This document shows, one piece after another, positions 1-64,000 of a DNA stretch of 64,000 nt. The notes under the pieces are model-generated. The model saw nothing but the letters and a program-made list of their open reading frames with translations, had not been told where the DNA came from and searched no databases. The DNA is from Rhodocytophaga aerolata (GTDB lineage Bacteria > Bacteroidota > Bacteroidia > Cytophagales > 172606-1): assembly GCF_030503435.1 (NCBI RefSeq), contig NZ_JAUKPO010000007.1, positions 1 through 64,000 of the forward strand. The letters are read 5' to 3'. Position 1 is the first letter of the stretch. Every line of letters begins with the position of its first letter. A program made the position numbers and the translations under genes.

Positions 1-185
1 ACTTGAGAGAAGAATAAGGATAAAGAAAACCGCTAAATTTTGTCTCACTACTAATCTGTTATTATTATTTTACTTGTGCCTAATGTAGCAATAATTCCCG
101 CATACCGTGTGCTGTGTTGAGGTTTGCGCTGTGAAGCACAGGTTGGCGGATGAATTTGGCGTTGGCAGCAGGTATTTTCATTCAT

Positions 186-608
186 TTAATCTTTCGGTGG
201 ATTTAAGTCATCATACACCTTTTCCACTTCGGAAAAATAGGGAGATAAGAACTTATCCGCTTGTTTGTACAACTTTCCTCGCTTTAAGACATAGACTTGA
301 AATTCATTGTGTAAGCTATCATCTTCTTCATCATGAAAGTATAACATCCCGTAACTTCCTTTTCCTTCTTTGGCTACCCATTCAAATATTTTTAAGGCAT
401 AAAACTTTCCTTTATGGTTATGCTGTGTATGTAGGGAGAAACAGTCTAAGCCATTATATACAATTAATTTACAATAATCCTCCTGTAGTAACCAATCATA
501 ATTGGCTTGAAGATATTGTTTGAAATGAGCAATGAATTTCCTCTGATACTCTTCTTCCGTATCATAGTCATCATAGCGAAGAGTAATCCATGCGTGTATT
601 TCTATCAT
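186..608 (-). CDS. Imm7-like immunity protein, solitary
   Basis: A 140-residue soluble protein with no signal peptide or membrane segment. The N-terminus MIEIHAWITLRYDDYDTEEE resembles Imm7-family immunity proteins of polymorphic toxin systems, which begin with an M.EIHGW..IR pattern. It is rich in acidic and aromatic residues and ends in NPPKD. An in-frame extension to 743 is open, but I chose the ATG at 608 because the family homology starts there and AAGGAAG lies just upstream. The extension also runs through a repeat that looks regulatory. Immunity proteins normally sit beside their toxin. No toxin is visible upstream on the minus strand, where the next gene is an aminotransferase; anything below position 1 is unseen. 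The family call rests on the N-terminal motif and the overall look only. Confidence 0.5.
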   Translation of the reverse strand: MIEIHAWITLRYDDYDTEEEYQRKFIAHFKQYLQANYDWLLQEDYCKLIVYNGLDCFSLHTQHNHKGKFYALKIFEWVAKEGKGSYGMLYFHDEEDDSLHNEFQVYVLKRGKLYKQADKFLSPYFSEVEKVYDDLNPPKD

Positions 609-636
609 TTTCTTCCTTACTTGCTGCCTATTAAGT

Positions 637-698
637 GAATATACGCAACTCTTAGCAACAGGTGCGTATAGCTGCCCGGATAGACGAATATACGCAAC
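637..698 (-). promoter_or_regulatory. three TATACGCA boxes upstream of the Imm7-like gene
   Basis: The octamer TATACGCA occurs at 640-647 and 689-696, each inside a 13-bp direct repeat GAATATACGCAAC (637-649 and 686-698). Its inverse TGCGTATA lies between them at 663-670. The boxes are about 30-90 bp upstream of the ATG at 608, where an operator would be expected. Spacing of 23 and 26 bp is close to two helical turns. The binding protein is unknown. Confidence 0.35.
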
Positions 699-802
699 AT
701 TTGTAGCAGCAGCATCCTGCACTGATTTCTTAAAAAGTTGCAATCATCAAAAGTATATAAGCTACTTAAACAAAAAGGTCTTTACTTAGCAGAAGTTCTG
801 TT

Positions 803-1618
803 TTACCCGATAGCCAGTAATTCTTCAAACACCGGATGCTTCTCCTGAAATACCTCACCTGCTACCTGCCGGATTACCTGGATGCCTGCCACATTGCAGC
901 AGAAAACGGCTTCAGCGGACAATAAATCTTCCTTAAAGAACAGCCCTTCCTGTATAGGCACTTGCAGCTCAGGTGCTTTTCTAAAAATCTGTTTCCGCAT
1001 AATGCCTTCAATACAGCCACTTGCCAGCCCAGGGGTATACAGCACATTTTCCTTTATCCAGAATAGATTAGAAGCCACACACTCCGATATATGGCCATAT
1101 ACATCCAGTAAAATCATGTCATGGGCTCCTTTTTGCTTCATGGCTATACCGGCCATTACATATGGCAACGCATTGCAGGTTTTGAAGCGGGAAAGGGGAG
1201 AGGCCACCAACCGTATATCTTCATAGAAATATACGTTTTCTTTCACAGCAGAGGCTGTAGCAGAAAGTGTATGCGCGGTTATGCAAAATTCGGCCTCATG
1301 GTGAAGTGGGGTATACGTACCGCCGGCTTTCCGCCACATATGAATGCGTATCCTGGCCGAATTTCCCAGATTATTCGCTCGAACAATCGCCTGGATGCTC
1401 TCCTGCAGATAAGGCAACGAGAATTGTATAGGTACCTGCATCCCAAAAGCATTTGCCCCTTGCATTAGCCGCGTATAATGATCTTCCAGGAAGCGGGTCT
1501 GGCCTTGCTTGTAGATAATGGTCTCAAATAATCCATCGCCATACTGAAAAGCCCGGTTGCCTGGCTCGGGCATCAGTGAAAATTCTTTGGCCCACTCAAA
1601 ATTATAGATAATATTCAT
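803..1618 (-). CDS. class IV PLP-dependent aminotransferase (aminodeoxychorismate lyase / branched-chain aminotransferase family)
   Basis: A 271-residue cytosolic fold-type IV PLP enzyme. It starts MNIIYNFEW and carries the family blocks in order: GNRAFQYGDGLFET near residue 20, the RFKTCNALPYV segment holding the Schiff-base lysine, then GAHDMILLD..G.ISE..ASNLFWI and the tP..SGcIeGImR motif near the C-terminus. Short length and the YGDGLFET motif fit PabC-like 4-amino-4-deoxychorismate lyases (folate pathway) slightly better than BCATs (about 300-350 residues), but the two cannot be separated safely here. Upstream in-frame codons to 1660 lack family homology, so the ATG at 1618 was chosen. 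The gene is divergent from sdaAB with about 165 bp between starts. No other folate or branched-chain amino acid gene is nearby. Confidence 0.8.
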   Translation of the reverse strand: MNIIYNFEWAKEFSLMPEPGNRAFQYGDGLFETIIYKQGQTRFLEDHYTRLMQGANAFGMQVPIQFSLPYLQESIQAIVRANNLGNSARIRIHMWRKAGGTYTPLHHEAEFCITAHTLSATASAVKENVYFYEDIRLVASPLSRFKTCNALPYVMAGIAMKQKGAHDMILLDVYGHISECVASNLFWIKENVLYTPGLASGCIEGIMRKQIFRKAPELQVPIQEGLFFKEDLLSAEAVFCCNVAGIQVIRQVAGEVFQEKHPVFEELLAIG

Positions 1619-1782
1619 CTGGCTTGCAGCAAGTTGACAATAGTAATAACGCAGAAACAAAGTTCATCTAATCATTTTGCCATTTATCAATAATTATTTC
1701 AGGCCCTTAAAAATACTATGTATTATTGAAAAAGCTTAAATTAAGTAAGCCATCCCTATGATATAATCGGCATATTTGTACA

Positions 1783-2460
1783 ATGAGTAGCAGAAGCAGC
1801 ATTTTTGATATGATTGGGCCGGTAATGATCGGGCCTTCCAGCTCACATACAGCCGGGGTGGTGCGTATTGCCAGAGTGGCCAGACGGATACTTGGCCAGC
1901 AGCCAGATGAAGCTACCATTACCTTTTATAATTCTTTTGCCCGTACCTATGAAGGGCATGGCAGCGACCGGGCCGTAGTGGCTGGATTGCTTGATTTTAA
2001 AACAGACGATACCCGCATAAAAACGGCGTTTGATCATGCCAGGGAAGCTAATCTGGTGTATAGCTTTAAGTCCGTAGGCAATGCTTCTACCTTGCATCCC
2101 AATACAGTGAAGCTGAATTTAACAGCCGGTGGCAGGAAGGTAGAAATAGTAGGCGAAAGCAGAGGAGGGGGGCTGATTAACATTGCCCAGGTAAACGGTT
2201 TCCGGGCCGATTTTTCAGCCCAGTTGCATACACTCATTATTACAGCGGAAGATATAAAAGGCAGTATTGCTTTTATTGCGGATGTAGTAGCCCACGATGA
2301 TTGTAATATTGCTACCATGAATGTTTCGCGGAAAGGCAAGCATGACCTGGCCTGCCAGTTTATTGAAACAGACTCTGGTATCCGGCCATTAACGCTGGAA
2401 TACCTGCGGAGCCTGCGGTGGGTAAATGAAGTAATCTACATTCCGGATATTGATCTTTAA
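1783..2460 (+). CDS. sdaAB: L-serine ammonia-lyase, iron-sulfur-dependent, beta subunit
   Basis: A 225-residue beta subunit of the two-subunit [4Fe-4S] L-serine dehydratase (serine to pyruvate plus ammonia). The hallmark IGPSSSHTAG stands at about residues 16-25, followed by FYNSFARTYEGHGSDRA and VGNASTLHPNTV. From about residue 148 to the end it has an ACT domain (LHTLIITAEDIKGSIA...). The cluster-binding catalytic cysteines belong to the alpha subunit, which is normally encoded next door (sdaAA) or fused. Neither is present here: the next gene is tolC-like and the upstream gene is an aminotransferase. The alpha subunit must lie elsewhere if the enzyme is functional. The length matches split-type beta subunits. 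Confidence 0.88.
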   Translation: MSSRSSIFDMIGPVMIGPSSSHTAGVVRIARVARRILGQQPDEATITFYNSFARTYEGHGSDRAVVAGLLDFKTDDTRIKTAFDHAREANLVYSFKSVGNASTLHPNTVKLNLTAGGRKVEIVGESRGGGLINIAQVNGFRADFSAQLHTLIITAEDIKGSIAFIADVVAHDDCNIATMNVSRKGKHDLACQFIETDSGIRPLTLEYLRSLRWVNEVIYIPDIDL

Positions 2461-2468
2461 TATATTTG
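2461..2468 (+). promoter_or_regulatory. candidate Bacteroidota -7 box for the tolC-MFP operon
   Basis: TATATTTG is an exact match to TAnnTTTG and begins directly after the sdaAB stop codon, 68 bp before the tolC-like ATG. A clear -33 TTG at the usual spacing is not visible, so this is a candidate only. Confidence 0.3.
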
Positions 2469-2535
2469 TTCACCCTCCTGCAATAGGAGTATACCTTAAA
2501 ACATCTAACGACTATCACCTACTTATTACACCCTT

Positions 2536-3993
2536 ATGTCAACTTCTAAATTTTTATTGTTCTGCTTTTTACTCCTGGCCGGCATTGGCAGCACCCAGGC
2601 ACAAAATCAAAAGACCACCTGGTCGCTGCAGGAGTGTGTAGATTATGCGTTTGCCAACAGTATTAATGTGAAGCGTAGCCAGCTGCAATTCGATGCCGAT
2701 AGAGCCATTCTGTTTCAGTCGAAAGCGGCTTTTCTGCCAACGGTGAATGCCGGAGCCAGCTACAGTTTTAACTCTGGCCGTTCGCTTGATCCTACCACGC
2801 AGGATTTTATTACCCGTAATCAACAGACCAGCAATGTTAGCTTAAATGGAAGCTTAACTCTTTTTCAGGCTGGGCAACGTCTTAAATCTATCAAACAAAG
2901 CCAGAGTGCGGCTGAATCCTCTCAGTATGCCATAGAGCAGTCTAAATATACTGTCGGGTTAAACGTGGCTTTATTTTATTTGCAGGTAATCTCTAACCAG
3001 GAGTTACTGGCCATTGCCAGAAACCAGGTAGAACAATCTGACCTGCAGGTTCAGCGTACCCAAAAACTGGTAGAAGCTGGTTCTTTACCACAAACCAATC
3101 TATTAGACTTACAAGCTCAGCTGGCCATAGACAGAGCTTCATTGGTAACTGCCCAGAATAACCTGAACCTGGCTAAACTCAACCTGATGCAAGCCATGAA
3201 TTTGCCGGCACAAAATGACTTTGAAGTAGAAACAATTGAGGTACAAGATCCGGCCTTATCCCCCTATGATAAAACAGCTGTAGAAGTATATGCAATTGCC
3301 GAAAAAACACTGCCCAGTGTAAAAAGTGCAGATTTATTGGTAGAAAGCAATACGTATGGCGTACAAGTAGCCAAAGGCGCTTTGTATCCATCTTTATCTG
3401 CCGTAGCTGGCCTTAATACGAACTACTCTGACCAAAGCCGCTTATTGGACAATCCAAGTTCTGGTGGCCCTAGCCCAACAGGCGAAATTCTAGGTTACGT
3501 ACGGGGCAACAACGAGGCACCTGTTTTTAAAGAAGCCATTCAAACCACACCAACGGCTACCAGAGAATATCCGTACTTCCGGCAGTTAGGCGATAACCTG
3601 AGTAACTTTGTGGGTTTGCGATTGAATGTGCCGATCATTAACGGCTGGCAAACCCGCACACAGATTAGCCGGGCGGTGGTTCAACGAAAGTTAAGCGAAC
3701 TGGATGCACAAAATGTACGCATTACCCTGCGCCAGGATATTGAGCAGGCGTATAACAACATGCTGGCTGCTGCTGCTTCTTTTGCTTCCTTCAAAGATCA
3801 GGTAGCTTCGCTGGAACTGGCTTTCCGCGCTACCGAAAGCCGTTTCAATGTAGGTTTATTGAATTCTGTGGACTATAACCTGGCCAAAGTAAATCTGGAC
3901 AGAGCCAGAGCCAACCTGATCAATACCAAATATGAATACATATTCAGAACCAAAATATTAGACTTTTATCAGAATAAACCTCTATCTTTCTAA
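2536..3993 (+). CDS. TolC-family outer membrane efflux protein
   Basis: A 485-residue outer membrane channel subunit. The signal peptide is about residues 1-22 (MSTSKFLLFCFLLLAGIGSTQAQ, cleaved after AQA). Two OEP repeats follow, with long helical segments rich in Gln, Ala and Asn (for example QSQSAAESSQYAIEQSKYTVGLNVALFYLQV and the C-terminal SRFNVGLLNSVDYNLAKVNLDRA), as in trimeric TolC periplasmic tunnels. It begins WSLQECVDYAFANS, the usual Bacteroidota TolC opening. Only 15 bp separate it from the membrane-fusion-protein gene, so the two are almost certainly co-transcribed. The inner-membrane component of a tripartite pump is absent. Substrate cannot be inferred. Confidence 0.92.
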   Translation: MSTSKFLLFCFLLLAGIGSTQAQNQKTTWSLQECVDYAFANSINVKRSQLQFDADRAILFQSKAAFLPTVNAGASYSFNSGRSLDPTTQDFITRNQQTSNVSLNGSLTLFQAGQRLKSIKQSQSAAESSQYAIEQSKYTVGLNVALFYLQVISNQELLAIARNQVEQSDLQVQRTQKLVEAGSLPQTNLLDLQAQLAIDRASLVTAQNNLNLAKLNLMQAMNLPAQNDFEVETIEVQDPALSPYDKTAVEVYAIAEKTLPSVKSADLLVESNTYGVQVAKGALYPSLSAVAGLNTNYSDQSRLLDNPSSGGPSPTGEILGYVRGNNEAPVFKEAIQTTPTATREYPYFRQLGDNLSNFVGLRLNVPIINGWQTRTQISRAVVQRKLSELDAQNVRITLRQDIEQAYNNMLAAAASFASFKDQVASLELAFRATESRFNVGLLNSVDYNLAKVNLDRARANLINTKYEYIFRTKILDFYQNKPLSF

Positions 3994-4008
3994 TTAAAAA
4001 CTACCTGA

Positions 4009-5409
4009 ATGGCTAAACGCAAAAAATCCAACAAGTTATTATATATCCTGGGTGGCATAGTGCTGTTACTGGTAATTACAGCGGTAGTAGCTAGGCAGGC
4101 GGGGTGGATTGGTAAACCAAAGCCTGTAGAGGTAGAGTTAGCCAAAGCAAAACGGACAGAGATCATCGAAAAGGTAAGTGCTTCCGGAAAAATTCAGCCA
4201 GAAGTAGAAGTAAAAATCAGTCCTGATGTGTCCGGTGAAATTACCGAACTCCATGTAGCCGAAGGCGATTCTGTCGTGCAAGGCCAGTTGTTACTAAAAA
4301 TCCGGCCAGATAATTACCTTTCTGCCGTAGACCGGGCGCTGGCAACCGTTAATAACAACCGCGCTAACCTGGCTCAGGCACAGGCACGCTTAGCCCAAAG
4401 CCGAGCACAACTTGCCCGGTCTGAAGTAGAATTTGCCCGCAATAAAAAGTTATATGAAGAAAAGGTAATTTCTGATTCAGATTTTCTGCAGGCACAAACA
4501 GATTTTAAAGTGGCTCAGGAAGAAGTGTTATCTGCCGAACAGAATGTGCAAGCATCTAAATATTTAATTAGCAGCGCCGAAGCCGGTTTACAGGATGCCC
4601 GCGAAAACCTCCGTAAAACAACTATACTGGCACCGGTTAGTGGCACCATTTCTAAGCTAGATGTAGAAAAAGGCGAACGTGTGGTGGGAACTTCCCAAAT
4701 GGCTGGTACCGAAATGCTGCGCATTGCCAACCTTAATAATATGGAAGTATTGGTAGATGTAAATGAGAACGACATTGTGCGGGTAAACCTGGGAGATACG
4801 GCAGTTATTGAGGTAGATTCCTATGCGAATACCGATAAAAAGTTTAAAGGAATAGTTACGCTGGTTTCTAATACTGCCAAAGCTGCTGCTTCGCAGGATG
4901 CCGTAACAGAATTTGAAGTGAAAGTGCGTATCCTTAATGAGTCGTTTGCCGATCTGGTACGGGATAATAAAAAACTGCCGCCTTTCCGCCCAGGCATGAC
5001 GGCTTCTGTGGATATTATCACCGAACGGAAATCAAGCGTATTGTCTGTTCCCTTGGCTTCAGTTACTACCCGGAATCCTAATGTACCGGTACAAGGCACA
5101 GAAAATCCGGAAGGTGGTCCGGAGAATACTAATCCGCCGGCCCGCCAAGTTGCCAATAAGGCCGATGAAATTAAAGAAGTAGTATTTGTACACAATAATG
5201 GCAAAGCCGAGATGCGGGAAGTTAAAACCGGCATTAGTGATTTCGAAAATATTGAAATTTTAAGTGGCCTGAAAGAAGGCGACGAAGTAGTATCCGGACC
5301 ATTTATTGTAATTTCTAAGCGGCTTAATAATGGCGATGATGTAGCCAAAAAGCAAGCTGGCAAAGGAGATAAGAAAGATAAAGCTACTCAGGGCGGACCT
5401 CAGTCCTAA
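4009..5409 (+). CDS. HlyD/MacA-type periplasmic membrane fusion protein
   Basis: A 466-residue adaptor of a tripartite efflux or secretion system. There is one N-terminal membrane anchor (about residues 9-29, after a KRKKSNK positive patch), then a lipoyl/barrel-sandwich segment (KISPDVSGEITELHVAEGD). A long alpha-hairpin coiled coil follows (about residues 105-205, Ala/Gln/Arg-rich), then the returning lipoyl half (TTILAPVSGTISKLDVEKGERVVG) and the beta-barrel and membrane-proximal domains. The Lys-rich C-terminal tail is unusual in composition. MacA-type adaptors normally precede a macB ATPase/permease gene. Here the next element is a terminator and then gpsA, so the ATP-driven partner is missing locally. 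It could serve an unlinked MacB, or in principle members of the downstream permease array. Confidence 0.9.
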   Translation: MAKRKKSNKLLYILGGIVLLLVITAVVARQAGWIGKPKPVEVELAKAKRTEIIEKVSASGKIQPEVEVKISPDVSGEITELHVAEGDSVVQGQLLLKIRPDNYLSAVDRALATVNNNRANLAQAQARLAQSRAQLARSEVEFARNKKLYEEKVISDSDFLQAQTDFKVAQEEVLSAEQNVQASKYLISSAEAGLQDARENLRKTTILAPVSGTISKLDVEKGERVVGTSQMAGTEMLRIANLNNMEVLVDVNENDIVRVNLGDTAVIEVDSYANTDKKFKGIVTLVSNTAKAAASQDAVTEFEVKVRILNESFADLVRDNKKLPPFRPGMTASVDIITERKSSVLSVPLASVTTRNPNVPVQGTENPEGGPENTNPPARQVANKADEIKEVVFVHNNGKAEMREVKTGISDFENIEILSGLKEGDEVVSGPFIVISKRLNNGDDVAKKQAGKGDKKDKATQGGPQS

Positions 5410-5466
5410 GAAGTAGGAAGGCACGGAAATCCCTGCTAAAAAATAGTTTTACCCTGGTTGCGAAAG

Positions 5467-5495
5467 TCCGGTAGTGGATAACTGCCGGATTTTTT
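5467..5495 (+). terminator. rho-independent terminator of the tolC-MFP operon
   Basis: A 9-bp stem (TCCGGTAGT / ACTGCCGGA, one G-U) with loop GGATA is followed by six T, 57 bp after the membrane-fusion-protein stop codon. The T-run overlaps the -33 element of the next promoter. Confidence 0.85.
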
Positions 5496-5525
5496 GTTTA
5501 TACCTGCTGGTCGTGTATATATTTG
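5493..5525 (+). promoter_or_regulatory. gpsA promoter, Bacteroidota -33/-7 type
   Basis: TTTG at 5493-5496, a 21-bp spacer, then TATATTTG at 5518-5525: a full match to the TTTG-N19-21-TAnnTTTG consensus. Transcription would start near 5532, about 40 nt before the TTG at 5572. This excludes the earlier in-frame TTG at 5494 as the start codon. Confidence 0.65.
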
Positions 5526-5571
5526 CATACAGGTTCCGGGTAACAGAGCCTTCAGCATTAACTTTTTACTT

Positions 5572-6591
5572 TTGAAACCAAAATCCACCTATACCTCTGA
5601 GCTGCCCTGCATAGCCATTATCGGCGGCGGAAGCTGGGCCACGGCTATTATCAAAATACTTTCTGAAAAAGAGCTGAAAATTAAGTGGTGGCTACGAAAC
5701 GAAGAAGACGTAAACTACATCAGCCAGTATGGCCATAATCCGCATTACCTGAGTGATGTACAGATCAATCTGCGGAAAGTAAAAGCCTACACCGATATTC
5801 GTAAAACAGTAGAAAAAGCCCGCTACGTCATTATGGCTGTTCCGGCAGCTTTTGTGCAGCAAGCCATGCAAGGGTTGTTGCCGGAGCATCTGGCAGGCAA
5901 AACCCTGATTTCAGCCATTAAAGGGATGATTCCGGGCGAAAACCTACTGGTAACCGATTGGGTGGAACGCGACTTTCGTGTGCCGGCAGAGCGGCTATGT
6001 GTTATTGCCGGCCCTTGCCATGCCGAAGAAGTAGCCCTGGAAAAGCAATCGTACCTGACCATTGCCTCTCAAAGCATAGACCAGGCTGCAGATTTTGCCA
6101 ACCTGATGAGCTGCCGTTTTGTACAGGCTTCCCCGACAGATGATGTATATGGTATTGAGTACTGTGCTGTTATGAAAAATATTATTGCCCTGGCCTGCGG
6201 TATCACCCATGGCTTAAACTATGGAGATAATTTTCAGGCAGTGCTGGTGTCGAATGCGATGCAGGAGATTAAGCGGTTTATCGATCATATTTACCCCAAA
6301 CACCGGGACCTGAGTGGCTCGGCTTACCTGGGCGATCTGCTGGTTACAGCTTATTCGCAATTTAGCCGCAACCGTACCTTTGGCAATATGATTGGCCGGG
6401 GCTATAGTGTAAAATCGGCACAAGTAGAAATGAATATGATTGCAGAAGGCTATTATGCTGTAAAAAGTATTCATGAGATAAACAAAGAACATAAAGTATC
6501 CATGCCGATTACAGAAATGGTGTATAGCATTTTGTATGAAAAAACACCTCCGCATACGGCAGTGCAAGCATTAAAAGAAGTTTTAAGGTAA
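5572..6591 (+). CDS. gpsA: NAD(P)H-dependent glycerol-3-phosphate dehydrogenase
   Basis: This cytosolic enzyme reduces dihydroxyacetone phosphate to sn-glycerol-3-phosphate, the backbone for phospholipids. From the TTG at 5572 it has 339 residues, close to the family norm. The Rossmann motif IIGGGSWAT is at about residues 16-24, VIMAVPAA follows, then SAIKGM with the conserved lysine (about 117), AGPCHAEEVA (about 147), and the catalytic lysine in CAVMKNIIALACGI (about 202). No ATG lies upstream of the Rossmann motif. The choice is between TTG codons at 5494 and 5572. The first falls inside the terminator and promoter, so the second is preferred, although experimental confirmation is lacking. 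It is followed after 53 bp by aat. Confidence 0.9.
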   Translation: MKPKSTYTSELPCIAIIGGGSWATAIIKILSEKELKIKWWLRNEEDVNYISQYGHNPHYLSDVQINLRKVKAYTDIRKTVEKARYVIMAVPAAFVQQAMQGLLPEHLAGKTLISAIKGMIPGENLLVTDWVERDFRVPAERLCVIAGPCHAEEVALEKQSYLTIASQSIDQAADFANLMSCRFVQASPTDDVYGIEYCAVMKNIIALACGITHGLNYGDNFQAVLVSNAMQEIKRFIDHIYPKHRDLSGSAYLGDLLVTAYSQFSRNRTFGNMIGRGYSVKSAQVEMNMIAEGYYAVKSIHEINKEHKVSMPITEMVYSILYEKTPPHTAVQALKEVLR

Positions 6592-6644
6592 ATTCAGGCA
6601 ATCATCAGCACATCAGCATATCATTTAATCAGCTCTATCAACAT

Positions 6645-7244
6645 ATGTCTTCCAGAAACCCCCTGACGGCTGAACAATTATTATATGGCTATGCCAATGG
6701 TGTGTTTCCGATGGCCGAAGGCAAACGTGGCCGCATTTACTGGTATGCCCCAGATCCCAGAGCCATTATTCCCATTTACACCTATAAACCACAAAAATCA
6801 TTAAGGCCCTTTATTAACCAGAAGAAATTCGATATCCGCTTCAATACTTGTTTTGAGCAGGTAATGCACTACTGCGCAGCCCCCCGCAAGGATGATGATA
6901 ATACCTGGATATCGGAAGAAATTATCCGTGCCTACACCCAGTTGCACCAAATGGGCTTTGCACATAGTGTAGAAGCGTTTGAAGGCCAGGAACTGGTAGG
7001 CGGCTTGTACGGCGTAGCCCTGGGCGGGGCATTCTTTGGCGAATCTATGTTTTACCTGAAACCCAATGCCTCCAAAGTGGCTTTTTACTACCTGATTGAG
7101 CAGCTGAAAAGGCAAGCATTTGAACTATTGGATACCCAGTTTATCAACGATAATGTAGAGCGGTATGGTGCGGTAGAAGTAGCCCGAGAAGAATATATGC
7201 TGCTGCTGGAAAAGGCCCTGCTGAAGCAAACTTCCTTTTTGTAA
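6645..7244 (+). CDS. aat: leucyl/phenylalanyl-tRNA-protein transferase
   Basis: A 199-residue cytosolic enzyme of the N-end rule pathway. It transfers Leu or Phe from aminoacyl-tRNA to proteins with N-terminal Arg or Lys, marking them for ClpS/ClpAP. Family blocks are all present: LLYGYANGVFPMAE near residues 12-25, YWYAPDPRAIIP (about 34-45), HSVEAFEGQELVGGLYGVALGGAFFGESMF (about 107-137), and LLDTQF near 162. Full length and intact. It is in the same direction as gpsA and may share its promoter; no separate promoter is obvious in the 53-bp gap. Confidence 0.93.
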   Translation: MSSRNPLTAEQLLYGYANGVFPMAEGKRGRIYWYAPDPRAIIPIYTYKPQKSLRPFINQKKFDIRFNTCFEQVMHYCAAPRKDDDNTWISEEIIRAYTQLHQMGFAHSVEAFEGQELVGGLYGVALGGAFFGESMFYLKPNASKVAFYYLIEQLKRQAFELLDTQFINDNVERYGAVEVAREEYMLLLEKALLKQTSFL

Positions 7245-7300
7245 TGAACAACTGCTTTAGTTGCAGATTTTGGTACATGTACCTGCTGTAGCTAGTCTCG

Positions 7301-7876
7301 TTAAAAAGCAAAGCCAATGGTAGCTCCTACCCGGAGGCCTGCCGGATTTACTAACCTTCTATTTGCAAGGTCTGCTTCCGAATTGGTAAGTAGGATGTTT
7401 TTACTCAGATGAGGCCCAGCAAATAAGTCTATGGATAGGTGCTTGTTGAGCAAAAGCTTTTGATAGCCTACAGTGAAACCACCCCCATAGGCGGTTCTAA
7501 TTCTATACCCATCATTGTAATAATAAAAATACGTCGTGTTCCAATAATGGTACCTTAAAAACCCGCTTACATACAAACCTTCCAGAGCCATGGTCTGTTT
7601 TTTTGGGTAATACTTTACTTCTCCAATCCCTCCATAGGTAGTTTCTGTAGCATTTATCCAGGGAAACGCTACGCCAGGTGTATGAGAGAGGCCTAGTTGC
7701 AGGCTCCAGCGTTCACTAAGGGCTCTTTCATAATAGCCGGAAAATGTTAGTACTCCTAAACTTAAAACATTTAGCTTAACCGCATTTTTGGGTTGCGCTT
7801 GTAAGCGGTGGAGGCATACTAGAAGAGTCAGGACACTCATTAGAAAGAATCTCTGTAGTAATTTAGCATGTCTCAT
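7301..7876 (-). CDS. DUF3575-like exported beta-rich protein
   Basis: A 191-residue protein with an N-terminal signal peptide (about residues 1-27, ending LHRLQAQ). The mature part begins PKNAVKLNVLSLGVLTFSGYYERALSERWSLQLG, the pattern of DUF3575-type small outer-membrane beta-barrels (NAVKLNLLSL...YER). Alternating aromatic strands (YHYWNTTYFYYYNDGYRIR) and the terminal phenylalanine (GATIGFAF) also fit an outer membrane barrel inserted by BAM. No function is assigned to this family. The gene is convergent with aat and lies downstream of the M1 peptidase on the same strand, separated by about 150 bp that hold a large palindrome, so it probably has its own promoter. Confidence 0.6.
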   Translation of the reverse strand: MRHAKLLQRFFLMSVLTLLVCLHRLQAQPKNAVKLNVLSLGVLTFSGYYERALSERWSLQLGLSHTPGVAFPWINATETTYGGIGEVKYYPKKQTMALEGLYVSGFLRYHYWNTTYFYYYNDGYRIRTAYGGGFTVGYQKLLLNKHLSIDLFAGPHLSKNILLTNSEADLANRRLVNPAGLRVGATIGFAF

Positions 7877-7984
7877 GTCTGTATAGATCAGGGTTTGATT
7901 GGCTAGTTGTCCGGTAGTAGTTATTTCCTATCCATGCGTTTACTGATAGATTTACTACTTTGCAAAGATGACCTACAAACAGAA

Positions 7985-8021
7985 TGAGACCTGTGAGGTT
8001 TACAAAACCTCACAGGTCTCA
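7985..8021. repeat. 17-bp-stem palindromic repeat, copy 1
   Basis: A perfect inverted repeat, 7985-8001 against 8005-8021, with a 3-nt loop (ACA). Its core is ACCTGTGAGGTTT / AAACCTCACAGGT. It lies 5 bp beyond the stop codon of the M1 peptidase gene. It matches the copy at 13473-13505 apart from one paired change, so it is a dispersed element and could act as a terminator. Confidence 0.8.
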
Positions 8022-8025
8022 TAAA

Positions 8026-10641
8026 CTAGGGCACCATATTATACAAATTCTTTAGCTTCTCATTCTTCTCATTTTCCCGGATTTCTTTGCGGATGGTTTT
8101 TACTTCTTCCATCTCTTCAAACAAGCCCAGCCACTGATAGGCCGAGAGCCGCACCTGGTAGGCCGGATCTTGGCGGGCTACTTTTTCCAGTACTTTTATG
8201 CCTTCCATCTTTTTTTCTGCCGGAAGTTTGGTAAGGTAGGCAGCAAAGAATTGAATAAATTGCTGTTGCATCTGCGTACTGCCCCCTTGCAGCCTTTCCA
8301 CAAACCAATCGTAGGCACCTGGGTCGCCAGATTCAGTGTAGTAATAGGCAACGGTGAATATAATATTGTTGTCGGTATACTGTTTAAACTTGGCCACTTT
8401 TTCAGCCAGATCTGGTGCTCCGGTTTGCATGTAGGCAAACAGCGAAGCAGCCGCTACGGTATACGACTTATCTTCCAGGCCTTGTGCATACAAAGCTGTA
8501 TAATCTTTGCCTTCCCAGGAAGAAAGCACGTTAATGGCTTCCGCCCGCACATACGATCTGGGATCGCTGGTAGCCAGGTTTCTGAGCTTTGCTTCCACTG
8601 CAGCTGCCTGGGAGCCATTGTATTTTTCAAAACTCTGAATAGCCAACTGGCGCAAATGCCAGAATTTATCATCTAATGCACGGATGGCTATTTTTTCGCC
8701 CAGGGAATCCATCGCCGGACGGATGCCGGTAGAATCTTTGGGGTCATCTACGTGGGTAAGTTCAGCTATGGCTTCGTAGCGGGCCAGGTATTTGTCGCTG
8801 TTGGCATACTGGAAAGCCCATTCTTCCGGTGATTTCTCATGCATTATCAGGCCCAGTAGCTGCGTTTCTCCGTCAAATAAAACCAGATCAGGTTTGGCAG
8901 CAGCTGGAATTTCAATGGTCTGGCTGGCTTGGTTCACAACTACCTGGTGCCGTTCTTTTTTGCCATTCACCCATACGTCTACTTTCAGAGGTAGTTTATA
9001 GATAGGTGTATAGACCGAATCTTGTAGCTGATTTACCTGTAATAGTACCTTTCCATTGGTATACTGATGGCTTACTTCCAATTCCGGATGGCCGGGAGAG
9101 AGAAACCATTGATTAAAAAACCAGTTCAAATCTTCACCGGTAACTTCTTCAAACGCCAGCCGCAGGTTATGTATCTCTACATCTGAAAACTCATTCTTCT
9201 TCAGGTAAAGATTTAACGCTTCAAAGAAGGCATCGTCCCCCACATATTTACGGAGCATATGCAGCACCCTGCCTCCTTTGGCATAGGAATGGCTGTCGAA
9301 CATATCTTCTTTGTCTACATAATTATAGCGGATAAGCGGTTCTTGCTTATCTTCCGATTCGGCCAGGTATTGGTCTTCTTCGCCTTGTGCATGAAAATCG
9401 GCTTCGTCTATGCCATACTTGTGCTCGTTCCATAAGTATTCCGAATAATTGGCAAACGACTCGTTCAGCGGCAGATTTGCCCACGATTCAGTAGTTACCA
9501 GGTCGCCAAACCAGTGATGGAACAGTTCATGCGCAATAATGTTATCCCAATGCTCATCCAGCAGCGAACGGTTGTCTACCTGTACGGCTTCCATAAAAGT
9601 TACGGCGGAAGTATTCTCCATGGCTCCGGAAACAAAGTCGCGCACAATTACTTGTGAATATTTATCCCAGGGAAACTTGTACTTTAGTTTGTTAGAGAAA
9701 AACTCCAGCATTTCCGGAGTACGTCCAAAAATATCTTTGGCATATTTCGCATACGCTGGTTCTACATAATAATTTACAGGTATATTATTCCATTTGTCTT
9801 CCACAACCGCATACTCACCTATAGCCATCATAAACAAGTACGGCGCATGCGATTTGTCTTGTTTCCAGTAGTCAGTGCGGCTGCCATCGCGGTTAGTGCG
9901 GGAATAAACCAAAGCTCCGTTGGAAAGGGTAACAAAATTGCTGTCTACGGTGATGTACATCTCCTGCGTAGTGCGCTCATTGGGCGAATCAATGGTGGGG
10001 AACCAGGCAGAGTTGGCTTCTGTTTCGCCCTGCGTCCATATCTGGCGGGGCTTGTTAGGATTGGAGCCATCAGCATTGATGAAATACAAACCCTTGTCTG
10101 AGGTAATGGCTTCGCTGCCTCCTTCTGGCAGTTCATTCGGCTTGGCGGTATATACAATTTCTACCACATATTGCTCTGCACGGGTATAGGTTTTATCTAG
10201 CTGAATGGTCAGGTGCTTACCGTCGTACTGGTGTTGCAGCGGCGAGCTTTTTTTGGTTTTCTCATCTAGTAACTTAATTCCTTTAATATCAAACCCTTTG
10301 GCATCCAGTATCAACGTGTTTTGCGGATAAAAATAGGGCTTGAAAGTGAGGGTAGCTATTCCATTCAGGTATTGCTTCTGCCAGTCGAAGCTTACTTCCA
10401 GCTTGGTATGCAGCAGGTCGTTAAGCTTAGTCCGTTCCGGATTGTATTTTCCTTTGCTGGCGGCCCATGCAGGCAGGGTGTCTGTTTCTGTAATCTCTGC
10501 ACTCTCCAAACTGTCGGTTGCTGCTACAGGTTCTTCCGTTACCGGGGTATTGGTGTTGGTAGTAGTTTTAGCAGGTTTGGTAGTCTGGCAGGCACTCATT
10601 ATCCCTACGCAGATAAAGGTATATATGAAATTTTTACGCAT
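8026..10641 (-). CDS. M1-family zinc aminopeptidase, lipoprotein
   Basis: An 871-residue gluzincin that trims N-terminal residues from peptides, probably outside the cytoplasm. The signal peptide ends in a lipobox, GIMSAC, with Cys18 as the lipidation site, followed by a Thr/Asn/Glu-rich linker to about residue 60. The M1 N-terminal beta domain follows, with the substrate-binding GAMEN motif at 339-343. The zinc site HELFHHW is at 371-377, with the third ligand Glu394 in NESFANY (HExxH-x18-E). The C-terminal third (about 600-860) is made of HEAT-like helices. All catalytic residues are present. The gene is divergent from the biotin-carrier gene. Its stop is followed by the palindromic repeat at 7985-8021. 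Confidence 0.93.
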   Translation of the reverse strand: MRKNFIYTFICVGIMSACQTTKPAKTTTNTNTPVTEEPVAATDSLESAEITETDTLPAWAASKGKYNPERTKLNDLLHTKLEVSFDWQKQYLNGIATLTFKPYFYPQNTLILDAKGFDIKGIKLLDEKTKKSSPLQHQYDGKHLTIQLDKTYTRAEQYVVEIVYTAKPNELPEGGSEAITSDKGLYFINADGSNPNKPRQIWTQGETEANSAWFPTIDSPNERTTQEMYITVDSNFVTLSNGALVYSRTNRDGSRTDYWKQDKSHAPYLFMMAIGEYAVVEDKWNNIPVNYYVEPAYAKYAKDIFGRTPEMLEFFSNKLKYKFPWDKYSQVIVRDFVSGAMENTSAVTFMEAVQVDNRSLLDEHWDNIIAHELFHHWFGDLVTTESWANLPLNESFANYSEYLWNEHKYGIDEADFHAQGEEDQYLAESEDKQEPLIRYNYVDKEDMFDSHSYAKGGRVLHMLRKYVGDDAFFEALNLYLKKNEFSDVEIHNLRLAFEEVTGEDLNWFFNQWFLSPGHPELEVSHQYTNGKVLLQVNQLQDSVYTPIYKLPLKVDVWVNGKKERHQVVVNQASQTIEIPAAAKPDLVLFDGETQLLGLIMHEKSPEEWAFQYANSDKYLARYEAIAELTHVDDPKDSTGIRPAMDSLGEKIAIRALDDKFWHLRQLAIQSFEKYNGSQAAAVEAKLRNLATSDPRSYVRAEAINVLSSWEGKDYTALYAQGLEDKSYTVAAASLFAYMQTGAPDLAEKVAKFKQYTDNNIIFTVAYYYTESGDPGAYDWFVERLQGGSTQMQQQFIQFFAAYLTKLPAEKKMEGIKVLEKVARQDPAYQVRLSAYQWLGLFEEMEEVKTIRKEIRENEKNEKLKNLYNMVP

Positions 10642-10730
10642 ATTTGTTTTTACTAGTGAGTATAAATAAATCCTGTAGGGCGTATAGGAAACCAGTGCTA
10701 ACCGGAATGAGCTGTCTGACCGATCAGGAA

Positions 10731-10752
10731 CTTTACAGGTTTTTCTGTAAAG
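10731..10752. promoter_or_regulatory. 8-bp dyad upstream of the biotin-carrier gene
   Basis: CTTTACAG (10731-10738) and CTGTAAAG (10745-10752) form a perfect dyad with a 6-bp spacer in the divergent intergenic region, 34 bp before the ATG at 10787. It could be an operator or a small leader hairpin. Confidence 0.3.
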
Positions 10753-10786
10753 AAAATGATATTACTTTTCCTAAACAACAAGACTG

Positions 10787-11287
10787 ATGTTCAAAATAAC
10801 AGTTAACGACCAACAAACCTACGAAATTATACAGGATAATGGGCAGTTGGTAGTGGATGGAAACCTCTTTGCCTGGGATGTACAGCCTGTAAACGCTCAT
10901 ACCTTTCATATATTGAAAGATAACCAGTCGTATACGGCAGAAATACTACAGGCAGATTATGCCAGAAAAGTACTTGTTATCAAGATCAACGGACATATCT
11001 ATCATATAAAAGCCCAGGATCGCCTGGATTTATTGCTGGAAAAAATGGGTATGGCTAATGGCGGGGCCAGGCAGGTAAAAGAAGTAAAAGCACCAATGCC
11101 CGGCCTTATTTTGCAAATACAAACAACCGTAGGCGCCACCGTAAACAAAGGCGATATTTTATTGATTCTGGAAGCAATGAAGATGGAAAACGCCATAAAA
11201 GCTCCGGTAGATGGCATTATTAAAGCCCTTCCAGTGAATATTGGTAAGAGTGTGGAGAAAAATCAGGTACTGGTGCAGTTTGAGTAA
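10787..11287 (+). CDS. biotin carboxyl carrier (biotinyl/lipoyl-attachment) protein
   Basis: A 166-residue cytosolic biotin carrier. The first about 95 residues are a beta-rich region with no recognised catalytic motif. The C-terminal about 70 residues form a biotinyl domain with EAMKMEN at 129-135, Lys132 being the residue that BirA would biotinylate. KAPMPGLIL and KAPVDGIIK are the flanking half-motifs. This layout fits the separate carrier subunit of acyl-CoA carboxylases (propionyl-, methylcrotonyl- or acetyl-CoA type). Biotin carboxylase and carboxyltransferase genes are not adjacent, so the partner enzyme is unknown. It is followed after 27 bp by an unknown gene that may be co-transcribed. 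Confidence 0.8.
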   Translation: MFKITVNDQQTYEIIQDNGQLVVDGNLFAWDVQPVNAHTFHILKDNQSYTAEILQADYARKVLVIKINGHIYHIKAQDRLDLLLEKMGMANGGARQVKEVKAPMPGLILQIQTTVGATVNKGDILLILEAMKMENAIKAPVDGIIKALPVNIGKSVEKNQVLVQFE

Positions 11288-11314
11288 TAACCAACGACTA
11301 ATAATGAATAACCC

Positions 11315-11725
11315 ATGACGATATACGAAGAGACTGATTTTTATACGATAGCTATTGATGAAGAGGTACCCTGTTTTCATGGTATGCTAAGGGGCTATGC
11401 CAGATCCAGTGAAGACTTCCGGGCAGTAATGGTGAAAGCTTATACCTACGCTGCTGAACATGCAAAAAAGTATCCCAGATTTTACTGGCTTAGCGATGTG
11501 CGGGATTTAAGAATAGTAATAGACGAGGACATAGCCTGGCTGGTAGAGTGGCTAAATCCCAGACTGGTAGAAGCCGGCATCACGCATATGGCTGCTGTAC
11601 AGCCAATGAGCTTTTTCGGACAGTTTTCAGTTAATGAGTATGCTGCCATGACTGATCCTTCAGGGTTAGTCATTTCCTTTTTTCCCGATGTAGAAAAAGC
11701 CAAAGCCTGGCTGAAAAGTTTATAA
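11315..11725 (+). CDS. conserved-looking protein of unknown function
   Basis: A 136-residue soluble protein with no signal peptide. It starts MTIYEETDFYTIAIDEEVPC and contains an alternating alpha/beta pattern: a beta strand, YARSSEDFRAVMVKAYTYAAEHAKKYPRFYWLSDVRD, WLVEWLNPRLVEAGITHMA, and a C-terminal EKAKAWLKSL helix. The arrangement resembles SpoIIAA/STAS-like folds found in many Bacteroidota, but no diagnostic motif is present and I do not assign a function. It lies 27 bp after the biotin-carrier gene and before a strong terminator, so the two probably form one transcript. Confidence 0.65.
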   Translation: MTIYEETDFYTIAIDEEVPCFHGMLRGYARSSEDFRAVMVKAYTYAAEHAKKYPRFYWLSDVRDLRIVIDEDIAWLVEWLNPRLVEAGITHMAAVQPMSFFGQFSVNEYAAMTDPSGLVISFFPDVEKAKAWLKSL

Positions 11726-11739
11726 AAAGTCAATAAACA

Positions 11740-11785
11740 AAAAATCTCTGGTGATCAGGACTGTGCTGCTCACCAGAGATTTTTT
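11740..11785 (+). terminator. rho-independent terminator after the biotin-carrier operon
   Basis: A 14-bp perfect stem (AAAATCTCTGGTGA / TCACCAGAGATTTT) with a 15-nt loop and a T-run, 15 bp after the stop codon at 11725. The symmetric A- and T-runs would also let it work on the minus strand. Confidence 0.85.
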
Positions 11786-11849
11786 GTGTACCTACGTAAG
11801 CCAGTTTCCACTATTTTTAAATTCCTTCCCCTTCAAAAAGTAATTTCAT

Positions 11850-11857
11850 TATCTTTG
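11850..11857 (+). promoter_or_regulatory. candidate -7 box of the pyrH-frr promoter
   Basis: TATCTTTG, followed by C, matches TAnnTTTG exactly. It lies in the intergenic region after the terminator. The -33 element is poor. It would give a 5' leader of about 140 nt before pyrH. Confidence 0.4.
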
Positions 11858-12004
11858 CCAGATTTTTATACGTACTTATTTCAACTTTAACGTATAGGAA
11901 CCGGAAAAGCTCTTAGCCACAGGCCAGTATATTTCTGTGCAAAAACCTGGGAGCCGCCTTCACCGGATATTCCCTGTAACCAGTAGAAATAAAATTAGAT
12001 ATAC

Positions 12005-12715
12005 ATGAAATACAAAAGAATCCTTCTCAAGTTGAGCGGCGAAGCCCTCAGTGGTACCAAAGGCTATGGCATTGACCCTAAAGTTTTATTGCAGTATTCG
12101 GAAGAAATAAAAAAAGTGATACAGGCTGGCACACAAGTAGCCATTGTAATTGGAGGAGGAAACATCTTTAGAGGAATAGAAGCCCAGCAAGCCGGCATAG
12201 ACCGTGTGCAAGGCGACTATATGGGTATGCTGGCAACGGTAATTAACGCCATGGCCTTACAAGGAGCCTTAGAAAAAGTGGGCTTATATACCAGAGTGAT
12301 GTCGGGCATCCGGATGGAACAGGTATGCGAGCCGTTTATCCGCCGCCGGGCTGTACGCCACCTGGAAAAGGGAAGAGTGGTTATTTTTGGCGCAGGCATA
12401 GGTAATCCGTATTTTACTACTGATTCTACCGCCAGCTTGCGGGCCATTGAAATAGAAGCCGATGTTGTATTGAAAGGCACCCGCGTAGATGGCGTATACA
12501 GTGCCGACCCAGAAAAGGATAAAACGGCCACCCGTTACTCCACCATCTCTTTTGATGATGTATACAAAATGGGCCTGAATGTAATGGACATGACCGCCTT
12601 TACCTTGTGTAAAGAAAACAAATTGCCCATTATAGTATTTGATATGAATAAATCCAACAATTTATATAAACTAGTACAAGGAGAACAAGTAGGTACATTG
12701 ATTAGCATGGATTAA
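12005..12715 (+). CDS. pyrH: UMP kinase
   Basis: A 236-residue hexameric bacterial UMP kinase (UMP + ATP to UDP + ADP), part of the amino acid kinase superfamily. Diagnostic segments are [17 protein letters not shown] at the N-terminus, [10 protein letters not shown] near residue 50, [16 protein letters not shown] near 70, [21 protein letters not shown] near 130, and [18 protein letters not shown] near 158. Full length and intact. It is followed by frr, the common pyrH-frr pair. The rpsB-tsf genes that often precede this pair are not upstream here. Confidence 0.96.
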
Positions 12716-12825
12716 TATACTACTCAGTGGGTAGTTATACGTTAGTAGCCTAAGATGCCGTCAGACAAGACAACGCCTCTTTTAAAAACTATATCAACGA
12801 AACTTCAAAAAACATACACAAACCG

Positions 12826-13386
12826 ATGGAAGAGATACAACTATTTCTGGAAGATGCCAAAGATTCCATGGAGAAGGCTGTCAAGCACACAAGTATTGAA
12901 CTGAGTAAAATCCGGGCAGGGAAAGCCATGCCTTCTATGCTGGATGGCATTTCTGTGGAGTACTATGGTACCATGACTCCCATAGCTCAGGTAGCTTCTA
13001 TCAATACGCCTGATCCACGCACTATTTTAATTAAACCTTTCGAAAAAAAGATGGTGGGTGAAATCAACAAAGCCATTAATAACAGTGACCTGCGCCTGAC
13101 ACCTATGCTGGATGGCGAATTCGTCAGACTGAATATTCCTCCCTTAACCGAAGAACGGAGAAGAGACCTGATGAAGAAGGTGAAAAATGAAATCGAAAGC
13201 GGCAAAGTAAGCATCCGCAACATCCGCAAAGACACCAATGAGTCTTTGAGAAAACTGCTGAAAGAAGGAGCTTCTGAAGATGAAGTAAAAAGAGCCGAAG
13301 AAAAAGTACAACAACTGACAGATAGCTACATTGCCAAAACCGAAGTGCTGTTGACTAACAAGGAAACTGAGATTATGACAGTTTGA
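12826..13386 (+). CDS. frr: ribosome recycling factor
   Basis: A 186-residue tRNA-shaped factor that splits post-termination ribosomes together with EF-G. The family signature SKIRAGKAMPSMLDGISVEYYG is near residues 27-48. ASINTPDPRTILIKPFEKK follows, then PPLTEERRRDLMKKVK and the coiled helical segment ending in TEVLLTNKETEIM. Normal length, start at MEEIQLFLEDAKDSM. It lies 110 bp after pyrH and ends at its own terminator, with the M28 peptidase gene converging from the other side. Confidence 0.96.
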   Translation: MEEIQLFLEDAKDSMEKAVKHTSIELSKIRAGKAMPSMLDGISVEYYGTMTPIAQVASINTPDPRTILIKPFEKKMVGEINKAINNSDLRLTPMLDGEFVRLNIPPLTEERRRDLMKKVKNEIESGKVSIRNIRKDTNESLRKLLKEGASEDEVKRAEEKVQQLTDSYIAKTEVLLTNKETEIMTV

Positions 13387-13416
13387 TGTTCTTAAACAAG
13401 TATATAGTTCAATACA

Positions 13417-13449
13417 AAAAGCCTGATGTATAGCCAGGCTTTTGTTTTT
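13417..13449 (+). terminator. terminator after frr
   Basis: Stem AAAAGCCTG / CAGGCTTTT with a 9-nt loop and a T-rich tail (TTTTGTTTTT), 30 bp after the frr stop. Confidence 0.8.
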
Positions 13450-13472
13450 CAGGAAATGTTCTGGAAGCAGAT

Positions 13473-13505
13473 AAACCTGTTAGGTTTCAAAAACCTAACA
13501 GGTTT
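13473..13505. repeat. 15-bp-stem palindromic repeat, copy 2
   Basis: A perfect inverted repeat, 13473-13487 against 13491-13505, loop CAA, core ACCTGTTAGGTTT / AAACCTAACAGGT. Compared with copy 1 (7985-8021) one base pair changes from G-C to T-A on both arms, so pairing is kept. It lies between the convergent frr and M28 peptidase genes. Confidence 0.8.
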
Positions 13506-13521
13506 AGAGTGCTATACTAAA

Positions 13522-15078
13522 TTAGTTTGCTCCGGCGGCTTTGGCTTCCGGCATAGTTTTGCGGGGAAGTTTCTGGTCACGCATGGCGGTGTGGTACACA
13601 AAGGAAGCTACAATAACAGCGGCCTGCTTCAAATCTTCTTCCTGTAAGCGTTCGTAGGTATCCATGTTGGTGTGGTGCGTACGGGTGTTATAATCTACCG
13701 GATCTTGGATGAACTGGAAACCGGGTAATCCTACTGCATCAAAGGACTGGTGATCGGTGCCGCCAGTATTGCGGATGGTGACTGTTGTAGCTCCCATATC
13801 TTTAAACGGTTCCAGCCAGGCCTGGAAAATGGACCGTAATGCTTCGTTCCCCTGCAAATACACTCCCCTGATTTTTCCTGTGCCATTGTCTACATTATAA
13901 TAGGCGGAAAGCTTGACATGGTCTGGCAGTAATTTCATGGTCTGGGCATCGCCAAAGTGATTTTTTACATAGTTGCGGGAGCCAAATAAGCCCTGTTCCT
14001 CAGAGCCCCACAAAGCAATCCGGATCGTACGGCGGGGCTTTATCCCAATGGTTTTTAGTATCCGCATGGCTTCCATCATCACTGCGGTTCCGGCAGCATT
14101 ATCGGTAGCTCCGGTAGCCGAATGCCAGGAATCCAGGTGGGCACCCACCATCACCAGTTCACTTTTTAGCTTTTTATCGGTACCCGGAATTTCAGCTACC
14201 ACATTGTAGCCGGTTAGGTCAGTATTGAAGCGGGTTTTGATCTCTGTTTCTATTTCTACTTCCTGCTGTGCTTGCAAGAGGCGCAGCATACGGGCATAAT
14301 GTTCGGCTGCCATTTCCAGTTCAGGCAATACAGCTGGGGCATCTGCCGCGTAAGAGGCTCCATTAGAAGTAAAATAGGTGCCATGCATGCCGCGCCCATT
14401 GGAAATAACCAATGCTGCTCCTTCTTCCATCAGGAACTGGCTCAGTTTCTCCCGCACGGCCCGGCGGGCCCGGTACTCGGCCATGCGTTCTGGAGATAAT
14501 CCGGAAGAGGAGGGAGCCGATGCTGCAGTACCGGCCATTTCTGCCAGCCGGTCGTCGGTAAAACGTCTGGCATCTGGCTCAAAGGTGGTTTTTATATCAG
14601 GAGTAGTTTGCACCAGAATAATTTTATCTTTTAGCTGGCCTTTGTATTGGGCAAAATCTTCTTCTTTCTCGGCATTTACCAGCATCAGTTTTCCTTTCAC
14701 CAGGCCATTGGTACCGGGTGTCCAGGCTTTAGGCGAAGCAATAAGCGGCTGGTAATAAGGGGCCGTCATGGCTGCATACGATTTTTCAATATCCCAGCCC
14801 CGGCCAAACTCTCCCCAGGGTTCAATAGTGGCATTGGCCAGTTGCCAGTCAGCTAATTGCTGGCGGGTCCACTCATTAGCATGCTTCAGGCCTGCGGAGC
14901 CGGAAAGCCTTGGGCCAATCACATCGGTCAGGTAAAAAGCCGTTTTCATCACCTGCGAACGGTTCAGGCCTTCGTCTTTAATCTTTTCAATCATTTGCAG
15001 GTCTACCGGCTCTTGCTGGGCATAGGCAAGGGAAACAAAAAGCAGCAAAAAGAAAGGTATTATTAGTTGTCTCTTCAT
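13522..15078 (-). CDS. M28-family zinc peptidase, exported
   Basis: A 518-residue exopeptidase of the M28 group (aminopeptidase or carboxypeptidase Q-like). The signal peptide is about residues 1-21 (MKRQLIIPFFLLLFVSLAYA, then QQ). A PA-like insert covers about 120-240. The two-zinc catalytic domain carries His314 (VGAHLDSW), Asp326 (GATDNAAG, bridging), Glu360/Glu361 (WGSEEQG; general base and ligand), Asp397 (YNVDNGTG) and a histidine of THHTNMD (468-469). All ligands are intact. The start was set at the ATG at 15078 because the signal peptide begins there; the open extension to 15132 is not signal-like. It is divergent from the permease array and convergent with frr. Confidence 0.92.
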   Translation of the reverse strand: MKRQLIIPFFLLLFVSLAYAQQEPVDLQMIEKIKDEGLNRSQVMKTAFYLTDVIGPRLSGSAGLKHANEWTRQQLADWQLANATIEPWGEFGRGWDIEKSYAAMTAPYYQPLIASPKAWTPGTNGLVKGKLMLVNAEKEEDFAQYKGQLKDKIILVQTTPDIKTTFEPDARRFTDDRLAEMAGTAASAPSSSGLSPERMAEYRARRAVREKLSQFLMEEGAALVISNGRGMHGTYFTSNGASYAADAPAVLPELEMAAEHYARMLRLLQAQQEVEIETEIKTRFNTDLTGYNVVAEIPGTDKKLKSELVMVGAHLDSWHSATGATDNAAGTAVMMEAMRILKTIGIKPRRTIRIALWGSEEQGLFGSRNYVKNHFGDAQTMKLLPDHVKLSAYYNVDNGTGKIRGVYLQGNEALRSIFQAWLEPFKDMGATTVTIRNTGGTDHQSFDAVGLPGFQFIQDPVDYNTRTHHTNMDTYERLQEEDLKQAAVIVASFVYHTAMRDQKLPRKTMPEAKAAGAN

Positions 15079-15213
15079 ACGGGTTAGGTTGTGAGGGTTA
15101 AGTAAGGAAGGTTTAAATATATACAGAAGCAATCCTATTCACAAAAGTTCTTAAAAAACTGGCGGGTGTTTGCCATTCAGGCTGGTCTGGCGCATACATT
15201 TCATTTGTTTTTG

Positions 15214-15250
15214 TGTTGTTTACGGACGCCCATTGTATCAGAACCGGACA
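15214..15250. promoter_or_regulatory. twin-dyad operator upstream of P1 (most degenerate copy)
   Basis: The first half is TGTTGT-TTA-CGGACG (15214-15228). The second is TGTATC-AGAAC-CGGACA (15234-15250). It shares CCGGACA and the TGT...(C)GGAC(A/G) spacing with the copies before P5, P9 and P15. It lies 106 bp before the P1 ATG and just upstream of a candidate promoter. Confidence 0.5.
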
Positions 15251-15266
15251 TTTATAAATCCGATAA

Positions 15267-15298
15267 ATTGATTTAAATGTCTGAAAAACAGATATTTG
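15267..15298 (+). promoter_or_regulatory. candidate promoter of the first permease module
   Basis: ATTG (15267-15270), a 20-bp spacer, then GATATTTG (15291-15298; one mismatch to TAnnTTTG). The twin dyad ends 16 bp upstream of the -33 element, a position more typical of activation than of simple blocking. Confidence 0.35.
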
Positions 15299-15355
15299 TA
15301 AACTTTGCATTATTTTTTCTAGTCATTAATCTGCACCCATCAAACTGAAATAGCC

Positions 15356-17740
15356 ATGCTGAAAAACTATTTGACCATTGCTTTCCGCAACTTGTGGAAA
15401 AATAAAGTATATTCTTCTCTCAACATTGGTGGCTTAGCCGTAGGCATGGCGGTGGCTATACTGATTGGACTTTGGATGTATGATGAGTTTTCCTACAACC
15501 GTTATCACCAGAATTATGACCGCCTTGTGCGCGTGATGCAGCATAATGTATATAATGGAAAAAAAGAATCTCAGGTATCCAACCCGGCTGTAATGGCTGA
15601 AGAAATCCGCCAGAATTATGGCAGCGATTTTACCTATGTTTTGCAGTCATCATGGAATTCTTCACACATCCTAGCCTATGGAGATAAACGGCTTTTACAA
15701 TCTGGAAACTACTTTGAACCGGCTGTGACGGAAATGCTGTCGCTGAAAATGTTGAAAGGTACGCGTAACGGGTTAAAAGATCCTTATTCTATTTTACTTT
15801 CCCAGTCAACCGCCTATGCCATCTTTGGAGATGCTGACCCCATGAATAAAGTAATCCGGCTGGACAGTAAATATGATGTAAAAGTAACTGGGGTGTATGA
15901 GGATATACCGTATAATTCGGAGTTCCGGGAGATGAGTTTCCTCTTGCCCTGGGAATTGTATATCAGCAGCAATGACTGGATTAAGAATATGACCGACCCC
16001 TGGGGCAGTAACTTCTCGCAGACCTTTGCCCAGGTAGCGGATCATGCAGATATAGCGCAGGTATCGGCAAAAATCAAAAACGTAAAACTCAATAATGTCT
16101 CCGAAGAAGATAAAAGATATAAAGCGGAAGTTTTTCTGCATCCAATGAGCCAGTGGCATTTGTATTCTGAATTTAAGAATGGCATAAATGAAGGCGGAAG
16201 AATTCAGTTTGTCAGGCTGTTTGGGGTAATTGGTGTATTTGTATTGCTGCTGGCATGCATCAATTTTATGAACCTGGCCACCGCCCGCAGTGAGAAACGG
16301 GCTAAAGAAGTAGGCATCCGGAAAACCGTTGGCTCGGTGCGGCAGCAACTGATTTTTCAGTTCTTCAGCGAATCTTTAGTAGTGGTTGTCTTAGCATTCG
16401 TCTTAGCGTTGATTCTGGTCGAACTGTCCTTGCCTTTTTTCAATGAGGTGGCTGATAAGCGCATGACGGTATTGTGGACCAATCCACTGTTCTGGCTTTC
16501 CTGCATCAGTTTCATTCTCCTAACCGGGTTAATCGCTGGCAGTTACCCGGCTTTGTATTTGTCTTCTTTTCAACCAGTAAAAGTATTGAAGGGTACCTTC
16601 CGGGCCGGCCGGCTTGCTTCTGTACCCCGCAAAGTATTGGTCGTATTGCAATTTACGGTTTCTGTTACCTTAATTATTGGTACGGTTGTCGTATTCCGAC
16701 AGGTGCAGCATGCCAAAGACCGCCCGATCGGGTATGACCGGGATGGCCTCATACAAGTAGATGTGGTGATACCAGAAATCCACAAGCATTGGGAGGTGGT
16801 GCGCAATGAACTGAAAACCGCTGGTGCCATTGTAGAAATGACAGAAGCTACCAGCCCTACGACAGACGTATGGAACACCAATGGGGGGTTCACCTGGAAA
16901 GGCAAAGACCCGAATCTGGCGCTAGACTTTCCTAATAGTGGCGTAACACATGAGTTTGGTAAAACAGTTGGCTGGCAGTTTGTTGCCGGGCGGGATTTTT
17001 CCAGAGAGTTTGCAACTGATTCTTCGGCCTTTGTTATTAATGAAGCTATGGCAAAATTCATAGGCATGGAAAATCCGGTTGGCGAGCAAATCACCTGGGA
17101 CGACAATTCATACACCATCATTGGCGTAATTAAAGATATGGTGGTGCAATCGCCTTATCATCCGGTGCGGGCAGCACTCTTTCATTTGTCCAAAGACAAT
17201 GGCAATGTAATTCTGCTTAAATTGAATCCTGCCAAAAATGCCCGGGCATCTCTGAATATTATTGAACAGGTTTTTAAACAATACAACCCGGCTGCGCCTT
17301 TCGAATACAAATTTGTGGATGAGCAGTATGCCCAAAAATTTGGTGATGAAGAAAGAATTGGAACCTTGTCAGGGGTATTTGCCGGATTTGCCATATTTAT
17401 TAGTTGCCTGGGTCTGTTCGGCCTGGCTTCCTTTACAGCGGAGCAGCGGACCAAAGAAATTGGCGTGCGCAAAGTCCTGGGTGCTTCCGTAACAGATTTG
17501 TGGATGCTGCTTTCCAAAGATTTTGTCCGGCTGGTATTTATTTCCTTGCTGATTGCAGCACCAGTAGCTTATTACCTGATGTACACCTGGCTGCAGCGCT
17601 ACGAATACCGCTTGCAGATTTCCTGGTGGATTTTCATAGGAGCGGCAATAGGCGCCTTGCTCATTACTCTGCTTACGGTAAGTTATCAATCCATTAAAGC
17701 AGCGCTGGCTAACCCGGTGAAAAGTCTACGGAGTGAGTAA
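15356..17740 (+). CDS. FtsX/MacB-like permease P1
   Basis: 794 residues, first gene of the array and head of module 1, preceded by the twin dyad at 15214-15250. Inner-membrane permease with 8 predicted TM and two periplasmic domains. Coupling loops are KEVGIRKTVGS (317-327) and KEIGVRKVLGAS (700-711). The second periplasmic domain has GRDFSREF (545-552), but where most relatives read KDFHxxSL it has KDMVVQSP (593-600), a variant shared only with P5. P1 and P5 also share a 32-nt identical stretch (17495-17526 and 28779-28810), so they are the closest pair seen. The C-terminus is NPVKSLRSE. P2 follows after 68 bp. Known relatives export lipoproteins, peptides or macrolides with a separate or fused ATPase; the substrate here is unknown. 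Confidence 0.9.
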   Translation: MLKNYLTIAFRNLWKNKVYSSLNIGGLAVGMAVAILIGLWMYDEFSYNRYHQNYDRLVRVMQHNVYNGKKESQVSNPAVMAEEIRQNYGSDFTYVLQSSWNSSHILAYGDKRLLQSGNYFEPAVTEMLSLKMLKGTRNGLKDPYSILLSQSTAYAIFGDADPMNKVIRLDSKYDVKVTGVYEDIPYNSEFREMSFLLPWELYISSNDWIKNMTDPWGSNFSQTFAQVADHADIAQVSAKIKNVKLNNVSEEDKRYKAEVFLHPMSQWHLYSEFKNGINEGGRIQFVRLFGVIGVFVLLLACINFMNLATARSEKRAKEVGIRKTVGSVRQQLIFQFFSESLVVVVLAFVLALILVELSLPFFNEVADKRMTVLWTNPLFWLSCISFILLTGLIAGSYPALYLSSFQPVKVLKGTFRAGRLASVPRKVLVVLQFTVSVTLIIGTVVVFRQVQHAKDRPIGYDRDGLIQVDVVIPEIHKHWEVVRNELKTAGAIVEMTEATSPTTDVWNTNGGFTWKGKDPNLALDFPNSGVTHEFGKTVGWQFVAGRDFSREFATDSSAFVINEAMAKFIGMENPVGEQITWDDNSYTIIGVIKDMVVQSPYHPVRAALFHLSKDNGNVILLKLNPAKNARASLNIIEQVFKQYNPAAPFEYKFVDEQYAQKFGDEERIGTLSGVFAGFAIFISCLGLFGLASFTAEQRTKEIGVRKVLGASVTDLWMLLSKDFVRLVFISLLIAAPVAYYLMYTWLQRYEYRLQISWWIFIGAAIGALLITLLTVSYQSIKAALANPVKSLRSE

Positions 17741-17780
17741 TCGCTAATGACAATAAAAAATATCGGCTAATGCCTACCTA

Positions 17781-17800
17781 ATCATTAGTCATTAACCATC
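17781..17800 (+). repeat. conserved 20-nt linker block, P1-P2 copy
   Basis: ATCATTAGTCATTAACCATC, identical to 20252-20271 in the P2-P3 linker and in the same place just before the next start codon. Upstream in the same linker TAATGAC pairs with GTCATTA of the block. Confidence 0.6.
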
Positions 17801-17808
17801 ATAAAACC

Positions 17809-20193
17809 ATGATAAAAAATTATATAACTATCGCCCTGCGGAACTTCAGCAAACACCGGATATACACCTTGCTGAACATATCCGGGCTAGCCGTAAGCCT
17901 GGCTGTGGCCACCTTAATCATGCTGTATATCCGGCAGGAGCAGAGCTATGATACCTGGATTCCGAATGCGGAGAACATGTACAGGGTATACCGGCAATGG
18001 GGTGGAGGCCCGGGGGGAAGTGCCTGGACTCCGCCACCGCTGGCACCTACCATGAAGCAGCTGTTTCCGGAAGTAGAGGCTGCTACCAGTCTGGCTAACA
18101 ATGGCCAGATACTGCTGACGACAGAAGAAAATAAATCACTCTATACCCAGTTAGCCGTTACCACCGACAGTAGTTTTCTAAAGGTCTTTCGTTTACCCTT
18201 AATCCATGGAGACAGGCATACAGCCTTAAATCAACCTTTCTCGGCCGTGCTTACCCAGCCATTAGCTCAGAAACTTTATGGACAGGAAAATCCGGTGGGC
18301 AAAACCTTACGGGTAAACGATAAACAAGATTATAAAATTACCGGGGTACTGGCTCCCTATGCCGGGAAAACACACCTGGAAGCCGAAATTTACTACACAG
18401 ATCCAGGCAGCTATTTTGAATCATGGGGTGGCAATAATCCTGAAACCTATGTAGCCCTTCATGCCCAATCGAGTATTGATGCTTTAGAGGCAAAAGTAAC
18501 AAAAGTAGCCACCGACCGCACAAAAGAAGAAGCCGCCAAATACAACGTGAAATATGGGCAACTGCCAGACTGGAAATTGCAACCGCTGAAAGCCATTTAT
18601 CTACATTCCGACGACATGGGCGGCCCTTTCACCATTAAAGGAGATTACCGCAATTCTGTTATTCTGGGTACGGTAGCTATTGTGATATTACTTATTGCCA
18701 GTATCAATTATATGAATCTGGCCACCGCTCAGGCAGCCAAACGGGCAAAAGAGGTAGGTGTTCGTAAAGTAACCGGAGCTTCCCGCCAGGAGTTGGTTAC
18801 TCAATTTTTGTCAGAATCGGGATTGCAAAGTCTGGCCTGTGTGCCTTTGGTGATCTTACTGGCATACCTGTTCCTGCCAGCTTTCAATATCGTTACTAAC
18901 AAACACTTGCAGCTGGAATGGACGCAGTGGATAGATATAAGCCCCTATCTGCTGATGTTAGTGCTGCTTCTGGGCATAGTTTCGGGTTTGTACCCGGCAT
19001 TTTTTCTGTCGTCGTACCGTCCGGTAGAAGTGCTGAAAGGAAAAGGGTTGCAGCGTGACCGGGGGCAGTTTTTACGGCAGGGTCTGGTCATTGCGCAGTT
19101 TGCGATGGCTATTACAGTAGCAATTGTGATGAGCTTTATTTACCGGCAGGTACGGTATATGCAAGACCAGGAACTAGGCTTTGCGGCTGAGCAAATTTTA
19201 GTAGTGCCTATCAATACTCCGGAAGCGGTAGATCAGATACAAGCCTTAAAGTCCGAAATGATGCAGAACCCCAGGATAGCTGGAATTACTGTAGCTTCCA
19301 GCCTGCCTGGTACCTGGAGTCCGGATAATATGTTTAAAATTGCCGGGGTAGAGGAAGACCAGGATGCGTTTATGTACTGGACAGATCCTGATTTCATAAA
19401 AACAATGGATTTGCAAATGATACAAGGGCAGTTTTTCTCCTGGCAGGATTACACAGATACTACCGGCCGGTCTTTTATTGTAAATGAAGCTTTCGTCCGC
19501 AGATACAACCTGCAAAATCCGGTGGGCCATCCGATAGGCTCCAGCGGCCAGGAAAAGCTGGGTACCATTATTGGCGTAGTGAAAGATTTTCATTTTCAGA
19601 GCCTGCAGTTAAAGATAGAGCCGCTTATTATGCTGCCTAATTTAAAATCGCGTGGAGCCAGATATGCAGCTATCCGCATGGCTTCGCAGGACATCCGGTC
19701 TACGGTAACTTATGTAGAAAACTTCTGGAAACGCATAGAGCCGGCTCATCCTGTACAGTATAGCTTCCTTAACGAAGATTTTTCCAGACTCTATGATAAC
19801 CAGACGCGGCTAGGCCAAACCTTATTGTATACCACCTTGCTCACTATTTTCATTGCGGCTTTAGGCTTATTTGGCCTGGCTTCTTTTATGGCTGAGCAGC
19901 GGGTAAAAGAGATTGGGGTGCGCAAAGTACTAGGCGCCTCCATGAGCCAGATTATCCTGCTGTTAGGCAAAGATTTTCTGAAACTGGTATTGATTGGCGG
20001 CTTGGTAGCCGTTCCGGCTGCCTTATGGATCACTAATGAATGGCTGGCGAATTTTGCCTACCAGATTACAATTAGCCCGGCTCCATTTCTCATAGCCATA
20101 GCTGTATCCTTAGTGGTAGCTGCCCTCACTGTAAGTGGCCGGGCTATTAAAGCCGCCCTAATGAACCCTGTCAAAAGCCTGCGGAATGAATAA
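17809..20193 (+). CDS. FtsX/MacB-like permease P2
   Basis: 794 residues, second gene of module 1. TM1 is about 20-40. The first periplasmic domain has an unusual Gly/Pro-rich opening (RQWGGGPGGSAWTPPPLAP, residues 62-80), which the other copies lack. Coupling loop 1 reads KEVGVRKVTGAS (about 314-325) and loop 2 KEIGVRKVLGAS, about 95 residues from the end. The periplasmic signature is KDFHFQSLQLKIEP, but the usual GRDFS segment is altered to GQFFSWQD. It ends NPVKSLRNE. Its stop codon opens a 15-bp inverted repeat (20191-20258) shared with the leader of P3. Eight TM predicted by eye, no ATPase domain. Function beyond the permease fold cannot be stated. Confidence 0.9.
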   Translation: MIKNYITIALRNFSKHRIYTLLNISGLAVSLAVATLIMLYIRQEQSYDTWIPNAENMYRVYRQWGGGPGGSAWTPPPLAPTMKQLFPEVEAATSLANNGQILLTTEENKSLYTQLAVTTDSSFLKVFRLPLIHGDRHTALNQPFSAVLTQPLAQKLYGQENPVGKTLRVNDKQDYKITGVLAPYAGKTHLEAEIYYTDPGSYFESWGGNNPETYVALHAQSSIDALEAKVTKVATDRTKEEAAKYNVKYGQLPDWKLQPLKAIYLHSDDMGGPFTIKGDYRNSVILGTVAIVILLIASINYMNLATAQAAKRAKEVGVRKVTGASRQELVTQFLSESGLQSLACVPLVILLAYLFLPAFNIVTNKHLQLEWTQWIDISPYLLMLVLLLGIVSGLYPAFFLSSYRPVEVLKGKGLQRDRGQFLRQGLVIAQFAMAITVAIVMSFIYRQVRYMQDQELGFAAEQILVVPINTPEAVDQIQALKSEMMQNPRIAGITVASSLPGTWSPDNMFKIAGVEEDQDAFMYWTDPDFIKTMDLQMIQGQFFSWQDYTDTTGRSFIVNEAFVRRYNLQNPVGHPIGSSGQEKLGTIIGVVKDFHFQSLQLKIEPLIMLPNLKSRGARYAAIRMASQDIRSTVTYVENFWKRIEPAHPVQYSFLNEDFSRLYDNQTRLGQTLLYTTLLTIFIAALGLFGLASFMAEQRVKEIGVRKVLGASMSQIILLLGKDFLKLVLIGGLVAVPAALWITNEWLANFAYQITISPAPFLIAIAVSLVVAALTVSGRAIKAALMNPVKSLRNE

Positions 20194-20258
20194 TGATGAA
20201 TGATTATTGACCAATGAACATATACCATAAGTAACACTTGGCTAATCATTTATCATTA
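20191..20258 (+). repeat. stop-codon-anchored inverted repeat, P2-P3 linker
   Basis: TAATGATGAATGATT (20191-20205, beginning at the P2 stop TAA) pairs with AATCATTTATCATTA (20244-20258): 14 Watson-Crick pairs and one G-U. The right arm overlaps the 20-nt block 20252-20271 shared with the P1-P2 linker and ends 21 nt before the P3 ATG. Confidence 0.65.
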
Positions 20259-20279
20259 GTCATTAACCATCTTAATCCT

Positions 20280-22688
20280 ATGTTAAAGAATTATTTCATC
20301 ATTGCCTTCAGGAGTTTGCTCCGGCATAAAGTATTCTCTCTGATCAATATCTGGGGCCTGGCTATTGGTATGGCGGCTTGCCTGCTGATTGTGCTGTTTA
20401 TTGCTGATGAACTACAATTCGACCAGCACCATGTGAAGAAGCAGCGGATATACAGGGTAGAAGGGGCTTCTATACGGGGCGGGCAGAACATGGAGCCCTT
20501 TGCTAAAACTAATTTTGGCCTGGCTCCTTTGCTGCAAACGGCTTTTCCGGCTATAGAGAGTTATGTGCGGATGGATATTGTGCCAGACCTCGTGAAATAC
20601 AAGAATCAGCAGTTTATTGAAGGGCGGATTGGCTTTGCTGACAGCACCTTTTTTGATATCTTCTCTTTCCAGTTTGTACAAGGGAACCCTGCGAATGCTT
20701 TAGATGAACCTAATTCGGTAGTCATTACTGAAAACATAGCCAGAAAATATTTTGGTGCGGAGAGTCCGCTGGATAAGCAGTTAACCATTAATGAAGATCT
20801 GGTGAAAGTGACTGGGGTTATTAAAGAAGCCCCCCGTACATCACATTTCCAGGTAGATCTGGTCGTCTCTATCCGCACAGTTGAACCCCGCTATCCGGAC
20901 TGGATGCGCCATCCACGAAGCGGAGGCACTTCTCACTATACATATGTGCTTCTTCCGGAGAATTATAACTCGCAAACCATAGAATCGCAGTTCAACGGCT
21001 TTATTAACAAATATGTGGGGGAGAATGCCACTAATTATATGCAATTAACTCTTCAGCCGCTCACCAACATTCATCTCTACTCTCAATCTAACGATCAGAT
21101 AGAAGCCAATGGCAGTATTACCTATGTCTATATTTTTGCAGCAGTGGCATTCATCATTCTGCTCATTGCCTGCATCAATTACATGAACCTGACTACGGCC
21201 CGGTCTATAGAACGGGCAAAAGAAGTAGGCTTACGGAAAGTAGTAGGTGCCAGCAAATCTCAACTGATTTCTCAGTTCCTGGGTGAATCTGTGCTTATTT
21301 CTATCCTGGCTCTGATGGTGGCCTATGTCATAGCTTTTCTGGCTATGCCCTGGTTCAATGAACTTTCCGGAAAAGAACTCTCGGTTAGCTTTACCAATAA
21401 CCTCTGGATAGCTGTTGGGTTATTTACTTTTTCTTTATTAGTCGGATTGCTGGCAGGCAGTTATCCGGCATTCTTCCTGTCTGCTTTTAAAATGACAAGT
21501 GTGCTAAAGGGGAATGTCACCAAAACCGGAAGCAGCTCTCTGGCTTTACGGAAGAGCCTGGTGGTGATGCAGTTTGGTATATCTATTATCCTGATTGTGT
21601 CTACGCTGCTTATTTCTACCCAGATGCAGTTTATCCGGAACACCAAATTAGGCATCAACACCGATCAGATCCTGACTATTCCCTTATCATCCAAGGTATC
21701 TGCCAGGTTTGAAGCAGTAAAATCAGCGTTGCTGCAAAACAGCCAGGTGCTGGGTGTAACAGGTGCCAACAATGAACTGACAACCGGCCGTACAAACTGG
21801 CGGCAGTACAAGGTAAGAGACAATACTAAGGAAGAAATCAGTATTGCTACCATGGATGTAGATCCGGATTTCTTCAAAACCTTGCAAACAGAAATTATTG
21901 CCGGCCGTGGGTTCTCTAAAGATTTTCCTTCCGATGTAAAAGATGCCTGGGTGGTTAATGAAACAGCTGCTAAATTCCTGAACCTGGACAATCCGGTAAA
22001 TGAACCTCTTTCAGGCAATGTATTTAATGGAAAAGACTGGGGTATGAAACAAGGACGGATTATTGGCGTAGTGAAAGATTTTCATTTTTCTTCGTTGCAT
22101 AATGAAATTAAGCCGGCGGTGTTTAACTTATCTTCTCCGGTATCTAATCCTATACAGTTTATGTGGGTTCGTATCCAAGGAAAAGATATGCCTGCCACCA
22201 TTGGTTTTATTGAACGTACCTGGAAAAAGTTTGACGCTGAGTTTCCGCTGCAATATTCCTTTATGGATGAAGATATACAGAACCTCTATGTGGCGGAACA
22301 ACGGTTTCTGCAAGTGTTTATCACCTTTGCCACCCTGGCTATCTTCATTGCCTGCCTGGGCATATTCGGGTTGGCTTCTTACACTGCTACGCAGCGCACC
22401 AAAGAAATAGGTATCCGCAAAGTATTAGGCGCTTCGGTGCCGTCTATTGTGCTGCTGCTTTCTAAAGATTTTACCCGGCTTGTGCTTCTGTCATTTATTA
22501 TAGCTGCACCCATTGCATGGTATATGATGCACCAGTGGCTACAGAACTTTGCTTACCGCATAGATATTGGCCCCAGTGTATTCATAATCTCAGGTTTACT
22601 AGCCTTACTTATTGCCTGGCTTACGGTTAGCTACCAATCTGTTAAAACGGCCCTGATGAACCCCATCAAAAGCCTCCGGAATGAATAA
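20280..22688 (+). CDS. FtsX/MacB-like permease P3
   Basis: 802 residues from the ATG at 20280. An in-frame extension to 20238 is open but the family N-terminus (MLKNYFIIAFRSLLRHKVFSLINIWGLAIG) starts here. TM1 is about 18-40, followed by the first MacB_PCD with the KYFGAESPLDKQL and VTGVIKEAPRTSHFQVD blocks. Coupling loops are KEVGLRKVVGAS and KEIGIRKVLGAS. The second periplasmic domain has GRGFSKDFPSD and KDFHFSSLHNEIKP. The C-terminus is NPIKSLRNE, with Lys-Thr (VKTALMNP) where most copies have IKAALANP. Third gene of module 1, 86 bp after P2. The gap to P4 carries a GC-rich 16-bp inverted repeat (22694-22762). Confidence 0.9.
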   Translation: MLKNYFIIAFRSLLRHKVFSLINIWGLAIGMAACLLIVLFIADELQFDQHHVKKQRIYRVEGASIRGGQNMEPFAKTNFGLAPLLQTAFPAIESYVRMDIVPDLVKYKNQQFIEGRIGFADSTFFDIFSFQFVQGNPANALDEPNSVVITENIARKYFGAESPLDKQLTINEDLVKVTGVIKEAPRTSHFQVDLVVSIRTVEPRYPDWMRHPRSGGTSHYTYVLLPENYNSQTIESQFNGFINKYVGENATNYMQLTLQPLTNIHLYSQSNDQIEANGSITYVYIFAAVAFIILLIACINYMNLTTARSIERAKEVGLRKVVGASKSQLISQFLGESVLISILALMVAYVIAFLAMPWFNELSGKELSVSFTNNLWIAVGLFTFSLLVGLLAGSYPAFFLSAFKMTSVLKGNVTKTGSSSLALRKSLVVMQFGISIILIVSTLLISTQMQFIRNTKLGINTDQILTIPLSSKVSARFEAVKSALLQNSQVLGVTGANNELTTGRTNWRQYKVRDNTKEEISIATMDVDPDFFKTLQTEIIAGRGFSKDFPSDVKDAWVVNETAAKFLNLDNPVNEPLSGNVFNGKDWGMKQGRIIGVVKDFHFSSLHNEIKPAVFNLSSPVSNPIQFMWVRIQGKDMPATIGFIERTWKKFDAEFPLQYSFMDEDIQNLYVAEQRFLQVFITFATLAIFIACLGIFGLASYTATQRTKEIGIRKVLGASVPSIVLLLSKDFTRLVLLSFIIAAPIAWYMMHQWLQNFAYRIDIGPSVFIISGLLALLIAWLTVSYQSVKTALMNPIKSLRNE

Positions 22689-22693
22689 GTAAA

Positions 22694-22762
22694 GGCAGAG
22701 CGCAGAGGGAAAGTTTATATATTTGAATATATCTTTTAGTGTACTGCCCTTTGCGCTCTGCC
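22694..22762 (+). repeat. GC-rich inverted repeat, P3-P4 linker
   Basis: GGCAGAGCGCAGAGGG (22694-22709) pairs with CCCTTTGCGCTCTGCC (22747-22762): 15 Watson-Crick pairs and one G-U, 37-nt loop. It lies 5 nt after the P3 stop and 42 nt before the P4 ATG. Related GCAGAG..CTCTGC arms occur after P7, P8 and P12. No T-run, so not a classical terminator. Confidence 0.65.
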
Positions 22763-22804
22763 AATATTTCTTGTTACTCATTACTCATTAACTACTCTAC
22801 CCGC

Positions 22805-25204
22805 ATGTTCAAGAACTACCTCACGATTGCTATACGTACATTGCTGAAAAATAAAGTGTTTTCCCTGATTAATGTGGCTGGCCTGGCCATGGCCACCACA
22901 GCTTTTCTGCTGATTATCTATTATGTGCAGTTTGAGTACAGTTATGAGAGTTTTCATACCAAGGCAGACCGTATTTACCGCGTAACCCTGGATTTATACA
23001 AAGGGGCTGAGTATGTAGCAACCGACTGCGAAACCTATCCTGCTTTAGCGCCAACGTTGAAAACACAAATGCCGGAAGTGGCCGATTATGTACGTGTTCA
23101 GCAGATAGGGCAATGTGAAGCAGGAATGAAAGAAAAATCCATACTGGTAGAACGGGTATACGCCGCAGACCCTTCTCTGTTTTCTATGTTTAGTTTTTCA
23201 TTTCTGAAAGGCAATCCGGCTGAAGCTTTACGACAGCCGATGCAGGCGGTACTTACCGAAACAGTAGCCAGGAAAATTTTTGGCAGTACAGACGTAGTAG
23301 GCCAGGTATTTCACGTAAAGCCGCTTGCTGATAATGTAATGGTAACAGGTGTTATTGAGGATATTGCAGAGAATACGCACCTGAAACTGGACATTATTCT
23401 CTCCTTTCTTACCCTTGAAAAACTTGGCTGGGACATGAATAACTGGAATGGAAATAATAATTATACCTATGTGGAGCTAACGCCCGGAACTTCCCTCGCG
23501 CAGCTTAACCAGGCCCTGAAAACTATCTCCGGAGAAAGGCTGAAAAACGAAGTACTAACCGCTGAGCCTATCAAAAATATTCACCTGTACTCTCACAAAG
23601 AGTTTGAACCCGAAGTAAACGGAGATATACAAATCGTTCATTTCCTGCTGGCTATTGCCTTTGTCATCCTGCTGATTGGCTTAATCAATTACGTAAACCT
23701 AACTACCGCCAGAGTAATGGAACGGACCAAAGAAGTAGGCATCCGCAAAACCCTGGGTTCGTCTAAACTATCCCTTATTCATCAGTTTCTGGTAGAATCA
23801 GCCATAATTAATATAGCTGCCCTGCTGCTTTCTTTACTTCTCATACAAATCTGCCTGCCCTTATACACAGAGATTATTGGCAAACCCATTCCCACTACTA
23901 TTTTTCAAAGTCCGGATTTCTGGTATACCCTGGCTTTTACTTTTCTTATAAACAACTTGCTTTCCGGTATTTATCCGGCCATATTTTTATCTTCCGCCAG
24001 GCCAAGCCTCATTTTGCAAAAAAGATTTTCTGGTACTCACCAGAGTAGCTATTTACGTAAAGGACTGGTTATAACAGAGTTTGCTGCTTCCGTTATACTA
24101 ATTGCTACCACCTTTATTGTGTACCAGCAGGTACATTTTATGCGAAGCCAGCAACTAGGCATGGATGCCAGCCAGATTCTGGTGGTAACATCACCTGCTA
24201 TGAGCAGTGGTGATTCGGTTTCTTTACTCACCAAAGAGGTTTTTAGAAATGAACTGTTAAAAAATCCATATGTTCAACAGGTAGCCGGATCAGGTTCTGT
24301 CCCTGGCGTAAGCGTACATGAACTGAATACCAATAACTCAATTGTCCGGTATGGGTCAGATGACAAAGGCGGATATAATTACTATATGTACGGGATTGAT
24401 CACCAATTTATTCCTACTCTTGAAATTGAAATGGCAGCCGGCCGTAATTTTTTTGAATCTTCCCCCAATTCCGGAAATGTGATCGTTAATGAAGAGGCAG
24501 CCAGACAACTGGGTTTTGCTTCACCTGCGCAGGCTTTAGGCGGAAAGATCAGTTTGCGAGCAACAGATGCAGGGTATTCAACCATTGTAGGGGTGATCAA
24601 AAACTTCCATCAGCGTTCGCTGAAAGAGACCCATTTGCCCATGATTTACTGGTACAGTGGCAATTATAATACTTTCTATTCGATCAAAATAGACACCAGG
24701 CATGCCAAAGACATCATAGCAGCTACTGAAAATACCTGGCAACGATTATTTCCAGGGCAAACGGTTAACTATTATTTCCTTGATGAAATGTTTGACCAGC
24801 AATACAAAAGCGAATTTCAATTTGGCAAAATCACCAGTATATTTTCAGGTCTGGCTATATTCATTGCCTGTTTGGGCTTATTCGGCCTGGCTTCCTTTGC
24901 TATATCCAGGCGTACCAAAGAAATTGGCGTGCGCAAGGTACTAGGGGCTTCGGTAGGAAATATTGTAGTGCTGCTTTCCAAGGATTTTCTACAGCTTGTG
25001 CTTATTGCCTTTGGCCTAGCAGCGCCGCTTGCCTGGTATGGGCTGCATCAATGGTTGCAGAATTTTGCTTACCGTATTAATGTAAGCCCCTGGTTACTGA
25101 TACTGGCAGGCGTACTCACCGGAATTATTGCTTTACTCACCATCAGTTTCCAGGCCATCAAAGCAGCTTTGGCTAATCCGGTAAACAGCCTGCGCAATGA
25201 GTGA
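22805..25204 (+). CDS. FtsX/MacB-like permease P4
   Basis: 799 residues from the ATG at 22805, chosen over an upstream in-frame start because MFKNYLTIAIRTLLKNKVFSLINVAGLAM is the family N-terminus. Last permease of module 1. Coupling loops are KEVGIRKTLGSS and KEIGVRKVLGAS. The first half lacks the usual SSFxPVxxLKG end and reads SSARPSLILQKRF. In the second periplasmic domain the signature is KNFHQRSLKETHLP (Asp to Asn), and GRNFFESSPNSG replaces GRDFS. The C-terminus is NPVNSLRNE. A 224-bp gap then separates it from the PD40-propeller gene, so transcription may stop here, though no strong terminator was found. Confidence 0.9.
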   Translation: MFKNYLTIAIRTLLKNKVFSLINVAGLAMATTAFLLIIYYVQFEYSYESFHTKADRIYRVTLDLYKGAEYVATDCETYPALAPTLKTQMPEVADYVRVQQIGQCEAGMKEKSILVERVYAADPSLFSMFSFSFLKGNPAEALRQPMQAVLTETVARKIFGSTDVVGQVFHVKPLADNVMVTGVIEDIAENTHLKLDIILSFLTLEKLGWDMNNWNGNNNYTYVELTPGTSLAQLNQALKTISGERLKNEVLTAEPIKNIHLYSHKEFEPEVNGDIQIVHFLLAIAFVILLIGLINYVNLTTARVMERTKEVGIRKTLGSSKLSLIHQFLVESAIINIAALLLSLLLIQICLPLYTEIIGKPIPTTIFQSPDFWYTLAFTFLINNLLSGIYPAIFLSSARPSLILQKRFSGTHQSSYLRKGLVITEFAASVILIATTFIVYQQVHFMRSQQLGMDASQILVVTSPAMSSGDSVSLLTKEVFRNELLKNPYVQQVAGSGSVPGVSVHELNTNNSIVRYGSDDKGGYNYYMYGIDHQFIPTLEIEMAAGRNFFESSPNSGNVIVNEEAARQLGFASPAQALGGKISLRATDAGYSTIVGVIKNFHQRSLKETHLPMIYWYSGNYNTFYSIKIDTRHAKDIIAATENTWQRLFPGQTVNYYFLDEMFDQQYKSEFQFGKITSIFSGLAIFIACLGLFGLASFAISRRTKEIGVRKVLGASVGNIVVLLSKDFLQLVLIAFGLAAPLAWYGLHQWLQNFAYRINVSPWLLILAGVLTGIIALLTISFQAIKAALANPVNSLRNE

Positions 25205-25428
25205 GTCTATAAGGTAATTTCATGCTTCAGAAAGAAAAAACTTTCTTATGGGTGTGCGGAAAGTGTGCGTAATTAAACACATACCTGATCAGTTACCTGC
25301 CAAAACGGCTCTTTTTAGCTTATATACGCCTTTTTAAGATTGGCAAAGGCTTTGTATTTCCAGTAAGTAAAGCAGGCGTAATACCTGCGCCATGCCATTC
25401 AGTTTGTTCCTCACCTAAACAATTGTAT

Positions 25429-26334
25429 ATGAAGTCCATTCTCTTACTTTCTATGCTCTTACTATTTGTAAGTAGGCTATGCCTGGGCCAAACAGCTGCC
25501 AATACAGCTATTAGTTACCTGAATCAGGAGCCGCCTGGCCTTACACCTAAGCTGTTTGCTCCGGGTATCGTATCTCTGAAAGACCGCTATGAGTTTGGGT
25601 CGGTATTCTCACATGATGGAAAAGAGTTTTATTATGCGGTGGAGATTGCGCAACGGCCACATATCGAATATATGAAGTTTGAAAATAATAAATGGAGGGA
25701 GCCGGTAAAGTTGCTGAGCAGTGATAAATATGGCTATAATGATCCTTTTCTGTCGCCTGATGAACAAAAGCTGTTTTTTATCTCCGACCAGGCCATGGAT
25801 GGAAAGGGAGACAAGAAAGATATAGACATCTGGTATGTGCAGCGGGAAAAAAACGGGTGGTCGAAACCGATTAATGCGGGAAAAGAAATAAACTCTGCCC
25901 ATAACGAGTATTACATTTCTTTTACCAAAGAAGGGACGATGTATTACTCTTCCAACAAAGAAGCTGAAGATGTAAAGTCTAAAAAGTATGATATTTACCA
26001 CTCTCCTTTCGTAAAAACTGCTTTTAGCTCCTCTACTAAATTAGGCAGTGCCATTAATACTGATCATTACGAAGCAGATGTTTTTGTCTCTCCAGAAGAA
26101 GATTACCTGATCTATTGTGCAGAAAGGCCGGATGGATATGGCCGCGGAGACTTGTTTATTAGCTTTAAAGATGCAAAAGGCCAGTGGACAAAGGCAAAAA
26201 ATATGGGAAATGCGGTAAACACGCAAGGCTATGAATTCTGCCCGTTTGTAACAGCTGATGGAAAGTATCTGTTCTTTTCCAAAGATGGGGACATTTATTG
26301 GGTAGATGCCAAAGTAATCAGCCAATTAAAATAA
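25429..26334 (+). CDS. exported PD40 (TolB-like) beta-propeller protein
   Basis: 301 residues with a signal peptide (MKSILLLSMLLLFVSRLCLG, cleaved before QTAANT), so periplasmic or surface located. WD40-like PD40 repeats are visible: GSVFSHDGKEFYYAVE, NDPFLSPDEQKLFFISD (about 105-121), YYISFTKEGTMYYSS, ADVFVSPEEDYLIYC and PFVTADGKYLFFSKDGDIYWVDA near the C-terminus. This suggests a five- or six-bladed propeller. Such propellers bind peptides or glycans, or serve as scaffolds; no catalytic triad is seen. It stands alone between modules 1 and 2 of the permease array, with gaps of 224 and 308 bp, so it may be independently expressed. The ATG at 25429 was used; an in-frame TTG two codons earlier is unlikely. 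Confidence 0.8.
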   Translation: MKSILLLSMLLLFVSRLCLGQTAANTAISYLNQEPPGLTPKLFAPGIVSLKDRYEFGSVFSHDGKEFYYAVEIAQRPHIEYMKFENNKWREPVKLLSSDKYGYNDPFLSPDEQKLFFISDQAMDGKGDKKDIDIWYVQREKNGWSKPINAGKEINSAHNEYYISFTKEGTMYYSSNKEAEDVKSKKYDIYHSPFVKTAFSSSTKLGSAINTDHYEADVFVSPEEDYLIYCAERPDGYGRGDLFISFKDAKGQWTKAKNMGNAVNTQGYEFCPFVTADGKYLFFSKDGDIYWVDAKVISQLK

Positions 26335-26642
26335 GCAGTAAATGCAGGCATGGTGTAAAGGGCTAAAAGATATATTCAGAAAATTCATTCTCTGCTCCTT
26401 CACCAGGCATTATACCTTAATCTACTGTTCACCTGCGTGCAGCCAGTGTTCATTTCCGGACACCTTCATTGGAGAGATATAATTAATGTATATTGTAATG
26501 TGCTGATTATTAGATATTTATTGTAAGGGCAAATTTATTGTGAGCATATTCTGCGCAGGTGCAACTTAATAGCTTCAAAGAGTCAAAAGAGATTCTTGCA
26601 AATCATATAATCCTTTAACGCCAGGTTCAGAATCATACGCCT
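26335..26642 (+). other. 308-bp intergenic region before P5
   Basis: No ORF or RNA gene recognised. It contains the twin-dyad element at 26426-26462, followed by an AT-rich 180-bp leader up to the P5 ATG. The leader has no full-consensus promoter; TATATTGT near 26489 is the closest. Confidence 0.5.
26426..26462. promoter_or_regulatory. twin-dyad operator upstream of P5
   Basis: TGTTCA-CCTG-CGTGCA (26426-26441), a 5-bp spacer, then TGTTCA-TTTC-CGGACA (26447-26462). The dyad starts are 21 bp apart. The stretch TGTTC(A/G)TTTCCGGACAC is 16 of 17 identical to the copy before P9. Confidence 0.65.
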
Positions 26643-29024
26643 ATGCTACGCAACTACTTAACCATTGCCTTCCGGAACTTGTTGAAAAACAAAGTATATT
26701 CCTCCATTAATATTGTGGGTTTATCTATTGGGATGGCCGTAGCTATGCTTATTGGCCTTTGGATCTGGGATGAACTTTCGTTCAACAAGTATCACCAGCA
26801 TTACAACCGGCTGACGCAGGTATGGATGACTCAGACCTGGAATGGGGAGGTAAACCCGCAAAAGGCTATGCCTTTTCCACTGGCAAATGAACTCCGCACT
26901 AAATTTAAAGACGATTTTCCTTATGTGGCGATGAGTTCGTGGTGGGGAGACTATATACTGGCCTATGGAGATAAAAAAATTACCAGAACGGGTACAGCAG
27001 CAGAGCCTGATTTACCAGTAATGTTAAGCCTGAAAATGTTGCAAGGCACCCGTAACGGACTTACCGACCCCTCTTCTATACTTATTTCCCAGTCACTGGC
27101 TACCACCCTTTTTGGCGATGAAGATGCGATGAATAAGGTGATAAAAGTAGACAACAAATTAAATGTGAAAGTGACCGGGGTGTATGAGGATTTGCCGCAT
27201 AACTCAGATTTTCATGAGTTGTTGTTTATGATTCCCTGGCAACTGCATGTATCCACGCATGAATGGATAAAAAATTCACAAGATGCCTGGGATAGTAATT
27301 CGTACCAGATTTTTGCACAACTAAGCCCACAGGCAGATGCTACCCAACTTTCAGCCAAAATCCGCAACGTCATTAAGGACCACCTGAAAGAAGATAAATT
27401 TGCTACACAACAGGTTTTTCTGCATCCGATGAATTTGTGGCATCTGCATTCAGAATTTAAGAATGGTGTAGTTTCCGGCGGAAGAATCGAGTTTGTATGG
27501 CTGTTTGGCATTATCGGCGTATTTGTGTTGCTGCTGGCCTGCATCAACTTTATGAATCTTTCTACCGCACGTTCTGAAAAGCGGGCAAAAGAAGTAGGTA
27601 TCCGCAAAACATTAGGTTCTATCCGCCAGCAACTCATTTATCAATTCCTGAGTGAATCTATCTTAATGACTCTATTGGCCTTTGCTCTGGCATTGGCCTG
27701 GGTAATACTTGCCTTGCCTGCGTTCAATGAAGTAGCTGATAAAGCCATCGTGCTTCCCTGGAGCAATTCCGTTTTCTGGGTGCTATGCCTGAGTTTTACA
27801 GTACTCACCGGACTTATTGCAGGCAGTTATCCGGCTTTTTATTTATCCTCTTTCAATCCGGTAAAAGTCTTGAAAGGCACCTTCCGGGCCGGACGTTATG
27901 CGGCTATTCCCCGCAAAGCATTGGTAGTACTCCAGTTTACAGTTTCTATCAGTCTTATCATCGGAACAATGGTTGTATTCCGGCAGGTACAACATGCCAA
28001 AAACCGCCCGGTAGGCTACTCCAGAGAGGGATTGTTGTATGTAAATATGAATACCAAAGAAATCTACGACAATTATGAGGCATTAAAAAATGACCTGCTG
28101 GCCAGTGGGGCGGTAGAATCCGTTTGCGTGTCGTCTAGCCCGGTTACCAATGTGTTTTCTACCAATGGTGGGTTTGAATGGCCCGGCAAAGATCCTAATC
28201 AGAGTGTGATGCTGGGTACTATAGCCGGCGATTATGGCTATGGCAAAACAGTAGGTTTTCAGCTCATTTCCGGAAGAGATTTCTCCAAGGATTTTTCTAC
28301 CGATTCCTCAGCCATTATCCTTAATGAAAAGGCTGCAAAGTTTATGGGACTTGAGAATCCGGTAGGCCAAACCATTAAATGGCATAAAGACGCCTATCAT
28401 GTTATTGGGGTAGTAAAAGATATGGTAATGGATTCGCCGTATTCACCGGTGCTGCCTACCGTATTTCTGTTAAAACCCGACTGGGCAGGCCTGGTAAATG
28501 TGAGAATTACCCCTGCTTTGAGTACCCGCGAAGCCCTGAGCCGCATTACGCCTATCTTTCAGCAACATGATCCTGGCAGCCCATTCGACTATAAGTTTGC
28601 CGATCAGGAATATGACTTAAAATTTAAGAGTGAAGAACGCATTGGCCAGCTGGCAAGTTTTTTTGCTGCACTAGCCATATTTATCAGTTGCCTGGGTTTA
28701 TTCGGTCTGGCTTCTTTCACTGCTGAGCAGCGGGTAAAAGAAATTGGGGTGCGCAAAGTTTTGGGTGCTTCTATCCTGGATTTGTGGATGCTGCTTTCCA
28801 AAGATTTTGTAAGCCTGGTGCTTGTTTCCCTGCTGATTGCTGTGCCTGTTGCCTGGTACCTGATGTACATCTGGCTGCAGCGGTATGAGTACCGGTCGGG
28901 CATATCATGGTGGATTATGGTAAGTTCGGCGGCAGGGGCTCTGCTGATTACACTGCTTACGGTTAGCTATCAATCTATCAAAGCTGCGCTGGCTAATCCG
29001 GTAAAAAGCTTGCGCAATGAATAA
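26643..29024 (+). CDS. FtsX/MacB-like permease P5
   Basis: 793 residues, head of module 2 and sister of P1. Both share ILAYGDK, MLSLKML(K/Q)GTRNGL and DLPHNSDF-type segments in the first periplasmic domain, NTKEIYDNYEAL-region spacing in the second, and the altered KDMVMDSP in place of KDFHxxSL. Coupling loops are KEVGIRKTLGS and KEIGVRKVLGAS. GRDFSKDFSTDSS is conserved. The first half ends SSFNPVKVLKG and the protein ends NPVKSLRNE. The twin dyad lies 180 bp upstream, farther than at the other three copies. The stop codon lies in the left arm of the inverted-repeat linker at 29018-29092. Confidence 0.9.
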   Translation: MLRNYLTIAFRNLLKNKVYSSINIVGLSIGMAVAMLIGLWIWDELSFNKYHQHYNRLTQVWMTQTWNGEVNPQKAMPFPLANELRTKFKDDFPYVAMSSWWGDYILAYGDKKITRTGTAAEPDLPVMLSLKMLQGTRNGLTDPSSILISQSLATTLFGDEDAMNKVIKVDNKLNVKVTGVYEDLPHNSDFHELLFMIPWQLHVSTHEWIKNSQDAWDSNSYQIFAQLSPQADATQLSAKIRNVIKDHLKEDKFATQQVFLHPMNLWHLHSEFKNGVVSGGRIEFVWLFGIIGVFVLLLACINFMNLSTARSEKRAKEVGIRKTLGSIRQQLIYQFLSESILMTLLAFALALAWVILALPAFNEVADKAIVLPWSNSVFWVLCLSFTVLTGLIAGSYPAFYLSSFNPVKVLKGTFRAGRYAAIPRKALVVLQFTVSISLIIGTMVVFRQVQHAKNRPVGYSREGLLYVNMNTKEIYDNYEALKNDLLASGAVESVCVSSSPVTNVFSTNGGFEWPGKDPNQSVMLGTIAGDYGYGKTVGFQLISGRDFSKDFSTDSSAIILNEKAAKFMGLENPVGQTIKWHKDAYHVIGVVKDMVMDSPYSPVLPTVFLLKPDWAGLVNVRITPALSTREALSRITPIFQQHDPGSPFDYKFADQEYDLKFKSEERIGQLASFFAALAIFISCLGLFGLASFTAEQRVKEIGVRKVLGASILDLWMLLSKDFVSLVLVSLLIAVPVAWYLMYIWLQRYEYRSGISWWIMVSSAAGALLITLLTVSYQSIKAALANPVKSLRNE

Positions 29025-29092
29025 TGACGATTAATGAATGAATACCTATTATCGAGTAATGCCTGAGTAATCAGTAGTCATTATTCACTAAT
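29018..29092 (+). repeat. stop-codon-anchored linker element, P5-P6
   Basis: TGAATAATGAC (29018-29028, containing the P5 stop) pairs perfectly with GTCATTATTCA (29077-29087). Between them 29054-29073 is a 20-nt block identical to 44126-44145 in the P9-P10 linker; 29078-29092 is also identical there (44150-44164). The element ends 10 nt before the P6 ATG. Confidence 0.7.
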
Positions 29093-29102
29093 CACTATAC
29101 CT

Positions 29103-31505
29103 ATGTTAAAGAACTATGTAACGATTGCGCTGCGGAATATAAGCCGGCACAAAGGCTATACGGCCCTGAATGTTGCCGGGCTGGCGGTGGGTATTGCCTC
29201 CTGTATTCTTATCTTTTTCTTCATCCGCAATGAGCTGAGTTATGACACCTACCACCAGGATGCTGACCGCATTTACCGGGTAGCCATCGATATTCAAAGC
29301 AAGGCGGATAACCGCATATTTGCCAAAACATCTGCTCCGCTTGTTGAGGCCCTCAAAAAAGATTTTCCGCAGGTAGAAGAAGCCGTGCAGTTGTGGCAAT
29401 GGAACAGCCAGCTGGTAAAATACGGCGAAGAAAAGAGTTTTTATGAAGATAACTTGTTTCTTACCACGCCTGATATCTTTACTGTATTTACCATTCCGTT
29501 GCTGAAAGGTGATTCCAGAACAGCCCTAAGCCGGCCTTTAACAGTGGTGCTTGCCGAAGAAACTGCCCGGAAATACTTTGGCCAGGAAGAACCGGTAGGG
29601 AAAATGCTGAAAATAAATGATAAGCAGTATGAGGTAACAGGCGTAATGGCTAGGCTGCCCTATAACAGCCACCTGAACTTGAACATGCTTACCTCCATAA
29701 CGATGCTGCAAAACGAAGCCTGGTACCAGGATGAAGCCGCCAACTGGCATTCTACTATGTTTTTTACCTATATCAAAGTGAAAGAGAACATAAATCTGCC
29801 TCTATTTGAAAAGCAAGTGGCTACAGCTGCCAATGCATATGTAGGAGACCTGCTAAAAGAATGGGTAGTGAATTACGTGTTTTTTCTGCAGCCGGTAACA
29901 GACATCCATCTGCATTCTAACCTGAGTGGCGAAGCCGAAGTGCCAGGCAGTGCTATGAATGTGTATATTCTGTCGGTAGTTGCGGTACTTATTTTATTAA
30001 TCGCCTCCCTTAATTATATTAACCTGACTACTGCCCAGGCGGCTAACCGGGCGAAGGAAGTAGGCATACGGAAAGTAGTAGGGGCTTCCAGAACTCCACT
30101 GGTATTCCAGTTTATAGCTGAATCATTATTGCTTACCCTGGCTGCTTTGCTGATGGCTCTAGGAATGGTGTATACCGTGCATCCCTGGTTTGAAGCCCTT
30201 TCCGGACAAACAATAGATTTGGGTCAGGTAATTACACCTCAGGCAGTGGTTACGCTGCTTGGTGCTACCGTGTTGCTGGGCATTAGCTCGGCCGCCTATC
30301 CGGCCCTGTTTTTATCATCGTTCCGCCCGGTATCAGTATTGAAGGGAAAGCTCAGCATGGGAGCCAAAGGAGCTACTTTGCGAAAAGTTTTAGTGGTATG
30401 CCAGTTTACCATTTCCCTGATGCTGATGGCAGGCACCATTATGGTATACCGGCAGCTCAATTTTATGAAAAATGAGAACCTGGGCTTTTCCAAAGAGCAA
30501 GTAGTAGTACTTCCGGTGAGGGGAGGGGCTTCTATTAAGGAGAATTATGAGCAAATAAAAAATGAGTTTAAAAGCCATTCTTCTATTGCAGAAGCCACTA
30601 CGTCGGCCAGTGTACCAGGGAGAGGCGTAGATAATTTTGCTATTGCCCTGATGGATGAAGCCGATGACAAGGGCCAGTCAATGTACTACCTGTTTGTAGA
30701 TTTTGATTTTCTGAAGCTGTACAACATTGGCCTGGTGGCCGGACGGGCATTTGATAAAACACGGGCCACCGATGCCGAAAGTACTTTCATGATTAATGAA
30801 AAAGCAGTGAAGGCTTTTGGCTGGGCTTCGCCGGAAGAAGCAATCGGGAAGAAATTAAGCACTGGCTTTGGCCGGGATGGGGAAATTATTGGTGTTTATA
30901 AAGATTTTCATTACCGCTCGCTGCAAGCCCCCATTGAGCCGCTGGTAATGGCCGTGAATATAGCTAGGTTCAACCACATCAGCCTGAAAGTGCAGACAAA
31001 AGAAATCGCTTCTACCATGGCTTTTGTAGAGAAAAAGTGGAAAGAGCTTTTCCCGAACCATCCCTTTGAGTATTTCTTTCTGGATGAGGAGTTTAATAAG
31101 CAATATGCTGCCGATGAGAAAATTGGCCGTACGTTTCTGGTATTTACAGGTATAGCTATTGGAGTAGCTTGCTTGGGCTTATTCGGCCTGGCTACCTTCA
31201 CTGCTGCCCAACGCACCAAAGAAATAGGCGTACGCAAAGTATTAGGAGCCACGGTACCCAACATTGTGCTGCTGCTCTCCAGAGAGTTTACCAGACTGGT
31301 CATTATTGCTTTTCTGATTGCTACCCCGCTTTCGTATGTGCTGATAGATAAATGGCTCGAAAACTTTGCTACGCGCATTGGCATTGGCTGGGATACTTTT
31401 GTAATAGCCGGAGCCGGGGTGTTGCTGATTGCCTTGCTTACGGTAAGTTATCAATCCATTAAAGCGGCGCTGGCCAATCCTGTGCAAAGTTTACGGAATG
31501 AATAA
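29103..31505 (+). CDS. FtsX/MacB-like permease P6
   Basis: 800 residues, second of module 2. TM1 (about 18-42) contains Cys34 in GIASCILIFFF. First periplasmic domain: ARKYFGQEEPVGKMLKIND and VTGVMARLPYNSHLNL. Coupling loops are KEVGIRKVVGAS and KEIGVRKVLGAT. Second periplasmic domain: GRAFDKTRATD (the Ser of GRDFS is lost) and KDFHYRSLQAPIEP. The first half ends SSFRPVSVLKG and the protein ends NPVQSLRNE, Gln replacing Lys. It lies between the conserved linker to P5 and a 67-bp gap to P7. No sign of degeneration. Confidence 0.9.
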   Translation: MLKNYVTIALRNISRHKGYTALNVAGLAVGIASCILIFFFIRNELSYDTYHQDADRIYRVAIDIQSKADNRIFAKTSAPLVEALKKDFPQVEEAVQLWQWNSQLVKYGEEKSFYEDNLFLTTPDIFTVFTIPLLKGDSRTALSRPLTVVLAEETARKYFGQEEPVGKMLKINDKQYEVTGVMARLPYNSHLNLNMLTSITMLQNEAWYQDEAANWHSTMFFTYIKVKENINLPLFEKQVATAANAYVGDLLKEWVVNYVFFLQPVTDIHLHSNLSGEAEVPGSAMNVYILSVVAVLILLIASLNYINLTTAQAANRAKEVGIRKVVGASRTPLVFQFIAESLLLTLAALLMALGMVYTVHPWFEALSGQTIDLGQVITPQAVVTLLGATVLLGISSAAYPALFLSSFRPVSVLKGKLSMGAKGATLRKVLVVCQFTISLMLMAGTIMVYRQLNFMKNENLGFSKEQVVVLPVRGGASIKENYEQIKNEFKSHSSIAEATTSASVPGRGVDNFAIALMDEADDKGQSMYYLFVDFDFLKLYNIGLVAGRAFDKTRATDAESTFMINEKAVKAFGWASPEEAIGKKLSTGFGRDGEIIGVYKDFHYRSLQAPIEPLVMAVNIARFNHISLKVQTKEIASTMAFVEKKWKELFPNHPFEYFFLDEEFNKQYAADEKIGRTFLVFTGIAIGVACLGLFGLATFTAAQRTKEIGVRKVLGATVPNIVLLLSREFTRLVIIAFLIATPLSYVLIDKWLENFATRIGIGWDTFVIAGAGVLLIALLTVSYQSIKAALANPVQSLRNE

Positions 31506-31572
31506 TAACTAATCCATACTGGCAAATGCATAAAAAACAGGCATGTGTCCGTATTCACAATTCACAAAAACG

Positions 31573-34020
31573 ATGTTCAAAAACTACCTGAAAATTGCCT
31601 GGCGGAATCTGCTCCGGAAGAAGACGTATACTATCATTAATGTGTTTGGCTTATCGCTGGGCATTGCCTTTTGTCTGCTGGTGTACCTCTACATTGAGCA
31701 GGAACGGTCATTCGATACCTTCCATACCAATGCTGAATCTATCTACCGGATAGAGAGCAGCAGTTTTCATACGCCCGCCCAGGCTAAACAACCAGAGGAA
31801 TCGTTGTTTTCTGTTTTTCCGCAGCAGGATCAGGAAAGGAACCAGATTGTAATGCCAGTGGTGCTGGCCCCTGAATTAAAAGCTTCCTTTCCGGAAGTAA
31901 AACAAACCTTGCGCCTAAAGTCTGGCTGGCGCGAAACTATCCGGTATAATAACCAGAGCTTCCGGGAGGAAAAAGCCCTGTATGTAGATACTAACTTTTT
32001 TGAGGTATTTACTTTTCCGCTGGTGCATGGAAACCGAGCTACTGTGCTGGCTAGCCCCAATAGTGTAGTTATTTCTGAATCCATAGCCCATAAATATTTT
32101 GGCACAGACAATCCTGTAGGTAAAACCCTGGAGTTTATCTGGGAAAAACCAGTATTGTTCACTATAAGCGGGGTAGCTAAAACAGTACCGGCTAATTCCA
32201 GTATCCAGTTCGAATTTTTGCTTCCCATACAGGCTTATCCTGGCTATCAAAATTACCTCGAGGCAGGATTGAGTACATCTTCCGTGCTTACTTTTGTTGA
32301 ACTAAGAGAAGGGGCATCCAGACAAGCTTTTGCAAAAAAACTGGATGATTTTGGCAGAACGTATTTTAAGCCATTAATCGAAGGCAACGAAACCTTTCAG
32401 GCCAATGATTTTCACCTTAGCTTGCGTCCGCTTACAGAATGTCATTACAATGCAGCTTCTCCCTGGGGCCATTATACCTCTCTAAAAAACATATACCAGC
32501 TTGCCTGCCTTACTATCCTTATTCTACTGATTGCCTGCCTGAATTATTTCTTACTTACCTTAACTAATACAGCGGCCCGGATGCAGGAAGTGGGTTTGCG
32601 GAAGGTAATAGGCGCACCAAGATGGCAGCTGGTCAGCCAGTTCTGGGTGGAAACACAGGTAATGGTGTGCATGGCAGTAGTAGCCGGTTGGTTGCTGGTA
32701 GTTGCTTTATTGCCTTATTTCAACCAGATTACAAATGCCCGCATAGAGATTACGGCCGCACATGCTTCTGGTATTCTGCTGGCTATGCTTAGTACTGCAC
32801 TGGCCGTTGGAGTACTGGCAGGCGTCTATCCGGCCTTGTTCATTTCAGGTGTGAAACCGCTCAGCATTATTAAGCGCCATCAGACGTTCCGCATCAGTCC
32901 CGGGCTTTCCAGGGTTTTAGTAGTCTTGCAATATACGGTTTGTATGAGCCTGCTGATTGGTTCTTTGGGTATTGCCAGCCAGATGCACTATATCAACACC
33001 AAAGACTTAGGCTTTGATAAGGAACAAACTTTACTTGTAGAAAATCCGGATTGGGGCAATTCTCAAAAAACACTTGCTATAGCCCAGCGGTTGCAGGCAT
33101 TCGCTACTACTGAACCTGCTTTAGCTGGCTTTTCGGCTGCCGGGCATACCTTTAGTTCCGGCTTCGATACCTATATGCATACCATTGACGGCAAACAGGT
33201 AGGCGTTAGTGTAATGCGGGTAGATTACAACTATGCCAATATGATGAAGCTAGAGATCGTACAAGGGCGAGATTTTTCACCTGCCTTCTCTACAGACACT
33301 TCCACCACTGAAAGAGCCGCCGTAGTAAATGAAACCTTGTTCAATATGCTGGGCAGTGAAGCTACCGTAGGAGAATATAATTCAACGCTTGGCTACCGGA
33401 TTATAGGCGTAGTAAAAGATTACCACCACACTAGCCTGCTTTCACCAATAGGACCTGTTGTACACCGCTTAGAACCACATCGGGCTGCTTTTTTCTGGTT
33501 TAAGCTAAAACCCGGAGATATGGCAGGAACCATCCATAAAATACAAGACCAATGGAACGTACTTACCGCAAATTCTCCCTTTACCTACAGATTCTTAGAT
33601 GAAGACGTGGCAACCCTGTATGAGGCACAACAGCAATGGCTGAAAACCATACATGGGGCTACCCTATTTGCTATTGTGGTAGCCTGCCTGGGCCTGTTCG
33701 GCTTATCGGGTATTCATGCCTTGAACCGTACCAAGGAGATAGGTATCCGCAAAGTGTTGGGGGCTTCTGCCGGGCAAATATTGATACTGCTCAATAAAGA
33801 TACTGTTCGGCTGGCTCTTATTTCTTTTGCTATTGCTATTCCGGTAGGGTATTATTTTATGCACCAGTGGTTACAGGATTTTGCCTACCGGATAGATCTG
33901 GGCTGGGAGTTATTTGCCACAGCCGGAGTTATGGGTGCCTGTACGGCCTTGCTGGCAGTAAGTTATCATTCTATTAAAGCTGCCTTAACTAACCCGGCTG
34001 ATTCACTGCGGGACGAATGA
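31573..34020 (+). CDS. FtsX/MacB-like permease P7 (divergent coupling loop 1)
   Basis: 815 residues from the ATG at 31573, one of the longest members. The extra length is in the first periplasmic domain, where a Gln/Glu-rich insert (about residues 60-90, with TPAQAKQPEES) follows TM1. Coupling loop 1 departs from the norm: RMQEVGLRKVIGAP instead of RAKEVGxRKVxGA. Loop 2 is standard (KEIGIRKVLGAS). The first half ends SGVKPLSIIKRH, without the LKG motif. The second periplasmic domain has GRDFSPAFSTD and KDYHHTSLLSPIGP. The C-terminus is NPADSLRDE, the most changed tail of the array together with P10. The next gene is a 90-codon unknown protein rather than a permease. Confidence 0.9.
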   Translation: MFKNYLKIAWRNLLRKKTYTIINVFGLSLGIAFCLLVYLYIEQERSFDTFHTNAESIYRIESSSFHTPAQAKQPEESLFSVFPQQDQERNQIVMPVVLAPELKASFPEVKQTLRLKSGWRETIRYNNQSFREEKALYVDTNFFEVFTFPLVHGNRATVLASPNSVVISESIAHKYFGTDNPVGKTLEFIWEKPVLFTISGVAKTVPANSSIQFEFLLPIQAYPGYQNYLEAGLSTSSVLTFVELREGASRQAFAKKLDDFGRTYFKPLIEGNETFQANDFHLSLRPLTECHYNAASPWGHYTSLKNIYQLACLTILILLIACLNYFLLTLTNTAARMQEVGLRKVIGAPRWQLVSQFWVETQVMVCMAVVAGWLLVVALLPYFNQITNARIEITAAHASGILLAMLSTALAVGVLAGVYPALFISGVKPLSIIKRHQTFRISPGLSRVLVVLQYTVCMSLLIGSLGIASQMHYINTKDLGFDKEQTLLVENPDWGNSQKTLAIAQRLQAFATTEPALAGFSAAGHTFSSGFDTYMHTIDGKQVGVSVMRVDYNYANMMKLEIVQGRDFSPAFSTDTSTTERAAVVNETLFNMLGSEATVGEYNSTLGYRIIGVVKDYHHTSLLSPIGPVVHRLEPHRAAFFWFKLKPGDMAGTIHKIQDQWNVLTANSPFTYRFLDEDVATLYEAQQQWLKTIHGATLFAIVVACLGLFGLSGIHALNRTKEIGIRKVLGASAGQILILLNKDTVRLALISFAIAIPVGYYFMHQWLQDFAYRIDLGWELFATAGVMGACTALLAVSYHSIKAALTNPADSLRDE

Positions 34021-34121
34021 ACGGGCACAGATAGGCATGGAGCGAAGGGTGAAAGCAAAACATTCCACGTACCATGTTTTATGCGCTCTGCCAAAAGATA
34101 CACCTTTAAATAATTATACGT

Positions 34122-34394
34122 ATGGGACAAATTGCTATACCAATTCCACAGTTGCCTGGCAAACAGGACATTGAAATTGAAGTAAAAATCAATGGCGTAA
34201 AAAAAGAGTATAACTACCGGATAGAAATTTTCTACTGGGAAGACTGCAACCTGGCAGATGCCGACCGGGTTGCCTGCCTGCGCAAAATGCTGAACAGCTA
34301 CGATAAAGACTGGCTTGTGTACGACATTGGTACGCCTACAGATGACCTGATACCGATCACCTTTGTCCGCAGAAGGAGTGCAACCAATGACTAA
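34122..34394 (+). CDS. small protein of unknown function inside the permease array
   Basis: 90 residues, no signal peptide or membrane segment. It begins MGQIAIPIPQLPGKQDIEIE and contains a beta-rich first half (VKINGVKKEYNYRIEIFYWED), a short helix with two cysteines (CNLADADRVACLRKML), and a C-terminal strand region YDIGTPTDDLIPITFVRR. Predicted cytoplasmic. I do not recognise the family. It lies 101 bp after P7 and 88 bp before P8 in the same direction and is bracketed by linkers of the same style as those between permeases, so it is probably part of module 2. Codon use looks like the neighbours. Confidence 0.65.
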   Translation: MGQIAIPIPQLPGKQDIEIEVKINGVKKEYNYRIEIFYWEDCNLADADRVACLRKMLNSYDKDWLVYDIGTPTDDLIPITFVRRRSATND

Positions 34395-34482
34395 TGATCA
34401 ATGACGGATGATTACCGGAAGAGTAGTCATTCGTCAATATTCATTTGTATTCATTCATCATTAATCAATACTTATTATCCCT

Positions 34483-36888
34483 ATGTTTAAAAATTATTTA
34501 GCTACTGCCTTACGGAACCTGGGCAGGAACAAGAGCTATGCGGCTATAAATATTTTTGGTTTAGCCCTGGGCATTACTTGCAGCCTGGTGATATTTCTGG
34601 TTGTAAAATTTGAATTAAGTTTCGATGCCTTTCATACAAGGAAAGACCAGATTTACCGCATTAACACCCATGTGGTCTTTAACGGGCAAGATAATGCCTT
34701 ACCTAATGTGCCTTTCCCTTTTATAGAAGCTATGCGGAATGATATACCTCAGCTGGAAGAAGCTACTATGATAAACTATGTAGGTGGCGGTATGGTAAGT
34801 ATAACCAGAGATGGCCAGGAGCCAGTACGCTACCAGGAGGAAAATGGCATTGCCTATGTTGAACCCAGGTTTTTTTCTATGTTCGACTATACCTGGCTGC
34901 ATGGCAATCCGCAGAGTTCGCTTACAGAGCCCCGTTCAGTGGTGCTTACCGAAACACAGGCGATAAAGTATTTTAATGATAAGGCTCCTATAGGCAAAGT
35001 GCTGCGGCTCAACAATACCTACGATCTGAAAGTAACAGGTATCCTCAAAGACTTCCCGGCTAACACCGATTTTCCGTTTACAGTACTCATTTCTGATGCT
35101 ACCCTGAAAGAAGTATTTTCAGAAGAGAACCGTACAAACTGGATTAACCTGAATTATTATACCCAAGGCTTTATTGTATTGCCCAAAAATGTAACTACGA
35201 ATACATTGGCGGCACAACTGAAAACATTCGCTGCCAAGCATATGGGGGCTGAAGCAGCCAGAAGCATTTCGTATGTACTGCAGCCTTTGTCTACCATCCA
35301 CTTCGACGACCAGTATGGCAATTATACCGGTAGGGTGGTAGCGAAAGAAACGATATGGGCATTGGCCTTGGTAGGAGTATTCTTAATCATTACAGCCTGC
35401 ATCAATTTCGTGAACCTGGCTACGGCGCAAGCTATTAAGCGGGCTAAGGAAATAGGCGTACGTAAAGTATTAGGCAGCAGCCGGAGTCAGTTGTTCTGGC
35501 AGTTTATCTGGGAAACGAGTTTAATTACTTTTTTTGCCATGCTGGTGTCCGTAGGATTAACCATACTGGCTTTACCTTCGCTCCGTGAAATTCTGGACCT
35601 GGAAATCTATTTTACCCCGCTGCAAGATCCGGTAGTTATTGCCTATATGGGGGCAATATTGCTTGCTGTTAGCTTCTTATCTGGTTTCTATCCGGCCCTT
35701 ATTTTGTCTGGCTTCAATCCCATTCAGGCTTTGAAAAGCAAATTTGCTACGCACAGCACTGGCAGCTTATCGTTGCGGAGAGGGCTTGTAGTTGTACAGT
35801 TTTGTATTTCGCAAGTGCTTATTATCGGCACCATTGTAGTTGCCAGCCAGATGGAGTATTTCCGCACCAAATCGTTGGGGTACGATAAAGAAGCCGTACT
35901 GACAGTACCTCTGGCCAGTACTCAGGATTTGAATTTTGAAACCATGCGTTCTGAGTTGATGTCGCACCCTGGAGTAGCTAAGGTTAGTTTTTCCAACCTG
36001 AGTATTTCATCCACCGGGCGGTCGCGGACTGGTTTCAGTTATGCCAGAAACGGAGCAGTAGAAGACTTTATTACCGATGTAAAATTTGGCGATGAGCAGT
36101 ATCTGGAATTATACAAGCTAAAATTACTAGCCGGCCGCAATTACCTGAAAGGAGATACTATTAAAGAAGTGGTGGTAAACGAAGCACTGATCAGGCAGCT
36201 AGGGTTTAAGAGCCCGGATGAAGCCATTGGTCAGCGGATTTCGTTGTATGGCCAGGTTAATATACCCATTGTGGGAGTGGTGGAGGATTTTCATGTAACC
36301 TCTTTGCGGGAAGGAATTGAACCTTGTATTCTGGCTACGTATAACCGGACTTACCGGACAATCAACATTAAGCTAAATACCGTTCAACTGAAAGAAGCCA
36401 TAGCGCATGTAGAAAAAGTATGGACTAAACAGTATCCGGAAAACATATTCCGCTATGAGTTTTTAGACCAGACCGTTGCCAGCTTCTACCGGAATGAACA
36501 GCGGACTTCCAGCCTGTTTAAGCTGTTTGCCGGAATAGCCATATTTATTGGCTGTCTGGGCTTGTTTGGATTAATTGCCTTTATTACTACCCAGAAAACC
36601 AAAGAAGTAGGTATCCGCAAGGTGTTAGGGGCTTCAACTGCACAGATATCCTTGCTGTTTTTCAAAGAATTTGCGGTACTTGTGATATTGGCCTTCCTGG
36701 TTGCCGCACCCATTGCTTATTACCTAATGAACAGCTGGCTTGAAAACTTCCAGTATAGTATTCCTTTGGGAGCTGGTATATTCCTTGTAGCCATAGCCGT
36801 TTCGCTGCTCATTGCAGGCATAACCGTGAGCTACCAATCGATAAAAGCAGCATTAGCTAACCCAATTAAAAGCTTGCGGAACGAGTGA
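34483..36888 (+). CDS. FtsX/MacB-like permease P8
   Basis: 801 residues, last of module 2. It forms a recognisable subgroup with P17: both have ITACINFVNLATAQAIKR(A/S)KE(I/V)GVRKVLG, the TM5 segment VVxQFCISQxLIIGT followed by VVASQM(E/D)(Y/F)FR, and KEAVLT. Coupling loop 2 is KEVGIRKVLGAS. The second periplasmic domain has GRNYLKGD and VEDFHVTSLREGIEP. In the last third, QKTKE replaces QRTKE. The first half ends SGFNPIQALKS; the protein ends NPIKSLRNE. It converges with the ScyD-like gene; only 81 bp, filled with GCAGAGGGCA/TGCCCTCTGC arms, separates the two stop codons. Confidence 0.9.
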   Translation: MFKNYLATALRNLGRNKSYAAINIFGLALGITCSLVIFLVVKFELSFDAFHTRKDQIYRINTHVVFNGQDNALPNVPFPFIEAMRNDIPQLEEATMINYVGGGMVSITRDGQEPVRYQEENGIAYVEPRFFSMFDYTWLHGNPQSSLTEPRSVVLTETQAIKYFNDKAPIGKVLRLNNTYDLKVTGILKDFPANTDFPFTVLISDATLKEVFSEENRTNWINLNYYTQGFIVLPKNVTTNTLAAQLKTFAAKHMGAEAARSISYVLQPLSTIHFDDQYGNYTGRVVAKETIWALALVGVFLIITACINFVNLATAQAIKRAKEIGVRKVLGSSRSQLFWQFIWETSLITFFAMLVSVGLTILALPSLREILDLEIYFTPLQDPVVIAYMGAILLAVSFLSGFYPALILSGFNPIQALKSKFATHSTGSLSLRRGLVVVQFCISQVLIIGTIVVASQMEYFRTKSLGYDKEAVLTVPLASTQDLNFETMRSELMSHPGVAKVSFSNLSISSTGRSRTGFSYARNGAVEDFITDVKFGDEQYLELYKLKLLAGRNYLKGDTIKEVVVNEALIRQLGFKSPDEAIGQRISLYGQVNIPIVGVVEDFHVTSLREGIEPCILATYNRTYRTINIKLNTVQLKEAIAHVEKVWTKQYPENIFRYEFLDQTVASFYRNEQRTSSLFKLFAGIAIFIGCLGLFGLIAFITTQKTKEVGIRKVLGASTAQISLLFFKEFAVLVILAFLVAAPIAYYLMNSWLENFQYSIPLGAGIFLVAIAVSLLIAGITVSYQSIKAALANPIKSLRNE

Positions 36889-36903
36889 GCCAAGAGCATT
36901 TTT

Positions 36904-36969
36904 GCAGAGGGCACGATGAAATGAATAGTTCTGTATTTCTACATGCCCTCTGCTCTATGCCCTCTGCCA
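36904..36969. terminator. inverted repeat between convergent P8 and ScyD-like genes
   Basis: GCAGAGGGCA (36904-36913) pairs with TGCCCTCTGC (36944-36953); a second right-arm copy TGCCCTCTGCC follows at 36959-36969. The position between two converging stop codons suggests a bidirectional terminator, but there is no clear T-run. Sequence-related arms occur in other array linkers. Confidence 0.5.
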
Positions 36970-37995
36970 CTAATATACATTTAAAATTTTCTTGATTTTG
37001 CCTTCTGCCAGGCTGTTTACATAGTAGGTATTCGCATTGCGTTTAGCAACGGAGGTAGGCAGGTTCAGCTTATCAACCAGGACTAAGCTGGAATCTGGCG
37101 TAACCCTGGTGAGGCGGCCTGTATTGGGTTTAAATCCTTGCTCTCCAAATTCAGCAAATTGCAAAGCTAGAGGCTGATGTTTGGCATCCAGGCTGATATC
37201 GGTGAGCATTGTAAATCCTTCTTTATATACTGAAACCTCTCCGGCCATATTTACCTGATAGATTCTGGCTTTTCCGGTAGGGAAGGGGAAACCTGTTAAC
37301 GTAGAGACAAAAAAGCGGTGACCGTCATAGGCAATACCAGTAGGCACAGAATGGATGCTGGGTGGCCCGATAGGAAGTGGATTGGGTATATTAGGGAACG
37401 TAGCAAACACACTTAACTGGCCGGTTTTGCTGCGGCGGATAATAGCATTGGCCGCTGCATCATTAATAAATAGATCGCCTTCAGGGCCTGCTGTTAAATT
37501 AAATGGATTAGATTCTCCGGTGTCTTCAGCAAATTCATACTCCAGCACAAACGTGCCAATATCTTCGGTTGCCAGATCTTCCGCTTTTACGGGAGCATCG
37601 CCAGGATGATAGGAAGCCATATCAAATTTATAAAGCTCGCCAAAGGCATGCAGAATCCATACAATGCCATCTTTTACCAGTAAATGGTTCAGGCCTACCG
37701 CTGTCTGGTCCTGTTCATTATATTCGGAAGGAAATCCCTCAATCACTGTATACTTGGTACCATTTTCAGTGATAATAAGTACTTTGCCATCGTTATTGCC
37801 AGTACCAATTTCCGTTACCCATAGGTTGCCCTTGGCATCAAGCGTCATACCAATGGGTGCGGCAAGTCCGGAGACAAACTCCTTTACCTCAATTTTGCGG
37901 GGTTTTACTTCATGAAAAATGTCTAATAATTCCTGGCAGCCGGTTGTCATCAGCAAGGCTGCCGCAGCCAAAAGTGTAGATAGTTTGAAACGCAT
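36970..37995 (-). CDS. ScyD/ScyE-like beta-propeller lipoprotein
   Basis: 341 residues. The signal peptide ends in lipobox LMTTGC with Cys20 as the lipidation site, so it is anchored in the inner or outer membrane. The mature part is an NHL/SMP-30-like propeller with VSGLAAPIGMTLDAKGNLWVTEIGTG, LNHLLVKDGIVWIL, FNLTAGPEGDLFINDAAANAIIRR and SVPTGIAYDGHRFFVSTLTG blades. This pattern fits the ScyD/ScyE family, whose name comes from the cyanobacterial scytonemin cluster; no such pathway is implied here. The ATG at 37995 was chosen because the signal peptide starts there; the upstream open frame to 38136 is not signal-like. Encoded opposite to the permeases, 298 bp downstream of the kinase stop. 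Confidence 0.7.
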   Translation of the reverse strand: MRFKLSTLLAAAALLMTTGCQELLDIFHEVKPRKIEVKEFVSGLAAPIGMTLDAKGNLWVTEIGTGNNDGKVLIITENGTKYTVIEGFPSEYNEQDQTAVGLNHLLVKDGIVWILHAFGELYKFDMASYHPGDAPVKAEDLATEDIGTFVLEYEFAEDTGESNPFNLTAGPEGDLFINDAAANAIIRRSKTGQLSVFATFPNIPNPLPIGPPSIHSVPTGIAYDGHRFFVSTLTGFPFPTGKARIYQVNMAGEVSVYKEGFTMLTDISLDAKHQPLALQFAEFGEQGFKPNTGRLTRVTPDSSLVLVDKLNLPTSVAKRNANTYYVNSLAEGKIKKILNVY

Positions 37996-38293
37996 AAAAA
38001 AATGGTTAAGGTGGTAAAAAAAAGACCTCTTACAAAAACAGGGAAAGGTTGTTACCGAAGGATGTAAAAACTGTTTTTGCAATGGTTTTCTGAAGAGAAA
38101 TATAGAAAAATTTTTATGCCAATAGCAAGCAAGCAACGGACTTTATTTTTCTGTAATTAGCTTACTTTCTATAGGTTAACGTATAGGCAGCAAATGGTAC
38201 GTTGCTTTGATCGTATGCGCTACATTCTTCAAGACACAGGTAGTGCGTGTGTGATAGCTGCCAGCTTATATAACTACTTAGCAAGCCGGTGAA

Positions 38294-41257
38294 TTAGGTA
38301 CTAATAGGTTGTTGATCCCCTAAGTTGGGGATTTCTATGGTAAAGGTGGTTCCTTTGCCAGGCTCAGAGGCCAGGGCTATGGTTCCTTTTAGTTTCTTTA
38401 AATTTTCTTTTACAATATACAAGCCCAGTCCGGAGCCTACGTTTTTATCGGTAGCCCGGTAAAACATCTCAAACACTTTAGCCTGGTGCTCTTTGGCAAT
38501 GCCTTGTCCGTTATCTGCAATAATGATTCGTATACGCTGCTTGCCTTCAGGCCTGGCTGTTATAGCAATAAACTGCTCTTTGGAAGGATCATGGTAGCGG
38601 ATGGCATTGGCAATAATGTTATGCAACACCACCGTTAAGCGGTTTTCGTCGGTATAAAATTTAGAAGGCTGTTTAATATCTGTGCGGAAGTCAATGGATT
38701 TGGCTTCTTCCATAAACTTTAAATCATCTACTGTGCTGCTGATCATCGCGGCAAAGTCTGCTTCGCTGACAACAAGTTCAGTGCGGGAGTTTTTAGAGTA
38801 GTAAATGATATCCTGAATGAAGGTATCCAGCTTACGTACACTCTTTTCCATTAAAACCAGGTACTGTCTTTTTTGCTCTTCATCTTTCTCCAGGTGCGAT
38901 AAGTTTATAAGACCCATGATCGAAACCAGCGGAGCGCGTAAGTCGTGCGATGCCCTGTATACAAACTGGTCTAACTCATGATTAATCTTTTGCAGCTGGA
39001 GGTTATAATTTTGCAGATTTTCTTCTGCCTTTTTCCGCTCGGTAATATCTCTGAAATAAACCGTAAGCCCTTCTTCAGAAGGATAGACGTTTACTTCTGT
39101 CCAGACATTGGCCGGTGTGTAGCATTCCTCAAAATGCACTGGTACTTGTTCATCCAAAGCTCTGTTGTATTCTTCATAATATTTTAAATTTCGTGTAGCC
39201 GGAAAAACTTCCCAGAAGGTTTTACCTGTTATTTTCTCCCGGTTAATATTCGTTATTTTCTCAGCGGTTTTATTCCAGTACGTAACCGTAAAATGTTTGT
39301 CTAAGGTAAAAAAACCGTCGCCAATGCTGTTCAAAATATTATTGAGCCGTTCTGCGGTTTGTTCTACGAGTTTCTGGGCTTTTTTCGTAGGGGTTATATC
39401 TTTCAGGATACAGTAAACTCCGGTTATTTCTTTGTTGATAATAATAGGAATATTTATTAAATGTGCCATCAGGAGGTCGCCTGTGGGCATAATAAAATTA
39501 ATTTCCAGGTCTTGCGGATGCCCTTCACAGGCTTTCTTAAAATAATGCACTGCCTGATCCCGGTCCTGTGGGGCTACCAGCGGAACAAACGATTTATTGA
39601 GTAATTCTTCTATAGGTGCGCCAGCTAACGTAGCCATTGCCGGGTTGAGGCTTATAAAATTGCCTGTTAAATCCATGGCGCACACCGCATCGGGGTGGTA
39701 TTCGAACAACGATTTGTAGCGTTGCTCGTTTTCCTGTAACTTTTGCTCTATCTGCTTACGGCTGGTAATGTCTTGCGTTACTACCAGGATATGATCTATA
39801 GACTCATTTTTAATTAGGGGAACGGTGGTGCATAAATAATACCTGGTATCAAAATGCAGTTCCAGGAATAAGGATTCCCCTTCAAATGTAGGGGCTATTT
39901 TCTCTTTGATATATTCACCAACGTGTAATCCAAATATTTCATTTAGTTGCCTGCCCGTAAGCATATCCGAGGTTACGTTATAACGGGTTAGTTCCTGGCC
40001 TTCCATCAGCAATACGTTGAACTCTTTATCGCAGATAGAGATGGTACCATTGGGGTAGTTTTGCGACAAAGACCTGTATAATTGCTCACTTTGCTTTATC
40101 CGTTCTTCGGCAGCTTTTTTTTCACTGATATCCCGGCCAATCGTAAACATACAACTGCTCTCTTCCGACCATGAACCCGTCCACAGCATAGGGATGAGCC
40201 GGCCGTCTTTATGGACAATGCGGTGTTCAAAATCAGTCATAATGCCTTCAGCCATAAACTTCTCTGACATGGCAATGGTTTTCTCCATATCTCCCGGATA
40301 TACTAATTTTCCCAGCGACTGGCCGATCAATTCTTCCGGATTATATCCCCATAGGCGTTGGCAAGCCTGGCTTACCTGGACAAAGTGTACCTCTTTATCA
40401 AACACACAAATGACGTCTAGGGAATGCTCAAAAATCCCTTTGTTAATTTGCAGGGCTTTTTGTAAAGCCTCATTTTTCTCTGAGAGCATTTCCTCCGCCT
40501 GCCTTTTATGGGTAATTTCCCGCTGAATAGACACATAATGAGTAACCGTACTATTTTCGTCTGGTACTGGTACGATGGAAAACTCCACCCAGAAGGGCTG
40601 CCCGGATTTGGTGTAATTAATAAGTTCAACCGTTATAGGGGTATTTGTTTCCAGGGCTTTACGGATTTGGTCGAGTGCTGTACGGCTGGTGGCTGGTCCC
40701 TGTAAAAACCGGGGGCTTTTACCCAGCACTTCTTCCTGCGTATACCCAGTAATCTGCGTAAACGCAGGATTGGTATACACAATCTGAGGTCCAGGTTCAT
40801 CAATAGGGTGGGCTTTCGTAATCATTATGGCATCATGGGCATGTTTTACAAAGGGCTCCATTAGCCGCAGGCATTCTTCCGGATTGTCTTTACCAGAAGT
40901 GCTTTTAAAATAAAGCATAGCTCCCAGGATGGTTCCATCGGCTCCGGTCAGCGGCTTTGCTTTGGCTTGTGCTGGTATACTTTCTCCGCTTACTGTTCGA
41001 AGCCAGACATCTCCCGTCCATGGTTTATTAGCTGAAATATGGCTAAAAATGCTATTGTAAACGTTTGCAGGCAGCAAGCCAGTTAAACCGCCATATGATA
41101 AAATTTGCTCCTGGCTGCTCCCCTTTAACAAGTGCTGACAGGCGGTATTAATAAACGCAAGTTTTCCTTCAAGGGATAGGATACACACAGCATCTCCTAT
41201 ATCCTCTACTAGCGAGATAAAGGGTTGTAGTTTTTGGTTCTTTTCTTCTGCCCGCAT
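38294..41257 (-). CDS. cytosolic six-PAS hybrid-free sensor histidine kinase
   Basis: 987 residues with no membrane segment or receiver domain. Six PAS units lie at about 12-119, 134-251, 273-379, 391-500, 512-622 and 635-740, then HisKA with the phospho-acceptor His771 (RASHDLRAPL) and HATPase_c with N-box HNIIANAIRYHD (879-890), DNGQGI (915-920), F-box FEMFYR and GSGLGLYIVK (941-950). PAS2 is LOV-like, but GRNCRFLQ is replaced by GKSPRFLQ (179-186), so the photoactive cysteine is Pro182 and blue-light adduct chemistry is not expected. No response regulator gene is adjacent. The ATG at 41257 was preferred to an in-frame TTG at 41275. It is divergent from P9 across 447 bp. Confidence 0.9.
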   Translation of the reverse strand: MRAEEKNQKLQPFISLVEDIGDAVCILSLEGKLAFINTACQHLLKGSSQEQILSYGGLTGLLPANVYNSIFSHISANKPWTGDVWLRTVSGESIPAQAKAKPLTGADGTILGAMLYFKSTSGKDNPEECLRLMEPFVKHAHDAIMITKAHPIDEPGPQIVYTNPAFTQITGYTQEEVLGKSPRFLQGPATSRTALDQIRKALETNTPITVELINYTKSGQPFWVEFSIVPVPDENSTVTHYVSIQREITHKRQAEEMLSEKNEALQKALQINKGIFEHSLDVICVFDKEVHFVQVSQACQRLWGYNPEELIGQSLGKLVYPGDMEKTIAMSEKFMAEGIMTDFEHRIVHKDGRLIPMLWTGSWSEESSCMFTIGRDISEKKAAEERIKQSEQLYRSLSQNYPNGTISICDKEFNVLLMEGQELTRYNVTSDMLTGRQLNEIFGLHVGEYIKEKIAPTFEGESLFLELHFDTRYYLCTTVPLIKNESIDHILVVTQDITSRKQIEQKLQENEQRYKSLFEYHPDAVCAMDLTGNFISLNPAMATLAGAPIEELLNKSFVPLVAPQDRDQAVHYFKKACEGHPQDLEINFIMPTGDLLMAHLINIPIIINKEITGVYCILKDITPTKKAQKLVEQTAERLNNILNSIGDGFFTLDKHFTVTYWNKTAEKITNINREKITGKTFWEVFPATRNLKYYEEYNRALDEQVPVHFEECYTPANVWTEVNVYPSEEGLTVYFRDITERKKAEENLQNYNLQLQKINHELDQFVYRASHDLRAPLVSIMGLINLSHLEKDEEQKRQYLVLMEKSVRKLDTFIQDIIYYSKNSRTELVVSEADFAAMISSTVDDLKFMEEAKSIDFRTDIKQPSKFYTDENRLTVVLHNIIANAIRYHDPSKEQFIAITARPEGKQRIRIIIADNGQGIAKEHQAKVFEMFYRATDKNVGSGLGLYIVKENLKKLKGTIALASEPGKGTTFTIEIPNLGDQQPIST

Positions 41258-41704
41258 AGGCGTGGAGTAAATCAACTACTTACGGTGTATCAAAAAATAT
41301 TAACATACTGCAGCCTAGTAGTATACGGAAACTGGCATATAAAAGTAGCTGCTTATCCACTACAGATTAAAAAAAATAATTGAAAAATTCAATTTTATAT
41401 GCCTAATAATTAAGTATATCTGTACCGACCCTATCAGTGGGAAACTTGCCGGACGTATAGTAAAGAAATGTAGGCTACTTACCCGCTCCATAGTTACCCA
41501 TTGCATACAGATTACAGTAGGTGTAATACGCACACAAAAAATGTTGTAAAATGTATGTCCGATAACGTACGTAAAAGTGTTCGTTTCCGGACACTTTTTT
41601 AAGTAGATATTACTAAGGCAGCATGTAATATATTGAATACTAATACTTTACTCTAAAGGCAGATTTCTTGAAGTAGCCTCTCTTACCTTCACCTGTAGAC
41701 CGTT
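41258..41704. other. 447-bp divergent intergenic region, kinase / P9
   Basis: No ORF or RNA gene recognised. It holds an AT-rich dyad AATTGAA-AAA-TTCAATT (41378-41394) closer to the kinase, and the twin-dyad element (41556-41593) closer to P9. Promoters for both genes must lie here but none matches the consensus fully. Confidence 0.5.
41556..41593. promoter_or_regulatory. twin-dyad operator upstream of P9
   Basis: TGTCCG-ATAA-CGTACG (41556-41571), a 6-bp spacer, then TGTTCG-TTTC-CGGACA (41578-41593). The dyad starts are 22 bp apart, 111 bp before the P9 ATG. It is the best-conserved copy; flanking G and C extend the second dyad to GTGTTCG...CGGACAC. Confidence 0.7.
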
Positions 41705-44092
41705 ATGCTGAAAAACTATCTCACCATTGCTATACGCAATCTGCTCAAATATAAGGTTTATTCCTTCATTAACATTTTTGGGTTAGCCGTTGGAATTGCC
41801 TGTTGCTTGTTTATTTTTCTGTTTATCCAGAATGAGTTAAACTACGATAAGTTTCATGCTGATGGCAAGCGTATATTCCGCTTGTTGCGCAGCTCAGATG
41901 AGAATGGCGATAGAAAGGGTACCCCTGCCACATCCGGCCCGTATGCCCCCAGCCTGCAAAACGATTTTCCCAGTGATATAGAAGAAACCATGCGTGTGCT
42001 GCATATTGGGGGCGGTGTGTTAATTACCCTCAACAACCAGTCGTTTATGGAAAAGCAGTGCATGTTTGTAGACTCTACTTTTTTTCAGTTCTTTTCTTTT
42101 CCTCTGGAAATTGGAGATCCTAAAACGGTACTGAATGCACCTAATAGCATGGTACTGAGCCGGGCCGCTGCTAAAAAATATTTCGGTAATGCTGACCCTA
42201 TCGGAAAAGTGCTGACCATGGACGGAGAAGACCAGTTTACAGTAACTGGCATTATGGGGCCTCTTCCAGGGAACTCACACATTGTACCAGATATGCTGGT
42301 GCCTATGAGCTTGTTTAAAAATCAGGAGTGGTTTAATGAGTGGTGGAACAACAGTATGTCTACCTATGTGAGGCTGTCGCCCAACGTAAGCGAACAGCAG
42401 TTGGAAGCGAAACTGCCTGTTTTTATGGATAAGTACATGGGGGAAGAATTTAAAAAGTTTGGGAGCAAAGTAGCCCTAACCTTACAGCCGCTGGAGAACA
42501 TCTATTTTGATAACGAAACCCAATACGACCAGGCATCGCATGGCGATAAGAAAGTAGTATACATATTTACAGCCATTGCCTTGTTTATCCTGGTGATTGC
42601 CTGCATTAACTTCATGAATTTGTCTACCGCCCGCTCCATGGGACGTGCCAAAGAAGTTGGCCTGCGAAAAGTAATGGGGGCGTACAAATCTCATCTGGTT
42701 GCCCAGTTCCTGAGCGAATCTATTGTGCTTTCCTTTATTTCCTTGCTGCTTGCCATGGGTATCGTATGGCTTTTTAAACCTGCCTTCAATACATTTATTG
42801 AAAAAGAGTTAACCATTCCCTTCGGTGCTTTCTTCATTGCATTGATTCTGCTGGGAATAGCCGTATTGGTGGGGTTATTTGCAGGCACGTATCCGGCCTT
42901 TTTCCTGTCTTCGTTTCAGCCGATTAAAGTACTTAAGGGCCGTTTTAAAGCCAATCCGCAAAGCGCCTGGTTACGCAAAGGCCTGGTAGTCGTGCAGTTC
43001 AGCATTTCCATCATTCTTATTATTGGTACATTTATTATTACCAGGCAGATGGAATTTACCCAGCAAAAGAAACTAGGCTATGACAAAGAACATGTAGTGC
43101 TCGTACGCATTAACAACAACGATATCCGTACAAACAAAGACCGGTTTAAAACTATACTCGAGCAGGAATCGGATATTCTAAGTATTTCAGCCATGTCTGG
43201 CGAACCTGGCGGCTTTCACGATAGATTTATTGTAGACATTCCTGAGAAAAAAGAAGACAAATGGCAGTTCCGCACGGTATTCACCGATTTTGATTATATA
43301 AAAACTCTGGGTATGAAAGTAGTAGCCGGGCGGGATTTTTCAAGGGATTTCGGTACGGATACCACCCAGGCAGCCATTATTAATGAAACGGCAGTAAAAC
43401 AACTCGGATGGACCAATGAAGAAGCCTTAGGAAAAGACATTACGATTACCTTACGGGAAGATGCTCCCCGCAAAATTGTAGGCATTGTGCAAGATTTTCA
43501 CTTCTCTTCCCTGAAAGACAAAATAGATCCTATGATACTTGTGGTAGCCAAAGATAACCGGGTTATGGCTGTTAAAATTAAGCCCGGCAATCCGCAGCAG
43601 GCCCTCCAGAAAATAGAAAAAGCCTGGTTAACGGTAGCCCCGCAATACCCCTTCGAATATACCTTCCTCGACCAGGTTTATGAAAACCTGTATAAATCGG
43701 AGCAAAAGCAGATGGCTGTATTTAGTGTATTTGCTTTTATTGCCATTTGTATTGCGTGCCTGGGTTTGTTCGGGCTGGCAGCTTTCACAGCTGAGCAACG
43801 AACCAAAGAAATGAGTGTACGCAAAGTGTTAGGTGCCGATGTTTCCAATATTGTACTGCTCTTATCTAAAGATTTTGTAAAACTGGTACTGCTGGCGATT
43901 GTGATAGCCTCACCGGTTGCCTGGTATGCCATGACCAAGTGGCTGGAAGATTTTGAGTACAGTGTAGCTATCCGGCCTGATACTTTTCTGATAGCAGGTA
44001 TCTGTGCCATTGTAATTGCCTTGCTTACGGTGAGCTACCATGCCATAAAAACGGCTTATACAAACCCAGTGAAAACGTTACGCAATGAATAA
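41705..44092 (+). CDS. FtsX/MacB-like permease P9
   Basis: 795 residues, head of module 3 and preceded by the best-conserved twin dyad. TM1 about 19-42. First periplasmic domain: MVLSRAAAKKYFGNADPIGKVL and VTGIMGPLPGNSHIVPD. Coupling loop 1 is KEVGLRKVMGAY. Loop 2 is KEMSVRKVLGAD, with Ile-Gly changed to Met-Ser, as also happens at the Gly in P10 and P11 (KEIS). Second periplasmic domain: GRDFSRDFGTD and QDFHFSSLKDKIDP. The first half ends SSFQPIKVLKG; the tail is NPVKTLRNE. It lies after the two-gene minus-strand interruption. Its stop codon is in the left arm of the linker element 44086-44164. Confidence 0.9.
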   Translation: MLKNYLTIAIRNLLKYKVYSFINIFGLAVGIACCLFIFLFIQNELNYDKFHADGKRIFRLLRSSDENGDRKGTPATSGPYAPSLQNDFPSDIEETMRVLHIGGGVLITLNNQSFMEKQCMFVDSTFFQFFSFPLEIGDPKTVLNAPNSMVLSRAAAKKYFGNADPIGKVLTMDGEDQFTVTGIMGPLPGNSHIVPDMLVPMSLFKNQEWFNEWWNNSMSTYVRLSPNVSEQQLEAKLPVFMDKYMGEEFKKFGSKVALTLQPLENIYFDNETQYDQASHGDKKVVYIFTAIALFILVIACINFMNLSTARSMGRAKEVGLRKVMGAYKSHLVAQFLSESIVLSFISLLLAMGIVWLFKPAFNTFIEKELTIPFGAFFIALILLGIAVLVGLFAGTYPAFFLSSFQPIKVLKGRFKANPQSAWLRKGLVVVQFSISIILIIGTFIITRQMEFTQQKKLGYDKEHVVLVRINNNDIRTNKDRFKTILEQESDILSISAMSGEPGGFHDRFIVDIPEKKEDKWQFRTVFTDFDYIKTLGMKVVAGRDFSRDFGTDTTQAAIINETAVKQLGWTNEEALGKDITITLREDAPRKIVGIVQDFHFSSLKDKIDPMILVVAKDNRVMAVKIKPGNPQQALQKIEKAWLTVAPQYPFEYTFLDQVYENLYKSEQKQMAVFSVFAFIAICIACLGLFGLAAFTAEQRTKEMSVRKVLGADVSNIVLLLSKDFVKLVLLAIVIASPVAWYAMTKWLEDFEYSVAIRPDTFLIAGICAIVIALLTVSYHAIKTAYTNPVKTLRNE

Positions 44093-44164
44093 TGATGAAT
44101 GACCATGGACGACTGAATATAGATTGAGTAATGCCTGAGTAATCAACCCTCATTATTCACTAAT
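44086..44164 (+). repeat. stop-codon-anchored linker element, P9-P10
   Basis: TGAATAATGA (44086-44095, containing the P9 stop) pairs with TCATTATTCA (44150-44159). The 20-nt block 44126-44145 and the 15-nt block 44150-44164 are identical to the P5-P6 linker. It ends 13 nt before the P10 ATG. Confidence 0.7.
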
Positions 44165-44177
44165 TCTTATAAACAAC

Positions 44178-46553
44178 ATGCTGAAAAACTATCTGATTAT
44201 TACGGTCCGGAATATCTTACGCCATAAGCTGTTTTTCTTTATTAACATCTTTGGTCTGGCCACCAGCATGTGTATCTGCCTGATTGCTCTGATGGCTATA
44301 AAAGATCAACTGAATTATGATACATTCCATCCGCAGGCCGACCGCACGTACCGCATCACTACAGAAATAAAAAACCCAGATGGCAACCATTTTCAATTGG
44401 CTAGCTCTCCGCTACCTTTAACAGAGACTATCCTGAAAGAGTATGCGCTGGCAGAACATGCCGTGCGTTTATATCCCGCGTTAAAAGGCATGGCCAGTAG
44501 CCGTGGTAAAGAATTAGACCTGAAGGGGGCATTTACTGATCCTGCTTTCTTTGCTGTTTTTGGCTTTACGTTGGAAAAGGGCGATATTAAAACAGCACTT
44601 TCAGCTCCCAATAGCCTTATACTCAGCAAAGAAACAGCCAGTAAATTTTTTGGAAGTACTGAACCCATAGGCCAGGTTATTTCTCTCCAAGAACTAGGAG
44701 ATTTTCAGGTTACTGGTGTACTGGCAGATGCTCCCGGCAAATCGCATATTACATTTGAAGCTTTTGCTTCTATGGCTTCTGTACCCGTACTGGAGAAGTC
44801 AGGCAAACTTACTGAAAAACTCACCCAATGGAATTCTGTGATGGAAGGCTATACCTATATCACGTTAAAGGAAACAGCCAGTAAGCGAAAACTGACAGAG
44901 GCGCTAAACCAGATTTCAGCTCACCTGACAGAGCTGGATAAATCAAATAATGGTTCGACAATAAATTTTGAAGCGCAAGCCTTACCTAGTATCACACCCG
45001 GCAAAGATCTGTACAATGACATTGGCAAAGGATACACCCGGAAAATGGTAGCAGGTGTTATCAGCATTAGTTTAATTATCCTGTTATCGGCTTGTTTTAA
45101 TTATACTAACCTTTCCATTGCCAAATCCTTAACCAGAGCCAAGGAAGTTGGTATCCGGAAAGTAGCTGGTGCCTTCCGGTACCAGATTTTTATGCAATTC
45201 ATTCTGGAAGCCATCGTAATAAGCCTTCTTTCACTGGGAGTGGCCTGTTTGCTATTGATGCTAATAATAGATTATACCCCATTCGGCCCCGAAACTCCAC
45301 CGGATACGTATATGTTCCTGTACTTTTTAGTATTTAGCCTGTTTGCCGGATTAATGGCAGGAACCTTGCCGGCCTGGGTGCTTTCTTCTTTTCAGCCGGT
45401 ACGAGCCTTAAAAAACCTGACGGCTGTCAAATTATTTGGCAGTGTCAACGTACGAAAATCGCTAATTGTCAGCCAGTTTGTTTTGTCACTGGTGGCCACT
45501 ATTTTCCTGATGGTCACCTACCGGCAGTTCAATTACATGATACATGCTGAGTATGGATTCAGTGCAAAAGATATCCTCACTATTCCCTTGCAAGGTACCA
45601 GCTATCCATTATTGAGCAGTGAACTATCGAAAGTAAATGGGGTAGAACGCATCTCAGCTGTTTCAACTAACATGGGAAGAGATGTCACCGATAATATAGA
45701 GCTAAAAGTACAGCCAGGTAGTAATCCTGTTCGGGTAGGTTATTATGCGGTGGATGCTAATTTTATAGCTAACATGCGCTTGAAGCTATTGGCTGGCCAT
45801 ACTTTTCCTGCTACTGCTTCCTCCATAGAGAAACAGATCATTATCAATGAGAGAGCCTTGGCAGCCTTAGGTATACAAACACCGGTTGAAGCGATTGACC
45901 GCGTACTCTGGATGAATGATTCAAGCCAGGTCCGGATAGCAGGCGTGTTAAAAGATTTCCATTACCAGCCGCTAAGTAACCCAATTGGCACCATGGCTCT
46001 CTACTATAATCCGGAAGCGGTTAATTACCTGAATGTAAAAGTAACGCATATCCATTCGTCCGTACTTATCCAGCAACTGGAGCAGGCATGGAAGAAAATA
46101 AATCCGTCACAACCTTTTACCTACAGCTGGTTTGAAAAAGACCTGAATGAGCGCCGTAGTGCCTGGGATTTAATTTCAACACTGGGTTTTCTGGCATTTC
46201 TGGCTATTACAATCGCTTACTTAGGCTTACTCGGCATGGTTACTTTTACGGCCGAAACCCGCCAGAAAGAGATAAGCATCCGCAAAGTGATGGGTGCCAG
46301 TGTATGGGACCTGGTAGTATTGCTTTCTAAAAGCTTTGTGGTCTTATTGCTGGTAGCTGGCTTAATTGCATTACCGCTAGGATACCTGGGCGGCACCGTT
46401 TTCTTATACAATTTTGCTTACCGGGTGGCTATAGGCGCAGATATATTAGTGATCAGTTTTATGGGTTTGCTAGCTATAGGCTTACTGGCTATAAGCACAC
46501 AAACATATAGGGTAGCGGCAGCCAATCCTGCAGACATATTACGAAATGAATAA
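44178..46553 (+). CDS. FtsX/MacB-like permease P10 (most divergent member)
   Basis: 791 residues, second of module 3. The fold and length are normal but several family blocks are changed. TM6 reads AYLGLLGMVTF where others have CLGLFGLASF. Coupling loop 2 is KEISIRKVMGAS. GRDFS is GHTFPATA and the signature is KDFHYQPLSNPIGT. The C-terminal extension reads YRVAAANPADILRNE rather than IKAALANPVKSLRNE. Coupling loop 1 is standard (KEVGIRKVAGAF), and the first half ends SSFQPVRALKN. These changes suggest an older or specialised branch, not decay, since the frame and all eight TM are intact. P11 follows after 80 bp. Confidence 0.88.
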   Translation: MLKNYLIITVRNILRHKLFFFINIFGLATSMCICLIALMAIKDQLNYDTFHPQADRTYRITTEIKNPDGNHFQLASSPLPLTETILKEYALAEHAVRLYPALKGMASSRGKELDLKGAFTDPAFFAVFGFTLEKGDIKTALSAPNSLILSKETASKFFGSTEPIGQVISLQELGDFQVTGVLADAPGKSHITFEAFASMASVPVLEKSGKLTEKLTQWNSVMEGYTYITLKETASKRKLTEALNQISAHLTELDKSNNGSTINFEAQALPSITPGKDLYNDIGKGYTRKMVAGVISISLIILLSACFNYTNLSIAKSLTRAKEVGIRKVAGAFRYQIFMQFILEAIVISLLSLGVACLLLMLIIDYTPFGPETPPDTYMFLYFLVFSLFAGLMAGTLPAWVLSSFQPVRALKNLTAVKLFGSVNVRKSLIVSQFVLSLVATIFLMVTYRQFNYMIHAEYGFSAKDILTIPLQGTSYPLLSSELSKVNGVERISAVSTNMGRDVTDNIELKVQPGSNPVRVGYYAVDANFIANMRLKLLAGHTFPATASSIEKQIIINERALAALGIQTPVEAIDRVLWMNDSSQVRIAGVLKDFHYQPLSNPIGTMALYYNPEAVNYLNVKVTHIHSSVLIQQLEQAWKKINPSQPFTYSWFEKDLNERRSAWDLISTLGFLAFLAITIAYLGLLGMVTFTAETRQKEISIRKVMGASVWDLVVLLSKSFVVLLLVAGLIALPLGYLGGTVFLYNFAYRVAIGADILVISFMGLLAIGLLAISTQTYRVAAANPADILRNE

Positions 46554-46633
46554 TGACGGTTGATTCATGAGCCGTTCCTGGAGAACTAGCAAAAAGGAAT
46601 TATTTGTCACTCATCACCAATTAGTATAGGTCT

Positions 46634-49021
46634 ATGTTAAAAAACTATATCACCGTTGCCCTGCGCAACCTGATGAACCAAAAGTTCTACTCCATTATCA
46701 AAATATTGGGCCTGGCGGTAGGTCTGGCTTCCAGTATTTTAATTGCCCTGTTTATTTACGAAGATTTATCCTACGATGGATTTAATACGAAAAAAAACCG
46801 TATAGTCCGGATACTTACCATCGACAATGCTGAAGGAGTAAAAAGTAAACTGGTCGGCGTGACTTATCCGGGTTTTGCCCCGGCCATAGGGCGGGATGTG
46901 CCAGAGGTGGTAAATTCGGTGCGGATATTTAACCAGGGCCGTGTGCCGCTGCGGGTGGGTGACAATCTGCTTAGTTCGGAGGGGGCTTACCGGACAGAAA
47001 GTTCTTTTTTTGACATTTTCGATTATACCTTATTAAATGGGGAAGTAAAAGGTATTCTGGATGAACCAAATGCAGTAGTGCTCACCCAGTCTCTGGCTAC
47101 TAAACTGTTTGGCAAAGAAAATCCGGTAGGCAAGGCCATTCAGATGAATACCACTGCACTGAATGTAAAGGGAGTAATGGCCGATCCGCCTAAAAATTCG
47201 CATTTGCAGTTTGATATGCTGCGTTCTATTACCCCTACTCCCGCTGATTCCAGTTATGCACAATACCTCAATTCTTTTAATGGCATTGGTGTACACGCCT
47301 ATTTGCTGCTCGACAGGCCACGGGATCTAAAAACCATTATTCCTAAGCTTAAACAAGTAGCCGACAAAAACCAGGGCTACGAGTTTTTTGAACCAACCTT
47401 ACAATATTTGTCGGATGTACACCTGAACTCTGGCGAAATTCTGTTTGAACAAAACCATAACAAAACCGAAGGCTCCAATCTATATGTACTGGCTTTTGTA
47501 GCCCTGTTAATTGTACTGCTGGCAGCTGTGAACTTTATGAATCTGGTAACGGCACATGCAGCCGGGCGTGCAAAAGAAGTAGGCTTACGCAAAGTGGTAG
47601 GAGCCGTGAAGGAGCAACTTATCGGGCAGCACTTACTGGAGTCGATGGTGGTAACGGCTATCTCATTCGTCATTGCTTTTGCTCTGGCTATTTTGCTCTT
47701 ACCTGTGCTTAACAATGTGTATCAGCGGTATGCTACCCTGGCTCCTTTGCTTTCGCCAGTGGCAATTATAGGTGCTTTGTGTCTGGTGGGGTTGTTAGGC
47801 CTGCTGGCGGGAAGTTATCCTGCATTTGTCTTATCGAGTTTTAAGCCGGTAGCTGTATTAAAGGGTGCATTTAAAAATAGTAACCGTGGCATCCGGCTCC
47901 GGCAAACACTGGTGGTATTGCAGTTCACCATTTCCATTGCCTTAATGGTGGGCATGGGTATTGTGTTTCTGCAAATGCATTATATCCGTAGCAAAGATCT
48001 GGGTTTTAGCCGTGAACAGGTAATTTCTATACCTTTTAAGGGCCAACAAGCGCAGCAGCGGGCCAGGACTTTACAAAATGAGTTAAAGCGGAATCCGAAC
48101 GTACTTAGCACTGGTACCGCCAGTGTGAAGCTGGGGCAGCAACTGGGCCGTACCAATATTCTGCCTGAAGGCAAACCCACAGACATTAATTACATTACCA
48201 GCATCATGGCCATTGATGAATCATTCATCCCGACTATGGGCATACAGGTGCTGCAAGGCCGCAATTTCTCCACCGAATTTCCGGCCGATTCGGCTTCCTC
48301 CATGATCATTAATGAGGAAATGACCCGGCTATTGAATTGGCCAGACCCCATTGGAAAAACCATACGCCTGGAAACCGGACCGCAGCAATATACTACGTAT
48401 CAGGTAGTAGGCCTGGTAAAAGATTTTCACTTTGCTACTATCCGCCACAAAGTAGAGCCTGTATTTATGCTCTATAATAAAAACAATGGGCAACTGGCTG
48501 TAAAAATCAATACGGCTGAGGTGTCCCAAACCCTGAGTTTTATAGAACAGACCTGGAAACGGGTGAATGCTGAAACCCCTTTTGAATATAATTTCCTGGA
48601 TGAAGATTTTGCCAACCTGTACCGGAGTGAACAAACCTTTGCCACCATGTTTAGCCATTTTACTCTTCTGGCACTGTTCATTGCGGTATTGGGTTTATTA
48701 GGCCTCTCAGCTTTTACAGCCCAGCAGCGGCGCAAAGAAATAAGCATCCGCAAAGTATTAGGGGCCGAAGTTTCCCAGATTATGTTTTTACTGTCCAAAG
48801 ATTTTCTGCGCCTGGTTCTGGTGGCCGTAGTAATTGCCCTGCCAGTAGCCTGGTATTTTATGCGGCAGTGGCTCGAAGATTTTGCCTACCGCACAGACAT
48901 GAACCCTTTGATTTTTGTAGGGGCGGCGTTAACAGCCATTCTGGTAGCGCTGCTCACGGTAAGTTATCTGTCCTACAAAGCGGCCCAGGCTAATCCGGTG
49001 AAGAGTTTGAGGAATGAATAA
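46634..49021 (+). CDS. FtsX/MacB-like permease P11
   Basis: 795 residues, third of module 3. First periplasmic domain: VVLTQSLATKLFGKENPVGKAIQMN and VKGVMADPPKNSHLQFD. Coupling loops are KEVGLRKVVGAV and KEISIRKVLGAE, the latter sharing the Gly-to-Ser change with P9 and P10. TM6 has LGLLGLSAFTAQQRR. Second periplasmic domain: GRNFSTEFPAD and KDFHFATIRHKVEP. The first half ends SSFKPVAVLKG and the protein ends YKAAQANPVKSLRNE. The P11-P12 linker (70 bp) is a degenerate relative of the P5-P6 and P9-P10 linkers. Confidence 0.9.
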   Translation: MLKNYITVALRNLMNQKFYSIIKILGLAVGLASSILIALFIYEDLSYDGFNTKKNRIVRILTIDNAEGVKSKLVGVTYPGFAPAIGRDVPEVVNSVRIFNQGRVPLRVGDNLLSSEGAYRTESSFFDIFDYTLLNGEVKGILDEPNAVVLTQSLATKLFGKENPVGKAIQMNTTALNVKGVMADPPKNSHLQFDMLRSITPTPADSSYAQYLNSFNGIGVHAYLLLDRPRDLKTIIPKLKQVADKNQGYEFFEPTLQYLSDVHLNSGEILFEQNHNKTEGSNLYVLAFVALLIVLLAAVNFMNLVTAHAAGRAKEVGLRKVVGAVKEQLIGQHLLESMVVTAISFVIAFALAILLLPVLNNVYQRYATLAPLLSPVAIIGALCLVGLLGLLAGSYPAFVLSSFKPVAVLKGAFKNSNRGIRLRQTLVVLQFTISIALMVGMGIVFLQMHYIRSKDLGFSREQVISIPFKGQQAQQRARTLQNELKRNPNVLSTGTASVKLGQQLGRTNILPEGKPTDINYITSIMAIDESFIPTMGIQVLQGRNFSTEFPADSASSMIINEEMTRLLNWPDPIGKTIRLETGPQQYTTYQVVGLVKDFHFATIRHKVEPVFMLYNKNNGQLAVKINTAEVSQTLSFIEQTWKRVNAETPFEYNFLDEDFANLYRSEQTFATMFSHFTLLALFIAVLGLLGLSAFTAQQRRKEISIRKVLGAEVSQIMFLLSKDFLRLVLVAVVIALPVAWYFMRQWLEDFAYRTDMNPLIFVGAALTAILVALLTVSYLSYKAAQANPVKSLRNE

Positions 49022-49091
49022 TGACGATTGACGAATAAGTGTATATCGGGTAATAGCTGAGTAAGTAGTAATTACTAATCCGTACAAAAAT

Positions 49092-51503
49092 ATGCTGCAA
49101 AATTATGTAACCATTGTCTTGCGGAATCTGCTCAGGCATAAAACATTTTCGCTGATCAATATTTTAGGTTTAGCTACTGGTATGGCTGTTACCTTACTGA
49201 TTGTGTTATATGTAGCGCATGAGTACAGCTATGACCATTTTCACCAGAAAGGCGGCCGGATTGTAAGGGCAGAATTTAAACACCAGGCAGGTAATGAATC
49301 GTATAGTGTACCTTGGATGTCCTATAGGTTTGGAGAGGCTGTAAAAAATGCCTGTCCGGAAGTGGAGGATTTTGCACGTTTTAAAGAACCAGGTTTTGGG
49401 AGTAAACTGGTACAAAGTGATAGTCAGCACAAGTTTTTCGAGCCTGAGTTTGCATTTGCCGATGAAGGTTTTCTACGCGTATTCACTTTTGACTTTCTGC
49501 AAGGCGATCCTAAAACAGCACTTTCGCGGCCTTTTACTGTTCTACTCACCGAGCAAACAGCCCGGAAGTATTTTGGTGATGCTCATCCAATAGGGAAGAC
49601 CCTCCTATACGATAAGCAGTACACGTTTGAAGTGGTAGGTATTCTCCGGAATTTACCGCCTAATTCCTCTATTCAATTTGACTTCCTGGCTGATCTTTCT
49701 TCATATCGGTCTATTGAGCGGAAAATATATGAAAAGTTTATGAGTGCCCAGGAAATGGATAAGCAATTCGAACGTGTAGGGGCTAGCGGTGGATACAGCA
49801 CCTATTTCTTATTGCACCCACAAGCGTTGGCAAGCCGGGTTGCCCAAAAGATACCATCCTTGTTAACTATTGATGATAAGATTAAGAGTTCACATGCTAG
49901 TTATATCCTCGATCCGCTTTTTGACTTACATTTTAATAGCCTGTTACCAAGTGCCAGGCAGGCAGTTACTATCTTTTCAGTAGTAGCCATACTTATTCTG
50001 GCATTAGCATTAATTAACTACATCAACCTCACTACCGCCCGTTCAACTAGCCGGGCAAAAGAAGTGGGAATACGGAAGGTGGCAGGGGCAGCTAGAAAAT
50101 CCCTTATAATTCAATTCTACTTGGAATCCAGCCTTTGTGTGTCCCTGGCTTTTAGCCTGTCCGTAATAATTTTTATCCTGCTGCAACCGCTTTTTTTCCA
50201 GATACTTCAATTCAGCGTAGATGAGTCATTCCTGAAAAGCCCATATTTCTTAGTTCCTACATTTATCTTTTATATCATCTGTATCATCCTTTCAGGAAGT
50301 TATCCGGCGCTTCTTCTTTCTGGTTTTGCCCCGGTAGAGGTGTTGAAAGGTCGTTTTAGCCCTACAGGAAATGCTGCCTGGATTCGTAAAGGGCTCACCG
50401 TATTTCAGTTTGCAGTTTCTATTGCGCTCATCATTGGTTCTATTCTGATAAAAGGCCAACTAAATTTATTCATGCAAAAAGATACAGGGTTGGACCGGGA
50501 AAGGGTAGCAGTAGTTCACTTGGATATAGAAGATGGGCTTGATAAATATTACAAAGCTATCCGAGAAGAAATACGGCAAATCAGAGGAGTAGAACACATT
50601 ACAGCCTCTTCACTGGTCATGTATGGTAGATACGGTAATATCTGGAGTATAAAAAGCCCAGATTCTATAAAAGATGTATCTGTTCATTATTTTGCGGTGG
50701 ATGAAGAGTTTATTCCTGCACTCGGTTTAAAATGGGCCATTCCGCCCCAGCGAGGGCAGGCGCTTGTTACCAAAGATCAGATGGTTATCAATGAAATGGC
50801 AGCTAACCAACTGGGAATACATGCCGGAAATTATCAGCAAAGAATCGATGTAGGAGAGGGCATATCGAAAAATGTAATAGGCGTCTTGAAAGATTTTAAT
50901 TATGCTACCTTGGCCCGGGAAATTAAACCAATGGCTTTATCTATTGCTCCCGACTCTGTATACCGGGATTATTTATATATTAAGCTGTCACAATATGCTT
51001 CCATCCCCGAAACAATAGGGGCTATCGGGCAAGTTTACAACCGCTACAAAACGGATAAGCCCTTTGACTATACTTTTCTGGATGATACGTACCGGAAGCA
51101 ATATGAAAATCAGATCAGCACAGCAAAAATTATGTTTGCTTTCACCGCTTTTGCCATCATAATTGCCTGCATGGGCTTATTTGGTCTGGCCACTTTTACA
51201 GCCGAGCAACGCACCAAAGAAATAGGTATCCGCAAGGTATTAGGTGCCTCTGTCTCTCAGATTGTGGCTATGCTCTCTAAAGATCTTCTAAAGCTTATAG
51301 CTGTTGCCTTTGTCATTTCTACGCCAATTGCCTGGTATTTTATGCATAAATGGCTGGAAGATTTTGCCTACCGCATTGATATAGAGTGGTGGGTATTTGG
51401 TCTGGCTGGCGTGGTTGCCTTATTTATTGCGTTGTTCACAGTCAGTTTCCAAGCTATCAAAGCAGCTCTTTCCAATCCGGTGAAAAGCTTGCGGAATGAA
51501 TAA
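49092..51503 (+). CDS. FtsX/MacB-like permease P12
   Basis: 803 residues, fourth of module 3. First periplasmic domain: VLLTEQTARKYFGDAHPIGKTL and VVGILRNLPPNSSIQFD. Coupling loops are KEVGIRKVAGAA and KEIGIRKVLGAS. The second periplasmic domain has lost the GRxFS segment seen in nearly all other copies (WAIPPQRGQALVTKD stands there), although KDFNYATLAREIKP is kept. TM4 is unusually rich in Ile and Phe (FIFYIICIILSGSYPALLLSG). The first half ends SGFAPVEVLKG and the protein ends NPVKSLRNE. The 174-bp gap to P13 has GCAGAGAG/CTCTCTGC arms at 51529-51536 and 51559-51566. Confidence 0.9.
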   Translation: MLQNYVTIVLRNLLRHKTFSLINILGLATGMAVTLLIVLYVAHEYSYDHFHQKGGRIVRAEFKHQAGNESYSVPWMSYRFGEAVKNACPEVEDFARFKEPGFGSKLVQSDSQHKFFEPEFAFADEGFLRVFTFDFLQGDPKTALSRPFTVLLTEQTARKYFGDAHPIGKTLLYDKQYTFEVVGILRNLPPNSSIQFDFLADLSSYRSIERKIYEKFMSAQEMDKQFERVGASGGYSTYFLLHPQALASRVAQKIPSLLTIDDKIKSSHASYILDPLFDLHFNSLLPSARQAVTIFSVVAILILALALINYINLTTARSTSRAKEVGIRKVAGAARKSLIIQFYLESSLCVSLAFSLSVIIFILLQPLFFQILQFSVDESFLKSPYFLVPTFIFYIICIILSGSYPALLLSGFAPVEVLKGRFSPTGNAAWIRKGLTVFQFAVSIALIIGSILIKGQLNLFMQKDTGLDRERVAVVHLDIEDGLDKYYKAIREEIRQIRGVEHITASSLVMYGRYGNIWSIKSPDSIKDVSVHYFAVDEEFIPALGLKWAIPPQRGQALVTKDQMVINEMAANQLGIHAGNYQQRIDVGEGISKNVIGVLKDFNYATLAREIKPMALSIAPDSVYRDYLYIKLSQYASIPETIGAIGQVYNRYKTDKPFDYTFLDDTYRKQYENQISTAKIMFAFTAFAIIIACMGLFGLATFTAEQRTKEIGIRKVLGASVSQIVAMLSKDLLKLIAVAFVISTPIAWYFMHKWLEDFAYRIDIEWWVFGLAGVVALFIALFTVSFQAIKAALSNPVKSLRNE

Positions 51504-51526
51504 GCAGACGTAATAATATAACAGGA

Positions 51527-51575
51527 GGGCAGAGAGCATGAAAGGAAAATACTTGTTTCTCTCTGCGCCATGCCC
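51527..51575 (+). repeat. GC-rich inverted arms, P12-P13 linker
   Basis: GCAGAGAG (51529-51536) pairs with CTCTCTGC (51559-51566) with outer GGG/CCC (51527-51529 and 51573-51575) in near register. It resembles the stronger P3-P4 and P8 elements. Confidence 0.35.
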
Positions 51576-51677
51576 TTTGCTATTACACCGCTAATCAAGT
51601 AAATGTGGTAAGGAACAGCTTTTATGAATTATTTAAACAATCGCTCTAGTTCTGCAAAATCTTAACGCTGCACATAT

Positions 51678-54125
51678 ATGTTTAAAAATTATTTTACCAT
51701 TGCCTTGCGGAACCTGGCCCGGCAGAAAGGGTATACGTTAATCAACGTTGCCGGTTTGGCTACCGGCATGGCTTGCTGTTTTCTGATTCTGCTGTTTGTA
51801 AGCCATGAACTCAGCTATGACAAGTTTCAGGCGAAAGCCGACCGTATCTACCAGCTGGAGTATGAAGCAGGTTTTGGAGGAAATCCGGTAAAAATTGCTA
51901 CAGCTCCTCCGCCCATTGCTCCCTTGCTCAAAGATTTTTTTCCCGAAGTAGAAAACGTGGCCAGGGTGTACTTCCGCAATGCCAGTCTGCAAGCAGTAAT
52001 TCCCAATAAAACGGTAGCAGATAAATACGAGGAAGAAGATTTTGGCTTTGCCGATTCCACGCTGCTTACTATTCTGAGTTTTGATTTTATTGCAGGCAAT
52101 GCGAAAACCGCCTTGAATGCACCTTTCAACATCATCATTAGTGATGAAATGGCCGGGAAATACTTTGGTAACCAGGAAGCCTTAGGCAAAACCTTGTTGT
52201 TTGACGGCAGACATCCAATGAAGGTAAGTGGTGTGTTCCGCAAGTACCCCGACAATTCGCATATCCATCCGCATTTCTTTGCTAATTACGAAACTATGTT
52301 TGCAACTTCTCCGGAAGGAGCCAGAGAAAACCTGCCACAAAACTGGGTAATTTCCCATTCCTATTATTACATCTTGCTTAAGCCCGGGCATTCGGCCAGT
52401 GCAGTCAATGCCCGCTTCCCGGCTTTTCTGGAAAAATATGGCAACCCGCAATTACGCAAAGACCAGAAATTTTCGCTGGTGCCATTGCTGGATATTCACT
52501 TGCGTTCGGAAGCACAAAACCAGGTAGAACCTATTGGAGATATTACCTATGTATACGTGTTTATTGGGATAGCCCTTATTACGCTGCTTATTGCGTGCAT
52601 CAACTTTATTAACCTGGCTACGGCCAGCTCGCTGCGCCGTACGCGGGAGGTAGGGGTACGTAAAGTGCTGGGTGCTTACCGCTGGCAACTCATCTGGCAA
52701 TTCCTGGGCGAATCCATGCTGATCTGCCTGATTGCCTTTATTCTATCGCTTGTGCTGGTAGCCATAGGGTTGCCCTTTCTCAACGAAATTACCGGCCGGC
52801 AATTAAGTATCTATGATCTGGCAGACTGGCGGATGCTGACTGGTTTCGTGGCGGTTTTTATGCTGACTGGCCTGGTGGCTGGCAGTTATCCGGCGTTTTT
52901 TGTGTCTGGCTTCCAATCAGTGGTATCTTTAAAAGGAACCAGTTTGCCAAGCAAAGCCGGAGGGGTAGGCTTACGGAAAGTACTGGTTGTGATGCAGTTT
53001 GCGGTGTCTATTGCCTTAATAGCTGGTGCATTAGTGGCTTTTCAACAGTTACAGTACCTGCGTAACCGGCCTATGGGTTTCCAGAAAGAATATACTCTAG
53101 TGGTGCCTTTATTCAGTGCTAATCTGAATAATATCTTTGGTGGAGTAGATCCGCAGATGCGAAGCAAAACCAATGCTTTTGAAGAACTGATTGCCCAGAA
53201 TCCGAGAATCAAATCCAGTACACTTTCGGCAGGTACGCCAGGCAATGGAGCCATCCGGCGGGGAACCGTGCCAGAAGGATTTACCCAGGAAGACAACCTG
53301 TTTATTGCTGGAATGCCGGTAGATTATGATTTCCTTTCTTCTTATGGACTGGAGCTGGTTGCCGGACGTGATTTTTCCAAAGAATACGGCACCGACCATT
53401 TGCAGGCATTTATTGTGAATGAACAGGCTGTAAAGCAATTTAAGTGGGGAAGTCCGGAAGAAGCCATTGGCAAAACCATTAACCGGGAAGGCAAAGATGG
53501 AAAGGTAGTGGGCGTAGTAAAAGATTTCAATTATATATCCCTGCAACTGCCTATAGAATCGTTTATTTTCGATGTAAATCCCTCTTTGTTCAACACCTTT
53601 TCCATTAAAATACAATCTGATCATATTCCGGAAACCGTGGCGTATCTGGAAAGGCAATGGAACGGGTTTTTCCCTGAAAAAGCCTTTACTTATACGTTTC
53701 TGGATGAAGACATTAACCAGGCATATACTGCTGACCAGCGTCTGGGCCGGATCATTAACTACTTTGCTTTTATGGCCATCTTTATTTCCGGCCTAGGTTT
53801 GTTTGGTCTGGCCTCTTTCACAACCGCTCAGCGCACCAAAGAAATTGGTATACGCAAAGTACTGGGGGCCACTGTTCCGCAGATTGTGCAGCTATTATAC
53901 AAAGATTTTGCCTTACTCGTGGGCATTGCCTTTCTGATTGCAATCCCATTTGCCTGGTATGCCGCCAACAAATGGCTGGAAGATTTTGCTTTCCGGATTG
54001 ATGTGGAATGGTGGATGTTTGCCCTGCCGGGTTTACTGGTAATTATTATTGCCTTATTGACTGTCAGCTGGCAAAGCATTAAAGCTGCGTTGATAGACCC
54101 TGTGAAAAGTTTGAGAAATGAATAA
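51678..54125 (+). CDS. FtsX/MacB-like permease P13
   Basis: 815 residues, after a 174-bp gap that contains no twin dyad. First periplasmic domain: IIISDEMAGKYFGNQEALGKTL and VSGVFRKYPDNSHIHPH. Coupling loop 1 is REVGVRKVLGAY, Lys changed to Arg. Loop 2 is KEIGIRKVLGAT. Second periplasmic domain: GRDFSKEYGTD and KDFNYISLQLPIES, the His replaced by Asn as in P12. The extra length is in the second periplasmic domain (insert FSANLNNIFGGVDPQMRSKTN). The first half ends SGFQSVVSLKG; the tail is DPVKSLRNE, the first of three Asp-type tails (P13, P15, P16). Confidence 0.9.
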   Translation: MFKNYFTIALRNLARQKGYTLINVAGLATGMACCFLILLFVSHELSYDKFQAKADRIYQLEYEAGFGGNPVKIATAPPPIAPLLKDFFPEVENVARVYFRNASLQAVIPNKTVADKYEEEDFGFADSTLLTILSFDFIAGNAKTALNAPFNIIISDEMAGKYFGNQEALGKTLLFDGRHPMKVSGVFRKYPDNSHIHPHFFANYETMFATSPEGARENLPQNWVISHSYYYILLKPGHSASAVNARFPAFLEKYGNPQLRKDQKFSLVPLLDIHLRSEAQNQVEPIGDITYVYVFIGIALITLLIACINFINLATASSLRRTREVGVRKVLGAYRWQLIWQFLGESMLICLIAFILSLVLVAIGLPFLNEITGRQLSIYDLADWRMLTGFVAVFMLTGLVAGSYPAFFVSGFQSVVSLKGTSLPSKAGGVGLRKVLVVMQFAVSIALIAGALVAFQQLQYLRNRPMGFQKEYTLVVPLFSANLNNIFGGVDPQMRSKTNAFEELIAQNPRIKSSTLSAGTPGNGAIRRGTVPEGFTQEDNLFIAGMPVDYDFLSSYGLELVAGRDFSKEYGTDHLQAFIVNEQAVKQFKWGSPEEAIGKTINREGKDGKVVGVVKDFNYISLQLPIESFIFDVNPSLFNTFSIKIQSDHIPETVAYLERQWNGFFPEKAFTYTFLDEDINQAYTADQRLGRIINYFAFMAIFISGLGLFGLASFTTAQRTKEIGIRKVLGATVPQIVQLLYKDFALLVGIAFLIAIPFAWYAANKWLEDFAFRIDVEWWMFALPGLLVIIIALLTVSWQSIKAALIDPVKSLRNE

Positions 54126-54347
54126 ATAAATGGCCTGACGCAAAGAGCCTAGAGGTTAGCTGAATCAACGCTGATGTATCATCTTGATCTTGGTTAATAA
54201 GAACAGTGTGATTTCACTTTGGGCAGATATATAATTTTAGAAATACATCTTTAGTTGAAGTACGATAGGAAATACACAAAGCAATCAGTTTTTGTGCTAT
54301 GCCTCTGTCCCATGCCATGGCAATAAATCACCTAAACACCTATACCT

Positions 54348-56723
54348 ATGTTCAGAAACTATTTAACTATTGCGTTTAGAAGCATCCTACACCAGAAAGC
54401 ATACAACCTGCTGAACCTTGCCGGATTGGCCATTGGCATTACCTGCGGCCTTATAATGGCTTTGCATGTACAGGAGGAATTGAGTTATGAAAAGGACTTT
54501 CCCGGATATGATAACATTTACCGGGTGCATGTAAAAGAGTGGGCAAAAAGTAGCCCTGTTTTAGCTGAAGAGATTGAAAAGTTTATGCCGGAAATTGAAG
54601 CCATTGGCCGCTTTGCTTATGCAGGGACACCAATAGTAGGTTACCAAAAAAACAACGCTGCTGAGAGCACTGGCTATTATGCCGATGCAGAGGTGCTGAA
54701 AGTTTTTGGCTTGAAGCTACTGCAAGGCAAATCTGACCAGTTGCTGACGGTACCTAATACCATAGTACTTACGCAACGTATGGCCCAGCGGTATTTTGGT
54801 AAGAAAGATCCGGTTGGCGAAGTACTGAACTTTGATAATAGTACTGAGTATACAGTAGTAGGCGTAATGGAAGATTTACCTAAAAATTCCCACCTAAAGT
54901 TTGACTTCCTGGTTTCCATGCCTACTTTTTATAAGCAACTGCCACCAGACTTATTGACTAACCGTGGTTGGATGGTGATGTATACCTATGCAAAGTTTGC
55001 CTCTGCCAGCCAGAAAACGAAAGCGCAGGAAAAGATGCCTGCTTTTATCGGGCATCACTACGCAGACTGGGACAATAAAGAGCAGATGATTGCCGAAGGA
55101 GCCCTGGCATTTCAGCCAGTAACAGATATTCACCTAAAATCGAATCTGGAGCAGGAAATGGGAGCTAATAGCAGTATTGCCTACATCTATATATTAGTGG
55201 CTGTGCAGATACTGGTACTGGTAATTGCCTGCGTCAACTTTATGAATTTGTTTACTACACAAACTATTAAACGCCTGAAGGAAGTAGGTATGCGAAAAAT
55301 ACTAGGAGCCAATAAAAGCCAATTGGTATTGCAATTCCTGACAGAAGCTTTCATTTTGGCTCTCTCATCTGTGGTACTTGCCATTGTGTTGTATCAGTTT
55401 GCGCTTCCAGTATACAATAGCATTACAAGTAAAAATTTAACTTGGGACGTACTTTTTACCGCAGATAATATTTTGCTGCTTATCAGTATCATGCTGTTTG
55501 TGTGGCTGTTTTCAGGGCTTTACCCAGCATTGTTTATTTCAGGCATTGAGCCGGTAAGTTCACTGAAAGCTACCAAAACTCCGCGTTCTTTTCCGGTAGT
55601 TATCCGCAAAAGCCTGGTTGTATTTCAGTTTGCCGTTTCTCTGTTTCTGATTACTGGTACCATCTTTATTTCCCAGCAAATGCATCTCTTGCGGAACAAA
55701 GAAATGGGTTTCGACAAAAACCAGGTGGTGTATATAAAGTTGTATGGAGACTTATATAAAAGCATGGTGGAAAAGCCCCAAACTTTTAAAAGTGAGTTTT
55801 TACGTAACCCTAATGTGCTCACCGTAGCTACAACTTCCAATTACATAGGCGACGATTTGAGTGTAGAGGGTATTACTCCACAAGGCACCAATGGGCAAGA
55901 ATTTCCGTCGGTACGGGTTATGCGGACAGATGGTAATTATTTGAAGACGCTAAGTATTCCGGTGATAGCTGGCCGCGATTTCTCCACAGACTTCAATGAT
56001 TCTGCTTCCGTAATTATTAACGAACAAGCTGTGAAAGATTTGCGGCTGGAAAATCCTATAGGAACAGTTTTACAAGGCCTGGTGGGTAACAGAACAGCGA
56101 AAGTAATTGGAGTAGCAAAAGATTTTCATTTTACCTCCCTGCACAACACCATTGAACCCTTAATTATAGAGTACCGGCCAGAGTTTACTGGTAGCTTGGT
56201 TGTCAAAATGCAGGCTGGTAAAACCAAAGAAACCTTAGCGTACTTGAGAAAGGCAACACAAACCATTGCTCCCGGCAGTCTATTTGTCTACAACTTTCTG
56301 GATGAAAAGCTAAATGAGCTGTATAAAACAGAAGATAGCTTAAGCACTATTTTGCAGATATTTTCGGTACTGGCCATCATTATTGCTTGCCTGGGATTAT
56401 TTGGCTTAGCGGCTCATTCCATAGAAACACGCACGAAAGAAATAGGCATCCGCAAAGTATTAGGGGCAACGGTAACATGTATTGTCGCTTTATTTTCCAA
56501 AGACTTTATTAAACTGATAGGAATAGGATTTATTATTGCCATACCCCTTACCTTGTATGCTATACAACAGTGGCTACAGAACTTTGCTTACCAAATTGAT
56601 ATACAATGGTGGGTATTTGCCCTTTCTGGTTTACTAGTGTTAGTAATTGCTTTGCTCACCATCAGCTTTCAATCCATTAAAGCTGCCTTAGCCAATCCTA
56701 TAAAGTCATTACGAAATGAGTAA
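54348..56723 (+). CDS. FtsX/MacB-like permease P14
   Basis: 791 residues, after a 222-bp gap without a twin dyad or a clear promoter. The first periplasmic domain is short after TM1 (HVKEWAKSSPVLAEEIEKFMPEIEAIG), with IVLTQRMAQRYFGKKDPVGEVL and VVGVMEDLPKNSHLKFD. Coupling loops are KEVGMRKILGAN and KEIGIRKVLGAT. TM6 ends GLAAHSIETRTKE, His-Ser-Ile replacing the common SFTAEQ. Second periplasmic domain: GRDFSTDFNDS and KDFHFTSLHNTIEP. The first half ends SGIEPVSSLKA; the protein ends NPIKSLRNE. It is the last gene before the twin dyad of P15. Confidence 0.9.
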   Translation: MFRNYLTIAFRSILHQKAYNLLNLAGLAIGITCGLIMALHVQEELSYEKDFPGYDNIYRVHVKEWAKSSPVLAEEIEKFMPEIEAIGRFAYAGTPIVGYQKNNAAESTGYYADAEVLKVFGLKLLQGKSDQLLTVPNTIVLTQRMAQRYFGKKDPVGEVLNFDNSTEYTVVGVMEDLPKNSHLKFDFLVSMPTFYKQLPPDLLTNRGWMVMYTYAKFASASQKTKAQEKMPAFIGHHYADWDNKEQMIAEGALAFQPVTDIHLKSNLEQEMGANSSIAYIYILVAVQILVLVIACVNFMNLFTTQTIKRLKEVGMRKILGANKSQLVLQFLTEAFILALSSVVLAIVLYQFALPVYNSITSKNLTWDVLFTADNILLLISIMLFVWLFSGLYPALFISGIEPVSSLKATKTPRSFPVVIRKSLVVFQFAVSLFLITGTIFISQQMHLLRNKEMGFDKNQVVYIKLYGDLYKSMVEKPQTFKSEFLRNPNVLTVATTSNYIGDDLSVEGITPQGTNGQEFPSVRVMRTDGNYLKTLSIPVIAGRDFSTDFNDSASVIINEQAVKDLRLENPIGTVLQGLVGNRTAKVIGVAKDFHFTSLHNTIEPLIIEYRPEFTGSLVVKMQAGKTKETLAYLRKATQTIAPGSLFVYNFLDEKLNELYKTEDSLSTILQIFSVLAIIIACLGLFGLAAHSIETRTKEIGIRKVLGATVTCIVALFSKDFIKLIGIGFIIAIPLTLYAIQQWLQNFAYQIDIQWWVFALSGLLVLVIALLTISFQSIKAALANPIKSLRNE

Positions 56724-56760
56724 ACTAACTTTGTTCATTCTTTAATATGGGTTAAACAAA

Positions 56761-56797
56761 TGTCCGGACTGGTACAAATACTGTACGTTTCCGGACA
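56761..56797. promoter_or_regulatory. twin-dyad operator upstream of P15
   Basis: TGTCCG-GACT-GGTACA (56761-56776), a 5-bp spacer, then TGTACG-TTTC-CGGACA (56782-56797). Starts are 21 bp apart; the element ends 115 bp before the P15 ATG. A possible -7 box TATACTTG lies at 56814-56821. Confidence 0.7.
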
Positions 56798-56912
56798 TAT
56801 TTATTGCTGCCTATATACTTGTAAGTATCCAAGTTATTTATTATGAGCTATTTATATATTAGGCTGACTTATTGCTCTTTGCTTCCCAACGTTCACTTAT
56901 TGTTTTATAGTT

Positions 56913-59357
56913 ATGCTCAAAAGCTACTTTGTAACTGCATACCGGTACTTAACCAGGCAGCCAGGCTATAGTCTGCTCAACATTACCGGACTTACGTTCG
57001 GGATGATTTGTTTTTTGCTTATTGCATTGTACGTAGTGGATGAACTAAGTTTTGACGCCTTTCACTCCGATGCGGACCGGATATACCGGGTAATAGAAAC
57101 AAAAACCTCAGGCGATGGCAAGCAGACTAAAACAGGTACGGTGGCCTATAATATATCGGCGCAAGGAGAGAAAAATTTCCCTCAGATTGTGGCCAGCACC
57201 CGGGCGTTCGGAATGGGCCGAGCCAATATGCTAAACCCAGCCAATGACCATGTGTTTTATGACGACTTCTGGATGGGTGACAACAATTTTCTGCAAGTAT
57301 TTGATTTTCCGCTGCTGGAAGGAGACCGGGCTACTGCCTTACAAGAACCCTACTCGGTAGTGATTACGGCTGAAATTGCGAAAAAATTGTTTGGTAATAA
57401 GTCAGCCATGGGAGGGCTCATACAAACGGAACGCTTTCCTACACCCTTTAAAGTAACAGGCGTGTTAAAAGAAATTCCGTCTAATTCGCATCTGCAATTG
57501 CGCCTGCTGTTTTCCGAAGCCACCATGCATTCCAACACGGAGTATGCCCAGTTCATTGCCAGTGACTGGACTGGTAATGGGTTTTTCACCTATATCAAAA
57601 CAACAGAAGAGGCATCTATACCCAGCCTCACTGCCAACCTGAATAAGTTGGTTACATCCAATCGTACAGCGGAAAATGCAAACGGGAGAACCCTTACCTT
57701 GCAGCCACTCAAGGACATCCATTTCTATTCGGCAGATATTGAGAATACGCTAGGCAGAGCCGGAGATATTTTCTATGTCTATGTATTTTCCATTATCGGC
57801 GTATTTGTGCTGTTTATTGCCAGCATCAATTATATGAACCTGGCAACTGCCCGTTCGGCCGGTAGAGCAAAAGAAGTAGGAATCCGCAAGGTAGTAGGTG
57901 CTCAGCGAGGCAGTTTGATAGGCCAGTTCCTGACAGAGTCCTTATTGATTGCATTTATCTCCCTGATTTTTGCAGCGCTGGTGGTGCAATTTATATTGCC
58001 TGCCTTCAATGAATTTACAGAGAAAAAACTTGCGTTAAATTTTGCTACAGACGTGCGAATCTGGCTGGGCGTATTTGGCGCTACCTTGCTCATAGGCCTT
58101 ATTTCCGGAAGTTATCCGGCCTTCTTTCTTTCCAGATACCGGCCTTATGAAGTGCTGAAAGGAAAGGTAGTAAATGAACGGGGCAATTTGAGTTTGCGCA
58201 GAGTATTGGTGGTAGGCCAGTTTACCCTCTCTATCACCATGATTATTGCCACTTTCCTGGTGTATGCCCAATTGCAATATGTGCGGCACAAGAACCTGGG
58301 GTTTGATAAAGAAAAGTTAGTGATCGTAGATATTAACAGTGGCAAAGTGAGGCAAAGTGCTCAAACCATTAAAGCAGAATATGCAAAGCTGGCACATGTA
58401 AAAGAAGTTTCTGTTACCTCGCGTGTACCCGGTGAATGGAAAAACCTGATGCAGGTGAAAGTAAAAAAAGAGGGAATCACCTCAGCAGAGGGCATGGATA
58501 GTTATTTTTTGGGAGTAGATGAGAATTTTATCCAAACCTATGAGATTGATCTGGTGCAAGGTAGAAACTTCAGTACAGCTGCTCCGGCAGATTCAACAGC
58601 TATTATATTGAATGAAACAGCAGCCAAGGCACTTGGCATACAGGAAGCTTCCGAACAACTCATAGAAATTCCGGCTATTAACAATGCAGGCAGCCCATCT
58701 CCTTTAGACCAACCTTTGAAAGTACGGGTAATTGGAATTGCTAAAGATTTTCATTTTCAATCGCTGCACCAGACGATTGCACCCATGATTCTGGCAAATG
58801 CTAAAAATCCTATCCAGTATATTGACTATTTTACCGTACGCCTTTCCGGAGCAGACCTTGCCAGTACCATTAGCCAGATGGAAGCTGTGTTACAGACTAT
58901 TGATCCTTCCCATTTGTTCGAATATCATTTCCTCGACGAGCAACTGGATTTGTTTTATCAGGAAGATGTAAAGCGGGAAAAAATCTTTATTGCTTCTTCG
59001 GCAGCTACTATTTTTATTGCTTGCCTGGGCTTATTTGGTTTAGCGGCCTTCACGGCTCAGCAACGCACCAAGGAAATAGGTATCCGTAAAGTACTGGGAG
59101 CCTCGGTAGGGAATATTGTCACCTTGTTGTCTAAAGATTTTCTGACACTGGTAGCCATTGCCTTTATCCTGTCCATCCCTATTGCCTGGCTGGCGATGCA
59201 TGGCTGGTTACAGAATTTTGCCTACCGGATTTCTATCAGTCCCTGGCTGTTTATATTGGCTGGTGTATTAGCCATATCGGTTGCCTTGCTTACCGTGAGT
59301 TTCCAGGCTATTAAAGCCGCCCTGGCCGATCCGGTGAAAAGCTTACGAAACGAGTAA
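56913..59357 (+). CDS. FtsX/MacB-like permease P15
   Basis: 814 residues, head of module 4. The N-terminus is atypical (MLKSYFVTAYRYLTRQPGYSLLNITGLTFG instead of MLKNYLTIAxRNL). First periplasmic domain: VVITAEIAKKLFGNKSAMGGLI and VTGVLKEIPSNSHLQLR. Coupling loops are KEVGIRKVVGAQ and KEIGIRKVLGAS. Second periplasmic domain: GRNFSTAAPAD and KDFHFQSLHQTIAP, with a short insert (EIPAINNAGSPSPLDQP) just before the signature. The first half ends SRYRPYEVLKG; the tail is DPVKSLRNE. P16 follows after 65 bp, sharing the same Asp-type tail. Confidence 0.9.
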   Translation: MLKSYFVTAYRYLTRQPGYSLLNITGLTFGMICFLLIALYVVDELSFDAFHSDADRIYRVIETKTSGDGKQTKTGTVAYNISAQGEKNFPQIVASTRAFGMGRANMLNPANDHVFYDDFWMGDNNFLQVFDFPLLEGDRATALQEPYSVVITAEIAKKLFGNKSAMGGLIQTERFPTPFKVTGVLKEIPSNSHLQLRLLFSEATMHSNTEYAQFIASDWTGNGFFTYIKTTEEASIPSLTANLNKLVTSNRTAENANGRTLTLQPLKDIHFYSADIENTLGRAGDIFYVYVFSIIGVFVLFIASINYMNLATARSAGRAKEVGIRKVVGAQRGSLIGQFLTESLLIAFISLIFAALVVQFILPAFNEFTEKKLALNFATDVRIWLGVFGATLLIGLISGSYPAFFLSRYRPYEVLKGKVVNERGNLSLRRVLVVGQFTLSITMIIATFLVYAQLQYVRHKNLGFDKEKLVIVDINSGKVRQSAQTIKAEYAKLAHVKEVSVTSRVPGEWKNLMQVKVKKEGITSAEGMDSYFLGVDENFIQTYEIDLVQGRNFSTAAPADSTAIILNETAAKALGIQEASEQLIEIPAINNAGSPSPLDQPLKVRVIGIAKDFHFQSLHQTIAPMILANAKNPIQYIDYFTVRLSGADLASTISQMEAVLQTIDPSHLFEYHFLDEQLDLFYQEDVKREKIFIASSAATIFIACLGLFGLAAFTAQQRTKEIGIRKVLGASVGNIVTLLSKDFLTLVAIAFILSIPIAWLAMHGWLQNFAYRISISPWLFILAGVLAISVALLTVSFQAIKAALADPVKSLRNE

Positions 59358-59422
59358 GGATTCTAATTATTGATAAATGAACTTAGAGTAATGCTGATTA
59401 CTCATTAGGTATTAGATAAAGT

Positions 59423-61849
59423 ATGCTAAAAAACTATCTTACAGTCGCCCTACGTCACCTATGGAAAAACCGTATGTATTCGCTGCTAACCACTATTGGC
59501 TTGTCTGTAGGAATAGTGTATCTGTTATTGGCAGTACTTTATGCACAAGATGAATGGAGCTATGACCAGTTTCATGAAAAAAATCCGCATCTGTACCGTA
59601 TCACGACGGCAATGGTAGAACATCGGGGCGATAAGCCTCAGGTTACCGGCGGCACCGGGCAGGTACAAGGCCCGGCTTTTAAAGCGCAGGTGCCCGAAAT
59701 AGAGGAATATGTACGGGTAATGGGAGGCGACATTTTTGCGGATGTAAAGGGCAACAATAAAATCCTGAAATTGCAAACATTGTATGTAGATGATTCCTTT
59801 TTTAATGTATTTACCTTCAAACTTGTACATGGCAATCCTAAAACTGTATTGCAGGAAGTAAATGCAGTCGTGGTCACCGAACAAACGGCTCAACGGTTCT
59901 TTAACCGGACTGATGTAGTAGGTGAATTTTTGTATATGGATGCAGACCCCTCGGTAAAGAGAATTGGCAAGCCGCTGATTATTTCCGGTGTGGTACAAAA
60001 CCCTCCTAAAAATTCATCTATTCAGTTTGATTTATTGCATCCTTTTCGCTTCATGCAGGTGTCTTTTGATGATACTAACTGGCTCAATGCCTATTTAGGA
60101 ACATTTGTTGTTCTGCGTCCGGATGCCGATTTGCAAACAGTCACCCAAAAATTTAACCGTATTTATGAGCTGGAAGCAAAAGAACAACTTACCCAACGGC
60201 TAAGCGAGCAAGCCCTTAATCCCAGAATCAGTTATGGATTGCAGCGTATCACCGATATTCACCTAAAGCCATTATACCAAACTACCGGCAACCGGGAGGG
60301 AGGAATTGTACAGGGCAGTAGTCCGGTTTATGCCTATTTGTTTCTGGGTATTGCTTCATTTATTTTACTGATGGCAAGTATTAACTTTATAAATATCAGC
60401 CTTGCCGGTTCCCTCAAACGGGCCAAAGAGGTAGGCATCCGCAAAGTTACTGGTAGCAGTCAGGCTCAGATTATAGGTCAGTTTCTCATCGAATCATTTT
60501 TTCTGTGTCTGATAGCCTTTAGTCTGGCATGTATATGGTTACAAATAATGCTACCCGTTTTTAATGAATTATCCGGCAAACAGATCACCTTAGGAAAAGC
60601 ATGGAACCTTGAATTAGCTGGTTATTTTGCTTGTATACTTCTTGTCAATTGTTTATTAACAGGGCTGTATCCATCTTATGTAGTATCTGGCTTTAAACCA
60701 ATAGAAGCCCTATATAATAAACAAAAGCTGGGTGGACGGAGCTCATTCGGCCGCGGCTTGGTAGTGTTCCAGTTCATTTTATCCGTTACCATGGTTATTG
60801 TCTCTTTCGTATTTTACAGGCAAATGGACTATATCCGTACCAAAGATCTGGGTTATAATCCGCATCAGGTCATCCGTACACACATCAATGGCAACCGGGA
60901 TTACAAGGCTATTCAACAATTTTTAAAAAATGAGGTATCCCGTGAGTCATCTATTACAGGTATCTCATTTGGCCAGGAATATGGCAGCCAGCTGACAGAT
61001 ACGAAAGTTGGCCACCAGGCACTCCTTAGCAGCTATCAGGCCATTGATGAAGCATACATCCCACTGTTAGGTATTAAAATTAAAGAAGGACGAAACTTCT
61101 CGAAGGATTTTCCAAGAGATAAACTGGAGAGTGCTATTGTTAATGAAGCCTTTGTACGGGCAACCGGATTAAAAAATCCTATCGGCGTAACTATTACCAG
61201 TGACCAGGTAGACAAACGAAACCTGACTATTATTGGTGTGGTGAAAGATTTTCATTTCGGCTCCTTGCGGGATCGGATTCAGCCTAGAGTATTATTTATG
61301 ACACCTGGTGAAAGGGGCGGCATCTGGCTTAAAGTGGAGAAAAGCCGTCAACCAGAAGCCATCCAGGCTTTGGAAAAGATTTACCGGAAAGCCATGCCCG
61401 ATGCATCCTACGAATATGGCTTTCTGGATGAATTGAATGCCCGCGAATACGAGCAGGAACAACGCTGGCAAAAGATAATAGGTTTTACTACCGGCGTTTC
61501 TATTGTTATTTGTTGCCTAGGGCTATTTGGGTTAATACACCTGGCGGCGCAACAGCTTACCAAAGAAATAGGTATCCGCAAAGTGTTAGGAGCCTCAGTC
61601 AGCCAGATTGCTACGCTGCTTTCCAAAGAATTTCTCCGGCTGGTACTGCTGGCGTTTGTCATTGCTATACCCATCTCCTGGTATGTCATGAATCAGTGGC
61701 TGCAAGACTTCGCTTACCGGATTGAAATTAGTTGGTGGGTTTTTGCCCTGTCTGGTGTGTTGGCTTTTACTATTGCCCTACTAACGGTGAGCTTCCAGGC
61801 TATTAAAGCCGCCCTGGCCGATCCGGTGAAAAGCTTACGCAATGAATAA
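59423..61849 (+). CDS. FtsX/MacB-like permease P16
   Basis: 808 residues, second of module 4. The start region MLKNYLTVALRHLWKNRMYSLLTTIGLSVG is family-like. First periplasmic domain: VVVTEQTAQRFFNRTDVVGEFL, with Asn replacing the usual Gly of YFG, then ISGVVQNPPKNSSIQFD. Coupling loop 1 is KEVGIRKVTGSS. Loop 2 is KEIGIRKVLGAS, preceded by QQLT instead of QRT. TM6 has LFGLIHLAAQQ. Second periplasmic domain: GRNFSKDFPRD and KDFHFGSLRDRIQP. The first half ends SGFKPIEALYN; the tail is DPVKSLRNE. It lies 65 bp after P15 and 77 bp before P17, so the three probably share one transcript. Confidence 0.9.
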   Translation: MLKNYLTVALRHLWKNRMYSLLTTIGLSVGIVYLLLAVLYAQDEWSYDQFHEKNPHLYRITTAMVEHRGDKPQVTGGTGQVQGPAFKAQVPEIEEYVRVMGGDIFADVKGNNKILKLQTLYVDDSFFNVFTFKLVHGNPKTVLQEVNAVVVTEQTAQRFFNRTDVVGEFLYMDADPSVKRIGKPLIISGVVQNPPKNSSIQFDLLHPFRFMQVSFDDTNWLNAYLGTFVVLRPDADLQTVTQKFNRIYELEAKEQLTQRLSEQALNPRISYGLQRITDIHLKPLYQTTGNREGGIVQGSSPVYAYLFLGIASFILLMASINFINISLAGSLKRAKEVGIRKVTGSSQAQIIGQFLIESFFLCLIAFSLACIWLQIMLPVFNELSGKQITLGKAWNLELAGYFACILLVNCLLTGLYPSYVVSGFKPIEALYNKQKLGGRSSFGRGLVVFQFILSVTMVIVSFVFYRQMDYIRTKDLGYNPHQVIRTHINGNRDYKAIQQFLKNEVSRESSITGISFGQEYGSQLTDTKVGHQALLSSYQAIDEAYIPLLGIKIKEGRNFSKDFPRDKLESAIVNEAFVRATGLKNPIGVTITSDQVDKRNLTIIGVVKDFHFGSLRDRIQPRVLFMTPGERGGIWLKVEKSRQPEAIQALEKIYRKAMPDASYEYGFLDELNAREYEQEQRWQKIIGFTTGVSIVICCLGLFGLIHLAAQQLTKEIGIRKVLGASVSQIATLLSKEFLRLVLLAFVIAIPISWYVMNQWLQDFAYRIEISWWVFALSGVLAFTIALLTVSFQAIKAALADPVKSLRNE

Positions 61850-61926
61850 GGATTACTGAGGAATAACTACTAAAGTATATACTACGCTAAGTAAGGATAC
61901 CAAATCAGTCAATAACCATTACAGAT

Positions 61927-64000
61927 ATGCTGAAAAACTACCTAACTATTGCCTTGCGGAATCTGCTCCGGAACAAGGTGTATGCTATATTAAATATTGC
62001 TGGGTTGGCTTTAGGGGTGGCTTCGTGCCTGCTGCTTTTGCTGGTTGTCCGCAATGAGTTAGGCTATGATAACTTTCATTCAAAAGCCGACCGGATTTAC
62101 CGGGTAACACTGAATGCGTTGGATTTCAATTCCAATGTTTCCCTGGCCGTAGCCCCAGCCATGCGCAATGATTTCAGTCAACTGGAGCAAATCACCCAGA
62201 CTTTTTATCAGCGGGATGGCATGGTTGAGATCGGTGGCAACCGGTATAATGAAAAAAGCTTTGCCTATGCAGATGAACATTATTTCAACGTATTTGACTA
62301 TGAATGGATAGCAGGCGACCGTAATACAGCTTTGCAGGAACCTAATACCGTTGTGCTTACCCAATCAATCGCAGCGAAGTATTTTGGTGATCAAAATCCC
62401 ATAGGCCAAACCATCCGGCTCAATAACCAGTATGACTTGCAAGTGACTGGTCTTATCAAAGATGTACCCTCTAACACCCATTTTCCTTTTATCTTTCTGG
62501 CCTCCTGGAAAACCTTAGAGAAAAATTTCAAAAACGGGTTAACTAATTTCTGGAACATTCCCGGGGGGAGTTACTTATATATTCTGCTGCCGGAAAGCTA
62601 TTCGGTAAAGCAACTGGAAGCAGGTATTAAACCGTTTCTTAAGAAGAATTGGGGCGAAGAGGTGGCAAAGTCTGCCAATATGCCTATTCAGCCTCTCCAC
62701 AATATTCATTTCGATCAGCGGTATATAAACAATATTATTACCCCTACCGGCCGGGAAACCTTTTATGCACTGGCTGGCGTAGCCTTATTCATTATCATTA
62801 CGGCTTGTATCAACTTTGTGAATCTGGCCACGGCACAAGCCATTAAACGTTCAAAAGAAGTGGGCGTGCGGAAAGTACTCGGCGCACAACGGGTAGAACT
62901 GATCTGGCAGTTTCTGGGCGAAGTTACGTTATTGGTGCTATTATCTGTGTTCATTGCTTTAGTAACCACCCGGTTGGCATTGCCTGCCATGAGCCAGTAC
63001 CTGGATATTAACATCAGTGTATCACAGCTACTAGCCCCTTCTTTTATTGCCATTATTCTTACGCTTACCATTAGCATGATCTTACTTTCTGGTATATATC
63101 CGGCACTGGTACAATCAGGGTTTAGGCCGGCACTGGCATTGAAAAGCAAAATGGCAGCTCCCTCTTCTAAAGGCTTAACGCTGCGTAAAAGTCTGGTAGT
63201 TATTCAGTTCTGCATTTCGCAAATACTGATTATTGGCACTGTGGTAGTAGCCAGCCAGATGGATTTTTTCCGTAATCAAAACTTAGGCTTTAGCAAAGAA
63301 GCTGTTTTAACATTCGGGCTCCCGGGAGCCGACCAAAATAAACGCGATGTACTACGGACAGCATTATTGAGTTATCCTGGTGTACAGGAAATCAGCTTTG
63401 CTTCGGGTGCCCCGGCTTATAACAATAATTTCACCTCCTTTCAATCCAAAGAACTAGGACTAACGGAAGACGACGTAACAGAAGTAAAATTCGTAGACGA
63501 AAAGTATATGGGTATGTTTGGCTTTGAGCTGCTTGCCGGCAAAGCCATTACAGAAGCCAATAGAAAAGACAGCACCTTTAATATAGTCGTGAATGAAACC
63601 CTGATACATAAGCTGGGCATTACCGATCCGGGAGAGGCGATTGGCAAAACTATCACCATTAATGGAGATTTGACAGTGCCGATTATGGGCGTAGTACGTG
63701 ATTTTCAGAGTGAATCGAAACACAAAAAAATACGGGCTTGTGTAATGGCCTATCTGCCAGATGCCTTTGGGCAGGTTAGTGTACGAATAGAGCCCAAACA
63801 AATGCGGCAAACTATACAAGCTATAGATAAATTATGGTCGGCTACTTTTCCGGAATACTTATTTGAATATGAGTTTCTAGATGAGCACATTGCCAGTATG
63901 TACAAACAGGAAGAACGGATGTATATGGCTTTTCAGTTGTTTTCTGCCATTGCCATATTCATTGGATGCCTGGGTTTATATGGCCTGGTATCTTTCATGG
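61927..64000 (+). CDS. FtsX/MacB-like permease P17, cut by the window edge
   Basis: The first 691 codons of a gene that is open to position 64000 and should have about 800. It starts MLKNYLTIALRNLLRNKVYAILN. It groups with P8: ITACINFVNLATAQAIKR, KEVGVRKVLGAQ in coupling loop 1, and TM5 VVIQFCISQILIIGT. The second periplasmic domain is unusual: GKAITEANRKD replaces GRDFS, and RDFQSESKHKKIRA replaces KDFHxxSL, the most altered signature of the array. The sequence ends in TM6 (CLGLYGLVSFM), before coupling loop 2. The array therefore continues beyond the window, and no NBD can be excluded further downstream. Confidence 0.9.
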   Translation, partial: MLKNYLTIALRNLLRNKVYAILNIAGLALGVASCLLLLLVVRNELGYDNFHSKADRIYRVTLNALDFNSNVSLAVAPAMRNDFSQLEQITQTFYQRDGMVEIGGNRYNEKSFAYADEHYFNVFDYEWIAGDRNTALQEPNTVVLTQSIAAKYFGDQNPIGQTIRLNNQYDLQVTGLIKDVPSNTHFPFIFLASWKTLEKNFKNGLTNFWNIPGGSYLYILLPESYSVKQLEAGIKPFLKKNWGEEVAKSANMPIQPLHNIHFDQRYINNIITPTGRETFYALAGVALFIIITACINFVNLATAQAIKRSKEVGVRKVLGAQRVELIWQFLGEVTLLVLLSVFIALVTTRLALPAMSQYLDINISVSQLLAPSFIAIILTLTISMILLSGIYPALVQSGFRPALALKSKMAAPSSKGLTLRKSLVVIQFCISQILIIGTVVVASQMDFFRNQNLGFSKEAVLTFGLPGADQNKRDVLRTALLSYPGVQEISFASGAPAYNNNFTSFQSKELGLTEDDVTEVKFVDEKYMGMFGFELLAGKAITEANRKDSTFNIVVNETLIHKLGITDPGEAIGKTITINGDLTVPIMGVVRDFQSESKHKKIRACVMAYLPDAFGQVSVRIEPKQMRQTIQAIDKLWSATFPEYLFEYEFLDEHIASMYKQEERMYMAFQLFSAIAIFIGCLGLYGLVSFM

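Follow-up and report, generated by a model that had tools for sequence, protein, structure and literature searches.

A twin palindrome upstream of FtsX/MacB permease arrays in Rhodocytophaga aerolata is a probable sigma-54 enhancer of an NtrC-family regulator

The intergenic DNA at the head of FtsX/MacB permease arrays in Rhodocytophaga aerolata carries a twin palindrome at which, very probably, a two-component activator docks and acts through sigma-54. On our preferred reading, held with good confidence and built from sequence comparison, the twin dyad is a sigma-54 enhancer of an NtrC-family bEBP that would switch on the permease arrays, with the bEBP encoded on contig C77 as the best candidate. 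The sites lie within a window of 64,000 nucleotides, the whole stretch of DNA that was analysed, in a genome of 9.07 Mb on 202 contigs. A first-pass annotation of this DNA had described a stand-alone operator and missed the promoter downstream; the dyads appear instead to form the upstream activating sequence of a sigma-54 promoter.

Three permease genes of the window, P5, P9 and P15, are each preceded by two dyads on the forward strand. The weak distal dyad of P5, TGTTCACCTGCGTGCA (26426-26441, matrix score 4.0 at -217), is followed by the proximal dyad TGTTCATTTCCGGACA (26447-26462); P9 has TGTCCGATAACGTACG (41556-41571, score 15.9) and TGTTCGTTTCCGGACA (41578-41593), and P15 has TGTCCGGACTGGTACA (56761-56776, score 9.7) and TGTACGTTTCCGGACA (56782-56797). 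With matrices built from other sites of the genome, the window sites being left out, the proximal dyads scored 15.9, 21.1 and 23.8 bits for P5, P9 and P15, respectively, against a 99% level of 8.2 in shuffled sequence, and those of P9 and P15 match the genome-wide pattern exactly. Dyad starts are 21, 22 and 21 bp apart, in agreement with the spacing of about 21 bp first proposed. The second-dyad core TTTCCGGACA is exact in these three copies, as claimed, with one extra copy at 30199, inside a permease gene, in a search of the window. The second dyads of P5 and P9 differ at one position, which bears out their reported near-identity, and CCGGACA is indeed common to all four annotated sites, with further copies at nine places on both strands of the window. 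Allowing up to two mismatches, the window contains 19 matches to the dyad pattern where 6.5 would be expected, and no shuffle gave as many.

The fourth annotated site, P1, departs from the form ascribed to it. Here a degenerate first dyad precedes the 17-mer TGTATCAGAACCGGACA (15234-15250 within the forward-strand candidate at 15212-15250), a TGT-N11-ACA element, and P1 fits the pattern in its right half alone; the best dyad matrix score is -4.5, and a matrix scan found no sigma-54 box downstream (best score 1.6). Since it has neither a 16-mer match nor a sigma-54 box, P1 was rejected as a full member and is to be dropped or treated as doubtful. It may be a site of a 17-bp form, or a hybrid of two codes. 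The 17-bp dyad form TGTATCA-N2-ACCGNACA is found at window positions 15234-15250, at about 9415 of locus L079 and in loci L091, L092 and L106, and it precedes the MacA genes of relatives.

Most dyad matches across the genome are followed, before the start codon, by a box of the type TGGCA-N6-TTG, a shape that suggests a sigma-54 -24/-12 promoter. In the window, these forward-strand boxes are GGGCAAATTTATTGTG for P5 (26527-26542, score 8.9), AGGCAGATTTCTTGAA for P9 (41657-41672, score 13.9) and AGGCTGACTTATTGCT, with GG-N10-GC, for P15 (56861-56876, score 10.6), at 80, 79 and 79 bp from the proximal dyad start; the corresponding shuffled levels are 8.4 (95%) and 11.8 (99%). The arrangement of a dyad upstream of a -24/-12 type promoter is shared by P5, P9, P15 and about 17 other units of the genome, not by P1. 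Eighteen units have a dyad-to-box distance of 79-83 bp, and two have one of 71 bp, about one turn less; two more units have the dyad alone, at 91 or 102 bp. The genome has a single copy of rpoN (C169:297894-298370, E 4.9e-57).

Exact matches to TGTNCGNTTCCGGACA number 12 in the genome, all of them outside long ORFs and upstream of genes. Their targets are five PadR-permease operons, four permeases directly, two genes of the C138 permease cluster, encoding a DUF4097 protein and a pentapeptide protein, and one TonB-receptor-like gene; permease operons, PadR-permease operons and the C138 cluster together account for 11 of the 12. The genome-wide scan that the first-pass annotation had proposed places dyad matches upstream of genes and before other FtsX-type permeases, not at random in coding DNA. 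By matrix scan, the dyad and box head FtsX/MacB permease units and are absent from the gaps inside arrays. On the forward strand of the window, P5 heads a unit of three FtsX/MacB_PCD permeases (26643-34020; genes 26643-29024, 29103-31505 and 31543-34020), P9 heads an array of six, P9-P14 (41705-56723), with no element between the genes, and P15 and P16 (56913-61849) stand at the head of an array that runs past the window (61927, 64442). A hand count from MacB_PCD matches gives about 62 long permeases in the genome. Of the 15 PadR-permease operons, 11 exceed the threshold for both dyad and box, one is a borderline case and the other three lack both elements.

Several other genes lie near these elements. 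DUF4097 and pentapeptide-repeat proteins are encoded by the first genes behind the element (L082:5878-6801, L082:16472-17248, L145, L150), and N-terminal look-alikes of the pentapeptide-repeat protein follow it in two other genomes. The dyad and box also precede genes for a TonB-receptor-like protein (L005:1-1206, reverse strand) and a large secreted protein (L209:2759-5197), and outer-membrane proteins may thus belong to the regulon. The gene of a 993-residue multi-PAS histidine kinase (window 38294-41275, reverse strand) is divergent from P9 across a gap of 429 bp; no response regulator was seen beside it. An Imm7-type immunity protein is encoded at window positions 186-743 (reverse strand).

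Conservation of the motif in related genomes was followed with the exact composite TGTNCG-N4-CGGACA, 50-80 bp and GGCA-N6-TTG, and with the reversed pattern as control. A search with CCGGACA plus the box alone had proved too loose, giving chance matches in coding DNA and in controls, and the full dyad pattern was therefore used instead. Order-wide, 109 of 390 genomes (27 of 129 genera) contain the exact composite, before related permeases, and class-wide a slightly looser composite is present in 24 of 395; the reversed pattern gave no match in any genome listed in either scan. Among the 181 instances listed, composite lengths form clusters about one helical turn apart, at 81-84, 92-96 and 101-104 bp; in the last of these, many of the dyads are the distal members of twin sites. 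Periodicity is strongest at 10.7 bp, with a vector length R of 0.68 against a null maximum of 0.32, and it persists at 10.5 bp (R 0.55) when one instance per family and length is kept; because related genomes are not independent, we claim no P value for this phasing. A second dyad lies 20-22 bp away at 51 of 69 distinct sites, compared with 3.8 at control offsets, which supports the earlier suggestion that the element serves two cooperating dimers and is common to permease operons.

As to the protein that may bind the element, a search for the sigma-54 activator domain gave 11 full-length matches in the genome. Four of these are response regulators, on contigs C77, C111, C136 and C169, that adjoin a small membrane kinase and FtsX or MacA-type genes. 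The C77 bEBP has PF00158 (E 1.1e-64), PF02954 and PF00072 domains. The gap between its gene and a divergent MacA-type gene contains the TGTNCG site TGTCCGAAACCGAACA and, after it, TGTATCATAACCGTACA; no such site accompanies the other three FtsX-linked bEBPs, and the divergent gaps of the C111 and C169 genes have TGTAACGGAACTGTTACA and TGTTTCAATCTGATACA in its place. The sigma-54 box of the C77 MacA operon is poor, with a score of 1.9. The best candidate regulator within this genome is the C77 bEBP (C77:77920-79305), paired with the kinase encoded at C77:76554-77930.

Neighbourhoods in other genomes were read from the stretches around the best matches. In 11 of them (L152, L154-L157, L159, L160, L172, L181, L185 and L186) the composite occupies the region that separates a bEBP gene from a divergent MacA, permease, efflux or other gene, and in L188 it lies directly ahead of the bEBP gene; weak MacA-like matches at 18-23% identity (L165, L170, L173, L177, L178) were excluded from the MacA orthologs. 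The site-linked bEBPs and the four R. aerolata paralogs fall into one supported family group (37 of 43 rows). A bEBP of this kind also adjoins a MacA-type gene in Hymenobacter, Flavivirga and a Chitinophagaceae MAG, where twin dyads of the 17-bp form, such as TGTATCAAAACCGAACA, lie between the two genes. The first-pass annotation had left the regulator open while mentioning PadR; the divergent sites in 11 genomes make an NtrC-family response regulator most likely, and PadR improbable.

The sigma-54 contact loop of this FtsX-linked bEBP family reads GAFTDA or GSFTDA, and GAYTDA in the C77 protein, not GAFTGA. Such variants are family-wide, being found in the C77, C111, C136 and C169 proteins and in those of L090-L110 and L152-L188. 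GAFTDA and GAYTDA have been listed in Desulfovibrio as variants compatible with sigma-54 activation (PMC4641369), and RpoN was not pulled down with the GAFTDA regulator VfmH of Dickeya (PMC10714721). Hydropathy profiles of the partner kinases reveal two membrane helices joined by a few residues, with almost no external loop, in 11 of 11 cases. The C77 adaptor and ATPase find their closest named counterparts in the darobactin export genes DarB, DarC and DarD, with matches under the curated cut-offs; no darobactin genes were seen.

Regulators beside TGTNCG sites belong to more than one branch of the bEBP family, and the assignment to C77 accordingly rests on one adjacent site in its own genome. 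We weighed whether the dyad might be the enhancer of another of the 11 bEBPs, or of several FtsX-linked paralogs jointly, a reading that the several branches adjoining TGTNCG sites in other genomes would favour but that we consider unlikely. The divergent promoters of C111 and C169 have other palindromes (TGTAAC-N6-GTTACA and TGTTTCA-N3-TGATACA, respectively), no palindrome was seen for the C136 paralog, and genes of other kinds, for example kdp-like ones, adjoin the remaining bEBPs.

These other palindromes recur elsewhere in the genome. Permease units lacking TGTNCG carry TGTTTCA-N3-TGATACA and variants of it, as does the DNA beside the C169 bEBP, with weak sigma-54 boxes; the sites are at C151:18131, C158:207503, C159:10571, C169:202454 and C169:216038 (L204, L195, L200, L192) and possibly constitute a second, separate regulon. 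A third palindrome, TGTAACGGAACTGTTACA, with a fair sigma-54 box, lies between the C111 bEBP and a divergent permease at C111:858476 (L077:15300-15480).

PadR proteins bind palindromes of this general kind. The dyad, read as TGT-N10-ACA, could then be the operator of PadR repressors from the PadR-permease operons, repressing themselves and other permeases, and a strong dyad does occur upstream of 11 of the 15 FtsX-linked padR genes. Location and distribution led us to reject PadR as the binder, and we regard this reading as improbable. A repressor site would be expected to overlap the promoter, whereas the dyad is found about 80 bp upstream of the -24 box, and it occurs before P5, P9, P15 and other permease units that have no padR gene. 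Conversely, three FtsX-linked padR operons (C158, C173, C185) are without the dyad, four of five classical padR loci have nothing above chance, the fifth reaching 8.9 bits against a 95% null level of 9.1, and other genomes have the dyad in bEBP-MacA intergenic gaps that adjoin no padR gene. Finally, that the dyads are merely sequence shared through recent duplication of the permease genes, with no regulatory meaning, is hardly credible even though the permeases are paralogs in tandem arrays: apart from the dyads, the intergenic sequences that surround them differ, and in distant families the composite precedes MacA, ATPase, TonB-type and bEBP genes at fixed phasing.

From the sites, boxes, spacing, conservation, gene neighbourhoods and domain content, we infer the following course of binding, phosphorylation and activation for the sigma-54 enhancer. 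The membrane kinase encoded beside the bEBP would phosphorylate it, a protein with receiver, AAA+ and Fis-type HTH domains. Two bEBP dimers would then bind the pair of TGTNCG-N4-CGNACA palindromes, which are separated by about two turns of DNA and thus share a helix face, and a DNA loop of about eight turns would bring the AAA+ ring to RNA polymerase-sigma-54, which would sit at the -24/-12 box about 80 bp below the dyads and be activated there. The predicted targets are the duplicated FtsX/MacB permease arrays without their own ATPase and the PadR-permease operons, joined in several relatives by the MacA-type adaptor, the ATPase and the regulator itself. All 11 kinases have the two-helix, short-loop architecture of the intramembrane-sensing BceS, and the signal could be cell-envelope stress or peptide antibiotics.

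The kind of system, a sigma-54 enhancer regulon, is already known; what would be new are the regulator, the motif, the targets and the scale. As at NtrC-family upstream activating sequences, palindromes lie above a -24/-12 box and the presumed activator is an AAA+ response regulator acting by DNA looping, a scheme established for bEBPs in general (PMC7175178) and presumed here. In Desulfovibrio, EBP sites usually lie within about 100 nt of the promoter (PMC4641369). In contrast to those systems, the motif, the GAFTDA regulator family and the targets here were not among the descriptions found, and dozens of orphan permeases are predicted to be controlled together in one genome; a search of the open literature revealed no account of the enhancer motif, of its regulator or of the phasing. 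A 2025 survey reported FtsX-like COG0577 genes to be enriched for sigma-54 promoters in Bacteroidia, and called this the first evidence (PMC12316311). Its prediction concerns the same target family and sigma factor, but derives from promoter-matrix enrichment alone, leaves upstream activating sequences unmentioned and gives no enhancer or regulator for these genes.

Two further systems invite comparison. In the Bce-type modules of Firmicutes (BceAB-BceRS), a MacB-superfamily permease is likewise linked to a two-helix short-loop kinase, with self-induction, and the intramembrane-sensing BceS depends on its permease for activation (PMC10314905, PMC5985334); here, however, the output would be an NtrC-type sigma-54 activator rather than an OmpR-type response regulator, and MacA-type adaptors and arrays of orphan permeases are involved. 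ADOP (TIGR03434), with PadR (TIGR03433), shares the duplicated permease without a fused ATPase, the PadR neighbours and permease prefix domain 2. The permeases score 354.5, 269.8, 321.4 and 334.3 bits against the curated TIGR03434 cut-off of 622.3, and are thus not ADOP members by that test.

We speculate, tentatively, that the short-loop kinases read the cycle of an FtsX permease in a Bce-like, self-sensing sigma-54 defence network, in which paralogous bEBPs with their own palindrome codes (TGTNCG, TGTAAC, TGTWTCA) would partition about 60 orphan permeases of one genome among separate regulons, all served by an adaptor and ATPase made elsewhere. Bacteroidota have many duplicated FtsX/MacB permeases without an ATPase. 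For these permeases a regulator, a DNA code and a promoter type can now be proposed, and the regulon can be read from sequence in many genomes. With some 180 natural promoters behind it, the phasing amounts to a comparative test of face-of-helix looping, which is usually shown on a few engineered promoters, and the link to short-loop kinases suggests a route for sensing peptide or envelope stress outside Firmicutes.
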